A stretch of DNA of 64,000 nt from Sanghuangporus weigelae (Eukaryota > Basidiomycota > Agaricomycetes > Hymenochaetales > Hymenochaetaceae), in assembly GCA_033182465.1 (NCBI GenBank), contig CP137325.1, positions 124,001 through 188,000 on the forward strand, in the 5' to 3' direction. The position numbers and the translations under genes were made by a program. Positions 1 through 64,000 of the stretch are shown here, piece by piece. A model generated the notes under the pieces. It had not been told where the DNA came from, searched no databases, and worked only from the letters and a program-made list of their open reading frames with translations. Within the stretch, counting starts at the first letter, position 1. The number at the start of each line of letters is the position of its first letter.

Positions 1-878
1 CAGGAATCACTTACGGAAAGGCAGAGTATCTACCAGCCAAGCACCTGCTATCGACGACTGAGAAAAGTGCTCTAACACTTCATCGGCGAGCTGGACCAGA
101 GGATCACGAGCGCGAGGCTCAATAGTGTAACCATGAGATATTTTCAGTATAATCGCGCCCGCAGCACTATAATATCCGATAAAATTAACCCCTTTGTGCG
201 ATTATAGCGGAGAAAGGTGGATGAACTTACGTCTGTACATGCTGGAGAAGCCTTCCCGGCTCTTCAAGGACACGCAAAAGGAAGCGCCGCATTTCGACAT
301 CTTGGAGGTCACTAAAGCGAGAGACAGCTGCCTTCGTACCGATGATCGCGTGGAAATTCTTGCGGTATGAGCGGAACCGGTCTGTATAAGGATGCCCGAT
401 TAGGGTATTTTGCCAACCAACCCTAATAGGTCGGGTGTGAGAAGACATCCAATGACACAGGCAAATGATATAAGCGCGTACATTTCACCACCGAAAACGA
501 ATCTGGGGCGGGATGAGTATATCACCGAACGCTTTTCAAACAACTCGAATGCGATAGATTGATCGTTCAAAATTATCAGCGTTTGACCAAACGTAGTTAC
601 TGAGCTTATCGGGCCTTAGAACGTTAAAACGACGTAAATAGATATCTAACTTGGACGCGAGATTCTGACATACCATACAGCTCTTTGTGTTTAGCCCAAT
701 GAATCCACTCCTGCTTTTCTCGAGGTGGCAAGTCTCTAAGGTTGCCTATAATTGGTTTTGGTTTTGGCCCGGGCGGCAGTGGAAGGTTCGATCTTCTTCT
801 GGAAGCAGCGACTGTTACGTATGCCATGAACACACCGAGACCGAGCACGGTGATAAGAATGATGATAGTCTCATGCAT
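1..878 (-). CDS. Cytochrome P450 (N-terminal part, cut by window edge)
   Basis: Membrane-bound heme monooxygenase of fungal secondary or xenobiotic metabolism; substrate unknown. The likely start is the ATG at 876-878, followed by a hydrophobic anchor ([13 protein letters not shown]) and the proline-rich hinge [14 protein letters not shown], which precedes the catalytic domain in microsomal P450s. Further exons on the same strand at about 230-420 ([20 protein letters not shown]) and 1-150 ([20 protein letters not shown]) match the neighbouring complete P450 at 2078-4074 almost residue for residue and with the same exon breaks. I helix, ExxR and heme loop lie beyond the left edge. Seen: N-terminal half only. 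Inferred: tandem duplicate of the next gene, probably in a CYP64-like clan. An upstream in-frame GTG exists but the ATG gives the usual anchor position. Confidence 0.85.
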
Positions 879-2077
879 CACTAGAGCACTGGACAAGGGA
901 AATCCGAGGGAGTGTTGAAAAGGTGGGGTGGCCACCGCGACGAGAGTTCGCAGAGATTTATATCCGTGGATGGAGCCATCGGAGTAATGAAAGTGCTGGG
1001 ATAATGATGCGACATCTATGGAATACTAAACCAAGAGGAAGAACCACTTGTCTCGTTGAAGTGACTATTTTGGCTAGTAGAGTAGACACTTAGATCTATC
1101 TTCTCTGATAGGGTTCTTGAACGCAAATAAAACATCGCAGGCATCACAACGGGAATCCGTTTGCCGCACCGAAAGTGGGCTTCTTTCACTGACACGAACA
1201 CTCCTGCCGTATACTCGTAGTTGAGCCAAGACCGAGGTTGTGCTAACTCGGGCACAATAATGTCATGATCAGTGTTGGAAACAATGATAAAGTTACAGAA
1301 GAATACCAGAGAAGACAGCAAATTTTCAAGAACCCAAGTCAAGATCTCGACTCCTGTCTGTAAGGTACTCCAAAGCTAAAACCGAGTACCATGTGCATCA
1401 GTTGAGAATAGGCAGGTCCCGCGCGAGAGTTCGCAGGCGAACGAAAGCACGGAGTGCGTTAACCTCGGCTAGATCATATCTATCAAAAACACACGATGGG
1501 GTGCAACACCAAAACAGATGGGAGACCGAGCTGCGTCAGCATAAGCGCGGGTGCATCTGGCGCATAAGAGATTGCAAAACATACCAAAACTACGAAGCCC
1601 ACAAAAGTAGGTAACTCTCTTGACCACGGTAACAACTCGATGCCCGCGAAGTCAAAACGCTCATATCAGCGTCTCCTGATGCCACAGATTGCCAAGCAGA
1701 ACAGCAGACCCGAAAACTCCATGATGACCTGCCTTTCATCGTTTCCATAATTTTTACGAGAACCTGATTCTGTCATCTGAAATATTGCACAAGAATCGTA
1801 GGTAGATTACGTAAGCTACACCCACGCATTCAAGTTTATAATATTAATTAGTAAGTGACGCAATATGACTTCCAGCAGATTATCCTTGAAGCTAATTTGC
1901 AAACAAACTGGAAATCCAATAGCTGTGCTCGTTGACGGCTCAAGACCATTCAATGCCAAATAAAAGCTCATATTCTAGCGTGTTTTTAATTGAATTCGAT
2001 CTGGCTGATTTTACAAGGTACGATGACCATTGTACAACGCAACTACTAAAGACTGAAGAACTCGCAAAACAGCAAAC
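879..2077. other. Intergenic between the two P450 genes
   Basis: About 1.2 kb with no convincing gene. It should hold the promoter of the left P450 and the terminator of the right one. Short open frames on either strand show no family motif or intron logic. Confidence 0.5.
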
Positions 2078-4074
2078 CTACAGGTTTCTAAGCGTTTCCG
2101 CGTCGCTCGGCATAAAAGGATGCTCTTCCTCGACGGAACGAATGAGAGCCTCGGCTCTTTCGCTGCGGGGCTTTATGCGTACCTTAAAATCCACGGGGTG
2201 GCTGATTGCACCTGGAGTGAAATCGACGACCGGTTCTACGGTCTTCCCATTCTCAACAGGCTTATCGATATTAAATGTTGCCAGAATTCGAGAGACGGTC
2301 AAGTATAGTGACGCATCTGCGAGTTCCCGCCCAGGGCAAATGCGACGACCAAAACCAAAAGACAGGCTCGCTGGATTCAGTTCAGATTCGTCGCCGAGAA
2401 ATCGCTCAGGCTTGAATGCCATCGGGTCATGATACGTATCTGGGTCATGCGTGTACCACCTATCAGGAAGTTTTGCCAGGATTTAGTCAATGTAAGTAAG
2501 ATTGTGAAACCAATGGCGATCAACTGACCAAATGTTCGCGATAACGAGTGCACCCTTCGGGATAAAGTATGCTTCGTAAACATCGTCCTCTGTCGTTACG
2601 TGAGCGAATCCTAGCGGCCCAATAGGATGCCACCTTAAAAGTTCCTTGAGAATAGCTTCTATATATGGGAGGTTCTGACGATCGTTGAAGTCGGGGAGCC
2701 GGTCGTTGCCAACGGCACTATCAATCTCTGCCTGCGCTTTGCGCAGTACCTCGGGATATACCATCATGGCAAGGAAGAGACATTGCAATACATTCACTGT
2801 CTGTAGAAAAGGCGAATCATTGAATGAATGGTAAGCAAAATATCAGCTCGATTGTTTCGTCGTCCGTTGGCTAAGAAATAACACACCGTGTCCGCTCCGC
2901 CACCGTACAGAGATTGAGCAGACCATTTCACAAGGAACTCATGCTCAGGATCATGATCCCCTTTCGCCAAAAGAGATGATGTATATGACGGTGCATTGAT
3001 TCCAGCAGCCATTTGTCGTTTGACGAATTCGACCGGCTTGTCAACGTGGTCCATCAATACTTTTCTCCATTTTGCTGCTGTATGTTTAAATGTCATTCCA
3101 GGCATCCACGACGGAATGTATTTGACTATACATGTTATTTAGCACGATGCTTTAAGGATGACGATTGAACGACTGTAACTCACGGAAAGGAAGCGTGTCT
3201 ACAATCCATGCACCAGCTATCGTACAATGCGATAAAGTATCGAGGGCTTGATCAGCGAGATCAACAAGCGGATCCCTATCGCGTGGCTCGATTGTGTAGC
3301 CATACGAAATTTTAAGTATAATGGCACCTGCCATGCTAGAATCAGAAAGACGTGCTCGTGAGTAACCGCATGTAGCATCAAAGTTGATATATCTTACGTC
3401 CGGATGTGCTGCAGGAAATTTTCGGGTTTTTCCAAGAGTCGAAGAAGAAACCTGTGAACTTCGACGTCCTGGAGGGAGGTGAATCGCATGATGGAAGATT
3501 TGGTGCCGATTTCTGCGCGAAGAAACTTTCGGAAAGCACGAAAACGCTCCGAGTAGGTGGAGAAAGGTAAAGCATGTTCCCAACCGACCCTGTGTCGAAT
3601 TTCGTCAGCAACTCGGTCTTCTCCTTTCCATAAGTGCGCGAAAGACGAACAGCTCACCACCAAATACTAGCTTCGGACGAGACGAATATATCACGGAACG
3701 TTTATCAAGAAGCTCAGCTGCGATGTTCCGATCATTGAGGATCACCAGCGTCGTCCCGAACACCGTAACAGAGCTAATGGGACCTTTGAACGAGCAAGTT
3801 AGTTTATATCGATCCGATATTGTAGTCTCAACCCACCATACAGATCCTTATGCTTGGTCCAATGAAGCCATGCCGGTTGTCCTGATGGGGGCAAGTCTCT
3901 GAGGTTTCCGATGAATGGTTTCGGTTTCGGTCCTGGAGGAAGGCGCCTTTGTTTCTCCTTTAGAGAAAGAAGCGTCTTTGCCGCGAAGACACAGAGGCCG
4001 AAGACACATAGCGAAGTGACGCCAAGCGCGTTGATACCCATGAATGTGACTTTGGGGTGAGGGATTAGTTCCAT
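2078..4074 (-). CDS. Cytochrome P450 (complete)
   Basis: Heme-thiolate monooxygenase, predicted to be anchored in the ER. Exon 1 (4074 to 3837) encodes the ATG, a hydrophobic anchor and the hinge [14 protein letters not shown]. Later exons carry a B-C helix region (SERFRAFRKFLRAEIG), an I-helix oxygen-binding motif in the form GGGADTV, the ExxR motif as ELLR, and the heme loop FGFGRRICPG with its cysteine. The join NIW/WYTHDPDTYHDPM across the last intron is typical of agaricomycete P450s. At least six short introns; frame is kept at each junction I checked. The stop is at 2078-2080. The left-hand neighbour is a close tandem copy. No other pathway gene is beside it, so the substrate cannot be guessed; the CYP64 clan is an inference from general resemblance. 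Confidence 0.9.
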
Positions 4075-5459
4075 GCTGTCAGCAGGGGAGTATAAAACCG
4101 TGCCAAATAAGAAGAGACTTGATGATTTTCCTGCCCTTTATAATGATTTTGAGAGATTCGTTGATTCATAGATGGCACGTTCCGGACAGGGACGGTATTA
4201 CATTTCAGACAAAGTCTAACCGCCACGGAATCAATAAGAATAAACAGTGGGGTGAGCGTCAGCATGATAAGGACGGCATCTTAAAATTCCGAACAAAATA
4301 CTTCCCAGCACAAGCCTTTCAGATTTGTTGGTACAAGGCACACAAATTTGTGTTGTGACATCTTTGTGTTCATGTAAGGGTATTGTTCAACTCTAGGGTA
4401 AACTTTTCCTGCTTGAGGCACACCGACATACTTGTCATCAGTGCAAGTCCATGTCATGGCGGAAATTATAAAGTGAGTATTTGAACGGGTCATTGAATAC
4501 TGAAAACTCAATGCAAAGCAGGTGTGTGGTATCTACCGTCCCAATGTCGGTTTTTTACTAGCTCGAATCTATGTCGTGATTCGTGATGGTCGTATCTATG
4601 AGATCCCAGTGCTATGTGCGGACCGAAATGCATCATATGCAGCATCTTTTTTTTTTCTGCAACATGATCTATGCTGGCATCACGAGAGACTCTGATTATG
4701 ATTTGCATATGCTATACTCTTGTCTTTAACAAATCCAAATAATCGGTATTGAATATTCGAGAAATTGCCATTATCCGCCAGTCAACCCCTGTAGGGTCGG
4801 CTCATTACATGAATCATTCGGACTCCGGGACTAATACTGGCGACTGCACTATTTTGTTCGATGCGAAGTTTCAAAGAATACTAGTAGAGCCGACGGCGAA
4901 AAGTGGAACATCCAACTTTGAAACATCGAGATTATAACATCCCCACAGAAACGTCGAGCGGCGTTCGACGGAGTCAAAGCGCCAAGTCTGGTCCGCTCTC
5001 ATTTCTACAAATCCCTGAGGGTGGACCACAAAAAAGAAATGATCACAGAATGTCTAAACGTTGGGGACGAAAACTCTTTCAGCACCGTGCAACATAAAGA
5101 AAATGTAGCTCCGATACTGTGGCCACTGGCCCAAGTTTATTTAAAAGCACAATCGTAGAGAATTATGACAACGCGTTGAATCCTTCAATTCATAGGAACA
5201 AGTCGAACTCATAGTATGTCTATACTCATGAGTCGACTGCGAGTATGATGAGTCTTGAATCCGCATTATCTTGATTAGCAACATGGATATGGGAGATGAA
5301 ACAATAACCGTTCTGTGCATGGCACGTGTGCTCCGGAATTGAGAAGATTATCCTTGGCAAGCCAGAATTACTTGATTTGTTGCGGAACTCCGACAGAAGG
5401 GTCTCATGGGATTGAAGCCCATTCGACCATTAACGCTCCCCCAACGACGAGCATTCAGT
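4075..5459. other. Intergenic, no gene seen
   Basis: Upstream region of the complete P450 plus unassigned DNA. Small open frames on both strands lack recognisable motifs. Confidence 0.5.
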
Positions 5460-5640
5460 GTCGGGCCCAATATCAAAACCCCAGTTTCCTGATCATTACG
5501 CAATCAAGTGGGCGGCTCTAGCAATGCCTTTGATTACCGTAAGAGTCTGAGATTAATCGACTATCGGACGATTAGAAGCCCAACATCTCGTAAACCCAGT
5601 CCTCGATCAATTAAGCAGACAAACGTTCACGACAAGGATG
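5460..5640. repeat. 3' flank shared with the F-box copy at 12658-14464
   Basis: Non-coding DNA downstream of the F-box pseudogene at 5650-7410. It aligns with about 12500-12650 downstream of the second copy. Both contain a GTGGGCGGC block, a CTTTGATTA / ATTTGATTTA block and an AACATCTCGT block followed by AGACAAA.GTTCA, in the same order and spacing. This indicates that the gene duplication took its 3' flank with it. Confidence 0.65.
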
Positions 5641-5649
5641 GCCCAGGAA

Positions 5650-7410
5650 CTAGTTGACAATCAGACCTCCTATATCGTCATCGTCATCGGCTTCATCCTC
5701 CTCATGCTCAACGACGTCATCCACCTCTTCATCCTCATCTACTGTAGTCCACTCATCCTCTGTATCTTCCTCAGAATAATCAGAATCATCTTCATACCGC
5801 TCTGATAGGAGCCGATACCGCATCAACCAATAAGCATCGGGAGAACAGAAGTCCTCTTCTGTACGCCTGAAGGCACGGAAGTCGCTCCAAAATTCGTAGT
5901 GAACCTTCCCATCGGGACTGATGGATAGATTGTCGAGTATTGAGCCATGCAGACAGAGCTGCTCTAGATGAAGGTCTTTGTAGTGCGGAAGGATGCTCCC
6001 AGGGGCTAGCACATAACATGTGTTCGTCCACTGCTCTGGCCGTCGATTGGAAAGAGTAAGAAATGTACAGCGTGGAAATTCGAAAGTCCAGTCCCATAGG
6101 GGAACGTTCGTTATCCACCAAGACGGAGTGCGTTGCACGTCTTCTTCAGCGCACCGCAATCAGCCACCCTAAGGAGCGCGTCTTCCGTGTCGGCGATCGT
6201 CAGCGCGGGAAAAGTGAGACCAAGAGCTATGACGTTTTCCAGGGTGCACATCGCATCGAGAATGCTCGAAAACCACGTGGCATTATCGTCTTAATTTTCC
6301 CTTAGCTCTATCCATGAAATATATTGCGAGAAATCGATTCGGCGAATGTTTTTGTGAAGGAGGATGAGTCATGGATAGTCCTTGCCTCCGAGAACATGTT
6401 CGGATACGTCCCAGAAGAATGCAAACCACGCTGGATTCCGACCTTGAGGTCTCGAAGATTAAGAAGTGCATTTTCATCGAGCGGTAAATAAATGGACTCG
6501 GACTCTATCAGCGCAAGAGACTCCAGTGCATGTGCTTGACTGAGAATAGTACGCAGTGCAAAACACTCGGACGAATTTTCGACAGAAAGGTGCGTCAAGT
6601 TGGTAGTTATCCCGATTAGCTTGTCATCGAAATATCTCCGGGACAGCGCGCTCATGCAAGAGGAATCGAGACCAAACGACTCAAAGCTCTCCCGATGTCT
6701 GTTTGTTATTTTTTCAAGTACATCTTCCACGTCATTTGAGTCGGAATCCTTGGAAGTGAATGGTGCCCATTCATTTATCGTCTCGATGGATTTAACGTTC
6801 GACAACAGACTTAAAACATCTGCGTATTTGTCGTCGATTCTACAATGATAGATGAACGTCCAATGTACTATGAATGACGAGAGTAGCAAACTCACTCGTA
6901 ACCACACAAAAAGATTGAACACCGGTCCAAGGAAGCAAGCTCGTCGATAACAAAAGGTGACAATTCTGCGCCAACCCAGAAGAAGCGTTGTAGCTTCGTG
7001 AGTCTCTTCAAAGCGAGGGGAAGAGATCCTTATTTAAGACAAACGAAAGGTGTTAAGCAAATACACATTGAACCTCCAGTATTCTTGACTTACTCGTTAC
7101 ATCTTCATCACGAAATGGACTATCGACGACTAATAGTCCACAGCTCCCGGACCATATGGGCAAAGTCCAGCTCATTTTCACTCGGGTTTACGATCTTCGC
7201 AAGAGTTTCTGACGTCCGACGCGCTCTCTCTTCGTCGTTCTCGTCGTATTCGTCAGTATCAAAACGGAGGCCGAAACGAAAGCAGATTGAGCTGAATAAT
7301 TTGGGCAATGCCAGGGCACGAAAACGACGAGAAGTACTGGAAAATGACTTGGCCCCTGGCTTATCTAGGTTGGCTATGATCAAGCTCCATACTTCGGCGG
7401 GCAACATCAT
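5650..7410 (-). pseudogene. F-box protein gene, decayed (copy 1)
   Basis: F-box proteins are substrate adaptors of SCF ubiquitin ligases. The first exon, starting at 7410, encodes a good F-box (LPAEVWSLIIANLDKPGAKS, then ALALPKLF). The second exon (7028 to 6896) is 133 bp and is conserved in all related copies (RLTKLQRFFWVG). The C-terminus ends in a long run of Asp and Glu. The frame is broken several times: a stop after VRELWTISRR from a one-base gain near 7120, a one-base loss near 6365, a stop shortly after it, and another shift near 6160. No reasonable intron repairs these. Closest relative is the copy at 12658-14464, which shares introns, acidic tail and 3' flank. Confident as a pseudogene; low-level expression is possible. 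Confidence 0.8.
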
Positions 7411-7689
7411 GAGTGGTGGGTTAGAAGTTGTGTAGAATGACGAGTCACATCCTGATCACGTCTCTTTTCAGTCCTACGGTCAGGTGATCGCGTAAAGTGT
7501 GATGGTATTGGTAACAAAGTCACAGACTCACGCTTCCTTTCAGGGCAGGGCGGCATACGAATATTTTTGAGATGGGACATACGACTATGCCACAGTGCAC
7601 TGAAATATTCCGGAGAGAGAACTGGAAATCATTTGAAGATACTTTTGCAATTCTCCAATATTATCAGGCTCATCACCTCTCGTCTCGTC

Positions 7690-8140
7690 CCGCCCCTAAG
7701 TCGTCGTCATCCGCTTTGGTCAGCTCGCACTCCGCCTCTTCCTCGTCCTCTTCCTCGTCTTCTTCATCATATCATAAAGGGTATAGCTATTCCCCTCGTC
7801 ATACCTCTCATCAGCCGATATCCCTCCGAAGAGCAGCAGAAATCGTTTTCTGTACGTCTCGAAATCCGGACTGGACTCCATAACGTACAAATCGCATGAT
7901 CGTTTGGACCAGTGGATAAACTCCCCGACAACGCGCTCTTTTGAAGGATATATATATAGGGTTCTGATCACACAGCGCCAAAAACTGTAATATACGATCC
8001 CCGAAAACCGAAAAATAGTCACCGGCCACAAGAATAACAGAAACTGAGTAGCTCGTATCGTATGATTCTCCAGCGAGACCAAGAAATCGAAGTTTCTGCA
8101 CTTGAATATATTGAAGGTCTCGAAAAACTGCTTCGTCCAT
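7690..8140 (-). pseudogene. C-terminal relic of the same F-box family
   Basis: On the minus strand one frame reads LWSPVRISRRTENDF, then YRLMR, followed in another frame by an acidic tail (YDEEDEEEDEEEAE). This is the pattern seen at the end of the other copies (FWSDFRAFRRTEEDF, WLMRYRLLSER, acidic tail). Frames change and stops are present, and no F-box exon is attached. It looks like a truncated, long-dead copy lying between F-box copy 1 and the aldo-keto reductase. Confidence 0.55.
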
Positions 8141-8400
8141 GGATCGGAGAGTGAAGATGATGGTTCGTACGACTATGAACAGGCGGGATCAATGACTCAT
8201 TGCTTTGGTTTAAGGTCGCGCGAGGCTGCGAGCTCGAGATTACCGTGGAAATCTTCTTATCTATAGACCGAGGAAAGATAGACCATAGACTCGGACCCTC
8301 TTTGCCATTATTTCATGTGCCTATTGTTGTGATAGAGAACAGGCTTAACATTGTTATACATCCAGACATATAATCGTTCCTTAAAGGGTGCGGAGATATT

Positions 8401-9801
8401 TCAAGGCACATTGACGGGGTTCCAGCTGATCGCACCAGCGGAACCTTTGTCAAGTGCGTTGAGCTCCGCCATTGAGCTCTCGGGGATGAAAAAGTCAAAG
8501 ACATCTGCGTTTGAGATGACTCGGTCCGGGTTTGACGATTTAGGAAGCGGAACAAAGCTTAGAATGATACTATAAATTCAAAGTGCGACAGAGTCCCAAA
8601 AGACAACTCACCCTCTCTGTAAAGACCAGCGGACGAGGACTTGCGCAGGATTCTTGTTCGTCTAAGATTGACTTGAGGACAACAGTGAACCAGAAGAAAC
8701 AGCCTCACTCACGTTCTTCGCAACCTCCTGCAGAACAGGACTTGAGAAGTCGCCACGAACGAGGGGACAGTAAGCCTGGATGATGATTCCGCGCTCGATA
8801 CAATACTCGACGATATCCTTCTGCTGGCAGAATGGGTGCAGCTACGGAGAACAATAAGCACTGACCGCTGGCAGATGCAGATGCGATTGAATCATACGAA
8901 CTTCGACTTGATTCACACTTGGCGTCTCCAAGCCAGCTTCGCGTAGCTCTTCAAGGTGATGAACGCCACTTCAAGGACGAACGAAATAATAACACCGATT
9001 AATAACAGTGAGATAATTGAAGAAGAGAGCGTACGCACTAGTTAGATACACCAACACTCCTTATCTTTCCTTCGTCACGTTTTTGCAAAAGACCGCGGTA
9101 TGCATCTAGACGCTTATCCTTCCCGGAAATTGGGCTATGTATCAGATATAGGTCGATATAAGCTGCATTTTCCATGGACAAGTCAGATGAATGACGGAAT
9201 GTGATGGTCGGTGGAAGGCGTCACGCACAAACGCCCAGCTTCGCTAAAGACTCTTCAACGACAGACAGAGCTGACTCGTAGCCATGCGAGCCTTGTATGA
9301 TCTTCGTAGCTACACAACCGGTCAGATTTCAACTGCACACCTCCAGGCTATAAGGGATGAATGCACTGATGAAGATGTCCTCGCGAGGCACACCACTTTC
9401 TTTTATAGCGCGGCCTACATCAGCTTCATTCCTGTACATCTGCGCCGTATCGATCATTCTTACGCGCGACAAGCATCATGAAGCACGGATGCATCCGGAG
9501 GTGCAAAGACCAGATGCGGAGGAAGCACAGACCGGAGACCATGCACGCATCGGATGAGAGAACGGAATGAGCAGCAGGTTGTCGGCAACGGAAAATCCGC
9601 CAAATCATCAAGGATCATCTCACGTCAGCATCCGGCTAATGCAAATGCTTTTGCTGAAGCTCACTTATAACCATGTTTGAGCGCAGCCTCGCAAGCCGGG
9701 AAACAATCGTGGTTTTGGTACACGCCCAGTCCCAACACCGGCATTTCATATCCGGAAAGAAGCTTCACTTTCGATTGCAACGTAAATGTTTTCGCAGCCA
9801 T
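8401..9801 (-). CDS. Aldo-keto reductase
   Basis: NAD(P)H-dependent reductase of aldehydes and ketones, cytosolic TIM barrel. The ATG at 9799-9801 gives [20 protein letters not shown] followed by PVLGLGVYQ, the usual start of the family. The second exon gives [17 protein letters not shown] with the catalytic Asp and Tyr; further exons give a TK lysine (STKII), LIHSP with the active-site His, the GVSN strand, SVNQVE, and the cofactor-binding end [14 protein letters not shown]. The protein ends FDFFIPESS...SWNPVNVP with the stop at 8401-8403. The sequence is split by several introns, one of roughly 200 bp between about 9455 and 9660. The residue before IDTA is Met rather than the usual His. Resembles fungal 2,5-diketogluconate-reductase-type AKRs; true substrate unknown. 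Confidence 0.88.
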
Positions 9802-10439
9802 TGTAAGTAACAGCTTATGCTTTGATTTGGGCAAAGTGTTATTCAAGAGATGATCTAACAGAAAAGTGCAGAACTGCTCGGTAGTTGCGCATCACATACT
9901 TTTGGCTGAGTAATCCGGTCGGATCACCGCTATTTGCATCGATTATTATTGTACTTCATTTCCCACTATACAGAACTTTAGAATCGCAGACAGAAAAACG
10001 AAAAGCGGAAAGGAAAGAAAAAAGTTTCTCTGTCAATAGCATTGAATGCACTATCTCGATCAATAGAAGCGAAAGAAGAAATAAGGGTAAGGAGTAGAAA
10101 GAAAGCAAGCCCAAGAAGAAAGTACCGTAATCAAACAAAAGACGTTGAGATACATTATATGTGAAAGAAAGTCCAGAATAAATTGGAAGCTAAGAAGGAA
10201 GAATGGAAATTACGATTGCAATGTTCGGCACTAGAATATACTGTCAAAACAAGAATGAATGGACGGGCGGCATGATGCACGTATACATAGCGCGCACATC
10301 CAGTTTCGGACCTTGTGTGGCGGTTCCGACTATCTCGATGAGAGGGGAATTGAAGAGGAGAAGAATAAGAAGTAAAGGTATACAAGGCAACGGCCACATG
10401 CGAAGCAAGAACATCGAATCCGCGAACGAATCTCGAGTT
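9802..10439. other. Intergenic; pyrimidine-rich leader of the aldo-keto reductase
   Basis: The 9960-10210 part is strongly purine-rich on the plus strand, so the strand carrying the aldo-keto reductase is C/T-rich upstream of its start. Such tracts are common in fungal promoters and leaders. No gene seen. Confidence 0.45.
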
Positions 10440-11905
10440 AACTAGCGACCTTGACAACGAAAAAGAGACTTGCACCAGATGAAGATTGAGATGAAGCGAT
10501 AAAAGCTTCTTGACAGTAAGAGGAAATATGTGGTGGTAAGTTGCTCCGGTCTGGTGTTGTCAAGCGCGAGAAACGTGCAATGTAAAAGCCCTGTAGTCCT
10601 TTTACCCATCGCAACGCTTGCAAACCACCAAGGCATATGGCCTTGCATGTGTTCCTCACTTCATTACATCTAGTCACCATTTCAAGCACGCACTAGCTCG
10701 AGAGATGGAGAGGTGAGGCCGAGAGCCGTCACTCTTTCCAGACTGCTAAATAAATAAAAATTGATTGAAAACCATGTAGCGTTATCGACTAAATTCTCTG
10801 GCGGCTCCTCGTAATTCCACGATAACCATTGCGAGAAATCAAATCGGCGGATAGTTTTGTGAAGGACGACGAAATGTCGAGTAGTTCTTGCTGCCTCACC
10901 CATGTCTAGAACGGACGATTCGTAAATAAGCGCTCGTTGTACTGGCTTATAAATCTCGAAGTCTACTAGGAAGAGCGTCTCCATCGAGAGGCAAAAGCTC
11001 CAAAAAAGCAACTTCCACGAGAGCAAGAGGCTCTAAAGCATGCACATAGTGGAGCATGATTCTGAGCGCTGCACAATTCCATTCCATGCATCCTCAACGG
11101 TGAAATGTGTCAGGTTGGCGGCCATGCTTGTCAGCTTATCGTTGAAATATCTTCCGTGAAGTGCCCTAGCAAGAGAAGGGTCCAGTGAAAGCGCTTTCAG
11201 GTTCGCCTAATGGAGGGTGATTATAAGCTTATCTTCGAGGTCCGCCTTTACGTCATCGTCGGGTTCTCTGCGGCAGACCGGCTTCCACTCGTCAATGGTC
11301 TCAAGGACTTGAATATCAGTTAATTGGTTCAGAAAGCCTGCTCACGCATCGTCGATTCTGTAGCAGCGAGCGAATAATCAATCTAAACGTGTAGTCAGAA
11401 CAGAGCAATGACCTACTGGTCCACAAATAGAGCTCATGAGCACCGGCTTTTCAAGGCAAGTTTTGAAAGCACCAAAGGAGATAAGAAGCAACCGATCCAA
11501 ACGAGTCTCCGCAGGGCCTCCTCAATGCGTGCGAGATGGTTTCTAATCCAAGGTAGCACAGAGGTGTCAAAGAGAATGGAGTCGAGCCACAGGACTTGCA
11601 TATGTACTTGCCTCGCGCCAGATATGGTGTGGCTCCTGGACCATATGAGCAAAATTCAATCCCTTGGGGTCCAGATACACTATTTTTGAGAGCGACATCT
11701 ACGTCCTTCTGGCTCTCGCAACGATCTTTCTCATGGATGTCATCGCATTCATAATGGTTTCGGAAGCCGCAGCCTTGAACAGCTTGGGCAAGGCCAGCGC
11801 GCGAAAGAAATGGGATGTACTCACCATTGATTTGGCCTATGGCTTTTCCAAATGGCTGATAATTGCCCCATACTTCGGCCGTCAACGCGCGGTATCTCAG
11901 ATTGC
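10440..11905 (-). pseudogene. F-box protein gene, heavily decayed (copy 2)
   Basis: Pieces of the same family lie in order on the minus strand. An F-box appears at about 11770-11880 in shifted frames: LTAEVW, then AIISHLEKP, a stop, then AKSMVSTSHFFRALALPKLF. The 133-bp-exon segment is at about 11450-11530 (LRRLVWIGCFLSPLVLSKLA). Middle segments include FDFSQWLSWNYEEPPENLVD and DNATWF (about 10760-10870), and the TCKAICLGGL segment is near 10635-10660. Several frameshifts and stops separate them and the acidic tail is lost. The 511-bp inverted-repeat element sits about 15 bp from its F-box end. This is a clear pseudogene with no plausible complete frame. Confidence 0.75.
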
Positions 11906-11918
11906 GAATGTCTATATA

Positions 11919-12429
11919 GGGCCTGTTCGGCTGCAGCGTGATCTGAGAGATATTCCCTGCCAAAAAATGCCGCGTGATTTGAGATGATGTAGAGGTGTGA
12001 TCTGAAGCGTTCGGTGCACTTTCAGAAATCACGTTCTCACATCACGATCTCGCGACTTCCCTGCCAAATTGACCTCTATCTCAAAAACAGCTCAGACCTG
12101 TTTTTTCAGATAGCGGTATCTCACATCATCTGCCACTATCTCATCTATATATACACAACAACTCAACCACAAAAAAATTAATTAAAAATTACAAAAATAA
12201 TCTATCCATACGGGCACACTGTTCACTAGTTGAAATTGAATTTTTACATGCCTGCAATGTGGTGCTATGGGCTCTCAGCAAAAGTGAGGGTTTGGGACCA
12301 GCCGCGAGATGGGGAGTGCAAAACCATTCCCACCACGGTTGAGGTACTCAACTTGCCTCAACTTGCACACTTGCATGTTGCGATTGAGGGAAATCACGAT
12401 CTCACATCACGCTGCAGCCGAACAGGCTC
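11919..12429. mobile_element. MITE-like element with terminal inverted repeats
   Basis: The left end begins GGGCCTGTTCGGCTGCAGCG and continues TGATCTGAGAGAT. The right end is its inverse complement with one mismatch near the tip (GAGCCTGTTCGGCTGCAGCG, then TGATGTGAGA). The 511-bp unit is flanked on both sides by TA (11917-11918 and 12430-12431), consistent with a target-site duplication. It has no coding capacity, an A/T-rich centre, and repeated CTCACATCAC-type motifs inside. A non-autonomous DNA transposon is the natural reading; the superfamily is uncertain. Confidence 0.8.
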
Positions 12430-12479
12430 TAATTAACAACAACAAAAGCGGTCAATGATTGTGACCTTTACGTAATCAC

Positions 12480-12650
12480 GACCCATCACTTCTTGACTGA
12501 CGTAAGAACACCAATTTTCTGATCAAACCGCAATACGTGGGCGGCCCTTGCAAGGCATTTGATTTAATCACAACAAACGGCTATGAGCCCGATTGGTGGC
12601 TCAACATCTCGTCTAGACCTCGACCAATGACGCAGACAAAGGTTCAAATC
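12480..12650. repeat. 3' flank shared with F-box copy 1
   Basis: Partner of the 5460-5640 block. The GTGGGCGGCCCTTGCAAGGC and AACATCTCGTCTAGACCTCG segments match there in order and spacing. It lies directly downstream of the F-box gene ending at 12658. Confidence 0.65.
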
Positions 12651-12657
12651 TGAGTAA

Positions 12658-14464
12658 TCATGGCATACAAAGACACAAGGGTGGCTCAGAATCTAGCTGC
12701 CGTATTATATCTTCTATATCATCATCGTCATCATCTTGCCCATACTCGGTGGCATCTTCTAACCCCTCTTCGTCCTCATCTTCTGTCGTCCATCCGGCCC
12801 CAGTATCCTCGTCTTCGGTAGAGCGATAAGGTCGCGTATCTTCATTCCGCTCTGACAACAGTCGGTACCGCATCAGCCAATAAGCATCTGCAGAGCGGAA
12901 GTCCCACTCTGTACGTGTTGAGGCCCGGGCATTGCTCCACAACTTGAAGTCCACTTTCTCGTCGGGATTGGTAGATAGGATGTCGAACATTCGCCCATGC
13001 AGACAAACCTGCTCTAAGTAGAGGTCCCTATGACGGCAAATAAAGCTCTGAAGGGATATAGCGTAACCGGTGTTCGGCCTCTGCCCTGGACGTTGATCGG
13101 AAAGGGCGATAAACCTACAATTCAGAAATTCGCAGGTCCAATCATCCAAGAGGACGTTTGTTATTCCTTCGAGTCGAATTGCCTTGCAGGTCTTCTTCAG
13201 CGCATCACATGTAGTCAGTCTTAAGAGTGCGTCTTCCGTATCGGAAACCTCGAGCGCGGGAAAGGTGAGTCCAAGAGCTGTAACGTTTTCCAGACTGCAC
13301 ACTGCATCGAGGATGTCTGAAAACCATGTGGCATTATCCTCCAAATTTTCTGATCCCTCGTCGTTGATCCATGAAACGTATTGTGAAAAATCAAATCGGG
13401 CAATGTTTTCGTGAAGAAGAATGAACTCTTGGATAGTTCTTGCTTCCGAGAACATTTCCTGATATGATCCTTCGCAAAAGAAAATGCGGTGAATGTCGAT
13501 CTTGAGATCTCGAAGATTCGGAAGTGCATCTTCATCGAGAGGTAGACAGATTGAATCGCAGTCTACCAAAGCGAGAGACTCCAGCACGTGTGCCTGACGC
13601 AGAATAGTTCGCAGCGCGAAGCATTCGGAGGCATTCTCGATAGCGAAGTGCGTCAATTTGGTAGTTATCCCGGTGAGGTCGTTATCGAAATATCCCCGGC
13701 ACAGAGTTTCCATGCAAGAAGAATTGAAGGAAAGCGACTCCAAGCCTTCCCAATGCTTTGTTATTATCTCTTTTAGGACATTTTCCACATCGTGCGAGTC
13801 GGAATGCTTGGAAGAGAATGATGCCCATTCATCTATCGTCTCGATGGATTTAACATTCGACAAAAGATTTAAAACATCGGCATATACGTCATCGATGCTA
13901 CAGCGATAGATCAATGTACAGTGTACTGAGAGTCAAAAGAGTAACGAACTCGCTCAAAAGCACGCAGAAAGTGTGAATATCGATTGAACGAACCAAGCTC
14001 GTCGACAACGAAAGGAGACAATTGTTCGCCGACCCAGATGAAGCGTTGCAATTTGGTGAGTCTCTGCAAGACAGATGGAAGGAAGTCTGATCCAAGATAA
14101 ACCAAAGGTGTTTAGGAACAAGACCTGCAGTTTCTAGTGTTCGCAACGTACCGAACACCTCGTCAGGTAAAAGTGACCTTCTAGCGACTATGACTCGCAG
14201 TTCTCGGACCATATGGGCAAAATCCAGACCATTGTCATCTGGATCCACAAGGTTTTCAAGAGCCTCAAATACTGCAGAGTTTCACTTTACATCGCTTTTG
14301 TCGTATTCATCTGGATCCGGAGGTGGGCCGAATCGAAAACAGATCGACTCGAACAACTTGGGCAATGATAGCGTACGATAATATCGAGAAGTACTTGCCA
14401 TGGACTTGGCGTCCGACTTATCCAGGTTAGAGATGATTAGGTCCCAGAGCTCGTTGGGCAGCAT
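12658..14464 (-). pseudogene. F-box protein gene with a single internal stop (copy 3)
   Basis: Predicted SCF adaptor. The exons infer as 14464-14152, 14086-13954 (133 bp) and 13897-12658; together they make 562 codons in one frame. The F-box is at residues 1-45 (LPNELWDLIISNLDKSDAKS), followed by leucine-rich-type material (FAHMVREL, RLTKLQRFIWVG, DNATWFSDILDAV) and an acidic tail (ATEYGQDDDDDDIEDII). One in-frame TGA at 14282-14284, codon 61, interrupts it; copy 1 has no stop there, and an intron from the nearby GTAAAG donor either breaks the frame or would be only 27 bp. The second intron has a GC donor. Apart from the stop the gene is undamaged, so it may be a very young pseudogene, a polymorphic null, or a gene making a short F-box peptide. 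Confidence 0.7.
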
Positions 14465-14804
14465 CTCAGGCGAGGTAGGTCAGCCTAGGCAGAGATGAGA
14501 ATTAGAGGAGGTCGCGCGTCTCTCTTGTGAAATTTCAACCAACCAGTCAGATGATCGTGGTGCAAACGCGTGACAAGCCAGATCACGATTCCGTTCAGAG
14601 TCACGCACTCCTTCGTGGCTCGAACGCGACAAGGTGCTACTTACTGGTCGCCACCACTTGCGTCGACATGACATGGACAACAAACATACTTTCCTCTATC
14701 CTCAATATGATTGCAAAATAAGCGACAAATTTTCATACAACGATAGTTCGTATAATAGCGACTTTGAGTGGGGAGTGCACATAGTTATGTGGCCAGGCCA
14801 TCAC

Positions 14805-14820
14805 CAAGCGACGTCGCTTG
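14805..14820. promoter_or_regulatory. 16-bp perfect palindrome upstream of the F-box-like gene
   Basis: CAAGCGACGTCGCTTG reads the same on both strands, with an ACGT core as bound by bZIP dimers. It lies 47 bp upstream of the TATA-like box and about 100 bp upstream of the ATG at 14919. The binding factor is unknown. Confidence 0.5.
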
Positions 14821-14834
14821 TCTAAGAATGTGGT

Positions 14835-14850
14835 TTGTGGCCGGCCACAA
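14835..14850. promoter_or_regulatory. Second 16-bp perfect palindrome in the same promoter
   Basis: TTGTGGCCGGCCACAA is a perfect palindrome 14 bp after the first, with its symmetry continuing imperfectly outward (GTGGT / ACCAC). It ends 16 bp before the TATA-like box. Confidence 0.5.
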
Positions 14851-14866
14851 CCACACTATGATAGCT

Positions 14867-14874
14867 TATTTAAA
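14867..14874 (+). promoter_or_regulatory. TATA-like box
   Basis: TATTTAAA, 45 bp before the ATG at 14919, followed by a C/T-rich stretch. Confidence 0.5.
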
Positions 14875-14918
14875 GATCCTCTCTCTGCCCTCGTCTCCCT
14901 CAATTCTAGCCGCCCGTC

Positions 14919-16393
14919 ATGACGTGGGGGTTTCTCGCGCTGCCGAATGAACTCAAGGTGCACATAGTCAACTTTATGTTCCCAATCCTGACGCAGCCCA
15001 CGCTCTTCTTCAACAATGCTGAACTGTTGGACGAAAACATAGATAGTCTATTCCTCTATCTCAAGGACCTACGAAACTTCGCAGCAACATGCAAGCACGT
15101 GCTATCTCTTTGCATGGTGCTCCTGTTCCGTGCTGAAAAGCTGAAGTTTAACGATGAACGTGTCCTGGTGACTGAGCATATAGATGGAACCTTACCTGCC
15201 ATGTATCAGCTTACATAGTGAGTATCCCTGCCTTGACATCCCTCCATGCTCATGTCTCTCAATTCTTTGTCGCAAGTTTTCTTGCCTTAGATGGCCCGAG
15301 ACGTCATCACGATATCAGTGACAGCGGTTCTGATGACATGGAAACGGATGCAGAACAGCACAACGAGGATCAAATTGAAGCTGCGAGATCTAAGCCGCTA
15401 GACGTGAGCTCAATCAGCGTGACTGAGCTTGAGAGGTCTGTAGCGAGAGTCTTCAACCATTTCCGCTCCGTCCATATCCTGGACCTCACCGACTTCCCGA
15501 TTTCGCTCATGAATCTGTGGAACCTCAAACTCTTGAAGAGTCTTCAGATCTTGTCAGTCCGTTCACCGGGAACGGATTGTGACCTCATCCCAAACGTTCA
15601 GATGATCCATTCGGTGTGCACTTTGCCTCGCGTCTCCGCGCTCAATCTTGTCGTGCATGGTTGGAGCGAGACTGAGGCACTCAGCAACGTTGTCAAACTA
15701 TTCGAACGTACTGTCAGGGCGCTCTCCATCATGGGCATAGATTATGGAGATGGGGATAATGACTATCTCTCAGCCATTCTATTCAATTCAGTCCATCATG
15801 TGAACATGCCTAATCTCAGGCATATCAATATCGATTTACTCGAACATGGTGCGAAGGGGCTTCGACATCTCGTCATACATACTCCGAGTTTGGAATCCAT
15901 CTTAGTCGACTGCCGTGGGATCGCCGGATTCTTGCCCCTCTTCTATGCTATCGATCTTATCCGCATCGTCACCAGAGAACCGTTCGACATGGATCCGATG
16001 ATGAACTACGATGCCGTTCCAGTCGGCTTTCACCACTATGTTGAGAATGATGAGCATCTCGCCCATTACAAGAACCAAACGAAGATATGGACTTCACGCC
16101 TCTCGAGAATCTCATGCAACTTCGCCGTCATGCAGACGCCTGCTGGTCCAGCGAAGGTCCTTGAGAAGGCAGAATTTTTCTTCGCTGTTTCTGATGGAGA
16201 CTTCAATCCTATTAACCAATCCCTGGCGTTTCATGAATTATTGGAGGTCTTCCGCGGTCGCGCATTCACGTTCCGTGCGGTCAAGGACATGATTATCGCA
16301 ACCGACGGAGCGGATGATTTTGAACCGCCTGAGGAATACGATCAATTAAAAGTGCGCCTATACTACGTCTCCATTCAGAATCTTCATGACTAA
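14919..16393 (+). CDS. F-box-like / leucine-rich protein, intact
   Basis: Two exons, 14919-15217 and 15277-16393; the 59-bp intron starts GTGAGT and ends GCAAG, keeping the frame and giving 471 residues. The N-terminus has an F-box-like pattern: LALPNELKVHIVNFMFP, a long insertion, then LKDLRNFAATCKHVLSLCM and VLLFR. The rest has scattered leucine-rich segments (VHILDLTDFPISLMNLWNLK, HVNMPNLRHINIDL, SLESILVDCRG), as expected of a substrate-binding region in an SCF adaptor. An acidic insertion (DISDSGSDDMETDAEQHNED) follows the first domain. It does not share the 133-bp exon or the acidic tail of the neighbouring F-box family, so it is a separate lineage. Substrate unknown. Confidence 0.75.
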
Positions 16394-16670
16394 TTATATT
16401 GAACAGGCACTGACTGCAAGCATCTGTCGTACTTCTCTACCGTCTGCGAAGGATGTCAAAGTCAGATGGGGAGATACTAAATCGTTTCACTGGACGCCTG
16501 GAGAAATTCGAGAAATGGAAATCGACAACCTGTGGTCATTCTGAGATTTGCAACTGCGAATGAGCTGCGAATAGTGAATTTATAGACATGCTCTGGCAAT
16601 AAATATACTGTGTTTGCCAAAAATGGCGCCAACTATGCTCACTACTCAATAATAGACACTGTTTTACTTT
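16394..16670. other. Convergent intergenic gap
   Basis: Short region between two genes that end toward each other. It should hold both 3' ends. Nothing else seen. Confidence 0.5.
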
Positions 16671-18107
16671 CTATGCGGGTGGTGGGATTGGTATTCCTTG
16701 GAATGCGTCTGCAATAGCATAGAATGCCGGCTTCGGCTGCTTTTGTGCATCAAACGGAAGTACATTGTAATTCGGCAGCCATGAATGATCGTCAGACACG
16801 CCCCATGTAGTCTATAATTTGATATATCATAATCAGTGCTCCATCTTCCCAACTGACGGGACGCAAGAAAGTACATACCACACCAACACATCTGTTCGTG
16901 CGCACACAAGCATTGACAACCGTCCAATAATCCTGCGCCTGTTGGGCTAGAGCAGTCTCGTTCGCCGGACCAGGCAAAATGATATCCAGTTCCGTTACAG
17001 CAACGTCAAGCCCTAGATCCGCGAAGCGCTGCATGTTCTCCGCGACGGTGGTCGGAATCTGACCAAGGATAAAATGGCATTGAAATCCGATACCGTCAAC
17101 GGGAACCCCATCACGAATGAAACCCTGGACGACGTTGTAGAGGGTATCAGACTTGGAATTGATGCCTTCGGTTCCATAGTCGTTGATGCTGTTTTAAAGT
17201 GAATGATTACTTGTTTGTTTAGCGAAAAGCGAGAGATAGACGTACTATATTCTAATGTTCTTGTCTGCCTCGCGGGCATACTGAAGAGCTTTTGGCATGG
17301 CGATCTCGCCAAATTTCCTCGTCCAGATGTTATCTTTGAACGTCTCATTCGGCGTGTTATCCGAAATCATTTCATTCTATTCGCGCAGATGTCAAAAATA
17401 GATTGCTTTGGGAGGATTGCGGGTTTGAGATCACGTACAATAACATCAAATGCATAAAGTTGCCCGCGGTAGTGGTTCAAGACCGTCTTGATATGGTTCT
17501 CCAATGCACGGTCAAGCTGCGTGGCGGTGAGCGAATCGTTGACCCACGGGGCCAGTTGGTTTTCCCTAGCATTCATTATTGGCTGCTTGCTTGGAGACGA
17601 AGAATCAAGCAAATAAACTTGCCACTCGAAAGTGTGTCCTCGGACCCTCGCATTCACGCTCTTCGCGAAACGCACGATCTCGTCCCCACCCGTGAAGTTG
17701 AACACGTTTTGCTGAGGTTCGATGTTCTCCCATTTCACTTAAGAGCGCCGCGTATGTCAGAATTTACTAAACCCAGAGGAGTATGGAAGTCCATACTTTC
17801 GTTCTCTGGTGTCATCATTGAAAACTATCAAGCAAAGAACGCGAAAATAATCAGGACCGCCCTTTCGTCTTATATGTAGCGCAAAACGAGTTCAAACAAA
17901 GCTCACCTGTGTCGAGATGATTCGGGTATAAGCCTGATCGTTATATAAGAACATCGTGTTTGCTGCTGTTCCGAAGTAGCGAGGGCCAGCTAAGTTCCGT
18001 ATAATGATGGGACGAGATCCTCCGTCCTGTGTGGTGGTATCCTGAGGAGCCGCCGAACAGGCAAGGACACCAAGGAGCAGAAGCAATGAAAGCCTTTTAG
18101 CGAACAT
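16671..18107 (-). CDS. Endo-1,4-beta-xylanase, GH10, secreted
   Basis: Hydrolyses xylan backbones outside the cell by a retaining mechanism. A signal peptide (MFAKRLSLLLLLGVLACSAA) opens the protein. Then come AGPRYFGTAANTMFLYNDQ, a 28-bp micro-exon (17824-17797) coding FSMMTPENE, the MKWENIEP start of the barrel, the HTFEWQ strand, the acid/base Glu in DVINEM (spliced from 17439 to 17376), YINDYGTEGI, VDGIGFQCHF and the nucleophile Glu in TELDI. The C-terminal TWGVSDDHSW and PKPAFYAIADAFQGI complete the fold. The stop is at 16671-16673. No cellulose-binding module is seen at either end. All catalytic motifs are present, so the enzyme should be active. At least seven exons. Confidence 0.93.
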
Positions 18108-18213
18108 CGATATCGTTCTAGATTTTCAGCACTGGTCGTCGCGAAGCTTGGACGAAGACAGGAGTGAGCTCACTCTCCTTCCCCATTCAACCCTACTCTA
18201 CTCAGCCTCGCTG

Positions 18214-18223
18214 CTTATATACC
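18214..18223 (-). promoter_or_regulatory. TATA box of the xylanase gene
   Basis: On the minus strand GGTATATAAG lies 107 bp upstream of the xylanase ATG (18107), with C/T-rich DNA nearby. It is the only strong TATA in this promoter. Confidence 0.6.
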
Positions 18224-19285
18224 CGGAAACGACGACGACGGTCCGGCAAGACCCGCACAGCCGGACGAGAACATTCTTGCGTCATGCGCACCCGGACATC
18301 AGAGTACTTCATAGAACCCCGAGAGAACGCGGCGGGGATTCTTCGACGCGGTCAAGTGACCTACAAGGCGACGGTAAGAATAGCTCTCAATGCGCGGGGC
18401 GAATAGCTAATTCGTGTACGAATTTTCAAACCCGCTTCCAATACCACTTATTGGCCATGCAATCCTGTCACGATACTTGCGCGCTTCGCCAGATCCGGGG
18501 GGACGCGGGCCGCACGCACTCTCGCGCGACTCGGAAACTCGAAGTTTCACGTACGATAGAGTCTTGGAAAACCGCCTAGAAGATTCAAAGGAGGACAAGT
18601 TGGTACGACAAGACAGGATAGTACGCCGGAAAGGCGATCTAGTCAGCGATCATTGATAATCACGGGTTCGTATGAGCGAGATGCAGAGGGCGGTTCCTCC
18701 GACATTCCAGAGAAAATAATCTTCTGTGCTGTGCGCGGCGGCATATCAGTATGGCTGAGAGTCAGATCTGTGCAGAGGTATCTTATATTGTGTATTCCAG
18801 CTCAAGTTGTAGCGATGATAAGCAACTTGTTTGACAACTTTGAGAGAGAGGAGACGAAGCAGGTTTTGTCGATTTGCTCATAACGCCGATCTGCAATTAC
18901 CAAAAGAAGCCTAAACAGACTATTGTTTCCGATCTCTGACTTGTATTCGCTGTCGCTGTACAGAACCACTCCATTCTCCTTTTCCAGGCTTACTTTTTCT
19001 TGAATCCCTTCATTCTTTCATCCCTTCATCTGATGCCTACTAATTGCGTCAATTCCCTCCTCTATGTATACTGAGCATCATATTTACAAGTCGTTGGCTC
19101 TCAGGCTGGATCTGTCATTTTAAATCTATGGAAATCTAGCGGACGCATGTATACACTTATGCTTAATTTCGTCACTCCGTTCACGATTTGATAGCATACA
19201 GCATGGATCAGAACTACTGACAATTTTTAAATAGAGGATCTGCTTATTGTGGATACTTTCCTACCTGGAAAAGCTCTGAGTAATC
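18224..19285. other. Upstream region of the xylanase; no gene seen
   Basis: About 1 kb between two minus-strand genes. It has CG-rich DNA near 18230-18560 and A/T-rich DNA after 18900. No coding signal was recognised. Confidence 0.5.
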
Positions 19286-20210
19286 CTATTTCCGGTGTTT
19301 TTCTTTGAGACACTGGACTTCTTTCATGTGGCTCTTTGCTTCGGTCATGAGGCGATTCCGGTTGGTTTGGACTCGTGAATCTTCAAGTTCCCGTCGCTTG
19401 AGTCTTCTTGTATTTTGATATATAGCTTCAACGTATGGGCTCATTTGAGCCAAGTTGGTCGTTTTTTTCGCTAGGCGACTGCTATAGCTGGTTATTTTAT
19501 TTTATTTTATTTTCCTTCTGAAGTTTTTCAAAGGAGGTCTTTGAGCATCGTTATGTTCTTCTGACTGTATGTCCTGTGAAGCTCATCCAATGCTACAACG
19601 ACCTTGTTCAGGATCCAGAGGGCTTCTATCATCACGGATACAGGTGAAATGTCCGCGATGGCCAATACGTTCCTGGAAAACGTCTCTTCGGTCTTGTCTC
19701 GAATAACTCCTCCAGTGCCGAAACCTTCATTAGATCGAGTCTGATCCTTTCCGTTTCTTCATCTGTGCCTCTGCTTTTTGTTCGAGACTCCTCCAGGTTT
19801 TCCTTCGTCTCTTGAAGATCGGCGGCAACTTCATTCTCGTCGTTCTTTGCCTTGAGAAGATCGATCACGCATGCCCGAAGACGTTCAAACCAGAAGTGCT
19901 TAGTAGCCGGTGTGGTGTACTCCGCGTATAGCTCCTCAACAATCGCGTTCGTCTGATTTAGACAATGTTCTTCGCTCTTGCGTTTGTCAGCTGCGCGGTC
20001 GCTTGTAGTACGGCTCTGCTCGCGAGAAGTATCGGGGACGGAAGCTTTAGAACGACTCGGGAGAACCTGCTCAGCATCTCGGGATCTTCTGCTTTCACGC
20101 TGTTCACGATGGTGTTCTGTGTGTCTTGAGCCAGATGGGGGTTTGATGTCCTGTGCATGATATAGGACCGACGTTCGCAAGGTGTCAAGGAGGTCGGAAA
20201 AATATGTCAC
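19286..20210 (-). pseudogene. Coiled-coil family gene, broken (copy A)
   Basis: Related to the intact genes at 54319-55299 and 61964-62980. The first part (20210 to about 19690) has the same plan: a Ser/Arg-rich head, then DKRKSEEHCLNQTNAIVEEL and a charged helical region. A frameshift near 19690 moves the match to another frame (ETFSRNVLAIADISPV, then IEALWILNKVVVALDELHRT), which ends at a stop near 19540. The C-terminal segment resumes further on (YVEAIYQNTRRLKRRELEDS) to a stop at 19286-19288. The central segment with the GFG.GG motif is missing and no ATG is found at the family start position. The upstream element seen in the intact copies is still visible at 20227-20250. Confidence 0.75.
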
Positions 20211-20559
20211 TTTGCATAAGTAAAAACTTTACGTCATGGGTGACTAGACATTTTGTGAAAGGCAACAAGCACACTTTGCCTTTCTTCTGGACAAATTTGC
20301 TTCAATATCTCCTTTCTCAGATGAAATCGACAAATTGGTGCATTGCGCATATCACAGAACTTGAAATTGGAAAAGCTTGACTGGAATGAAAAAAGTATGG
20401 ACTCGGAAAGATATTTCACAGCTAGTACATCGACTTATGGAAACGTACAAATGGGGAGGACCAATGTTGTAAAAGTATGCGGACGCAGTGGAAGCTGATA
20501 TGCGTGAGCACTTTGAAAAGGCTCAGGAGGCGCCATATGACGAACACATAAATCTAAGA
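20211..20559. other. Gap between broken coiled-coil and F-box genes
   Basis: Includes the family upstream element at 20227-20250 (minus-strand CTAGTCACCCATGACG). No gene. Confidence 0.5.
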
Positions 20560-20645
20560 TCTTGGAAGAATAGTTTGCTAGTCAGAAGAAGCTTCAGGCG
20601 AAGCAACAAGTATTCTGAGGATTACTATTGAACAAAGTCATGAGC
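20560..20645. repeat. Non-coding segment repeated at 61485-61562
   Basis: Read on the minus strand, this piece contains TTCAATAGTAATCCTCAGA, then GCCTGAAGC.TCTTCTGAC and AGC..ACTATTC. The same order occurs on the plus strand at 61485-61562. In both places it lies between the F-box and the coiled-coil gene of the duplicated block. Confidence 0.7.
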
Positions 20646-20712
20646 TTATGTGTACCTGGGCTTCATGAAACATAGTCTAGACTCCGAGTATTCTGACCAA
20701 GCAGAACCGTTG

Positions 20713-22484
20713 TCACTCGGGGGCGACGCCGAGAGGTTTGGATGAAGGATAAATAACGTTCCTCTGTCGTATCGTCCAGTAGCTCATAAGCCAGTGTGCA
20801 TCTAGACTATAAAAGTCTGCTTCTGTTCGCCATCGAACCCGAGTCGGGCTCCACGGCCGCGCGATGATGCCTCCCCCAACGGAGACACCGACGGGGCGTA
20901 TATCATATATAGTGTCAAAGAGGACCGCCTGTTGCAGCTTGTTCAAGCCATGACGATATACAAGGTCTTCTACCGTCAAAGGCAGCGGCCTGGTAATGAC
21001 ATAATGACAATGAAGCAGATTGGAGAGTGCGACAAATCTGCTAGTCTTCAGTTTTGCCATAAAGTCTTGGATCGCGGCATCACCTGTGCCTTCTAAGCGG
21101 ATTGCGGCGCATCCTTGTAGAAAATTTGCATGTTCGCTCAACTCGGTCAGCGCTTGTAGAGCGTCGTTTTTCGTAAGACGAGGAAAGGTTATTCCAAGCA
21201 CATGAAGGTCATTCAATGTGCATATCGCTTTGATGACGTCGATGAACCAGACACTGTTCTGCTCTTCTGGATGCTCATTGAAACTTGACGGATCATGACA
21301 GAACATGAGATCGAAACGTCGAAGGTTCTGATGATGGCCCAGGAACGTTATCAATGAACGTATTGTATCTCGCACATCGAAAGTCGGCGTGGACGGCGAA
21401 CAGAACCCAATTTTAAAATCCCTGGGCTTCGACAATACTTTCCCCTCGCATGGTAAATAGGATAAAGAAGCGACGTGAAGGAGTGTGAGCGACTCAAGCT
21501 CTAAGGACTCGCGAAGAAATCCGCCAAGACCAGGCACGTCGTCAAAACTGGTGGTAACGAGCCTGACTATGTGACGGGGAAGTCCCGTGAAGATGTCAGG
21601 TTGCGGGTCGTTCAGAAAAGGAAACGGTGCATAGACGGCGAGCATCTTGAGAGAAGGTGTAGCAAGAAGCTTGACAAGATGGGGGTCGCGTGTCGAGAGA
21701 AACGCGAGGCGATCAGGGAATACATAGGAGCAAACAGACAACGAGTCATCTATCGATTCGACAACTCGAACTGTGGCACTCAGTCCAGATAGCTGGGGTA
21801 GGTGTAAGGTTCCATTCCACATGCTTGTGAATATTAGCAGGAAATTCGCGTCCTTTGCAGTTTATTACTCACCTTGTTACTCGTAAAGTTTCTAAAGTTG
21901 TCCAACAAACGAGGACCACAGAAGCAATTTCTTTAGGAAATTTGCCACTAATCCATGCGAAGCTGCGGACGTTCTTAAGTCTATTTAATGCACGCAAGAT
22001 GATTCCTTTTTGTATGTAAGCCACGAGAAAAGGACAGAATTATCAGGATATACTCACCCATATCCTTTCTTTTAATGACAAAACCTGCTACAATACTGAG
22101 ATTTCGAACCAATTCAACGGGTGTAGAGTAGCCACCGAGTAAAGGCTTTGTCTTGGCTTATCTGTGGAAGGTTGGTATTGATTTCTTTGCCAGTGCTACA
22201 TGTTCCTTCTTGACCTCATCACCAGTGACAACGGGGATAAAAAATCCGACTCGGAGACGAAGTGTCGCGAACAGGTTAGGTACCGAGATAAAGCATGCGT
22301 GATGAGATGTGCACGAGAAGGACATGAGATCAGTTTTGTCCAGGAAGGCAAAGATGTTTAGCCAGATTTCAATTGGCAGTTGATGCCAAACTGAAAGTTT
22401 CAGCCCAGACCGTACTAAGGACCGTCGTCGTACTCGTCGTATCTTGAGCAGTGATCGAGCACTCATAAGGAGCCGCAGTAACAT
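20713..22484 (-). pseudogene. F-box protein gene with a single internal stop (block 1 copy)
   Basis: Sister of the intact gene at 59611-61348. Exons 22484-22058, 22005-21873 (133 bp) and 21823-20713 give 557 codons in one frame. The F-box is at about residues 34-75 (WHQLPIEIWLNIFAFLDKTD). The tail holds the family segments AAIRLEGTGDAAIQDF, DLVYRHGLNKLQQAV and RWRTEADFYSLDAHWLMSYW. One in-frame TAA at 22158-22160 breaks exon 1, where the sister reads through (LQRFTDPKPLLG). No other lesion was found and all splice sites look sound. Alternatives: recent pseudogene, polymorphic null, or unusual splicing that skips the stop. The 369-residue downstream part could also be made from a later ATG. 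Confidence 0.75.
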
Positions 22485-22678
22485 TGTTCTGCCGCGTCAA
22501 TGAACGTGTACAAGTTGTATTCAAGTTGTGCCGGGCGTTGATCTCGATCGGTCCAGTTATGTAATATTACCAAGCCTACATTACTAGTACGTTGTGACTT
22601 GTTGTAGTTGTAGTTCTGTCTATATTCACAAGATAAATCAACGAACGTTACAGAGTACCAAAGCTTAAAAGTGGTTGT

Positions 22679-23611
22679 CTAGTAATTAGCCGGTCTCATC
22701 GTACCTCGGCGTAAAGCTGGATATTCTCGTCGAAAGCCGGGAAGAGGTGCGCTCCTCTTGTTTCCACTACCCAAGCCAAACCTTTTAGGCCAGATGCCGC
22801 CGCGTCTGGGTTCACGGTTGTAATTTATATCCCCTCTTCGGCTTCGGCGAGTGCTCGCCCTTCCCTTTCGACCTGCTTCCGCTTCCACTTTCTGACGCAA
22901 TCTGTTCATGCTTTCCATCGATTTTCTTATAACTGCATTTGCACGCTCGACAATCTTTATAATCTCCCTGCTGCTGTACTTTCCTCGCGTTTGCTTCAAC
23001 TCTATAACTCTGGCATAGACTCTCTTCATCTTCTCGAGTTCTTGCCTAGCTCTATTGGTATCTTGGTTTTCAATTGCTCGTTGAAACTCTTCGACATTGA
23101 CGTCAATATCCTTTTTTCGGTCATATATTGTCTTCTCATCTCCAAGGTAGATTTTCCGGACGCTCATTTCTGCCTCGTAAGCATCGGACCAATATTCGAG
23201 CATCTTTGCTATAGTTGCCAATTTGATATAAGGCTTACGATCGAGTATCCTGTAAGAGTCGTCGATAAGCCAGAAGACGGTATCATCTTCAAGTCCGTTT
23301 CTGCGTAAGTGTAGTAATTCATTGATCTGCCTTTTAGCGATTTCATACGATCCGTTGGGATCGTCCCATCCACGGTTTCGCTCAAACAAAAGAGCCGGGA
23401 AGGCCTTACTGAGTTCTAAAAGGCCTTTCCTCAGGTTTTTGCTGTTCGATCTTGCATTATCGCATTCTCTGAAGATTGGCGCGATGAAGTCACGGTCCAC
23501 GTTGACTTTAACATTCTCGAAGTCGGTTCGAATTCTCCTCATCTCGGAAGAGGCGCCATTCTCTTCGTACACTGACTCCCATGAGTTCTGCCTAGTTCGT
23601 GGCCTTGACAT
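22679..23611 (-). CDS. Helical, charged protein of unknown function
   Basis: Single-exon gene of 310 residues with an ATG at 23609-23611. It is rich in Glu, Arg and Lys; residues of about 20-250 are predicted helical or coiled-coil (FRECDNARSNSKNLRKGLLE, RARQELEKMKRVYARVIELK). The C-terminal 65 residues are basic and Arg/Gly-rich (ASTRRSRRGDINYNREPRRG), which could bind nucleic acid. It lies inside the duplicated block of 19.3-26.5 kb but has no partner in the second block. I see no clear alignment with the coiled-coil family nearby. No family recognised. Confidence 0.6.
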   Translation of the reverse strand: MSRPRTRQNSWESVYEENGASSEMRRIRTDFENVKVNVDRDFIAPIFRECDNARSNSKNLRKGLLELSKAFPALLFERNRGWDDPNGSYEIAKRQINELLHLRRNGLEDDTVFWLIDDSYRILDRKPYIKLATIAKMLEYWSDAYEAEMSVRKIYLGDEKTIYDRKKDIDVNVEEFQRAIENQDTNRARQELEKMKRVYARVIELKQTRGKYSSREIIKIVERANAVIRKSMESMNRLRQKVEAEAGRKGRASTRRSRRGDINYNREPRRGGIWPKRFGLGSGNKRSAPLPGFRREYPALRRGTMRPANY

Positions 23612-24994
23612 TTCTGCCGGAACAATAGGGACTGTCGCTGTGCGAGCTCGGGGTGTGAAGACTGAAGCGGGTAAATTATGGATGTGTCAATGTTCTCCTC
23701 CTTCAAATGCATTACACATTTTGCACAAGTTCAAACATTGCATTTCACCTGCAAACTGAACGCGACTTTGTTTAGTGATTCTGAGTCGATATGGAATAAC
23801 GAAAAGCAAACCTATACTTGCAAGGATCTCGTGCGTCCTTGATAACGATTTAGAGAAGGGCAGCGAACCATGCTCAAAGGCACTGCAATGATTTTGCAGG
23901 TATCAGCATTCCAAGCGCAATATTCAGAGCCTATCAGCCTCGAAGTGCAGCCTCAAGGCGGTGGGTAAGCAGAAGAAAAGGCTATGGGCCAACAATTCCC
24001 ACAATTACAAAAGTGGGGCTCACTCTAACAAGCGCCTCTTCACCGGCGCCTTGGCCTTCTTCGTGACTTCAAATGCAGTACATACAGCGATCCCTCCGTT
24101 ATCATTATTTGAACAATCCCCATTTGCCTGCGATGACAGAACAATGCAATCGAGTGCATGAACAGTGGATCTTATCGATCAAAATCGTTATGGTTCACAA
24201 GACCGATCTTGGAATACTTGGTTGGAATGTAGATGCCAGTCCATTACTATTGTGCCCAGGTGAGGTGATAACAACGTGAGCGGCATGTCGATAAGTCCTT
24301 TACACCCTTTGAGGAGTCTCCTTGTTTTGTGAAATCAGTGGCGAGCGGCGAACACGCGTGCGCGAACCAGAACCGTGATGATGGTACCATTAGACCTGTG
24401 ATTTGTGGCACTGCCATAGCTCGTTTCCTGACTACACCTGATTTGAGTCTTACCCTTTGACTCGCAAACGCGTTTTCGAGGTATTAGGGAGAGAGGCGCC
24501 TGCTTTATACGATCGCAGGCTGGGCTGAGAAACGTAGGCGCAATTTAATTGAAGTGGAGGTGAGTGTAATCCAGTGCGCGGTTAGGGCTTTCCTGACTCT
24601 GACATCCTTTTGTTTTCTGCCTACTTAAGCACGGAGTTTTCACCCGGTCCCTGCTTTCATTTTGCTCCCGTCTGCCTGGCCAGTCAGTTGAGCCCCTTGG
24701 CTTCAGTGTCAATCTACTTCCGTCGATCAAGCCAGCTGCTTCGAAGCGCACGAAAATCCCGAGTACCCTGTGCCGGTCGCAGCGGTCCCCATTTCACCAT
24801 TTACTTCCTGTTCTAGGCTTCTGCATGAACAGCTCGTTCTGAAAACGACTAGTTCTTCCTCTCTTCACATTTGGACAATAGTCGCGAAAAGCACCCCACT
24901 GCTGCGGCCTCCACAGCACCTGTGGTATAAACGCCCGCAAGACAAAAGCACATTCTAACCTAGCTTTCGCCCTCTTTTACAAAGGATTCCACCA
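23612..24994. other. Intergenic between divergent genes
   Basis: About 1.4 kb upstream of both the helical protein and the DUF6699 gene. No gene recognised. Confidence 0.5.
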
Positions 24995-26482
24995 ATGTAT
25001 GGGTCGTCGAGGACGGCGACGTACCCATTCGCATTTCCACATTATCCGGCACCGGAACCATTTCCGGCACGCAAACCGCCTGAGAGCCACGCGGTGAACA
25101 CGCGACAATCAGTTTCACCGATTGCATTACGATCAAAGGCAAGGGCTGGCTCAGACGACGCGGGTTCGCGCCTTGATACCGCTTCCTCGGGCCTAAGCCT
25201 AAGGGACAGCAATTACAATAAGACGTATAAAACAAATGCGACCATGGGAGCCTCTACCCGTCTACGTTCTCAATCCCACTCTCAATCTCATTCGCAAAGT
25301 CGGTCTCGATCCCCGCATCCGCAAGCAGAGATGAACCCGTACTCGTATCCGTCCCGGCAATCCGCATCATCTCATCGCAGAACTGCCAGCTCGCATGTGC
25401 CTAGTGCTGGCAGTTTTTCGTTTCCTGCTGGAAATGGCGGAACGTTCCACTACGTCCCTCATTCGGGAAGTCGCGCACAAGCAACGTATGCGCCGGGTCG
25501 ACCGTACGCATCTGAACCTACTCCGGAATGGCCGTTATCATCTAGACGAGCGCCCTACGGGCCTGTGCCACCGCCTGGTCCATGGGCACAGTCTTCTTCA
25601 TCGAGATACCCCATACCACCGCCTTCCTCCTTCCCAGCACAAGGGTTTATTCCGCCTAGACCACCTAGCCCGGCAAGTCACTATCCGTTTGCAAATCATG
25701 GGAGCTCAGGTCGTAGTAATGGTGTCTATGCCGAACGTGCCTCCGGTAGCAGACACACCCGCAGTCGAGACCAAAGATCAACGGATGATTATGATATAAC
25801 CCCTCCTCGTACGTCATATTTCAGTAATACATTTGTTCGTAGACTGACGCTGAGGCAATTGCCTATAGCGCCGTATTCGGCTGTAACGTCTTCGCAAGCA
25901 GATAGTACCGTATCGGATCCACTCATCCATCCTGCACTCGGATGGTGGCCAGACCAACGACGTCCTGCTCTTTATTGGGACCTTTCCTCCTCCTCCTCCC
26001 GTCCGCGATACACCAAACGCGAATTCGACGCGCAAGAACTGACATCGTCGCCCTTCACGCCGCCGCTCTCGCGCATGCGACTCGTCCTCGACCCGCACGC
26101 GCAGTGGAAGTTCGACTTCTCTGCCCCGCGCGGCGAGCGGTACATCACGCTCGCCAGCCTGCTCAAGGACATCGCGAGCCTGATGCGCGCGCCCAATATG
26201 GTTCCGCACGCGTACTGGGTGCGGGCGAGCACGAGCAAGAAGGAAGCTATTGTTAGAGCGATGCTGAGACGCACGGGCGGCACGTTGCCCATCCCTCCGC
26301 CTCATCGCCGACCGAAGTCGCGAGGCCAGATTATGGAGGAGGCGGTCGTCGAGGGTGCGCCGAACGGGTTTACGAAGTTGCTGGTTGTTGATTTGCTTTG
26401 TGACGACGTCATGTTTGCTGGGATGGAATTTCACAAGGAGCCCGATGAGTGGGTTCTACGGACGATGAGGCGGTATTCTTAG
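24995..26482 (+). CDS. DUF6699 domain protein (block 1 copy)
   Basis: Basidiomycete protein of unknown function. Residues 1-270 are low-complexity (Ser, Pro, Arg, Tyr), with an SQSHSQ-type run near residues 90-110. The C-terminal 200 residues form the conserved domain: HPALGWWPDQRRPALYWDLS, a FTPPLSRMRLVLD strand, a KKEAIVRAMLRR helix and a LLVVDLLCDDVMFAGMEFHK end. The frame is open throughout, but 25809-25868 (GTACGT...CTATAG, 60 bp, no stop) is very likely an intron: the paralogue at 56649-58487 has a phase-1 intron at the same point. The likely coding sequence is therefore 24995-25808 joined to 25869-26482, 475 residues. Confidence 0.8.
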   Translation: MYGSSRTATYPFAFPHYPAPEPFPARKPPESHAVNTRQSVSPIALRSKARAGSDDAGSRLDTASSGLSLRDSNYNKTYKTNATMGASTRLRSQSHSQSHSQSRSRSPHPQAEMNPYSYPSRQSASSHRRTASSHVPSAGSFSFPAGNGGTFHYVPHSGSRAQATYAPGRPYASEPTPEWPLSSRRAPYGPVPPPGPWAQSSSSRYPIPPPSSFPAQGFIPPRPPSPASHYPFANHGSSGRSNGVYAERASGSRHTRSRDQRSTDDYDITPPRTSYFSNTFVRRLTLRQLPIAPYSAVTSSQADSTVSDPLIHPALGWWPDQRRPALYWDLSSSSSRPRYTKREFDAQELTSSPFTPPLSRMRLVLDPHAQWKFDFSAPRGERYITLASLLKDIASLMRAPNMVPHAYWVRASTSKKEAIVRAMLRRTGGTLPIPPPHRRPKSRGQIMEEAVVEGAPNGFTKLLVVDLLCDDVMFAGMEFHKEPDEWVLRTMRRYS

Positions 26483-28680
26483 AATCATTTCATTACATTC
26501 TTTTTCCTCAAGCGACTATTGCGTCCGTGCTTTCGCCTTTTTCCTTTTGACTATCTTACGTTCTTGTTTCGTTACTGCACTTTTTGTGACTGACGCTGGT
26601 ACACTTGCATCCACTTTAAATCTCGTTATTTACGTATTATTTATAATTAGTTTCACTTCCGTATATATCATCGATCTATCACCTTACATGAATCTAGACT
26701 CCCTCTTTACTTACTTTGCCTGGGTTTTACGTCGTATCATTAATCGTACTTTGTCTATAATGTCTTAGTGATCACTAGTGGATATAATCACGTTTGATTA
26801 TGCATTATAAACTTGTTGAGCTTTGACCTGAAACAGTTTGGTTCATTCAATGCGTCAAGACTAGCAAAACTCATTCTATTTTGCGGTCATAACACATCTG
26901 TTTGCTAGCTATGTAGCTCTTGTCGTGTATTCAAACATCTATGTTACGAGACAGTATGACGTCTCGTTGCATAGTCAGTCCGAATATCAAACACTTGATG
27001 AGTATGGCCTTCAGTCTAAAATAGCATTGAAGCCTCGATTGGCCGGTTGGTCGATTGTACCCTTTTCAGAAACGTAAGGTATTCTGCCGATGAGAACGAA
27101 CAAGATTCGTAGTCTAGACTCGGACGTGACACTGGCAGTCTTCCCCCGTCCGTCGACAGGTACAGTAGTCAGTGAGCCGGAATCACCGTGACGGAGATGT
27201 CGGGTTGGATATCTCCGCATACTACGCGGTGTCCGAGTCATAGTGCCTGAGAAACGGAAGTAGATGCATATAGCTTGACTTGATGTATTCGGGATCCGTG
27301 AAACGCGGTTTATGCTGACAAGCACTGTAGTAAGCGCCGAATGACGATTTCAGTGGACGATAGTCCATCGGGGAATTGAGGGTGTGGGGATGCAATTATA
27401 GAGGCCGACGAGGGGATGATCACCGTATTGTATTGGATCGGGGGTGAGTTCCCTCAATTGAAGATTGAATGGATTGGTGAGGCAGGATCGGGATAACGCG
27501 AAGGTTTTCGTCCCATCGATTAGAGATTCAAGAGGGCCAAGTTGTCCAGAGTTCAGCTCGATATGAATGACGATTTCAAGAGGAAGAGGAGATCATGAGC
27601 TGTCACATTGGTAAGAGTAGCAATTCACAGGCCGTAAATGAAACTTTCTCAGAGTCGTCATTCGTCCCGTGAGACCCGAGAGCGAGAGAAAGTGTGATGT
27701 GGATAAATCTGGTCCGGAAAGCGATGCAGGCGGGGTTTAACGGTGAGGATTAGGAAAGACGGAGCGGAATCAGAGAAAGATGGAAGATGGGTTGGAAGAC
27801 GCCGAAAGGGCACTTGAGTGTACTGTAGATCGGAGCACAACTGCCGGGGGTTGTATTTGAATATAAAGAAGGAATTGAGTTTGGAAAGAAGGACAGAATA
27901 AAGTTCAAGTGAGTGATTCTGAGGGCTAAAGTGCCTTGTTCGCAAAGTTGCGATGTTTACAAATCGAAGAATAATTGCGTGAAAAAATGAGAATTTATTG
28001 CATGTGGTGGTTGGAGTGAAGGAGACGCGAGATGAGTTAGCCGAGGTCAGTCCGACTTGAACTGAACGCTGATGAGAGTGATTGACCCCCGCGCAAGAGA
28101 CGGGCACCGCTGAGCAGGAACGAATACTGTAATCGATCCAGAAGGGCCGCTGCTGCTGAGCGATGGATCTGATGATGAGAATTGCCTCGAGGCTTCCACG
28201 TTTTACTGACGCAGTTACTACCAGTACTACTACGTTCTCAGTAGCCTTTTCTACTACGTACGTATACAACCACCTACTGATATTGCTTGACTCTTGACTG
28301 CCCTCTCTCGACTCTGGCATGGCTCTGTCCTTTTCAAGTCCCACCCGATAACTGCTTTGTACTTACACTTACGTATCCGAGGACTAAAGGGGAACTTCAT
28401 CGTGGACGAGGAGCTTCTATTAATTGTCTCCTGCTTGACTCTTCCCGTAGTCCCCAGCGCATGACTACTCCAGACTCGTACTCTTGACAAGTTGAGCCGC
28501 CCCTTCATTCTCCTGTCTGCATCCGCCGCCCATCTTACTGTCTTCTCTTACTACTTAGGAGTATCACTTTTCGCGCTATCTTCTCGAGTTTAGCCAACAA
28601 CCCGGAGCAATACAATACATTACCACAACTCGCCATCCGAGCATTCAGATAAAAGCCAAGGCGCGGGGTAAGACGGCATC
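26483..28680. other. Long intergenic / promoter region
   Basis: 2.2 kb between two plus-strand genes. The last 400 bp are C/T-rich on the plus strand and probably form the promoter and leader of the next gene. A 228-codon open frame on the minus strand (27658-28344) has no family signal and was not accepted. Confidence 0.5.
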
Positions 28681-31600
28681 ATGACAGAGTACGCAACTAC
28701 GCCCTCTGCGATCGCAGAGTGGAAGGAGCAGCGAACTCGGACAGCCGATTGGGTTGAGAAATTCGCCGCACCAGGGTTACCTCCTACGCCTTCATCGTCA
28801 AGCGACTCGGATAAGCGAAGCCTTTGGGACGGAGGAGGCTGGGAACCGCCGAGTGATTGCGAGAGCTCGTGTAGCGTCCCTCCGACGATGATGCTGCAGT
28901 ACCCAGATTCGAGGCAGGTGGTTATCACACCTACTACTACCCCCGCAGTGCACCCAGATGGTGAAGGGCAGGGGCATAGGAGAGGAGATAATGGGCGCTC
29001 GCGCAGTAGAGGTGCGAGCGCGAGCATGAGTAAACGAAGTGGGAGTGGGCATAGGACGAACCGGGCGTATGTGCAGGGGGAGGAGCATCTCGTGAGTCCG
29101 AGTGCGATGGGGATGGGGGCGGAAGAGCGGACGGAACACGTTGGGTCTTCGCTACGGCCCGCGGAACATGGGACCGTGCGGACGCGTACGCATATCCATA
29201 CACGCACGCATGTGCCGACTAATACTGCTGCTGGGATGACTTCTCCCGTCGCCAAGAGCATCCAGAACACCAGTGGAACTGGGGCGGGAGCCGTCACATC
29301 GCAAACAAGCTCAATGCGCCTCGCGCGTGCTGCAGCTGCTCCGCTTCCTGATTCACGCTCTTCATCCTCGGGTCTGAGTGCACCTAGGTCCGCTGGTGCA
29401 GCTCGTAGTGGAAGCGCAGTGCGGTCGATCGCTGCATCGAAGAAGTCGGTTTCTGGTGCGGGTCATGTTGATGCCGGTACCGTTCCGGATGAATCGCACA
29501 AAGCGATGTCGGGACATACGCATACTATCGGGTCGACGCGCCAGCCTTCGATACAGCCGAGTGCAGGATCGCTTGCGCCGTCGCATCAGCCTTCTGTGCA
29601 TGTTTCGGCCGCAGCTCCCGCTCAGACACATACGCATACGCTTTCCAACCATCCTTCGCATGTGCCTTCCCAGCATGCTTCCAATGCCCCCTTTACATCG
29701 CGTCCCCCAACTCATCAGCCTTCGCATGTAACTTCGCGGACGCCGACTCAACAGCCTTCTCAGCATCCATCACATGTACCGTCAAATTCTCCGACGGAGC
29801 GGCCTTCGATTCATCCCTCTCACGTACCTTCGCAACTTCCACCCCATGTTACATCCAATGATCCCTCTCAGCATCCCTCGCATGCGCCAACGCATCATCC
29901 TTCGCATGTTTCCTCTCATCATCCGTCTCAAGTACCTTCGCATCACCCCTCGCAAGCCCCTTCGCATCACCCCTCGCAAGCCCCTTCTCATCATTCTACA
30001 GTTCACCCCCAACCCAGCCATGCACCATCCGCCTTCAGCAACCACACCGTCCATCCCTCCGCTCCTCCTTTAGCAGGAGGTGCGAACGGCGCACCCATCA
30101 GCCCTGCATCGGTCAACTCCATAAACTCACGAGCTATTTCCGTGTCGGACTCGCGTTCCTCAGGTCCGCCTGAACCGATTGTCATACATCCTCCGAGTAG
30201 CGTTCATTCCTCTGCTACTGGCGGTGCTGGGCCTGTACCCGTTGCGAACGCACCGTCAAGCGCAAGTGCGAGTCTGAGCTATTTTTCTGTCCCGCCGAGA
30301 GGGAGTCGGGTGTATGATCCTCAGCAGCAGCAACATGAACAGCAGTTGTTGTCGCCACTGCAAGAGGAAAGACGGAGCGTTACGCCTAGTCATCGCTCTT
30401 CTCGCTCTCATTCTCATTCAGTATCGCAACAGCAGCAGCAAGATGGACATGCGCATGCTGGATATAATGGTCAGCTACCGACACCGATCTCGCCTACACC
30501 GCAGACATCTATGCCTATGCGTACATCGAGCACGATGTCCACTACGGGATTGGGGGGAGGGTACGTCCTTGTTGATGTCCCTTCGCCTGGTCACGAGGAG
30601 ATGGAGCGCGAGATTGCGGATAAGAAAGGCAGCGGGAAGTCTCAGCGTCGAGATAGGGGAAGTTTGTTCAATGTGTTCGGAGTCGGGAGACACGGCGGCG
30701 GCGGAGGTCACACGCGCTCGAAGTCATTACCGATGAACGGGATGGATGCTCCTCTCGAAGAGACGGAACAGCCTGTCTCGCCATCACACACGCATCACAT
30801 CAGCCAGAGCCATGATAGTCAAATCCTGAATCCGAACTATAATCCCTACCTCACGCCCATCTCGCCCTTGTCGCCAACGAGTCCAACCGCAGATCCATTA
30901 AGTGGTCCGCACCCACCGCCGATTGTGTACGCTCCTGCGCGGCATCATCGCGCGACGCATTACTCACCACCGAGGATTTGGTACTCGCCGAGGGGGGCGC
31001 CTCGACAGGCTCCGTATGATACACAGCATATGCTGAACGCGCAGTCGCAGCAGGGGCAAGGACATGCGAGTTATCCATCTCCAACTGCGTATGCACATGC
31101 TTATCCGTATCCGCATCATCAGTATGCCCCTAATGGATCGCCTACGAGTTATTTGCACCCGGCTGGTATAGTTCCTGCGCACGGATATGCACCTGTGGTG
31201 GAGCATGGTGCGAGGGCGAGTCCGGGGAGTGTACGACGTTCGAGGACTCTGCAGGAGCCGCTGCGCGATTCGGGGTGGGATGAGGGGATGAGGGAGAGCT
31301 CAGCGTCTGCAGTGCGTGCTGTGGCTGATCATCACGGAGTTAAGCCGGGCGATATCATTCGTCGCGATTTTGCGCACGAGCAGCATCCTAGTATGAATGG
31401 GCAAGCGACACCGACGGCACACCCGCCGCCGGAACTGCGAAGTCTGCAGGCAGCTTCGTCTTCGCCTGTTGAAGCTGCTGAAGAAGTTACGCCAGCTTCG
31501 CCTACGATGTCGCAAATGGCTGCAGGTGTGGGAGCAGGTAACGCGTCCGACTCAGCGAGTGTGCATACGAATCTGGCGGGTGTCGGAACTGTCTCTGCTC

Positions 31601-32825
31601 GCTCGCGTTCTCGTGGGCGTTCAACTCACAATGACCTGGGACATATCTCTGAAGGTGAGGGTGAAGGAGAAGCTGAAATTGAAGAGGAGAGAGGGAGAAG
31701 TAGAAGTCGGAGCCGGAGTCGTGTTCGTGGTCCTCCAGGGATGGTCTACTCAGCGTCGGCTCCCCAGCCTCAGGGCAGCGTCGCTCCGCCCCATGCAGCG
31801 ATGATGATTCCTCCACCTTCTTCCGTGCGAGAGCGCGGTGTGAGGGACACGCCATACCCAACTCCTCCTGGATCTGTCAGTGAACAGCTCTACCACCAAA
31901 GGCACTCGCAGCAAGCGGCTGGGTATACTAATGGTGCTCTTGCGACGCCAAGTGCATACTCGAGTTTACCTCTTAACGGTTCTGGTCGTCCGCACGCTTA
32001 TAGGTCACAACCACCAACGCTAGCTCCAATTTCTCCTGCAAATGACTCTTCGCCGAGTCCGGGCGGATTGATCTCGCGCTTTCGCAACATCTATCATTCG
32101 TCTCATGAAGCCTCAGGAAACGCTCCTCAGCACGTAACTGCTGAGGATAGACACTCGCCATCTGCAAGTCCGAGTCGTGCCCGTGGACGCGGACGAACGC
32201 GTGGCAGGCTACGGAGAGATATTCATGATGACGAGAAGCTGCATGCAAATGGGGATGGGAATGTTCGCTCGAAGTCAGTTGACTCGCAGGCTTCTCGTAG
32301 TTCTGCGAGTACTTACTATGTTCTTCCTACGCCGGGACAGAAAGTCCGAATCATCGTGCGTTTCAATTTTCCTTTTAATTCTGCATCTCAGGTGAACTAA
32401 TACGTGACATCATGTAGCGCACGGATGGTATGCCGACAACCACTACGACCTCCATCTCTCGGAACAATTCAGCGGCAGGTGCAGGATGGCTTAAGAAGGC
32501 CTCTCGCTTCCTACACCGCGACCGAGAACGTGAACAACAGCAGCAGCAACCGTCTCCCATTTCATGTCACCCATCCAGAAGTCATCACTCCCAAGCACCC
32601 GCTCTAGATGATTCACGGCCACCAAGCGGTCAGAGCAACGGTGCAGGCAGTGCAAAGAGCGGGAAGAAAGGCGGGAGGAAGCTGGTGAGAAGGAACTCGA
32701 CGGGGAGTGCGGCACTGCTTTCTTCTGCAAGTCGGCAGGCGAGCGTGGGCACTCATGTCGATGTTGATGCTAGTCATGGGAGAGAGAATGATGTGCCGGT
32801 TGATATCGTCTATCCCGGCCGCTGA
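28681..32825 (+). CDS. Large low-complexity Ser/Pro/His-rich protein
   Basis: Exons 28681-32355 and 32418-32825 (intron GTGCGT...TGTAG, 62 bp) give 1360 residues. The protein is mostly disordered: Ser, Pro, His and Thr dominate. A degenerate tandem repeat around HPSHVPS / HHPSQAPS fills about residues 300-460, with Gln runs near 545 and 590. Basic Arg/Ser blocks (GRSRSRSRSRVRG) follow an acidic one. A short better-conserved-looking piece crosses the splice (PGQKVRIIRTDGMP). There is no signal peptide, membrane segment or enzyme motif. Such architecture is typical of fungal cytoskeletal, polarity or regulatory scaffolds, but I do not recognise this one and assign no function. Confidence 0.75.
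29590..30010 (+). repeat. In-frame degenerate His-Pro-Ser tandem repeat
   Basis: Coding repeat with a basic unit of about 7-9 residues (HPSHVPS, HHPSQVPS, HHPSQAPS). Near 29940-29990 adjacent units are almost identical at the DNA level (CACCCCTCGCAAGCCCCTTC twice), which suggests recent slippage or unequal exchange. Confidence 0.8.
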
Positions 32826-34244
32826 TGAAGATATGTTTTCAGTGCTTCAAGTATCGGTAAAAAGGACTGCTGTGCTCCCATCTGACGTCCTTGTGATGTC
32901 TATTTTTTATCCTTCATGCCCTTCGAAGAGCTTGATGCTCTCTTTCTTTTCATCCATCTTTTCGTCTACATTATGTACTACTCTTCTCAGTTCTGCTCAA
33001 TTTTGATTTTCTCGTTTCTTTGTCTATCTTACTCTACCTTTCGTTCTCTATCCTCTGCTCTCCATGCTCACTTCCTAATCAGCTATTCCGCACACCTAGC
33101 AATGTTCCATTATCTCCATCCTCATATCCAAAACGCATACAAATGTTGTATAAGAACTTTCTGCTCTAGACCGACTGTTTTTGTTTTTGCTATTTTCATG
33201 CTGTTTATTGCTCTCATTGCTCTCATGTCTGCCATCTTACACACATTTTTTTTTGTGACTTGCATCCTCGCCATCACCTCATAAAATCATCTGTTGTTGT
33301 ACAACAGTACGTCTGTATACTTTTTGGTGAGTCCTCCTTTCTTCGGCGCTACATCATAGGCGGTGCTTATTGATCTTTTTCTTATGGACAGTTGTACACC
33401 TATAATGACTGGTAGTCATGAACGAAAATCCCGACGAATAATGATACTGCCTTGTTATGCATTCACCCTTCGCAGGATGATTAGACAAATCGTTTCCCGT
33501 TTGCATGACAAGTTTCAAGCTCTAGGATTCAAAGTTCAAAAACGAATGCTTCCTTCGGGCGGTCATATATGGGTCGGTGCAAGTGACTGAGTACGAGGAG
33601 TTTTCGACGGTGCGATTACGTTCTTCCTTCCTGACTATCACATTACAAGGTTCGCGGCTCTTAGAACGGTTTGCTCGCCCCTCGACTTGTCGGGATATTT
33701 TCCTTTCCTATGAGCCTCCCTCCTATTGTGTCGAGTCGCCAAGAAAGATATGTACTTCACCATCCCAGGCAGTCCATCAGGAGTCAGGAGCTGCCCTTAA
33801 TCCTATGTATGACCTATCAGTTCATTCCAGTGCGAATGAGGCGGAGATTGTGATTGATTGGATTGGACATTACCTCTGGAGCCCCGCGGGCTGCTTATCG
33901 TACTGCCATATGGACATTGCTTTGGTTGTGATCCGGTCTCAAAGGATGTTCGTGTGTACGTACATGCGCGAAAGCTCTTAGTCAGTGCTTTGATCCTTCC
34001 TGTATGAGAATACGCTAATTGCCTCGGGAATCACATTGGGATGGACCGTGACCTGCCCATCATCTTCGCCAGAATGCATCCAGACGAGCGCATTCTGTGG
34101 ACTCAAGTAGAACGGTCTTTGTATTCTAGCTGATCTTCCGACGCCGTTTACAAGGAGGGCTATGAGTGTGCCGTGTCCCTTCTGGCGGAGGTGCCCATCA
34201 CTCCTCTCGACTCGCCATGCCAGTGGTAATACTGTGGTAATCTA
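32826..34244. other. Intergenic, no gene seen
   Basis: Contains a T-rich 3' region (32826-33300) and unassigned DNA. Open frames on the plus strand are short and without motifs. Confidence 0.45.
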
Positions 34245-34849
34245 CAGTTGAAATTGTCATAACGCATAATGTCGGGAGACTACTTTTTGTAATGCATTAT
34301 TAGATTTATTCATTAGGAGATATGTGAGGAAATATTTCCGCCTTTGGAAAAAGGTGAAAAAGGTAGCTTCCTCATGGTCTGACCCCTACGTTAATAGCAT
34401 GAGCCTGATTAGATACCAGAATAAAGTATGGATTCTCAAAAAAACACTCTTATTGACTTAACAGAAGGGGAATAAAGACATGCTATATCTTGTAAGTCCT
34501 TGACGTCCCGGATTTGGAAGGTGATCGTCATGCTATTTATGGTAGTTGCCAGTGTCGATCAATCTGCACTACTTGTATTTTCATTTAATTACATGATTTT
34601 CTTGACTAGTGGACTTTACAAGGCCAGTTGTGCTCTCTGGTTGCCTCAGAACTCATAATTTACATGAATTTATAGTAGCCCTATCACTCCCTTGATCACC
34701 ATAATGCATAATATTGCTCAAAATTTCAATGCATTATTCCATATGACATTTTTGCATAATTTCCCGCCTCCCGACATGGGAGACACCAAAAAGTGATGCG
34801 TTATGAAATATACGCATTATGATACGATGCATTATGACAATTTCAACTG
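34245..34849. mobile_element. Tc1/mariner-type miniature element
   Basis: The left end starts CAGTTGAAATTGTCATAACG directly after TA (34243-34244). The right end is the inverse complement CAGTTGAAATTGTCATAATG, directly before TA (34850-34851). A TA target site with CAGT-type ends is the signature of Tc1/mariner elements. The repeats extend inward imperfectly with many copies of GCATTAT / ATAATGC and a shared GTCGGGAG motif. At 605 bp without a transposase frame, it is a non-autonomous MITE. Confidence 0.85.
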
Positions 34850-35645
34850 TAGTTACTCTTAGTAGATTGCGCACACTCGTCCCGCAAATCTCACGGACGA
34901 AATAATCAGTCGGTCCCATGATCTCCCAGCATCAATTGAATTCTCAGATGAAACTGCCTCATTGACATCGGGTAAGTAGTCCAGCACGCCTGAAAGCAGT
35001 GACGGAATGGCGAATACACGCCTGAAACGCGTTGTGTTGACGTAGTTGTAGGCTGGGGGCAGTGATATCAGCCACTCTGCGCAATTAGATCTGGCAGCGC
35101 TCACTGTCTGGCAAGATCAATTGATTAATATTGTCAGAATTTAGAAGAGCGAGTTGTATACATTGCTATTATATGCTCGATCTCGCCGTTAGTGACTGTC
35201 TGGAACATGACAAAAACAATCCGACGGGCTTTGAAATGCCAGCTAAATTTGTTCGTATTTATTACGGAGAGAGGAGATGTATGTGTACCTGTGAAGAAGA
35301 CGCTACATCCTCGCTGGTCTAATGGTTCTCGTTCTTACTTTGATGGGCCGGTTTCGATTCCCGAGCATGCATGGTTTTTTTCTCCTTTGTGGGGGCTCTT
35401 ACGTAATAAATCGACTCGCCGTATCGAGACGCGAGAGGATTCCGGTCGCGCATTGCACTGCTTCACTCACGAAGTAGCTGTCAATCAGTGTATCAGGGCT
35501 ATGCTCTTGATCGACTACTAAAAGAACGTCTCGAGCACCTGATAATCTCCCAGACGTTATCTATGTACTTCCAGTAGCGTCACTAGTAATAGTACTACTA
35601 GGTTGAGTCGAGTCATCCAACCCAGTCTTGTCTGTTCCGTGAAGC
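34850..35645. other. Intergenic; contains a tRNA-like sequence
   Basis: Promoter region of the Zn2Cys6 gene. At 35315-35325 there is an A-box-like TGGTCTAATGG and at 35351-35361 a near B-box GTTTCGATTCC, followed by CCGAGCATGC. Spacing is too short and no acceptor stem can be paired, so it is at best a tRNA relic (closest to fungal tRNA-Pro). No protein gene recognised. Confidence 0.4.
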
Positions 35646-38600
35646 ATGCCAATGGATGCTCCAGGAGACGTGCTCGAGGGCGATGGTCAGGAATCGTGGC
35701 TGCCGCGTCCACCTAAAGGCAAGCGTACTGTCTTGACCAAGTACGCTCGTCATGCTTGTGCTCAGTGTAGGAAAGCGTACGTTGTTCATTCGTCTTTCTG
35801 TTCTTTCTTCTGCTTTGCTGTGACACTTGACTGTGTTTGACTTGTCGCTATTTGCGATGCTCTTTGTTATCTGTACCAAGTAGGAGCTAATTAGTATCGT
35901 AGGAAGACTAGGTGCGAAGGCGGGAAGCCGGTCTGCGAACGATGCCAGAAGACTGGGCATGAGGTAAGTGCCGCATAGTTCGAGCGTTTTTTGCGGGCGT
36001 CTATTGACGCTCGTCATAGTGCAACTGGACGCTCGAGGACGCTCGCCGGCCGCTCACTCGAGCGCACGAGCAGGCTCTCAAGCACCAGAACGCACTGCTC
36101 CGCGCTGAAGTCGATCGACTCACTCGGGAGGTTGAGAGTTTGCGAGCACAGGTCTCCACCGGCTCTGCAAGCTCGAATCCACCGAGTGTTGCTGGCCTTT
36201 CGAGTCCTGGTCTCAAAGACATCTCAAGCAGTTACGCTGAGCAGCAGCGGATTGTCGCCTCTGGTCCTTCTGTTCAAAGTGACTCACCTGGTCCTCGGTC
36301 TGCCTCGGCTCCGGGCCGTAGCTCCGGATCTGCGCAGGAAGCCAGTCCAGATGCAGATTCTCCGTTGTGGGGAATTGTCCCGGTGGAGGACATCGCCAGT
36401 GATGCGCAAGAGGATGTTGATATAGCTCATGCGAGTCATAGTGATGAGGATGGACGTGGTCCCGAGACTGAGTTCGACTGCGACGTCGAGAGTGCTTATG
36501 AGAGCGATGAGGACAGTGACGATAGTGATGATGATGTGGACAAGGCGTTGGTTGCGCCGACGAAGACGCTGTTTGTAAGTACTTGTTCATTCTACAAAGG
36601 TGGTGAGGACTAATAAGCCATTTGTCCATTGGTAGAGTGAACAAGATGATCTCCACCATTACGGTCTTACATCCGTCTTCCGTCTACGCCGCCGCGACTC
36701 CCGTCATAACATCCAGTCCCAACGTCTCAAGGCTGGTGATAGTGCTGCAAGTGGATATGACTCCGTTTCGTCTCAAGGTGATGTCCGCACGGCTCACGGT
36801 CAATCTGGACAGAGGTCTCTCCGCTCTATCCTATCGTCGTCTGCTGCAAATGAGGCGACTGGAGGACCACCTGCTCGTTCTGGTCGTTCATCTCGTACAC
36901 AATACCGGGACAACAATCAATTTTCTTTTCTCGGCTTCACTCCCTCTCAAGACGCTGGCGCTGTCAGCGACGTCAAAAATAAGAGGGACAGGAAGGGCAA
37001 ACGGAGGCAACCACATTCTTATCCTGGTGAAGCACTGCGTACCCGGACAAGCTCTCCTGTTTGCACGCAGAAGCATATCCTTCTCGTGGGCGATTTAGAA
37101 GACGAGTCTACAACAGTTTGGAAGGGATGTGAATGCCAGAGCGATTGCTGGAATCGTTGGCTGCCGAAGGGTGTCCCGCTTTCAAGGAGAGAGCATGATA
37201 TGTGGGTTCCTTGCTATCTTAATTATATCTTGCTAGATCATGATTTTTCGTTCCAGCATCCTTGACCGCATGTTTCTCTTCTTTACCTCCTGGTGCATGC
37301 GTCTTATACCAGAGTACTTCCTGAGAGACATGTACACTTTTCTCCATCCCTCGCAATCGCTTCCTGGTCATGTCCTCCATAATAAGGCCTATTCATTCGG
37401 TTCATCGGCTCTCGCGCATTCGCGCCCGTCAACCTCCCTTCCACGACTTGCACATTACTCACCGTTCCTGCACAACATGTTCCTCGCTGTCGGGACGGCT
37501 TTCTCTTCCGATCCCGAGATACGCAAACCTGAAACGAGAGCACGCTTCGCCGACGAGGGCAAGGCGTACATCGAGGAAGAGTGTTCGCGCCCGAATATCA
37601 GCACTGTTCAGGCGCTAGGACTGTTGGCGAGTTATTATAGTGGACAGGGTCAACAGACACTCGGTTTTACTTATTTCGGTGAGTGTTCATGATATATAGC
37701 ATTTTCATTTTCTGTTTGTTTACTATGTGTGTACAGGCATGTCAACTCGTATCGCTCAAGCTCTTGGTCTCTTCGCGGATTGTACCCCGCTTCTCCGCGC
37801 AGGTCGACTGCAACCTAGACAGGTATTCGACAGGACGTGGTGTTATCATATGGCTGCGGCGAATGATGCCTGCTGGAGTCTTTACGTCGGCAGAGAGTGT
37901 GGGATCCCTCTCTCTCCTGCTGCGAATGCAAAGAGGCAGACGTCTGGAAATAATAATCAGGCGAACAGTGGTTCCACAAGCGATTTGGGAAACTTGGGTA
38001 AATCGGCATCGGCATCGACCAAGAATCTGCCGCGAGCGTTCTCTATGGATGACCCGTTCTGCCTGAGCGTGGTTGCAGGGGGCGGGATAGGCGAGAGTCT
38101 GGATCAAATGACATGGCGCATGCGAGGAATGCCTGATACTGGGTCAAATAATATCTCTGTCCCACAGTGCAAGACATTTACGACTTTTATGTGGGGCTGT
38201 CAATTGATGAAGATTGGGAGGTCTGTTATGGACCTGATGTGCGTTTTTTCTGTTATTGGTACGTCAAGATATGTTACTGATTGTGATGTTTTTCTCCCAG
38301 GAACCGTTTGGCCTCATCGGATAGTGCCACGGAGATAAAATTGTTGATTGCGGACATCGAGTGCGTTCCAATATCCTGCATCTGGTGCATCTATGCTTAT
38401 TGTATCATTGAAGTATTCAACTTGATGCTTGGCGTCAAGACCTACCGGCCGAGCTGAAGCTGACTCCTGCGAATGAGATGATGGCATTACCACACAAGCT
38501 CATGTTGCACACAGCCTTCTGGTGGCAGCACATCCTTTTGCATCGTCCCTTCTACCAACGAAATCGTTCGAAGTCTATGGACTCGCTCTTCAGTGTAACG

Positions 38601-39937
38601 GTAAGGAATTATCCCAGTCTGCAGAGATGCCTACTTAAGCCAATCTAAAATAGCGTTGCAATGTCGCTGCTCGCGAAATTCTCAATATTTTGCGTCTGTG
38701 GCGCAAGATATACGGAACAGTGCGATTCTGTCCTATCACACTAATCCAGACGATATTCGCCGCTGGAACGATATACATACTGCAAGCGATGCAGGCAGCG
38801 TCGGGTCGACGGCCTGCAATGCAGTCTCAAGCGTCTGCGCTCGACAACCTCGAAGAGCTCGTCGGATATCTCCGAGAGGTCTCTGAGAGCTGGGAGGCGG
38901 CAACGCGTATCGCAGATATATTTGAGAAGTTGCTCAAAGAGCAGAGGAGAGTCATGCTCTCGGGTGTGAGTGCGGGTGGTCTCAGGAAGAAGGGATCAAA
39001 AAAGAGGAGGAAGCTTGAGACGTTGAGGGAGAATGAGAGCACTGTCCATGCCGCGCGTGAGGCGTCGGCGGACCGTGGCCGTGCTCTTGAACCGTTGCAG
39101 TCTTTATCTGATGTGAAGACGGACGATGGAGGCGAGATGTCATCCCCGGCTATGCAGCCTTCAGCAACCAATCCTGCCGTTCATCTTCAACGTCTTTCTT
39201 CTAACGGATCCCAACAAGCTTCCTTCTCTCCTTCGCTTCAAACTTATCCTATCGCAGGAGTCTCGCCAACTTTTATTTCTCCGATTGGTGATACTGCTCC
39301 GTTATCCTTCGCATATAAGCAAGGGAGTCAAGACTCTAATGATCCTGCTGTCACCACCAGTCCTGACGTGCAGGAATTTCCAGGGGCGAACATACCCTCG
39401 TATCCGACTGGCTACCTCTCAGATGAGTCGTATTTATCGGATGCTGGACCGGCATTCATGAACGTTGAGGATTTCAGCTTCTTCTTCCCGAATTCCACCC
39501 CGGATTCGTCTACCTCTCCATCTCAGTCGACAAATGGTTTCATGCCCAATGCCGATTTCAGTTTCTTATTTAATATAGATACTGAAGTTAATATGGACGT
39601 CATTATGCCTGGATTGAGCTTATTCGATCCTACCGGGTTGACTTCTGGCGTTGACGGAGCAAGTTCGTCACAAGCTTCGCCGACTGAACTCGGATCGGAT
39701 AACCCAACTGGGATTGGTTTGAACGTGTATGCAGGCGCGATCGCGAGCGATGTGGATCTGGAGGGCTTGACGAACGCAAGCACAAGTGGTCCCACGCCTG
39801 GCGATACCGATCTCGATTTCCAGTCAGGAATCGGGATGCACACCCCTAGTGCTGCGAATGGCGTAGAGTGCATGGACGATCGTACGCGCGCTCTATATGA
39901 TATGCTCGCTGCTCTGAACTATCAGCAGCAGTTCTAA
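35646..39937 (+). CDS. Zn2Cys6 fungal transcription factor
   Basis: Nuclear regulator binding CGG-type sites as a dimer. Nine exons fit: 35646-35776, 35903-35963, 36020-36574, 36636-37201, 37257-37678, 37737-38238, 38301-38360, 38414-38600, 38654-39937, giving 1255 residues in frame. The six-cysteine cluster is assembled over three exons: ACAQCRKAKTRCEGGKPVCE, then RCQKTGHECNW (about residues 37-67). A coiled-coil linker follows (ALKHQNALLRAEVDRLTREV). Next is an acidic stretch, then the middle homology region: LPKGVPLSRREHD, LDRMFLFFTSWCMRLIPEYF, HYSPFLHNMFLAVGTAFSSD, TRIAQALGLFADC. The last exon has a basic patch and a Ser/Pro/Asp-rich, likely activating tail. Target genes unknown; it is not clearly tied to its neighbours. 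Confidence 0.9.
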
Positions 39938-40504
39938 TCACTCAATTGGTAATGGTCCATATGCATATTTATTGGCTACTCATAATGTTCGCTGGCCGGA
40001 CTACATCTTTTCTAGCTGTTTTTTGATCACTCAATCAATGTATCCTTACTACATTTTACAATGGCAATTTAGTATTGGTTATTTATCAACTTCTTTGGGC
40101 TGCATGATCATGGGTGTGCGTCGTTGAATGGAATCACGATCATTCGCAGAGCCTCTTGGAAGTTGGAGCAAACATACTGTCTTGGTCTTGGAAGTGCGCT
40201 AGTATTCTTTCGGTCATCGCGTAACACGGGTGCAAAGGCTTGGGTATACCAGTGGTATATCCTCAACACAGGATATACTTATAAGAGAACTGAAAGAGCT
40301 TAGATTTCAACCAGATGCGATTCGGCACTCGCTTTTTCTAAAGTGATAGGATCCTCACCAAGTTGTGATCGGACAGCTTGTGGTGAGCGGAGAGGATTCA
40401 GAACCAGACCGGACAGATCAAAAAAGTGCCATTAATACTATATACGTCTATGAAGTCTAAGTAGTAATATCTCAAAGCCATCAAGCCATCAAGTGTGAAA
40501 CCTT
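39938..40504. other. Convergent intergenic gap
   Basis: 3' regions of the regulator and of the mannosidase, which converge here. No gene seen. Confidence 0.5.
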
Positions 40505-42866
40505 TTACCGCCCCGGAATCCTATATGCTTCTTTCTCATCCCTACTCCATTCAAAGATCGGGAACGGATGCGCTTCGGTGTTAAGGACGAACTTATCCAT
40601 TGGGATCGGGTCTTTGTCGAGCGGGAGGAACATCAGGTAGAGGTACTTCCAGGTTTCCGCTAGTGCGTAGCTATACGGACGATTCGTGAGGGTGAAGTAA
40701 ATAGATAGTGATAGAGAGGGCGTACCTAGGCATCTCATCGAGAGGGACGAACTCTTCTGGCATGCGCCAATCCATGATGCTAACGCTTGCGTATCCTTGC
40801 GGCATGCGACAGTTTGCCTCGATGGCGAGGAAGATCTGCCATGCCCGGTCTCGCCAGACCTCGTCGCCCGTTGTACGCCACATGACGTACAAGCTTTCAA
40901 TTGTCTGGAATTTACGTGCATGAGCATGAGCCAGGGAAGAGGTAGAGAAAAAAGGAAGGCAAAGAGAATGAACGTCGCGCACCTCAGGTCTCAGCAAGAA
41001 CTTGTGCTGCAGCGGGAAGTACTCTTTCCTCTCATCGCTTGCATTAGGCATTGGCTCTGTCACGCCTCCCTCTCCATTCTTCATAGGTACTCCGGGCGGT
41101 GATCCCTTACCCCCATCCTTCCTCCACCTCTCAAGCGCATCGAACCAGTTTTCGTCCGTCCTTAACTTCACCATGCCGTCACCGTCATCGTAATCTCCAG
41201 TTCGATACGGAATCCATTCCCCACCGGGCCTTAGCCTCCCGTGGTCCATCCTCTCGAACAACACCTCTTCGGGCGCTAGTCCGTGCGAATCGTCGGCGTA
41301 CATGAGCCAACAGCTGTACGCAAGTCCTTCTGCAGCCCACTTGTGGAGCGCGCGTTCTGCCGGAGGGAGCTCCTCGCCTAGAGAGTGAACTCCTAGAGCG
41401 AGGAGACCCGGGAGGAAGCAGGATAAGTGCTCGAACTTGCGAGAGGGTTCGACTTGTAAGACGGAAGGATCAGATGGAGAGGTAGAGACAAAGCCGTCCG
41501 TCACGTAGAGAATCTGACGATTAGGTGAAAGGTAGAGTAGGTCTTTGATCATGCCGGTCATGGATGAGATGTCTGGAATGGGATATAATTAAAATAGAAG
41601 AAATGTTGGATTGACAAAAGACACAAACACATGTCGCGTAACCGCGTTTCGGTCTTATTTGATAGAAGGTACTGTTTCAAGAGATATTCATATGCACTGT
41701 CAGCCAACGCTCCGATGGTGAGGTGACCTTCGCGACAATTTCAGTTTGAAATGATCACAAGAGAGTAAGCAGGGATCTCACTGTCAGCCATCTCTCCTGT
41801 AGTAACATTCCACTCAGTATACCACATCCCATTTGGCAGTTGATTTCTTTCGAACCAGTCCCAGGTCCTATCCGACTAGAAAGAGCTGTCAGCACTCGAT
41901 CTACAATCCAAGGAGATCGATACGTACCAAAGTATAATACTTCCGATTTCCAGTCAAATGCGCGAGGTACTTGTACTCCATCTGACATGATGCTATTTCG
42001 GCCAAAACGACATTTTGATCCCTAGGACCGAGGTCGACCTCTCCACTTCGCCGTTCATCAGCAAACAAGTTCTCTTTCAATATGATAGCGGAAGCTAGGC
42101 CTACGTGTCCGGGTTGATCATAAATGCTGGCATACCAGTCTCGGTGTTAAATGTAGGGAGCAGTTTTTGGCCAAGCTCGTCGGCCTTGTTCAGGAGCACC
42201 CGGCGACCCGAAAGTGCATATGCGGAAAGAAGGCCGCCTAGATAGCGGATAACGGTTTCAAAGAACATAACGTCGTATCTCTACAACAAACGAATCAGAT
42301 CCATAATTTCCAAGAATATTATAGCGCTACGTACGCGGTGTTTACTAAAGTTCACTGCGGAGATGTAGTTCACCGCGCGCTCGAACTGAGGTTTCATATT
42401 CATGAGCCAGAGCGTATCGAGTGAATCAAACATGGAAACACCCCATCCATTAAAACTGTATCAGAACCCTCAATAAACAAATCCCAACATCACAAACTAT
42501 AAATAGAACTTACTTCTGGATACTCGCATTCCTCAATGGTCTCAACTCGTCTGCGGGTATCGCCCACCGCTCATACGCAGAATACGCATGTCCGAACGCC
42601 TCTTTTACCGCTTCTGCTCTCCTCTCTCTTGGCCAATGGCTGTAATCTGGTTTATCTGCAGGAAATAACCGCCACTTGGTGCGCAAAGCTGATGAAGATG
42701 GCCAGAGGAGATACAACGCAAAACAAAAGAGAGAAGCGGAAATAATGAGGGTCGTACGCGAGCGGGTGTATACATGACGCGTTAGGAATCGGTGAATTGG
42801 CGCTGAGTCAAGCAGGCTCTGGCTGCTGCGAGTGTGATGCTTTTGACGCGAGTGAGAGGGGAGCAT
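40505..42866 (-). CDS. GH47 mannosyl-oligosaccharide 1,2-alpha-mannosidase
   Basis: Trims alpha-1,2-linked mannose from N-glycans in the ER or Golgi, calcium-dependent, type II membrane protein. A cytoplasmic head is followed by one membrane segment (TTLIISASLFCFALYLLWP, about residues 38-56) and a stem. The catalytic barrel shows AFGHAYSAYERWA, NGWGVSMFDSLDTLWL, FETVIRYLGGLLSAYALSG, KLLPTFNTETGMPAF, QMEYKYLAHLTGNRKYY, FEHLSCFLPGLLALG, the catalytic Glu in FLLRPE, and the calcium-binding NTEAHPFP near the C-terminus. Many short introns; the stop is at 40505-40507. Length and motifs are those of a complete enzyme. Whether it acts as the ER mannosidase I or a Golgi form cannot be told from sequence alone. 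Confidence 0.92.
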
Positions 42867-43931
42867 CTTGTCTCTCTCAGACTAAGGTAACGGCTGGTAA
42901 CGGTCTAGTCCGTAGAGCTGTGCATCAACATGAGCAAAGTGCACCCGATAGCTGAGTATGCAAAGTCAAGACCGAGAGATACGAGCCCCTAATTTCGACG
43001 GACAAACCGACTTGGCTTGAGAGCTGAGACAATGTTGATCGTAAGCTGCTGAATGCTTGTCGCGACTGAAGATGATAGTTGAAGACAAGGAAGAGTCCCA
43101 GTCTCATATTTTAAGTTTGATTTTGTCTCCATCTGTCTCTTTCAATCTGTCTCTTTCGCTTTGACCGCAGCAGCGTCATGTTCTCACGATCACACCCATC
43201 ATGACAATTTCTCGCCTTTTTCCCTCAGCATTCTTTTCTCCTCTGTTCCATAGCCATAGAAATACCCATCCTCAAGTTTAATCAAATACTTGTTAGTGCC
43301 GAAAGGTCTTCAAACACTGAAGGTCACGGATGGCTTTCTGTTGTTCAAGCTGTCCACGCAACTACTGTACAATAGTCGCCGGTTGTTCCTATATCAGTCT
43401 GAGGTTTGACGAATAAATATTTGCCTCCTCCAGTAAGTCCGTTTCTTCGTCATTATTTACTTAGAGCTGAGTTCTGACTCTTAATTGCCAGTCAAAGATC
43501 CGATGAGGTTGAATTGAGCCGGGCCGTTGATTGTTTTCTTTCTTGTTTTCTTCGGAACAGGGATCTCCAACTTTCTGTCGCTCGCAAGCGATTCTCACTG
43601 GCGTACAATTTCGGTTCGACAGAGTTAGCTTCTCGGTCCTTCTCCTATCCGATCATTTGTGCAGTCTATTACACGGATTGCAATCATCATCTACAGATGA
43701 TAAGCATTTGGACCTGGACGGTCTACAGTACACCTTGCTCTCAAGGTATAATACTTTATGTCCTTCAGTTTCCGACAGCGATACTCATTTTCTCAGAGGC
43801 CTGCGTAGGATCCTCAGAGTTGCAACGCGATTGGTGTCCATGAAAGCTGCAGACTGAAGAATTCCTCTGCAATCCACAGCTGTACCCAATGTGGTACGCC
43901 TAGTAAATCGGATAATGTCAATAAGACTGAC
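42867..43931. other. Intergenic, no confident gene
   Basis: Upstream of the mannosidase. Frames at 43514-43857 on the plus strand overlap each other and show no motif or clear splice logic. Confidence 0.45.
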
Positions 43932-44222
43932 ATGTTTCTCATTGCTCCGTCCGATGATCTGAATGCACTGCTCGCATCAAAGATGGCCAGGAAGGAGCAT
44001 ATGCTCAGAACTCTACTGGGCACTGGGATTTCGGCCGGAGCCATTCTGCATATCTCGGCTTGGATTTGGCGGAGATTCCAGGCACGAGAGCTCCCGGATG
44101 ACATGGAACGATGCCGGCAAGCTCGTCGACGAGTTGTGTGGACCTCTGGAATGAAGGCGACACTGCTTGGACCGATATCCAAACCCGGAGTTGCCCGAGA
44201 AATAAAGGAACACATACCTTAG
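43932..44222 (+). CDS. Possible small protein, unknown
   Basis: Open frame of 96 codons from an ATG; the same frame stays open upstream to about 43806, where it includes a CTQCGTPS sequence. The peptide is fairly ordinary in composition (LLGTGISAGAILHISAWIWR, then a basic ERCRQARRRVVW). It might be the last exon of a small gene or mere chance; no homologue recognised and no TATA or clear start context. Confidence 0.25.
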   Translation: MFLIAPSDDLNALLASKMARKEHMLRTLLGTGISAGAILHISAWIWRRFQARELPDDMERCRQARRRVVWTSGMKATLLGPISKPGVAREIKEHIP

Positions 44223-44636
44223 ATTATAAAGCTATTACGAACTGAGTCAAGTAAGTCCTCTCGTGTTTTCGCTATTTTTTCGGTGTTATTTATTACGAAT
44301 CTCGATAACACAACTTGTTAGCGTCTGAGTTTATGACTCATTGACTGCATCGGCCTGTTCTTATCACGTTCCCGAGTCCGGCCTCATTGCTAACGCCAAC
44401 GGCGGCCACCAAACTTCCAGACGTTGGTACCCCGAGAATGTTCTTCCTTCTGAGGATAAATAGAATATACCAGATCTTCAATGAACACTGTCGATGATAC
44501 ATCTATACCTCGTCTCTCATCTGACGCTCTCTGAAACGACTCGAAATCGTTGAGAATGGTTTCATGTGCGATTCTGGAATGTATGACTAGATGTCTCTGA
44601 CGTTCCTGCGCATTGAACAAAGAAGAACACATTTGT
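44223..44636. other. Distal promoter region of the first transporter
   Basis: No gene recognised. Confidence 0.4.
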
Positions 44637-44650
44637 TGGCTGACATCATC
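44637..44650. promoter_or_regulatory. Element shared by both transporter promoters (copy 1)
   Basis: TGGCTGACATCATC, 335 bp before the ATG of the first transporter. The identical 14-mer is found 327 bp before the ATG of the second. The TGACATCA core resembles a bZIP (CRE-like) site. The factor is unknown. Confidence 0.5.
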
Positions 44651-44756
44651 ACGCTTGGCGCGGTATCGTGACCCGAAGGTCGAAAACCCGGAGAATGAGC
44701 TTCAACAGACTCTCGGAGTTCATGCGCCCGGGTGAGCTCGTGCCTGATGTGTAGAA

Positions 44757-44764
44757 CATATAAA
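44757..44764 (+). promoter_or_regulatory. TATA box, first transporter
   Basis: CATATAAA, 215 bp before the ATG and 120 bp after the shared 14-mer; the second transporter has the same octamer at nearly the same place. A second candidate, CTATAAAG, lies near 44870. Confidence 0.5.
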
Positions 44765-44971
44765 TTGTCATGCCTCGCCATCTTTCTGCTCCGCTGCAAG
44801 CCCGACTCACATCCTTCTATTGACATTAAAGCTCCCGCTTGCCTCGTGCCTCCTATCAACTCGCCTTCTATAAAGCACAGACCCCACACCTTCCCCAACC
44901 CCCATTACTCCTATTTGGATAGAATCATCTCTCTTCTTCCTTGACTAGTCTTCCGTTGCTGATTCGTCAAC

Positions 44972-47259
44972 ATGGAGAAGGCCGAGCTGAGGGAGAGTGT
45001 AGACCACCAAAACCGTGATCGCCAAAACCGTGATCTCCATCGTGGATTAGGTCACACCCTTTTCTATGTCAAAGGTCTGCCTGTCAGCATCTTCTCGATC
45101 GTCCTAGCAGGAATAGCGTCTATGGGTGGTTTCATCTTTGGTTACGACACTGGTCAGATCTCTGGTGAGTTGGTTGTTCTCCCTTTACAACATGACTTGC
45201 ATGCTGATCACTGCCTGCCTGTCTCGCGCAGATATGCTGCTCATGGACGACTTCTTGTCCCGATTTGGCGACTGTGATCCTGTAACTGGGATCTGCCATT
45301 TCAGCAATGTCCGGAGTGGTCTTATTGTCGCCTTGCTCAGTATCGGTACTCTGTTCGGTGCACTTCTCGGCGCTCCGTAAGTTCATCATTCGCTTTGGGC
45401 TTTGATATCTGTGCATACGTATTCATGCATATGTCTCTTGATAGACTGGCAGATATCTTTGGCCGTAGGAATGCGATGTCTATCGAATGTGTGATATTCA
45501 CGATTGGCATAGTCATCCAACTGGCTTCTATCTCTGCATGGTATCAGCTTGCTATCGGTCGTCTCATAGCTGGTGTCGGAGTCGGCGGCTTGTCCGCTGC
45601 TGTACCTATGTACCAAGGTTAGTGACTCTTTGCGAATATCGCTCGTAACCCGCTCACTAATTACATTACAACATTTACTCTATGCAGCTGAGACTGCTCC
45701 TGCACAAATTCGTGGTGCACTTACGGCAACGTACCAGTTGTTCATTACGTTCGGTATCTTGATAGCGTACTGTATCTGTATCGGGACGCGCTCGATAGAC
45801 GGTCCCGGATCATGGAGGACAGTCGTGGGCATTGGTCTCGTATTCTCAACCTTCCTGGGCGTAATGATCCAATTCATGCCCGAATCGCCCCGTTGGTGCG
45901 TCCGACGCGGGAGGGTAGAGCAGGCGCGCGCTGCGATTGCAAAAGTCCGCGCCTTACCCACAGACGACCCGATCGTCGAAACGGAAATGGAGGAAATCTT
46001 GGACAGTATCGAGGTTGAGTTGGGCGTGAGCAGAGAGAGGTTCCTTGCTGGAGATGCGCCTACGATGAGAGAGGTCATAGTTGCGCAGGGCGGCGGTGGA
46101 TCAACCACTCGGGAGGTCGCTAAGCAGTGGCTGAATCTTTTCAAGGGTTTCAAGCGCGGTTCCTCGCGTATTGGCTACCGAACGGTCTTAGGGATGACTC
46201 TGCAGGGTCTACAGCAACTAACTGGTGCGAATTACTTGTGCGTCGTCTTTTACTTACTTTATTAGATGTTTTTGTGTCTAAAGTTTGATTTATATCCCCT
46301 CAGCTTCTACTACGGCGCGTCAATCTTCCAGTCCGTCGGTATCTCAGATTCGTATGTGACGCAGATTATCTTGGGCGCTGTTAATTTCGTCACCACGTTC
46401 CCCGCACTATGGATCCTGGAGCGGTTCGGACGGAGACTTCCGCTCATTTACGGCGGTCTCTGGCAGAGTCTCTGGCTATTTGCGTTCGCTGCGGCCGGAA
46501 CAGCGAAGGACCCGACGGAAGATGAGGGTGTTGGCAAGTTCATGATTGTTGCTACATGCTTCTTCATTGCTGGGTTCGCTATGACTTGGGGACGTGAGTA
46601 TCTCTCTCGCCTTTCATCTCCTATCAGTTATTTACAAACTGACTTGGGCATTTAGCGGGAATTTGGATTCTCATGGGCGAAACCTTCCCGACGTACTCTC
46701 GTGCTCGACAAGGTGCTCTCGGTACCGCATCCAACTGGCTCTGGGTGAGTTTACTGTTCCTGTGTTTATTTCACTTGTCATGTATTCTAAACGCTTATTT
46801 GTTTTTTGAACAGAACTTCCTTTTGGCTTTCTTCACGCCCTTCATCGTCTCCGCCATCGACTTCCGTTACGGATTCGTCTTTGCATCGTGTAACTTCCTT
46901 GGCATGTTGGTCGTGTTCTTATTCCTGTACGAGTCGTCCGGCCTGACGTTGGAGAATGTCGATTTGGTGCGTTGAAATCCTTGCACATGCCGATCTATTC
47001 ACATTATATCTAACGTTGTGACTTTGTCCTTCAGATGTATCGTGACCCGAATGCAGTGCCGTGGAAATCGCGGTCGTGGTACCCAGCAGGCTACAATTCA
47101 CGTGCAGAAGTGGAAGCAGAGACACGGAAGGTTCTGGAGGAGAAGAAACAAGCGGAGACACGAAGGATTATGGAGGAGCATCAACAACACACGATCCCAA
47201 TGAAGCGAGACACCTCCTATGCTCCTAGTACCCCTGGGCACAATGATTCGGCCGCATGA
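44972..47259 (+). CDS. MFS sugar transporter (hexose type), first of tandem pair
   Basis: Proton-coupled uptake of hexose or a related sugar across the plasma membrane. Eight exons: 44972-45164, 45232-45376, 45445-45617, 45688-46237, 46304-46593, 46656-46744, 46814-46966, 47035-47259; 605 residues. Twelve membrane segments are expected. Sugar-porter motifs: GGFIFGYDTGQIS in helix 1, LADIFGRRNAM in loop 2-3, GRLIAGVGVGGLSAAVPMYQ, ETAPAQIRGAL, MPESPRW, GLQQLTGANYLFFYYG, ERFGRRLPLI and GETFPTYSRARQG. The cytoplasmic tail is charged (EEKKQAETRRIMEEHQQHT). The downstream gene is a duplicate with every intron in the same place. Substrate cannot be fixed by sequence; the GYDTGQIS class includes high-affinity glucose carriers of basidiomycetes. 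Confidence 0.92.
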
Positions 47260-47525
47260 CGGCTTCTTCCGTGATGCAGAACGATAACGGTGTAGATGTA
47301 CGTTTATAGGATGGACGACAAAGATAACGATCAGCTCTAACGACAGCCACTACTTACCCACGAAGACCCTCACTCACGAATCTAATCTTTTGATTATTCG
47401 CTTCATCATTAATTATTTTTTCCGTGCTTCTTCACAGGGATTCTGAGATGGGACGAGAAGAGATTCGAGATTTTGTAATTTGTGTTTGCTTTCTCCCTTA
47501 TCTTCACTTTTCCTCTGATATGTTT

Positions 47526-47858
47526 AGCACAACTCCGATTCGGGTTGTATTGTAGATGTAATTCATTCACTGTATACTACTGCCGTTATTGCGACATAGT
47601 TCATCAATGCATATTACTTCCTTACTCGAGTGTGCCGGCGATCAAGGCATTGTGTAAGAAAGTTCAGCGGGCGGAGGGTTTCAGTAGCACAACTCCGATT
47701 TGGGTTGTATGTATTGTAGATGTAATTCACTTCACTATATACAGTATATACTGCTGCCGTTATTTCATCAATGCATGTATCCTTCTACTTCTTTACTCGA
47801 GTGTGCTGGCCGATCAAGGTACTGTAAGAAAATTCAGCAGCGACCGGGGGTTTTCAGG
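47526..47858. repeat. Tandem duplication of about 160-170 bp
   Basis: Unit 1 (47526-47685) and unit 2 (47686 to about 47858) both run from AGCACAACTCCGATT through GTTGTAT...TGTAGATGTAATTCA, the TACT.CTGCCGTTATT block, CATCAATGCAT, ACTCGAGTGTGC and GATCAAGG to AAGAAA.TTCAGC. They differ by small indels. Located downstream of the first transporter. Confidence 0.85.
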
Positions 47859-48579
47859 GCTCGGACTTCTGGCAAAATATGAAACCGGACCAAGGCGAGA
47901 CATAAGTCGACTCGGCCGGAACCATAAGTAAGCACACTGAAGATTATTGCAAGTTCCGTAACGAGAATGATAATCTAGAATTCTCCGGGAAATATGGGTT
48001 GAGGCGGAGGTGTCATCGAATGCGAGGAGATCGACCTTGTGCCTGGGTTACAGACATACGTGATGAGCAATAGTAATTAATATTCTGAACTCTGATGACT
48101 ACTGAAGCGGACCATGGCCAGGAACGAAAGTGATGTCCAGATCCGGTTACCTCGGGACGCTTGGCCCGAGATGGAAAACGACCACATGGTTAGTACAGAG
48201 CCTTATAAAGTAGGCGTTAGTCATCGGGCAAAGCTGGGTGGGAAAAAAGTCACGGCTTCGGACTGAAAACGGTGATAATGCACCGGCGGCAGAATGATGA
48301 AGAACTCGGGAGCATCTATCTCTTGTCTTCCGACTCCGAAGTGGGACATATCGCTTTGCGATGTTGGCAGCCGTCGCAGTCCCGATACGCGCAGAGATGC
48401 TGGTGCTAGCTTTCAAGGACTTGGTCGCGCTGAGGCTCAACTTGAAGCATGGTTCGTTTCTCAGCTGACACTCTTCGAAACGATGAGCAGATAGAAGCGA
48501 ACCAATCGCGGATATTGACCGGTGTTCGTCTCAGAGATTGATACAATATGGGTGGGGCGAGAATTGCGGATACTTTGAT
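47859..48579. other. Distal promoter of the second transporter
   Basis: Includes a perfect 6-8-6 inverted repeat CTCGGG-N8-CCCGAG at 48151-48170, which could be a Zn-cluster factor site. No gene seen. Confidence 0.45.
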
Positions 48580-48593
48580 GGCTGACATCATCG
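48580..48593. promoter_or_regulatory. Element shared by both transporter promoters (copy 2)
   Basis: TGGCTGACATCATC, 327 bp before the ATG of the second transporter; identical to 44637-44650. Confidence 0.5.
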
Positions 48594-48694
48594 TAATACG
48601 CGGGATGCATACCGCACTCGACATTCGGCTCAACGGATTTCATTCCAGGCCATATCTGTCCGGCCGGCTCGCATAAACATAAAGAAAAATAAAA

Positions 48695-48702
48695 CATATA
48701 AA
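48695..48702 (+). promoter_or_regulatory. TATA box, second transporter
   Basis: CATATAAA, 212 bp before the ATG and followed by a long C/T-rich leader. Confidence 0.5.
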
Positions 48703-48906
48703 ATACATAATCCCCTCGCTTCTTCTCCACTCATACTCCCCCAAAACCCCCGTTTCACATCCTGCTATCTCGCTCTATTCGCTTCGCTTTTCTTTTAATC
48801 TTACTCTTCCCCGCACTCCGCCTCCACCTCCACGTCTTTTTTTTGCCTCACTTACTCGATCGATATTGTCTTCTGCTTTGCCAACTTCTGAGCTGTTACA
48901 AGCAAC

Positions 48907-51148
48907 ATGAAGGTGAAGGCGCGTTATGGAGAGGACAGTAATGGGAAGCGTATGAAGGGGTATAGTGGTTTTACCATCAAGGGTTTGCCTATCAGTATCT
49001 TCTCCATCTTCCTGGCTCTCCTCGCCTCGATGGGAGGCTTCATCTTTGGTTATGATACCGGACAGATCTCAGGTGAGTTCGTCTTTTTCTGCCATACTAC
49101 CCAGTGTTCTGAATTTTCGTTTTTTTCTTTGTACAGATATTCTACTTATGGATGACTTCTTGAATCGATTTGGTACTTGTGATTCTAATGGATCGTGTCA
49201 TTTCACCAACGTTAGAAGCGGTCTTATCGTTGGCCTACTCAGTATCGGAACTCTATTCGGCGCTCTGCTTGGTGCTCCGTACGTCTACTCTCCACATTGA
49301 TTTGATATTGTCATCAACATTCTTACAAATATATCTCGTCGCGCGCACGCGTATCTATTTTTGACACACAGGACCGCGGACTTCTTCGGTCGCCGGAACG
49401 CAATGTCCCTCGAATGCGGAGTTTTCATCATCGGTGTGATTATCCAAATCACATCTTTCAACGCGTGGTATCAGTTCGCCATTGGTCGTCTCATTGCCGG
49501 CTTCGGTGTCGGCGCGCTTTCCGCTGCTGTGCCAATGTACCAAGGTCAGATCCTCTATCTCCAACAGCTCTGTTATTTGAAGCTGACAATGAAATACAGC
49601 TGAGACTGCTCCAGCTCAAATTCGTGGTACACTTACAGGAACGTATCAGTTGTTCATCACCTTTGGTATTCTCGTCGCGTACTGCATCTCCATCGGTACC
49701 CGTGAGATAGGCAATAGCGGGTCATGGAGGACAGTCGTAGGTATCGGCATTTTATTCGCACTTTTCCTCGGCACGACTATCCAGGCCATGCCAGAGTCGC
49801 CGCGTTGGTCCTGTCGGCACGGACATACGGAGGATGCGCGCAAGGCGATCGCTAAAGTGCGCGCGCTGCCTGTTGATCATCCGATTGTCACCAGCGAACT
49901 GGAAGAGATCTTGGATAGTATCGAGATCGAGGAGGGACTGGATAAAGAGAGGCTTGTTAAGGGGGATATTCCTGCGAAGAGGGAGCTGTTAGCGCAGAAG
50001 GGCGGTGATCCAAAGAAGCATTGGATCTCAGAGTGGTTGAACTGTTTTAAGGGATTCAGATCTGGCACTTCGCGCATTGGATATCGAACGCTTCTGGGCA
50101 TGTCCTTACAGAGCTTACAGCAACTGACAGGTGCAAATTACTTGTGAGTCTGACACTTATCGCATAATCCGGAGTATTCACTAACAACAAACATTTGCTT
50201 TCCAGCTTCTATTATGGTGCAACGATTTTCGTGTCAGTCGGTATCCAGGATTCGTACGTCACCCAAATCATCCTGGGCGCAGTCAACTTCGTATGCACGT
50301 TCCTCGGGCTCTACGTCATGGAGCGCTTCGGGCGTCGGGTTCCTCTCATCATCGGAGGTCTATGGCAGAGTCTTTGGCTGTTCGTCTTCGCTGCGGCCGG
50401 AACAGCGAAGAATCCGAGGGATGATGAGGGTATTGGGAAGTTGATGATTGTCTCTGCGTGCTTGTTCATTCTGGGCTATGCGAGCACTTGGGCTCGTGAG
50501 TGTTTTTTCTTTCTCTGTTGGGTGAGGGACTGTGTTGCTGATTGGTGTATAAAGCCGGTATTTGGATTCTTATTGGTGAGACTTTCCCGACGCACTCGCG
50601 TGCGAAGCAAGGTGCTATTTCAACCGCGTCGAACTGGCTCTGGGTATGTTTCTTATTTCTTCGTGATTTACCTTCAGTTCTGATCCTTTCGAATAGAATT
50701 TCCTTTTGGCATTCTTCACACCTTTCATCACCTCTGCCATCCAGTTCCGTTACGGGTTCGTTTTCGCATCTTGCAACCTCCTCGGAGCTGTAGTTGTGTA
50801 TTTCTTCTTGTACGAGTCGGCTGGCATGTCGCTGGAGAACGTCGATTTGGTACGTAACGAAGTCTCTTTCTGATCTTGCCTTGTACCAGTACTGACTGTG
50901 AACTCAAAAAGATGTATCGCGATGCCTCCGCGAAGCCCTGGCGTTCTAGCCAATGGTATCCGCCCGGCTACACATCCCGCGCGGAAGTAGAAGGGGAGGT
51001 GCAGAAGCCGAAGAGGGCCCCCTATGCTGGGGAGAAAGACGTTGAAAAACAGACGGAAGGCGCTGGTCCGAGTAACGGATATGCGAACGGAACGGCGGCG
51101 CTTGGCGCTGAAGAGTCGAGAATGGAGGACGTGGACACTAAGAGGTGA
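48907..51148 (+). CDS. MFS sugar transporter (hexose type), second of tandem pair
   Basis: Same function class as the gene 1.6 kb upstream. Exons 48907-49072, 49137-49278, 49372-49544, 49600-50143, 50206-50495, 50555-50643, 50697-50849, 50912-51148; 597 residues. Exons 3, 5, 6 and 7 have the same length as in the first copy (173, 290, 89, 153 bp), so the pair arose by tandem duplication. Motifs: GGFIFGYDTGQIS, TADFFGRRNAM, ETAPAQIRGTL, MPESPRW, SLQQLTGANYLFFYYG, ERFGRRVPLI, GETFPTHSRAKQG. The ends differ: a shorter N-terminal head and a tail rich in Glu, Gly and Ala. Divergence at the tails suggests different regulation or turnover. Confidence 0.92.
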
Positions 51149-52066
51149 TCCGATTACCGATTAGCCTCGAGTTCGTGATGTTCTCGACCGAGGAAGCTGG
51201 AAGCTTCTTGTACGTGACTGGGGTGAATGACTATTTGTGCGTTTTGACTGGTAGACTGAGTGCCATTTTCTTGGGTTGGTGGGGACGAGAGACTCGGAGC
51301 AGAGAACTATGTGCATGTAGTTTTACTTGACTACTTCTGATAGAATTACATAGCATGATAGATCCTTACATACAGCAATTTTTTCTTGACATTTTTTCTT
51401 TCTTGATGTATCAGTAGTATATCTATACCGTGGCGCCTGTACATGGGTGCTATTTCGTGATTTGACATCAATACAGTCAACAGTACTGCTCATTCCGATT
51501 ACACAGTGTCGATCTTGACTCGGTATTTCTGTGCATGCACTGGCAAATTGGTTTGTTCGGTGCTGCGTACTCATCGAGTTCTTCAATCGAGATGACTAGT
51601 TGTTTGATTGCTATGGTCCTTCCATCAAGTCGAGGAAGCGAACCAGAGTCATATCACAGCTTGTTTCGAGTCATCGCCTTCACCTTGACTACTGGTAGGC
51701 TATATAGCTATCCTGGCTGGCTGATTTGATCAAAGGGATCAAGTGAGGTAAGCGCCGAAAGGGCAGTTATAGCCTGATATGGCAAGAGCAGGCGTTGGGC
51801 TCGGTCGATGGCCTTGTCCTTGTATTCCTGGTTTTTGTTCGTGACCATGGCCGACGAAGCCTCGTAAACTAGATATAACTGCCTCTGGATTCCGTATCTG
51901 AGCTTTGTTTACTTCGAAGACTCTTATTCTCAACTTTCACTGGAACTTTTTTTCTTTTTTTCATTTGCTTTGACCTTGGCTTTCATTCATTCTCTCTAGA
52001 TCTCTTTCATTTCAAGCCACCCGATTCTTTGTTCAGCAGACAAAGACGAATACGGACGGAAGCAAA
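51149..52066. other. Intergenic, promoter of the DUF6699 gene
   Basis: The last 130 bp before 52067 are T- and C-rich, as in many fungal leaders. No gene seen. Confidence 0.5.
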
Positions 52067-53596
52067 ATGAGTATGTACGATGATATGCCCGGTCTACTCA
52101 ACATCGGCTCGCCTCCAGCGCTCGCAAGGGGCATGAGTGTCCACCCGAGTGCGGGCGGCACGCCATGGCGCGGTCCCACAGCATCTATGGCGCCCACGCC
52201 CGCGCCCGTCGTAGCAGGCGGGTTCGGTGCAGGCGCACCGATGGCGGGCCAGCAAAAACATAACCGCCATCATCATCATCATCACCATCACTACCGGAAA
52301 TCGATGCAGAGAGCGCACTCGACGCCTGGGCGGACGAACCTCGAGTTCCCGCCCTCCCCGACGTTCCATCCTCAATCCCAGCCTCCCGGACATCTGACGA
52401 TCAACCCTATGCTCGCACCGCCCGAAGCGCAGGCGCATGCCCAGTATCCCTCGCCGGGTGGGGGGTTCGACCCGTTCTCGATTCCGGCGGCTGCGTACGA
52501 TGCGGCTGCTGCACAAGGTGGAGGAGGCGCCGTGCCTCCGGGTTTCTCCCCTCATTACCCCTGGCCGATGGCTATGGGCGTAGGGTCCCCACCACCACCG
52601 CCTCTAGCTATGCCCTCGCCCTACCACACGACGACTCCGCACGCGCACCAGCAAGATCCATTTGACGGCGACGAGTACGACGATGACTTGCCTTCGCCTG
52701 GTGGATTCGGTGGATTCGGTGGAGGAGGAGGAAGAGGAGGAGGAGGAGGAGGAGGGGGATTCGGCGCAGGAGGTGCTTGGGATTCATGGGACTTCGGTTT
52801 TCGCACTCCCGGATCGGGGTCGAGCGCTGGTACGGGCCCTTCGCCGAGTGCGTCTGTCATCAATGGCTTTGCAGCTGGTCCGCGATCGAGCTACAAGAGA
52901 CCCGAGGACTGGAGAGAGGGGTTCAGCATGTCGAGACCGAACCCGCTCACGCGCGTCTTCTCGCTTGGGTTAGGCGGTGAGTTCTCTTTTCCTTTCTTTC
53001 GTTCCGTCTCTCATTACCCGTTCTCACTGCATTCTACGGGTACTCAATTCAATTGCATTCTCTGTCTATCACATGATGGGCCAGGCTTCTCCGGCAGACC
53101 GACTCTGAACAAGCTTCTCGACGTGAAACAAGCGCTGTGCTCCTGGGACGTGCGAAGACCCCCAGAAGCGTTCCACGTCCTCCCATCAGGCAAGCAACTC
53201 GACTATCTCCAGCTCAATGAGGGCGCGATGAACCCCGAGCCCGTGCGGATGAAAATCACGTACCCGAAATTACCCTGGACGATACACGTCGACGCGCGGT
53301 CCGCGGGCGGTCAGAGTCAGACGTGCATCGTCACCATCGGGCACCTCCTCAGCACGATTCACGGGGAGCTGATGCGGCCTGTGTATTCGCGGGATTTCTG
53401 GAACGATATTCTGAGCGAGGAGGACAGGAAGAAGATCCATGATGCGTGGGCGGCGCGGTGTAATGGCGATCATGTGGTCGCGCAGCAGGGGATCAAGAGG
53501 GTGGATTTCTTGTTGGATAGGTACGTCTTTGAGGGTCTGAGACGCGTGGATGATGGGTGGGAGATGAAATTGAAGTCGGGGAGAAAGTTGTTATGA
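52067..53596 (+). CDS. DUF6699 domain protein, His- and Gly-rich
   Basis: The frame is open from 52067 to 53596, but 52977-53084 (GTGAGT...GCCAG, 108 bp, pyrimidine-rich, no stop) is almost surely an intron. Joined exons give 473 residues. The N-terminal half is low-complexity, with a run of eight His near residue 69, Pro-rich parts and a Gly-rich stretch near residues 215-240. The C-terminal 170 residues are the DUF6699 domain (TLNKLLDVKQALCSWDVRRP, MKITYPKLPWTIHVDA, VTIGHLLSTIHGELMRPVYS, RVDFLLDRYVFEGLRRVDDG). It is more distant from the two other DUF6699 proteins here than they are from each other. Function unknown. Confidence 0.85.
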   Translation: MSMYDDMPGLLNIGSPPALARGMSVHPSAGGTPWRGPTASMAPTPAPVVAGGFGAGAPMAGQQKHNRHHHHHHHHYRKSMQRAHSTPGRTNLEFPPSPTFHPQSQPPGHLTINPMLAPPEAQAHAQYPSPGGGFDPFSIPAAAYDAAAAQGGGGAVPPGFSPHYPWPMAMGVGSPPPPPLAMPSPYHTTTPHAHQQDPFDGDEYDDDLPSPGGFGGFGGGGGRGGGGGGGGFGAGGAWDSWDFGFRTPGSGSSAGTGPSPSASVINGFAAGPRSSYKRPEDWREGFSMSRPNPLTRVFSLGLGGEFSFPFFRSVSHYPFSLHSTGTQFNCILCLSHDGPGFSGRPTLNKLLDVKQALCSWDVRRPPEAFHVLPSGKQLDYLQLNEGAMNPEPVRMKITYPKLPWTIHVDARSAGGQSQTCIVTIGHLLSTIHGELMRPVYSRDFWNDILSEEDRKKIHDAWAARCNGDHVVAQQGIKRVDFLLDRYVFEGLRRVDDGWEMKLKSGRKLL

Positions 53597-54318
53597 AAGT
53601 GAAGTGAAGTGAAGTGGATTATGGATCTATTAATTTTCTTTTCTGTTTATCTGGTTTTTTGTTTTGTACTCATTCTGTTCGGTCGCTCGCAACACCTCTC
53701 CATGTATGTCCGATCGTGTACTCCCGCAATGTACTCCGCAATGTTTTCATAATGGATTAAATATATATATATATATATACCTTTCATCTTCCTTGCGGCA
53801 TCAGTATCTACTATACTCTTCATTTCTTAGTTTCTGCACTGATCACGCTGTAGCGCCGAACGAGACTCATTTTGGGTATTCTGTCCGTCTTCGATTCGAT
53901 CTGAGCGCGGACCGAGATCGACTCATAATGGGAAAGGATCTCCTTCAGATGCTGCCGATACACGAGGATCAGTTGTCGAGAGTAAACATGCAATTGAAAT
54001 TATATTTCGTTAGCTAAACCTTTGGGTTGGCTTAGACTTGAATAGAATAGAATAGAATGCAATTCGTCTTTGTCATGCAGAAATTATGTAATTAAATGTA
54101 AAATGCCATTTGGAGCCTTGGGTTCCGTTTGACATTACATTCCCTTCGCTTGGGAGAAAAATGCAAACAACCGAGCAAACTGTCCAATAGAACAAAACAG
54201 TGTACGTACTGTCTTTCGCAAAGTGTCTTGCCATCCGTAACCTATAAGATTGCCAAGGGAAAAGGCTTTCTTACCCCCTTCTTGCCTGACATCCAGTGAA
54301 CGACCTCAATACTGGAAC
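53597..54318. other. Intergenic with microsatellites
   Basis: Includes an (AT)n tract at about 53761-53780 and a short AATAG repeat near 54040-54058. It also holds the upstream element of the next gene at 54211-54242. Confidence 0.6.
54211..54242 (+). promoter_or_regulatory. Conserved upstream element of the coiled-coil family
   Basis: TCTTTCGCAAAGTGTCTTGC followed by CATCCGTAACC. The matching sequence precedes the copy at 61964 (61857-61885: TCTTTTGCAATTCTCTTGCC, then ACCCATAACG) and the broken copy (20227-20250, minus strand). About 80-110 bp before the start codon. Confidence 0.5.
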
Positions 54319-55299
54319 ATGTTTTACAGTTCGGGAGATGCTTCGGCTAGCTCAGGGCGTACGGGACGTGTCAAGCGCCAGGGACACAATAATCACAACA
54401 GCGCTCCAAGTACTACCAGCAACGAGCGAGTTGTTACGGATCGTTCAAAGGCACACACCCCCAATGCTCCTTCCGAGCGTGTCGAACTCAGCCATACTAC
54501 TGCGGTTCATATTCCTGACAAACGCAAGGAAGAGGAGCTTTTGGATGAGACGAAATCGATTGCCGATGAGCTGTACATGGAATACATCGTTCCACATACT
54601 AAGTATCACTGCTTGGTCCGAATTCGGGCAGAAGCTATTGGATGTCTCAAAGCCCAGCAGGACGCCGAAAGTTCCTCGCGTTATGTGGAGAAGATGAAGA
54701 AATCGACGGAGGCCAAATCCAAAGATCTGAAGAAAGCGCAAGATCGTAAGGTCAAGGACGAAATTGCATGGTATGAATCCACCAAGCGTCTTCGCAAAGC
54801 ACACCAAGAAGTCGTCGAGCAGAGGGAAAGGGGCTTCGGCGCTGGCGGAAATGGTCGAGGCAAGTCGGAAGATGATGATATAGACGCGCTTTCCGTCAGA
54901 GTATTCCTCGCCTTGACCAAATCTTCTATATTCGATTCAATTGAGGTTCTCTCGATCCTGAATCACGCCGTTGGGGCTTTAGAAAAACTGGCCGCGACAT
55001 ACAGCCACGAGGACATATCGGAACTCAAGAACGAAACTGAGAAACTCATAAAGGAGCACCGCCGATTACAGCGACAAGATCAGTCAAACGGCAAACAAGA
55101 CATACATCGTTTAGAACAGCATCATTCAGAAGTCGAAAAGTTAAATCAAAGAGCAAAAACGATTAGACACCAGGAACTTAAAGATTCTCGCAGGCGAATT
55201 GAAAGATATAATTTCATAGCTGTATTGGATAGGCAAATGACGGAATTGGAAGATCTCGAGAAAAGTTTACCGGAAAACAAAATAGATTTATTCCCTTAA
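54319..55299 (+). CDS. Coiled-coil family protein, unknown function (copy B)
   Basis: Single exon of 326 residues; the ATG at 54319 matches the start of the paralogue (both follow a TGGAAC context). A Ser/Arg-rich head of about 70 residues is followed by helical segments: LLDETKSIADELYMEYIVPH, a long charged coil ending AHQEVVEQRERGFGAGGNGR, then IDALSVRVFLALTKSSIFDS, VLSILNHAVGALEKLAATYS, and a final coil (YNFIAVLDRQMTELEDLEKS). The GFG.GG motif and the order of helices are conserved in the paralogue at 61964-62980. No signal peptide, membrane segment or enzyme motif; likely intracellular and oligomeric. No known family recognised. Confidence 0.75.
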   Translation: MFYSSGDASASSGRTGRVKRQGHNNHNSAPSTTSNERVVTDRSKAHTPNAPSERVELSHTTAVHIPDKRKEEELLDETKSIADELYMEYIVPHTKYHCLVRIRAEAIGCLKAQQDAESSSRYVEKMKKSTEAKSKDLKKAQDRKVKDEIAWYESTKRLRKAHQEVVEQRERGFGAGGNGRGKSEDDDIDALSVRVFLALTKSSIFDSIEVLSILNHAVGALEKLAATYSHEDISELKNETEKLIKEHRRLQRQDQSNGKQDIHRLEQHHSEVEKLNQRAKTIRHQELKDSRRRIERYNFIAVLDRQMTELEDLEKSLPENKIDLFP

Positions 55300-55496
55300 T
55301 CCGAGGGAGCTGGATATATCATGACGTGGAGACACTTGGCGGTTATCAGTAGTGCTATGCTATAACGTACTGTAGGTTGACAATTTGTCTACATTTCGAT
55401 TATTTCAATTATTCTACCAACCATACGTCTCATCGACGTGGAATTCGGGTTGTGTTCATCTGTCTTCGCCAGAACAACGATGCTAGACAACCTTAT
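55300..55496. other. Short intergenic stretch
   Basis: No feature recognised. Confidence 0.4.
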
Positions 55497-55835
55497 GAAC
55501 GCCACCCAAAGTAATCAGCAATCCTGTAACTCTGTCAGTGCGCATCATAAGCAATGGCGATGAGAGCATCAGGGAACATACCAATGCTGAGCAAATCGAC
55601 AATAAGACCAGCCTCTCACTCGCCGAAAAAGTACGTCCCATTGACACAGTCCCCAAAGCACTCCCTGAAATTGTTTATGAACAAAATAAGTATGCAAACT
55701 TCAGCAGAGTACTTATAAGGCAGGTGTGTCGTGAATTGTACCAGAAATTTGTCCAGTGTCATAGCCGAAATTGGTACCACCAATCAAAGCAACGAAGATG
55801 AGGATATCACGCAGACGAGCCTATATGTTCACCAT
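55497..55835 (-). pseudogene. MFS sugar transporter relic (N-terminal part)
   Basis: On the minus strand: ILIFVALIGGTNFGYDTGQI (about 55743-55805), then after an intron-like gap FRECFGDCVNGTYF, a stop, GLIVDLLSIGMF, and finally IADYFGWRS. These follow the same order as helix 1 to loop 2-3 in the two intact transporters (GGFIFGYDTGQIS, FGDCDPVTG, GLIVALLSIGTLFGA, LADIFGRRN). Stops and frame changes are present and the rest of the protein is missing. Confidence 0.7.
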
Positions 55836-56648
55836 TTCTTAAAGCAACTCAGCAGCAGACAGACGAGGCACAATATATGGAATCTCTAGCCCCTTGCACT
55901 GAACTATATATGCGCTGAGACTTAATAACTTAATGAGGACCTAGTCGGAAACGATGATGCTTGCGGACCAGGAGCTTTGGATCACACCGTCAAGTGTCTG
56001 ATCTTGCCAGCAACGCTGTGGGGGCGCTATCGTAGCTGATGCTGAAACTTGTCAGTGACTGAGACGAGATTATCAGCACGTCTCTATGGGGTTGACGACC
56101 TGCTTTGTCGAGTAATGCAGCCTATGATGTAGATCGTCGCATCGACGAAGGACCGTCAAGGTTCGAAGTGCATTGAACGTTCCAGCTCCATAATAAATGT
56201 GCGCATTATAAACAAATGGCTCACAGCCCGCTCGCAGCCAGAGCCGTTACGTGCAGCGATTATGGCAAGCAAATTTGCTGAGAATGAGTTCCAGGGAGAC
56301 AGCTTCTCCAAAAGAGCAATAATCACAAGTCAAAATGAATCAAATATCGCCCGATCTGAGATAAAGTCAGTGCCTGTCCTTGAGCATTGGAATCACACGC
56401 ACCATTGTACACTTGAGAATGTCATTTGACTTACCTATGTAGGCGGGGACGATCAGGATACTAATAATCACAAACAGTAATTCAATGAACAATCAACATC
56501 AATTATCGAACACTACTAAAGTCCAGGAATGGAATAATACACATCAAATCTCGCAATACCCAAGATTCGAATGCATCCTTTCTTTTGAAACATCAGCAAT
56601 TGCACGCAACGCGACGAGAAAAGAAACACACCATATGTATATATCCGT
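55836..56648. other. Intergenic, no gene seen
   Basis: May contain more decayed transporter DNA but no further motif could be placed. Confidence 0.4.
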
Positions 56649-58487
56649 CTACGCATGACGCTTAATCGTATGCAACACCCACTCATCAGGACTCTTATAC
56701 AACTCCAATCCGGCAAACATCACATCCTTACACAACAGATCAATAACAAGCAAGTTCGTAGACCCATTCCTTGCTCCTTCCAGGACCTCTTCCTCGAGTA
56801 TCTGGACGCGTGACAGCGGAGGGGCGTCCGGTGGCTGAACACGAAGAGAACGGCCGGTGCGTTTCAGCATAGCCTTAACAATAGCCTCCTTCTTACTCGA
56901 ACTGGCACGCGCCCAGAAGACATGCGGGACCTTACCAGGCTCACGCATCAGGTTGGCGATGCTCCGAAGGAGACTCGACACTGTGAAGTTTCCGCCCGGC
57001 GCAACCGATACGTCGAATTTCCAATCCGCGTGCGGGTCAAGTATGATTCGCACACTTGAAAGCGGTGGCGTGAAGGCCGAGGTAGCCAAGTCTTCAGCAG
57101 TAAGGTCTCGTCTCCTGTACAGAGGCGGAAGCGACCGTGAAAGGTCCCAGTAAAGCTTAGGAGTGCGTCTGCCGGGCCAGAAAAAGAGCACCTTATGAAT
57201 GAACGGATCAGTCGCTGTGCGACTACCTCTCGAGGGAGCAGTAGATGTGGAGACACCTGTATTCAGCTAGATTAGTGCCATGGAATCCATATGTTTAATT
57301 ACGTATGGCGTACGAGAGCTTGAATATAAAGAACTTGATGATCCATGTCCCCGCGTATGTCTAGAAGAGCATCCGCTACGACTCTGAGAGCCATAATAGG
57401 TAGACGAATGACGGCTTCCAGACCTTCTAGATGAATGCGTTCTCGCAGAGGAATCAATCGACGGCGGCACTTCGAAGCTTCGTCCATAAGCGGACATCCA
57501 TTCATCCAGAATGTCAGAAGGCGGACCTGGTACAGGGAAGGGACCAGAAGTGTTTATATTAAAGTCCTGGAATGTCCCGATAAACCGATCCGGACTTTCC
57601 CCATCGCTGTCATATGAGTCAGAGTAGTCTTCTGTATCGTCAGTATAGGTAGGCCACAGCGCAGGAGGACACCAATGAGGAATATAATAGCCTACATAAC
57701 CGGGAAACGATGCCGGTGGCGAATATGGACGCGGAGGGATAAACGGGGGCTCGTCCGCATAAGTGCGATACGAAGGGGGTGGAGAGATCGAAGACGGACG
57801 AGGCGGAATGACCGGAGGTTCATACGCATAGCTAGAATAGAAAGACGGGGGAGGCGGGATCACTGGCGTATTACCTGCCGACACAAAGGTATAGCTGCCG
57901 TAGGGTGTCATCGATGAAGCCGAAGGCGGGCGAGGGGGAATCACCGGAGTAAAATTCCTCGATACACGCGAGCCTGAGAGGCTACGACGGGATGGTATCG
58001 ACGAGATCGAAGGCGAACCAGTAGGAATCACTGGGGCAAAATTCCTCGACAAATGTGAATCTGCATGGCTGCGAGAGGAGGGTATTGGGCGGGGAGAGAT
58101 CACCGGTGAATCATTCCTCGACACATGCGAACCTGTGTAGCTACGATGGAACGACGTGCGCGGAGTAACTACAACGGCTCCGCTGCTTGGGGCACGCGAA
58201 ACGCTACGGCTAACGTGCGATGGAGATAGAAATGACGACGCCAAGGACGGAGCTGGTGCACGCGGAACAATAACAGTCCTATCGCTTCTGGAGCTGCTGA
58301 TGCTGCTGCTACTACTGAAGCTGCCCCTGGACGTAACGCTGCTTCGGCTGCTGACGACGCTTCCGTCACCGCTGCTGAGAGTGCGCATTGTAGCGGTGCT
58401 CACACCACTGCCGACGCTAGGAGCATACGAACTTGCACGAGTGCGGCGCGATGACGCCGATGACAGCACTGAAGACATGCGATCCAT
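56649..58487 (-). CDS. DUF6699 domain protein (block 2 copy)
   Basis: Exons 58487-57314 and 57256-56649 (57-bp intron, GTACGC...TACAG) give 593 residues. The long N-terminal part is Ser/Arg-rich near the start, then carries Pro-rich tandem units of the type PVIPPRP / PVIPTG separated by SHVSRN or SRRS (about residues 100-270). The C-terminal domain matches the copy at 24995-26482 closely: KLYWDLS, FTPPLSSVRIILDPHADWKF, SSKKEAIVKAMLKRTGRSL, LLVIDLLCKDVMFAGLELYK. Both genes share the intron position and phase and both lie next to an F-box gene. Function unknown. Confidence 0.82.
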
Positions 58488-59610
58488 ACGAATACTGAGT
58501 TAGAATCACAAGCAAGAGCGTAGCACTATTGACTTCCAGGCTACTCCGAATGCCGCCGCAGTGTCTGCTCGTTCTTGCCGATATTTATATCTGATTTCGC
58601 TCGCGAGTATCTCTTCGCGGTAGGCCCCAAGCACGGAATTCGCAGCACTCGCGCTGAGCCTCAGCTTCATGATGGTCGTCATGGCAAGTCGTTGGACTCT
58701 GATATCTTTGCACTCCCTCGTAGGGTTGAGAGCTAGGCCAGATAGCATACTGGCACGAGTGGGTCCATTTGCAACTGCAAGGCCCAATACATTACACCTA
58801 ATCAGGAAGATTCATAGAGCAACGGGCCAACCGTAGACAACGATACTCAACCCGTTCACTGCGCAACGCTATTGTCAGTGAGGCGATGGCCCTGCTTCTG
58901 CAGCATACTGCTATTGTTGCCAGAATTTCATGGCATGTCTAAGGGTGCTAAGGCCGAGGCGAGAGACTTTGCAAAAAAAGGAGAGGTGTTCTGTGCAACG
59001 GAAGCTAGCACAGAAGGCCCATTTGATTGTGCCCACGAGAAGTGCGATGCGACTGACCGGACTGTGTGGTTGGCCAGGAAGAATCCGCCGTTGGAATGAA
59101 GCATTCGGGAATAAACCTGATCAAGGAAGTGAGCACGCGCGAAGCAATAACAACTGAGTACCGAATTTTCACCTCAGAATCGGAGTTTAGTCGATGTTAA
59201 GAGGTGGAGTGCATACCAATGCACGCTGGCCTATGAGTCTCAGGATGCTATGAAATATTAGATTGTGCCCTCCCCCCCGCGCCGGCGTAAAACTCATCTG
59301 TTGGTACCGATGATGAACATCACTGATGCCTTCCCGAGATTGTTACATGCGTAATGGAGCTAATAGAGAAGCTCTCCATGCAAATTCGGGCGTGCCCCAG
59401 CAATGATTTCAATAACAATAACAGAGTCACACATCAAGAGGAGTCTTGTATCGTGCAGCATAGAATAAATTCAATTCGCGCCGCGCAAAAGAGTGATGAC
59501 GCTCAAGTAAGGGCACTAGCCATATTACATAATTATGAGTTAAAAAAACAACCATTCTGCTCCGGGTCGCTTGAACGTAACTTGACTCTGCCCATCGATA
59601 AAGAACAACG
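58488..59610. other. Divergent promoter region between DUF6699 and F-box genes
   Basis: 1.1 kb. Several short frames, none convincing. Confidence 0.5.
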
Positions 59611-61348
59611 ATGATGAAAACTCTTGCGATTATTCTCTCCTTTTCGAAGAGGAGCTGCCGCCGCCGTCGCTGTAGGAAAATGGCTTCTCTAGGACAGAAA
59701 CTCTGGTATCAACTGCCGATTGAACTCTGGCTCAGAATCTTCACTCTTCTTGACAAAACGGATCTCATGTCGCTCTCGCGCACGTCTCACACTATGCGTT
59801 CGATCTCAATAGCTAGTCTTTTCTCTTCGATTCGTCTCCGAGTTGGACATTATACACTTGATGAGATCACCGAAAAGAACGAGGAGAAGCATCTAGCATT
59901 AGCAAAGAAATCGATCTCGACGCTTCAGCGATTCACAGACCCGAAGCCGCTGCTAGGTGTCTCCTACCCGCCAAATGAACTGGTACAAGACCTTCGTATC
60001 GTGTCCGGTGTCAACATCAAAGACAAACATAAGAGTGAGTGCTTTCCGATCTTGCTTCTGTTCTCGTTACTTACACGTTACACGAATGGAAGGAATTTTG
60101 TTGCTGGCAATGGAAAGGTTGAAGAATCTTCGTAATCTTACTTGGACTGATGGAGTTTTCCCCGGAGACGTTGCCTCTGCAGTCGCTGCTTCTTGCGCAT
60201 CATTGGATACTCTACGTATTTCAAGGTTTGTGGGATCACCAAAAGCCTTGATGCTGCACTCATATCTACTTAGTAGTTTCGTGGATCATCCATTGCCTCA
60301 GCTATCCGATCCCGGAGCACGACTTAGGGACATCCAATTCATGGACGACTGCACGACTCCTTGCGTGAACAATCGTTACCTGCGTATCCTTTTTCACAAT
60401 TCAAATGGTTTGTACCATGCAAAGCTTCTCACTCAACGTAATCAGAACTCCATCGGAACGCTCACTATTTATGGTCCAGACCCGAGTCCAGGCAATCCGC
60501 AATTGCATGATCTCTTTAATGGACCTAATCATCTCGTCAACCTGGTCCTTACCGGTCCTGGCAATTTGCCTGGCCTCTGTGAGCTTCTTCGACAATCTCC
60601 AGCAGTGGAATCATTGGCCCTCCTCGATATAGATTCCTTATCATCTTTACCACTCGAAGGGGATGTCTTACCGAATCTCACAGATTTCAAGGTCTACTTC
60701 GATATTTCGTTGCAGCACCATCCGACCTCGACCATTTCAGGACCGTTGATCAGTTTTGTACGCATTCATGAAAGGCTTCGTCGCTTTGATATGTCATTCT
60801 GCGCAGTATTACAATTCGTCCCGGCAGCAGCAAAAGAGGACAATACTTGGTTCATGGAGCTTCTTAAAGTGATATGCACGTTGGAGCACCTACAGGCACT
60901 GGGTATAACCTTTCCCGGACTTGAAGCAAGCGAGGTCTCACAAGCATTCAATATGCTGAGTGAACACGCACATTCGTTGGAAACTTGCAATGCTGTCCGA
61001 ATAGAAGGGACACGTAATGTGGCAGTCGATGTCATTACGGCGAAATTTCGCAGCTGCAAGTTCCTTGCGCTCTCCGATATAATTCATTGTAATTGTCTCT
61101 GCATCAATGTGCGGCCGCCGCTTTTGACAGTAGAAGACCTTGTCTATCGTCATGGTTTAACAGAGCTGGAACAGACGATCCTCTTCGGCGTTGTATACGA
61201 TATACGCCCCCTCGACATTTCAGTTGAGAAAAAATTCATCGGGCAGCGCTGGGACCCGGACCGAGTCCGATGGAGGACAGAAGCGGACTTCTGCAGTCTA
61301 GATGCGCACTGGTTAATGAGCTATCGAACGATACGTCGGTCGATTTAA
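59611..61348 (+). CDS. F-box protein, intact (block 2 copy)
   Basis: Predicted SCF adaptor and the only undamaged member of its family here. Likely exons 59611-60034, 60093-60225 (133 bp) and 60274-61348; 543 residues. The second intron (48 bp, GTTTGT...TTAG) is a multiple of three without a stop, but the sister gene at 20713-22484 has an intron at the same point and phase. The F-box is at about residues 33-75 (WYQLPIELWLRIFTLLDKTD, LMSLSRTSH). Following segments resemble degenerate leucine-rich repeats (LKNLRNLTWTDGVFP, HLVNLVLTGPGNLPGL, ESLALLDIDSLSSLPL). The end is DLVYRHGLTELEQTI and RWRTEADFCSLDAHWLMSYR. Unlike copies 1 and 3 near the left side it lacks an acidic tail. Target unknown. 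Confidence 0.8.
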
Positions 61349-61484
61349 CTTTGCTCTTCCTGGCCCCACACCTATTGGTGTCGGTCCCCATTAACTACTG
61401 TTCTGCTCAAGTCGAATAGTCGGAGCTTAAACCATGTTCTGTGAAAGACAAAAGAAGATTTTTGTAGCCTGGATGCACTTCAGA

Positions 61485-61562
61485 TCACTAGTTCGTTCAA
61501 TAGTAATCCTCAGATCATGATTTTCCTCCGCCTGAAGCCTCTTCTGACCAGCGGACTATTCA
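61485..61562. repeat. Non-coding segment repeated at 20560-20645
   Basis: Plus strand: TTCAATAGTAATCCTCAGAT, then GCCTGAAGCCTCTTCTGACC and AGCGGACTATTC. Inverted partner of 20560-20645; same position between F-box and coiled-coil genes. Confidence 0.7.
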
Positions 61563-61856
61563 CATAGAATCGTAGACCTTTATGGCTATCACACTCTGTT
61601 TCGAAGGCCGGGTCTTTTCGATACTCTTCCAGCAAACGAGTCTATAACACATTTCCACGTCGGTCTTCACTGTCTGCCATATACCATAGGACGATATATC
61701 AACCATAAATTACTTTTTGAGGTCCATTACAGACCAGAAAATGCTATCCAGAGCCTCTTTAGTATGTACAATGCACTAATTTGCTTTCTTCCGAGAGGAA
61801 AGAAGGCACTGAAGCAAACATGTCCAGCAAAATGAACAAAAGCGTTGCCTAGCATC

Positions 61857-61885
61857 TTTTGCAATTCTCTTGCCACCCATAACGC
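61857..61885 (+). promoter_or_regulatory. Conserved upstream element of the coiled-coil family
   Basis: TCTTTTGCAATTCTCTTGCC, then ACCCATAACG, 80-107 bp before the ATG at 61964; partner of 54211-54242. Confidence 0.5.
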
Positions 61886-61963
61886 AAACGATCGCATAAA
61901 AAAAAGGGCTTATCTACTCTTCATCCTTGGTATCTTGTGAATTTATTCACTCCTGGCTGGAAC

Positions 61964-62980
61964 ATGGCCAGTGCCGGACATCCTTCGCCAAACTCAAAGC
62001 GTACAGAACGCGGCCTGCGGCGTCGGCCATCCCGCGTAAGCTTCACTCAAGATGCTAAGGGTCCCAATGATGTTAATGGCGGCAGGCAAGACCTTCCAAG
62101 TCGTCGGAAGGTAGTAGTACAAACTATTTCTCCTTCCGACGACGCCCCGAGCAGCCATACTACATCCAGTCCTACGGCTGACAAACCCGATGACGAACTT
62201 CTCAAGAAGGCGAAAGGGTTTATTGATGAGCTATATCAGCAAATCATAGCTCTAGACAATAAGTATAGCTGCTTCGAGTACCATCGGGAAAAAATGGTCT
62301 TTTATCTCGCAGTACAACAGAAACATGAATATGTTTCCCGTCATATAAAAGATCTGAATAGATCAAAGGGCAGAGGGGCAACCCAAGCAGAAGATGAGGC
62401 CATATCCAGAAAGTTACAGAAAGCGAAGGCGGAAATTGCAAGGGTAGACCTTGAAGTAAATCAAGCCATCGAAGACCTTCAACGGGCACATCGTGAACTC
62501 GTCAAGCAGAAAGAGAAGGGCTTCGGTGTTGGCGGGATTATTAATGACAAGCCAAACGTCGATATTGAGGCGTTTTCCGAGAACATACTCAAGATCCTGT
62601 CTATATGTGCTATACACAAAATGATAGACGTTCTCTCATACCTGAACAAAGCCGTCGAAGCACTGCATAAACTTTGCAATACATATAACGGGGAAGAAAT
62701 TTCGAAGCTCAAAGAGGAATACAATCAACTCCTAAAGGATCGCAAACGACTACAACAGCGACAGCAGTCGGCCAGCGAACAAGCCTCCACCGCGACCACC
62801 AAAAGCACAGCAAACCCAGACACATATCATTCAAATGTCGTAAAGTTATATCAAAGGGCGGAAAATATGAGATATCAGGAAAATGCGAATTCCCAGTTGC
62901 GAATCTACAGGTATAATCTCACTGCCAAATTGGATCGCCAGATGGAGAAAACTGAGCGTCTCAGGAGGGAGGAAACTTGA
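61964..62980 (+). CDS. Coiled-coil family protein, unknown function (copy C)
   Basis: Single exon, 338 residues from the ATG at 61964. An upstream in-frame GTG at 61937 is not needed. The plan is as in copy B: a Ser/Arg/Pro-rich head, DDELLKKAKGFIDELYQQII, a long charged coil ending LQRAHRELVKQKEKGFGVGG, IEAFSENILKILSICAIHKM, IDVLSYLNKAVEALHKLCNT, a Gln/Ala/Thr linker, and a last helix (YRYNLTAKLDRQMEKTERLR). It follows the intact F-box gene in the same direction, the same order as the broken copies in block 1. Probably intracellular; no family recognised and no function assigned. Confidence 0.75.
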   Translation: MASAGHPSPNSKRTERGLRRRPSRVSFTQDAKGPNDVNGGRQDLPSRRKVVVQTISPSDDAPSSHTTSSPTADKPDDELLKKAKGFIDELYQQIIALDNKYSCFEYHREKMVFYLAVQQKHEYVSRHIKDLNRSKGRGATQAEDEAISRKLQKAKAEIARVDLEVNQAIEDLQRAHRELVKQKEKGFGVGGIINDKPNVDIEAFSENILKILSICAIHKMIDVLSYLNKAVEALHKLCNTYNGEEISKLKEEYNQLLKDRKRLQQRQQSASEQASTATTKSTANPDTYHSNVVKLYQRAENMRYQENANSQLRIYRYNLTAKLDRQMEKTERLRREET

Positions 62981-63880
62981 AGCACCAGGGGATGCAAAAA
63001 TAGTAGTGTGTATTTCTGCGACTCCAATCATACCGTGACGGCGAGGATACTTGCTTCGCAAGTCCCAGTAGCAGTGCTGTTCCATGATATACGACGTCAC
63101 CGGTTTGTGTATGTTTTCACCAAAAAAACAAAATTATCGAATGAAATCCAATCTTACCGTATGAAATACTGATCGAGTACATTTCGTACCTGAACCATCT
63201 CAGAGGTTGCTTGCTACTTGCTAGTGCTCCCGTGAAAGAATGCCAGAATCAAAAGAGAATCTTGAGGACGGATGTCATATTCGTGTATCCATACATGTCT
63301 GTTCTATATACATTTCAAACTACAGAGCTAACAGCTTCCAAATCACAATCCAATCACTTACGATGCTTGAGGAACTCCAAGAGGAAACAAAAGAGGTAAG
63401 TTCTGGAAGCAGGAAAGAAACGGAAAAGGAACTGAAGGTTTGGGGAAGGGGGGAGAAAGACTAAATAAAACAGACATCGGAAGCTCCAGAAGAAAAACAC
63501 AGTAAGGAAGAAGGGCATAGCTGGTATAGTACCACCCAATTCCGCAGAAAGCAGGGGTAAAAACACAATTCTGGATCGAGAAACAACAATTGTAGGAAGA
63601 ACATCGATAAAAAAAAAGGGGTCGCATACGAACAGTCTGTTGAGACATATTGATACGTTCTGCATAAAAAAAGAAGGATAGAGGGAGGAAAAAGAGAAAT
63701 ATGCATAGTCCGAATTTTCTTGGCGGGATATTTGTGTTTACTGTCCATATTTCGCGATTTGTCTTCTCATATTATCAACAACGAGGAAAAATTCGAAGTC
63801 AGTACCCTCCTAATGTATACGAAGCAAAGAAAAAAAAGTTCACTGATTCCATATACATTTATTCCATACCATGTTGATTT
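62981..63880. other. Intergenic, 3' regions of converging genes
   Basis: A-rich with several poly-A tracts on the plus strand (63600-63700, 63825-63840). These probably belong to the 3' untranslated region of the minus-strand gene at the edge. Confidence 0.45.
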
Positions 63881-64000
63881 TTACCTCCTTCTTTCCTTCG
63901 TCCGCTGGTACGGCGATCCGCCCATCCCACCACCAGTAAGCGACGAACCGGAGGGGTAGCGATCAAGGACATACGTGACGTTTCCACCACCGCCAATACC
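63881..64000 (-). CDS. C-terminal end of a gene cut by the right edge
   Basis: Reading from the edge, the minus strand codes GIGGGGNVTYVLDRYPSGSS, then LTGGGMGGSPYQRTKERRR and a stop at 63881-63883. The 39 residues are Gly/Ser-rich with a basic end. The rest lies outside, so the product cannot be named. The long A/T-rich region that follows on this strand suits a 3' end. Confidence 0.5.
   Translation of the reverse strand, partial: GIGGGGNVTYVLDRYPSGSSLTGGGMGGSPYQRTKERRR

Follow-up and report, generated by a model that had tools for sequence, protein, structure and literature searches.

The window analysed here is a stretch of 64,000 nucleotides of contig C8 of Sanghuangporus weigelae, and it carries two blocks with the same three genes, coding for a DUF6699 protein (Pfam PF20415), an F-box protein and a coiled-coil protein. 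Block A lies at 19.3-26.5 kb (minus) and block B at 56.6-63.0 kb (plus), with the gene models of both placed by eye. Block B comprises a DUF6699 gene of two exons (56649-58487, minus strand; intron 57257-57313), an F-box gene of three exons on the plus strand (59611-61348; exons 59611-60034, 60093-60225, and 60277-61348), a non-coding interval (61349-61963, plus), and a single-exon coiled-coil gene (61964-62980, plus; 338 aa). Their counterparts in block A are a DUF6699 gene with an open frame (24995-26482, plus; ORF 24959-26482), a three-exon F-box gene (20713-22484, minus), the interval (20158-20712, minus), and a coiled-coil pseudogene (19286-20157, minus). Beyond the first-pass annotation, we noted an extra coiled-coil gene with an open frame (W54; 54319-55299, plus; 39% identical to the block B protein), an ORF of 308 aa that lies between the DUF6699 and F-box genes of block A and was found nowhere else (22682-23605, minus; its sole match is itself), and a third copy of the block, block C, outside the window (C8:216839-239447). 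Upstream of W54 lies a DUF6699 ORF of a different subfamily (51974-53596, plus; Pfam E 8.8e-26), which falls outside the clade of the block genes.

Alignment of the window with itself (blastn) gave three inverted, collinear segments between the blocks, 20568-21249 vs. 61561-60848 (68.0% identity, E 5e-61), 22177-22388 vs. 59915-59704 (71.4%, E 8e-21), and 26048-26483 vs. 57080-56648 (68.8%, E 4e-43), i.e., A and B are collinear inverted paralogues, and their adjacent genes have the same order and the same relative orientation. The block-sized inverted duplication proposed in the first-pass annotation was borne out by this order and orientation, by the F-box introns, by one non-coding interval, and by the similar but saturated dS of two genes: 1.68 (1.31-2.67) for F-box and 1.81 (1.21-2.93) for the C-terminal 200 columns of DUF6699, synonymous sites being saturated at such values (about 1.7-1.8). 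As far as divergence of this kind can date it, the A-B duplication is old. Shared intron positions and phases had also been claimed; this holds for the F-box genes, with two introns in corresponding places (phases 1 and 2 in both blocks), but for DUF6699 no intron common to A and B was found (the B gene needs one of 57 nt, the A frame is open throughout), while the block B coiled-coil gene is a single exon. The decay ascribed to block A was confirmed, as its F-box frame has one in-frame stop (at about 22158-22160) and its coiled-coil gene is broken, with stops in all three frames, frame-breaking indels relative to B, and a weak protein match at C8:143531-143737.

Homology outside the coding exons, likewise claimed, was found in the interval between the F-box and coiled-coil genes, which aligns over its length between A and B (534 aligned columns, 61% identity; local score 86, with 100 shuffles reaching at most 28). 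No alignment above shuffles was obtained between A and B for the DUF6699-to-F-box interval or for both outer flanks, as is expected at a dS of about 1.7. The shared interval is present at five places in the genome, each adjoining a coiled-coil copy. An RNA gene within it was rejected, as a search of window positions 56000-64000 matched nothing in Rfam even at an E of 1, and so was an extra coding exon, since none of the frames, read by eye, was seen to stay open in both blocks. The idea that the 308-aa ORF is a coiled-coil copy that has diverged was rejected as well (hhalign probability 0.1%).

The DUF6699 domain scored above the curated Pfam cut-off (24.1 bits) in all three blocks (B 46.5 bits, E 5.1e-12; A 43.1 bits, E 6e-11; C 44.5 bits), and the profile search gave 23 matches in the genome. 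In a tree that left out four of these 23 (partial matches), the genes of A, B, and C and one gene on contig C9 formed a clade with 100% support; the block genes differ from other DUF6699 genes in this separate placement and in a long low-complexity N-terminal part. Inside the clade, block A paired with the C9 gene at 44% and did not clearly group nearest to B and C, so that the trees back the block duplication only partly. No paper in the open-licence literature names DUF6699, no title listed in searches for less than the whole trio concerned the trio, and its best profile match among solved structures had an E of only 0.23. The F-box domain was above its cut-off (24.3 bits) in block B (F-box-like, 31.6 bits, E 1.4e-7) and, in a six-frame genome search, in C (33.0 bits) and A (28.6 bits), from which the protein is predicted to be the receptor of an SCF ubiquitin ligase and to bind Skp1. 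Block A joined B and C with 79% support in a tree of nine F-box sequences. The AlphaFold model of F-box exon 3 was of low confidence (mean pLDDT 46.8), and with this model Foldseek matched nothing at an E of 0.001 or less.

The conservation of three unrelated families side by side had been taken as a hint of a functional link, and the genes could indeed form a module (e.g., an SCF receptor, a coiled-coil cofactor, and a DUF6699 regulator) that selection keeps together and that duplicates as one, consistent with the order and orientation retained in A and B, and in C with rearrangement, and with an F-box-to-coiled-coil interval still alignable at a dS of about 1.7. However, A, B, and C all go back to a single ancestral block, so that the trio counts as one observation, the genes decay singly, and an unrelated ORF stands between DUF6699 and F-box in block A. 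Furthermore, relatives of the F-box and coiled-coil genes are also found apart: the F-box relatives at about 89, 118, 130, and 137 kb of C8 and on contig C6 have no coiled-coil match alongside, W54 has no F-box match within 50.0-56.6 kb, and the contig of the C9 DUF6699 gene has neither a coiled-coil match nor an F-box match of the A/B/C subfamily. The link was therefore not supported, and we set the three-gene module aside as improbable. An F-box trace beside W54 was ruled out, with tblastn of the block B F-box protein returning nothing at E up to 10 in window positions 50000-56600. The coiled-coil copy nearest to the 137-kb F-box relative is that of block A itself, about 6 kb away.

Block C is an inverted match to C8:180114-189040; within the window the matching part of block B spans 56114-64000 (plus), and the match extends 1040 bases beyond the window end, to C8:189040. 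Most pieces of B and C are 79-89% identical, intergenic stretches are covered too, and non-coding divergence is 0.097-0.137. Synonymous divergence (B-C) is 0.096 for F-box, 0.146 for DUF6699, and about 0.2 for the coiled-coil, and because the coiled-coil value exceeds that of F-box (about 0.1) the genes lack one clean common clock. Block C has kept the F-box gene and two of its three coiled-coil genes (C1, C2, and C3) and has a stop in DUF6699, while in block A the DUF6699 frame is open and the other two genes are broken, i.e., the copies decay separately, each losing a different gene. One boundary of block C falls within the HMG-box gene adjoining B, so that B looks like the source of C: beside B the HMG tail connects to an HMG-box ORF via a candidate intron, and block C has two HMG-gene tails that share an end point (about C8:189040 of B), carry no HMG box, and have frame-breaking indels. 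Neutral divergence of about 10-14% is possible between the nuclei of one mushroom, a level at which block C might be the other parental allele misplaced in the assembly, but the B-C homology ends at either side without extending into the neighbours of B, and block C has its own tandem copies, an Ngaro-like insertion, and the truncated HMG tails, which leaves this reading very little probability. It is highly probable instead that an ancestral DUF6699/F-box/coiled-coil block was duplicated long ago into the inverted paralogues A and B, and that much later B, together with the tail of the adjoining HMG-box gene, was recopied in inverted orientation to give C. The well-supported history also has the coiled-coil part multiplied within C, with its copies partly mixed by gene conversion.

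The coiled-coil family was found at six loci, all on C8, and has no Pfam family above cut-off. Relatives in IMG/VR were not found (317 pattern matches, none confirmed), the best profile match among solved structures had an E of 0.85 (a chain named HALC4_135), and the AlphaFold model (mean pLDDT 64.8, low confidence) drew no Foldseek match with an E of 0.001 or less. An in-frame TGA interrupts C3, and the genes of B, C1, and C2 are free of stops where about four would be expected if change were neutral (chance of seeing none, P 0.03 for C1 and 0.02 for C2). All five B-C2 indels are multiples of three, vs. 3 of the 24 flanking indels (Fisher P 0.0005), as are all four B-C3 indels; comparisons with C1 are less clean (3 of 5 for B-C1, 4 of 6 for C1-C2 and C1-C3). 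C1 combines B-like sites with C2/C3-like ones as a mosaic (114 sites, which fall into 35 runs against a mean of 51.8 after shuffling, P 0.0004). On a longer scale, the W54-B omega of 0.60 (0.42-0.81) shows that the coiled-coil has been constrained over the long term.

Site models (M2a over M1a) gave a 2dlnL of 29.4 for 319 codons, 23.1 for 295, and 21.6 for a strict set of 242, with 21.6-25.4 under four topologies and 11.2 without C3, while all 37 null simulations were at or below 4.94. These models assume one tree, and as C1 is a mosaic the values are possibly inflated; three segments tested apart with two trees each gave values between 5.95 and 14.8, of which a single one out of six fell just under 5.99. 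Non-coding pseudo-codon controls gave 0.01-2.9; they have less power, since their sequences are shorter by comparison (104-179 triplets) and, in one of the three sets, all three frames yielded an identical result. For F-box and DUF6699, with A as the third sequence, the same test gave 0.0, and their B-C omega was 0.32 and about 0.3, respectively. The coiled-coil dN of B-C2 was 0.165 (0.132-0.206) vs. a non-coding divergence of 0.120 (0.103-0.139), the intervals overlapping slightly. Mean omega was near 1, and pairwise NG86 values were mostly below 1 (B-C1 0.65, B-C2 0.81, B-C3 0.70, C1-C2 0.76, C1-C3 0.62), with 1.26 (0.89-1.94) for C2-C3.

We see in these values signs that the coiled-coil family is diversifying in amino acids while F-box and DUF6699 are constrained. 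The copies could also be decaying duplicates under relaxed constraint, with the site-model signal produced by gene conversion and uneven substitution; the mean omega near 1, pairwise values mostly of 0.6-0.8, the stop in C3, the mosaic C1, and the broken A copy would agree with this. We nevertheless consider it rather unlikely, given the stop-free frames of B, C1, and C2 as well as of W54, the B-C2 and B-C3 indels in threes, a signal that is absent from the flanking non-coding controls and the null simulations, and the constraint between W54 and B. The coiled-coil protein appears to be changing unusually fast, as genes in biological contest often do.

Spok spore killers are multi-copy, fast-changing genes, and the coiled-coil family, which is both, can be likened to them by pattern only. 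A selfish or conflict gene that spreads the block (a spore-killer-like driver, an allorecognition or an anti-parasite factor) would fit several copies in one locus cluster only, the missing Pfam family, the mosaic copies, and the signs of diversifying selection. Yet F-box relatives have multiplied also where no coiled-coil gene is near, and any toxicity, drive, recognition, or expression would be putative; we regard such a gene as unlikely. It would similarly be a long shot to see in the coiled-coil a new narrow family engaged in an arms race (self/non-self, defence against mobile elements or viruses, meiotic drive) and multiplied along with a constrained F-box receptor acting on or through it.

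The locus is probably best described as a birth-and-death cluster near a chromosome end that was built by segmental duplication of an ordinary kind, with one unusual, rapidly changing orphan gene. As in F-box birth-and-death clusters, some copies are in tandem and others inverted, pseudogenes stand next to intact genes, and there are mosaic copies; unlike in them, the F-box genes of B and C are constrained and the adjoining coiled-coil diversifies instead. The F-box and DUF6699 proteins are under purifying selection, whereas the coiled-coil protein keeps its frame while its amino acids appear to change at about or above the flanking non-coding rate. As a tentative functional reading, the F-box protein may serve as the substrate receptor of an SCF ubiquitin ligase and the coiled-coil protein as an intracellular partner, target, or competitor of something quick-changing, the two travelling together because they are adjacent, with a conserved interval between them, and not as part of a three-gene machine. 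The duplication itself is ordinary, and its value lies in a natural contrast within a block of known history, in which two genes are constrained and a coiled-coil of no known family is fast. It marks the coiled-coil family as the one to test for conflict or recognition; the many F-box genes of this genome (at least 99 F-box-like matches, with 150 of 185 candidates scored) otherwise give no lead. For Flammulina filiformis, 210 F-box genes have been reported (PMC7567395).

The block duplication noticed in the first-pass annotation is real, and ordinary in kind. Comparison of the window with itself gave three inverted collinear matches between 20.6-26.5 kb and 56.6-61.6 kb, linking block A (19.3-26.5 kb, minus strand) to block B (56.6-63.0 kb, plus strand), in each of which a DUF6699 gene is divergent from an F-box gene with a coiled-coil gene downstream. 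In gene models drawn by eye, both F-box introns of A have counterparts in B at matching positions and of matching phase, whereas DUF6699 is an open frame in A and carries an intron in B, so the intron sharing claimed for the paired genes holds for the F-box gene only. The decay reported for block A (one stop in the F-box gene, a broken coiled-coil gene) was borne out, as was the homology of the non-coding interval between the F-box and coiled-coil genes; just 5' of the coiled-coil start, the resemblance extends, by eye, to the upstream sequence of an extra coiled-coil gene (window 54319-55299, plus strand, open frame). The remaining non-coding parts of A and B aligned no better than shuffles, as expected at a synonymous divergence of ~1.7, and the retained interval therefore looks constrained. 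A 308-aa ORF inside block A (window 22682-23605, minus strand) turned up at a single place in the genome and reached the cut-off of no Pfam family.

A further copy, block C, lies outside the window at C8:216839-239447 (C8 being contig CP137325.1), inverted relative to B, with most matching pieces at 79-89% identity and one 84-bp piece at 95%. It contains a DUF6699 gene with one stop, one open F-box gene, three coiled-coil copies (open frames in C1 and C2, a single TGA in C3), what is left of another F-box end, and a pair of HMG tails. The matched segment of B (C8:180114 to 189040) extends beyond the DUF6699 gene on one side and, on the other, reaches into the tail of an adjoining HMG-box gene (HMG_box E 4.7e-10; a candidate model of two ORFs plus a candidate intron). 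Both HMG tails in C have a common end point in B coordinates, are devoid of the HMG box and contain indels that disrupt the frame, which suggests that C was copied from B. Four of the 19 HMG-box matches in the genome lie in the first 0.26 Mb of C8 (79509, 191224, 209179, 251650). Identity between B and C is patchy (C8:180114-183179 against C8:236338-239447), with 97-99% in DUF6699 exon 1 (window 57.8-58.3 kb) beside patches of 79-87%, which suggests conversion tracts or local constraint. Block C also contains an inserted putative Ngaro/DIRS-like retrotransposon (C8:227552-233973) with a weak tyrosine-recombinase match (E 1.4e-4); its direct repeats are split, of 140 bp and 210 bp, and identical within each pair, no target-site duplication was seen, and the tandem copy shows the site unoccupied. 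An earlier study describes Ngaro elements from Agaricomycotina (PMC3783388).

Between B and C, dS was 0.096 for F-box and 0.146 for DUF6699, and non-coding divergence 0.097-0.137; between A and B, dS was 1.68 for F-box and 1.81 for the DUF6699 C-terminal part, both saturated, and 3.08 for full-length DUF6699. In the DUF6699 tree, which took in 19 of 23 hits, A, B, C and one gene on contig C9 formed a group with 100% support; within this group A paired with the C9 gene at 44%, so its placement there is uncertain. The F-box tree (nine sequences, some fragments) united A, B and C with 79% support. Most likely, an ancestral block underwent an old duplication into A and B, then a young inverted duplication from B to C, followed by multiplication and gene conversion inside C. 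The genome, of which the window covers C8:124001-188000, comprises 33.87 Mb in 13 contigs and has gene families that would suit an agaricomycete; C8 opens with CCCTAA-type repeats of telomere-like appearance, which would place the three blocks ~0.14-0.24 Mb from a chromosome end.

The functional link of the three families, raised as a possibility in the first-pass annotation, is not shown by the genome. Coiled-coil matches (whole genome, E up to 0.01) fell at six loci, on C8 only and all within or beside the blocks, and F-box relatives at C8 ~89, 118, 130 and 137 kb and one on contig C6 have no adjacent coiled-coil or A/B/C-type DUF6699 gene (a broken relative at 215 kb, at the edge of block C and ~3 kb from the C3 coiled-coil, was left out of this count). 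A DUF6699 neighbour is common on C8, as 10 of the 23 hits lie on this contig, which makes up 6.6% of the genome (P 9e-7; with A, B and C taken as one, 8/21, P 4e-5); the clustering is placed in its first 0.63 Mb. Since A, B and C derive from one block, their shared gene order is one observation.

It is the coiled-coil family that merits closer attention. Omega between B and C was 0.32 for F-box and 0.29 for DUF6699, and the NG86 values for the coiled-coil were 0.65 (B-C1), 0.81 (B-C2), 0.70 (B-C3) and 1.26 (C2-C3). Its frame is mostly kept: B, C1 and C2 have no stop where ~4 would be expected under neutrality (probability of finding none, 0.03 for C1 and 0.02 for C2), C3 has one, and indels were multiples of three in 5/5 (B-C2), 4/4 (B-C3), 1/1 (C2-C3), 3/5 (B-C1) and 4/6 cases (C1-C2 and C1-C3), against 3/24 in the B-C2 flanks (Fisher P 0.0005 for B-C2, a pair of our choosing). 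Site tests on the four coiled-coil sequences, run with a codon likelihood program written for the present analysis, gave an overall omega of 1.1-1.2 and preferred a class that takes in ~18-29% of the codons, at omega 3.6-5.4 (2dlnL 29.4, 23.1 and 21.6 on stepwise removal of columns at or near gaps), still so on four topologies and, without C3, at 2dlnL 11.2. The preference also held when three segments were tested singly on two trees each, except that one of the six values, 5.95, was just under 5.99. Simulations without positive selection reached a maximum of 4.94 (n = 37), flanking non-coding DNA read as codons at most 2.9 (three shorter sets of 104-179 triplets, one with an identical result in all three frames), and F-box and DUF6699, each with the A copy added to those of B and C, 0.0. 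Against diversification stand the pairwise omega values, mostly < 1, a coiled-coil dS above that of the F-box gene, the mosaic C1 and the small set of four sequences; diversification of the coiled-coil is nevertheless likely, though not certain.

Going by its domain, the F-box protein most likely serves as the substrate receptor of an SCF complex. The predicted model of the coiled-coil protein (mean pLDDT 64.8) has 73 N-terminal residues of low confidence, after which come long helices; four of the copies were compared with Pfam, where no family passed the cut-off, and a comparison with solved structures gave no good match. A gene whose frame is mostly kept, as is its upstream interval, while its residues change, and which stands in several copies beside a constrained ligase receptor, would best be explained as encoding a partner, or a target, in a molecular contest of some kind. 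Elsewhere in the window, two direct tandem pairs were seen, one at 5477-7408 and 12507-14465 (70.5% identity) overlapping F-box relatives, the other at 45069-46972 and 48977-50855 (68% identity) with sugar-transporter matches.
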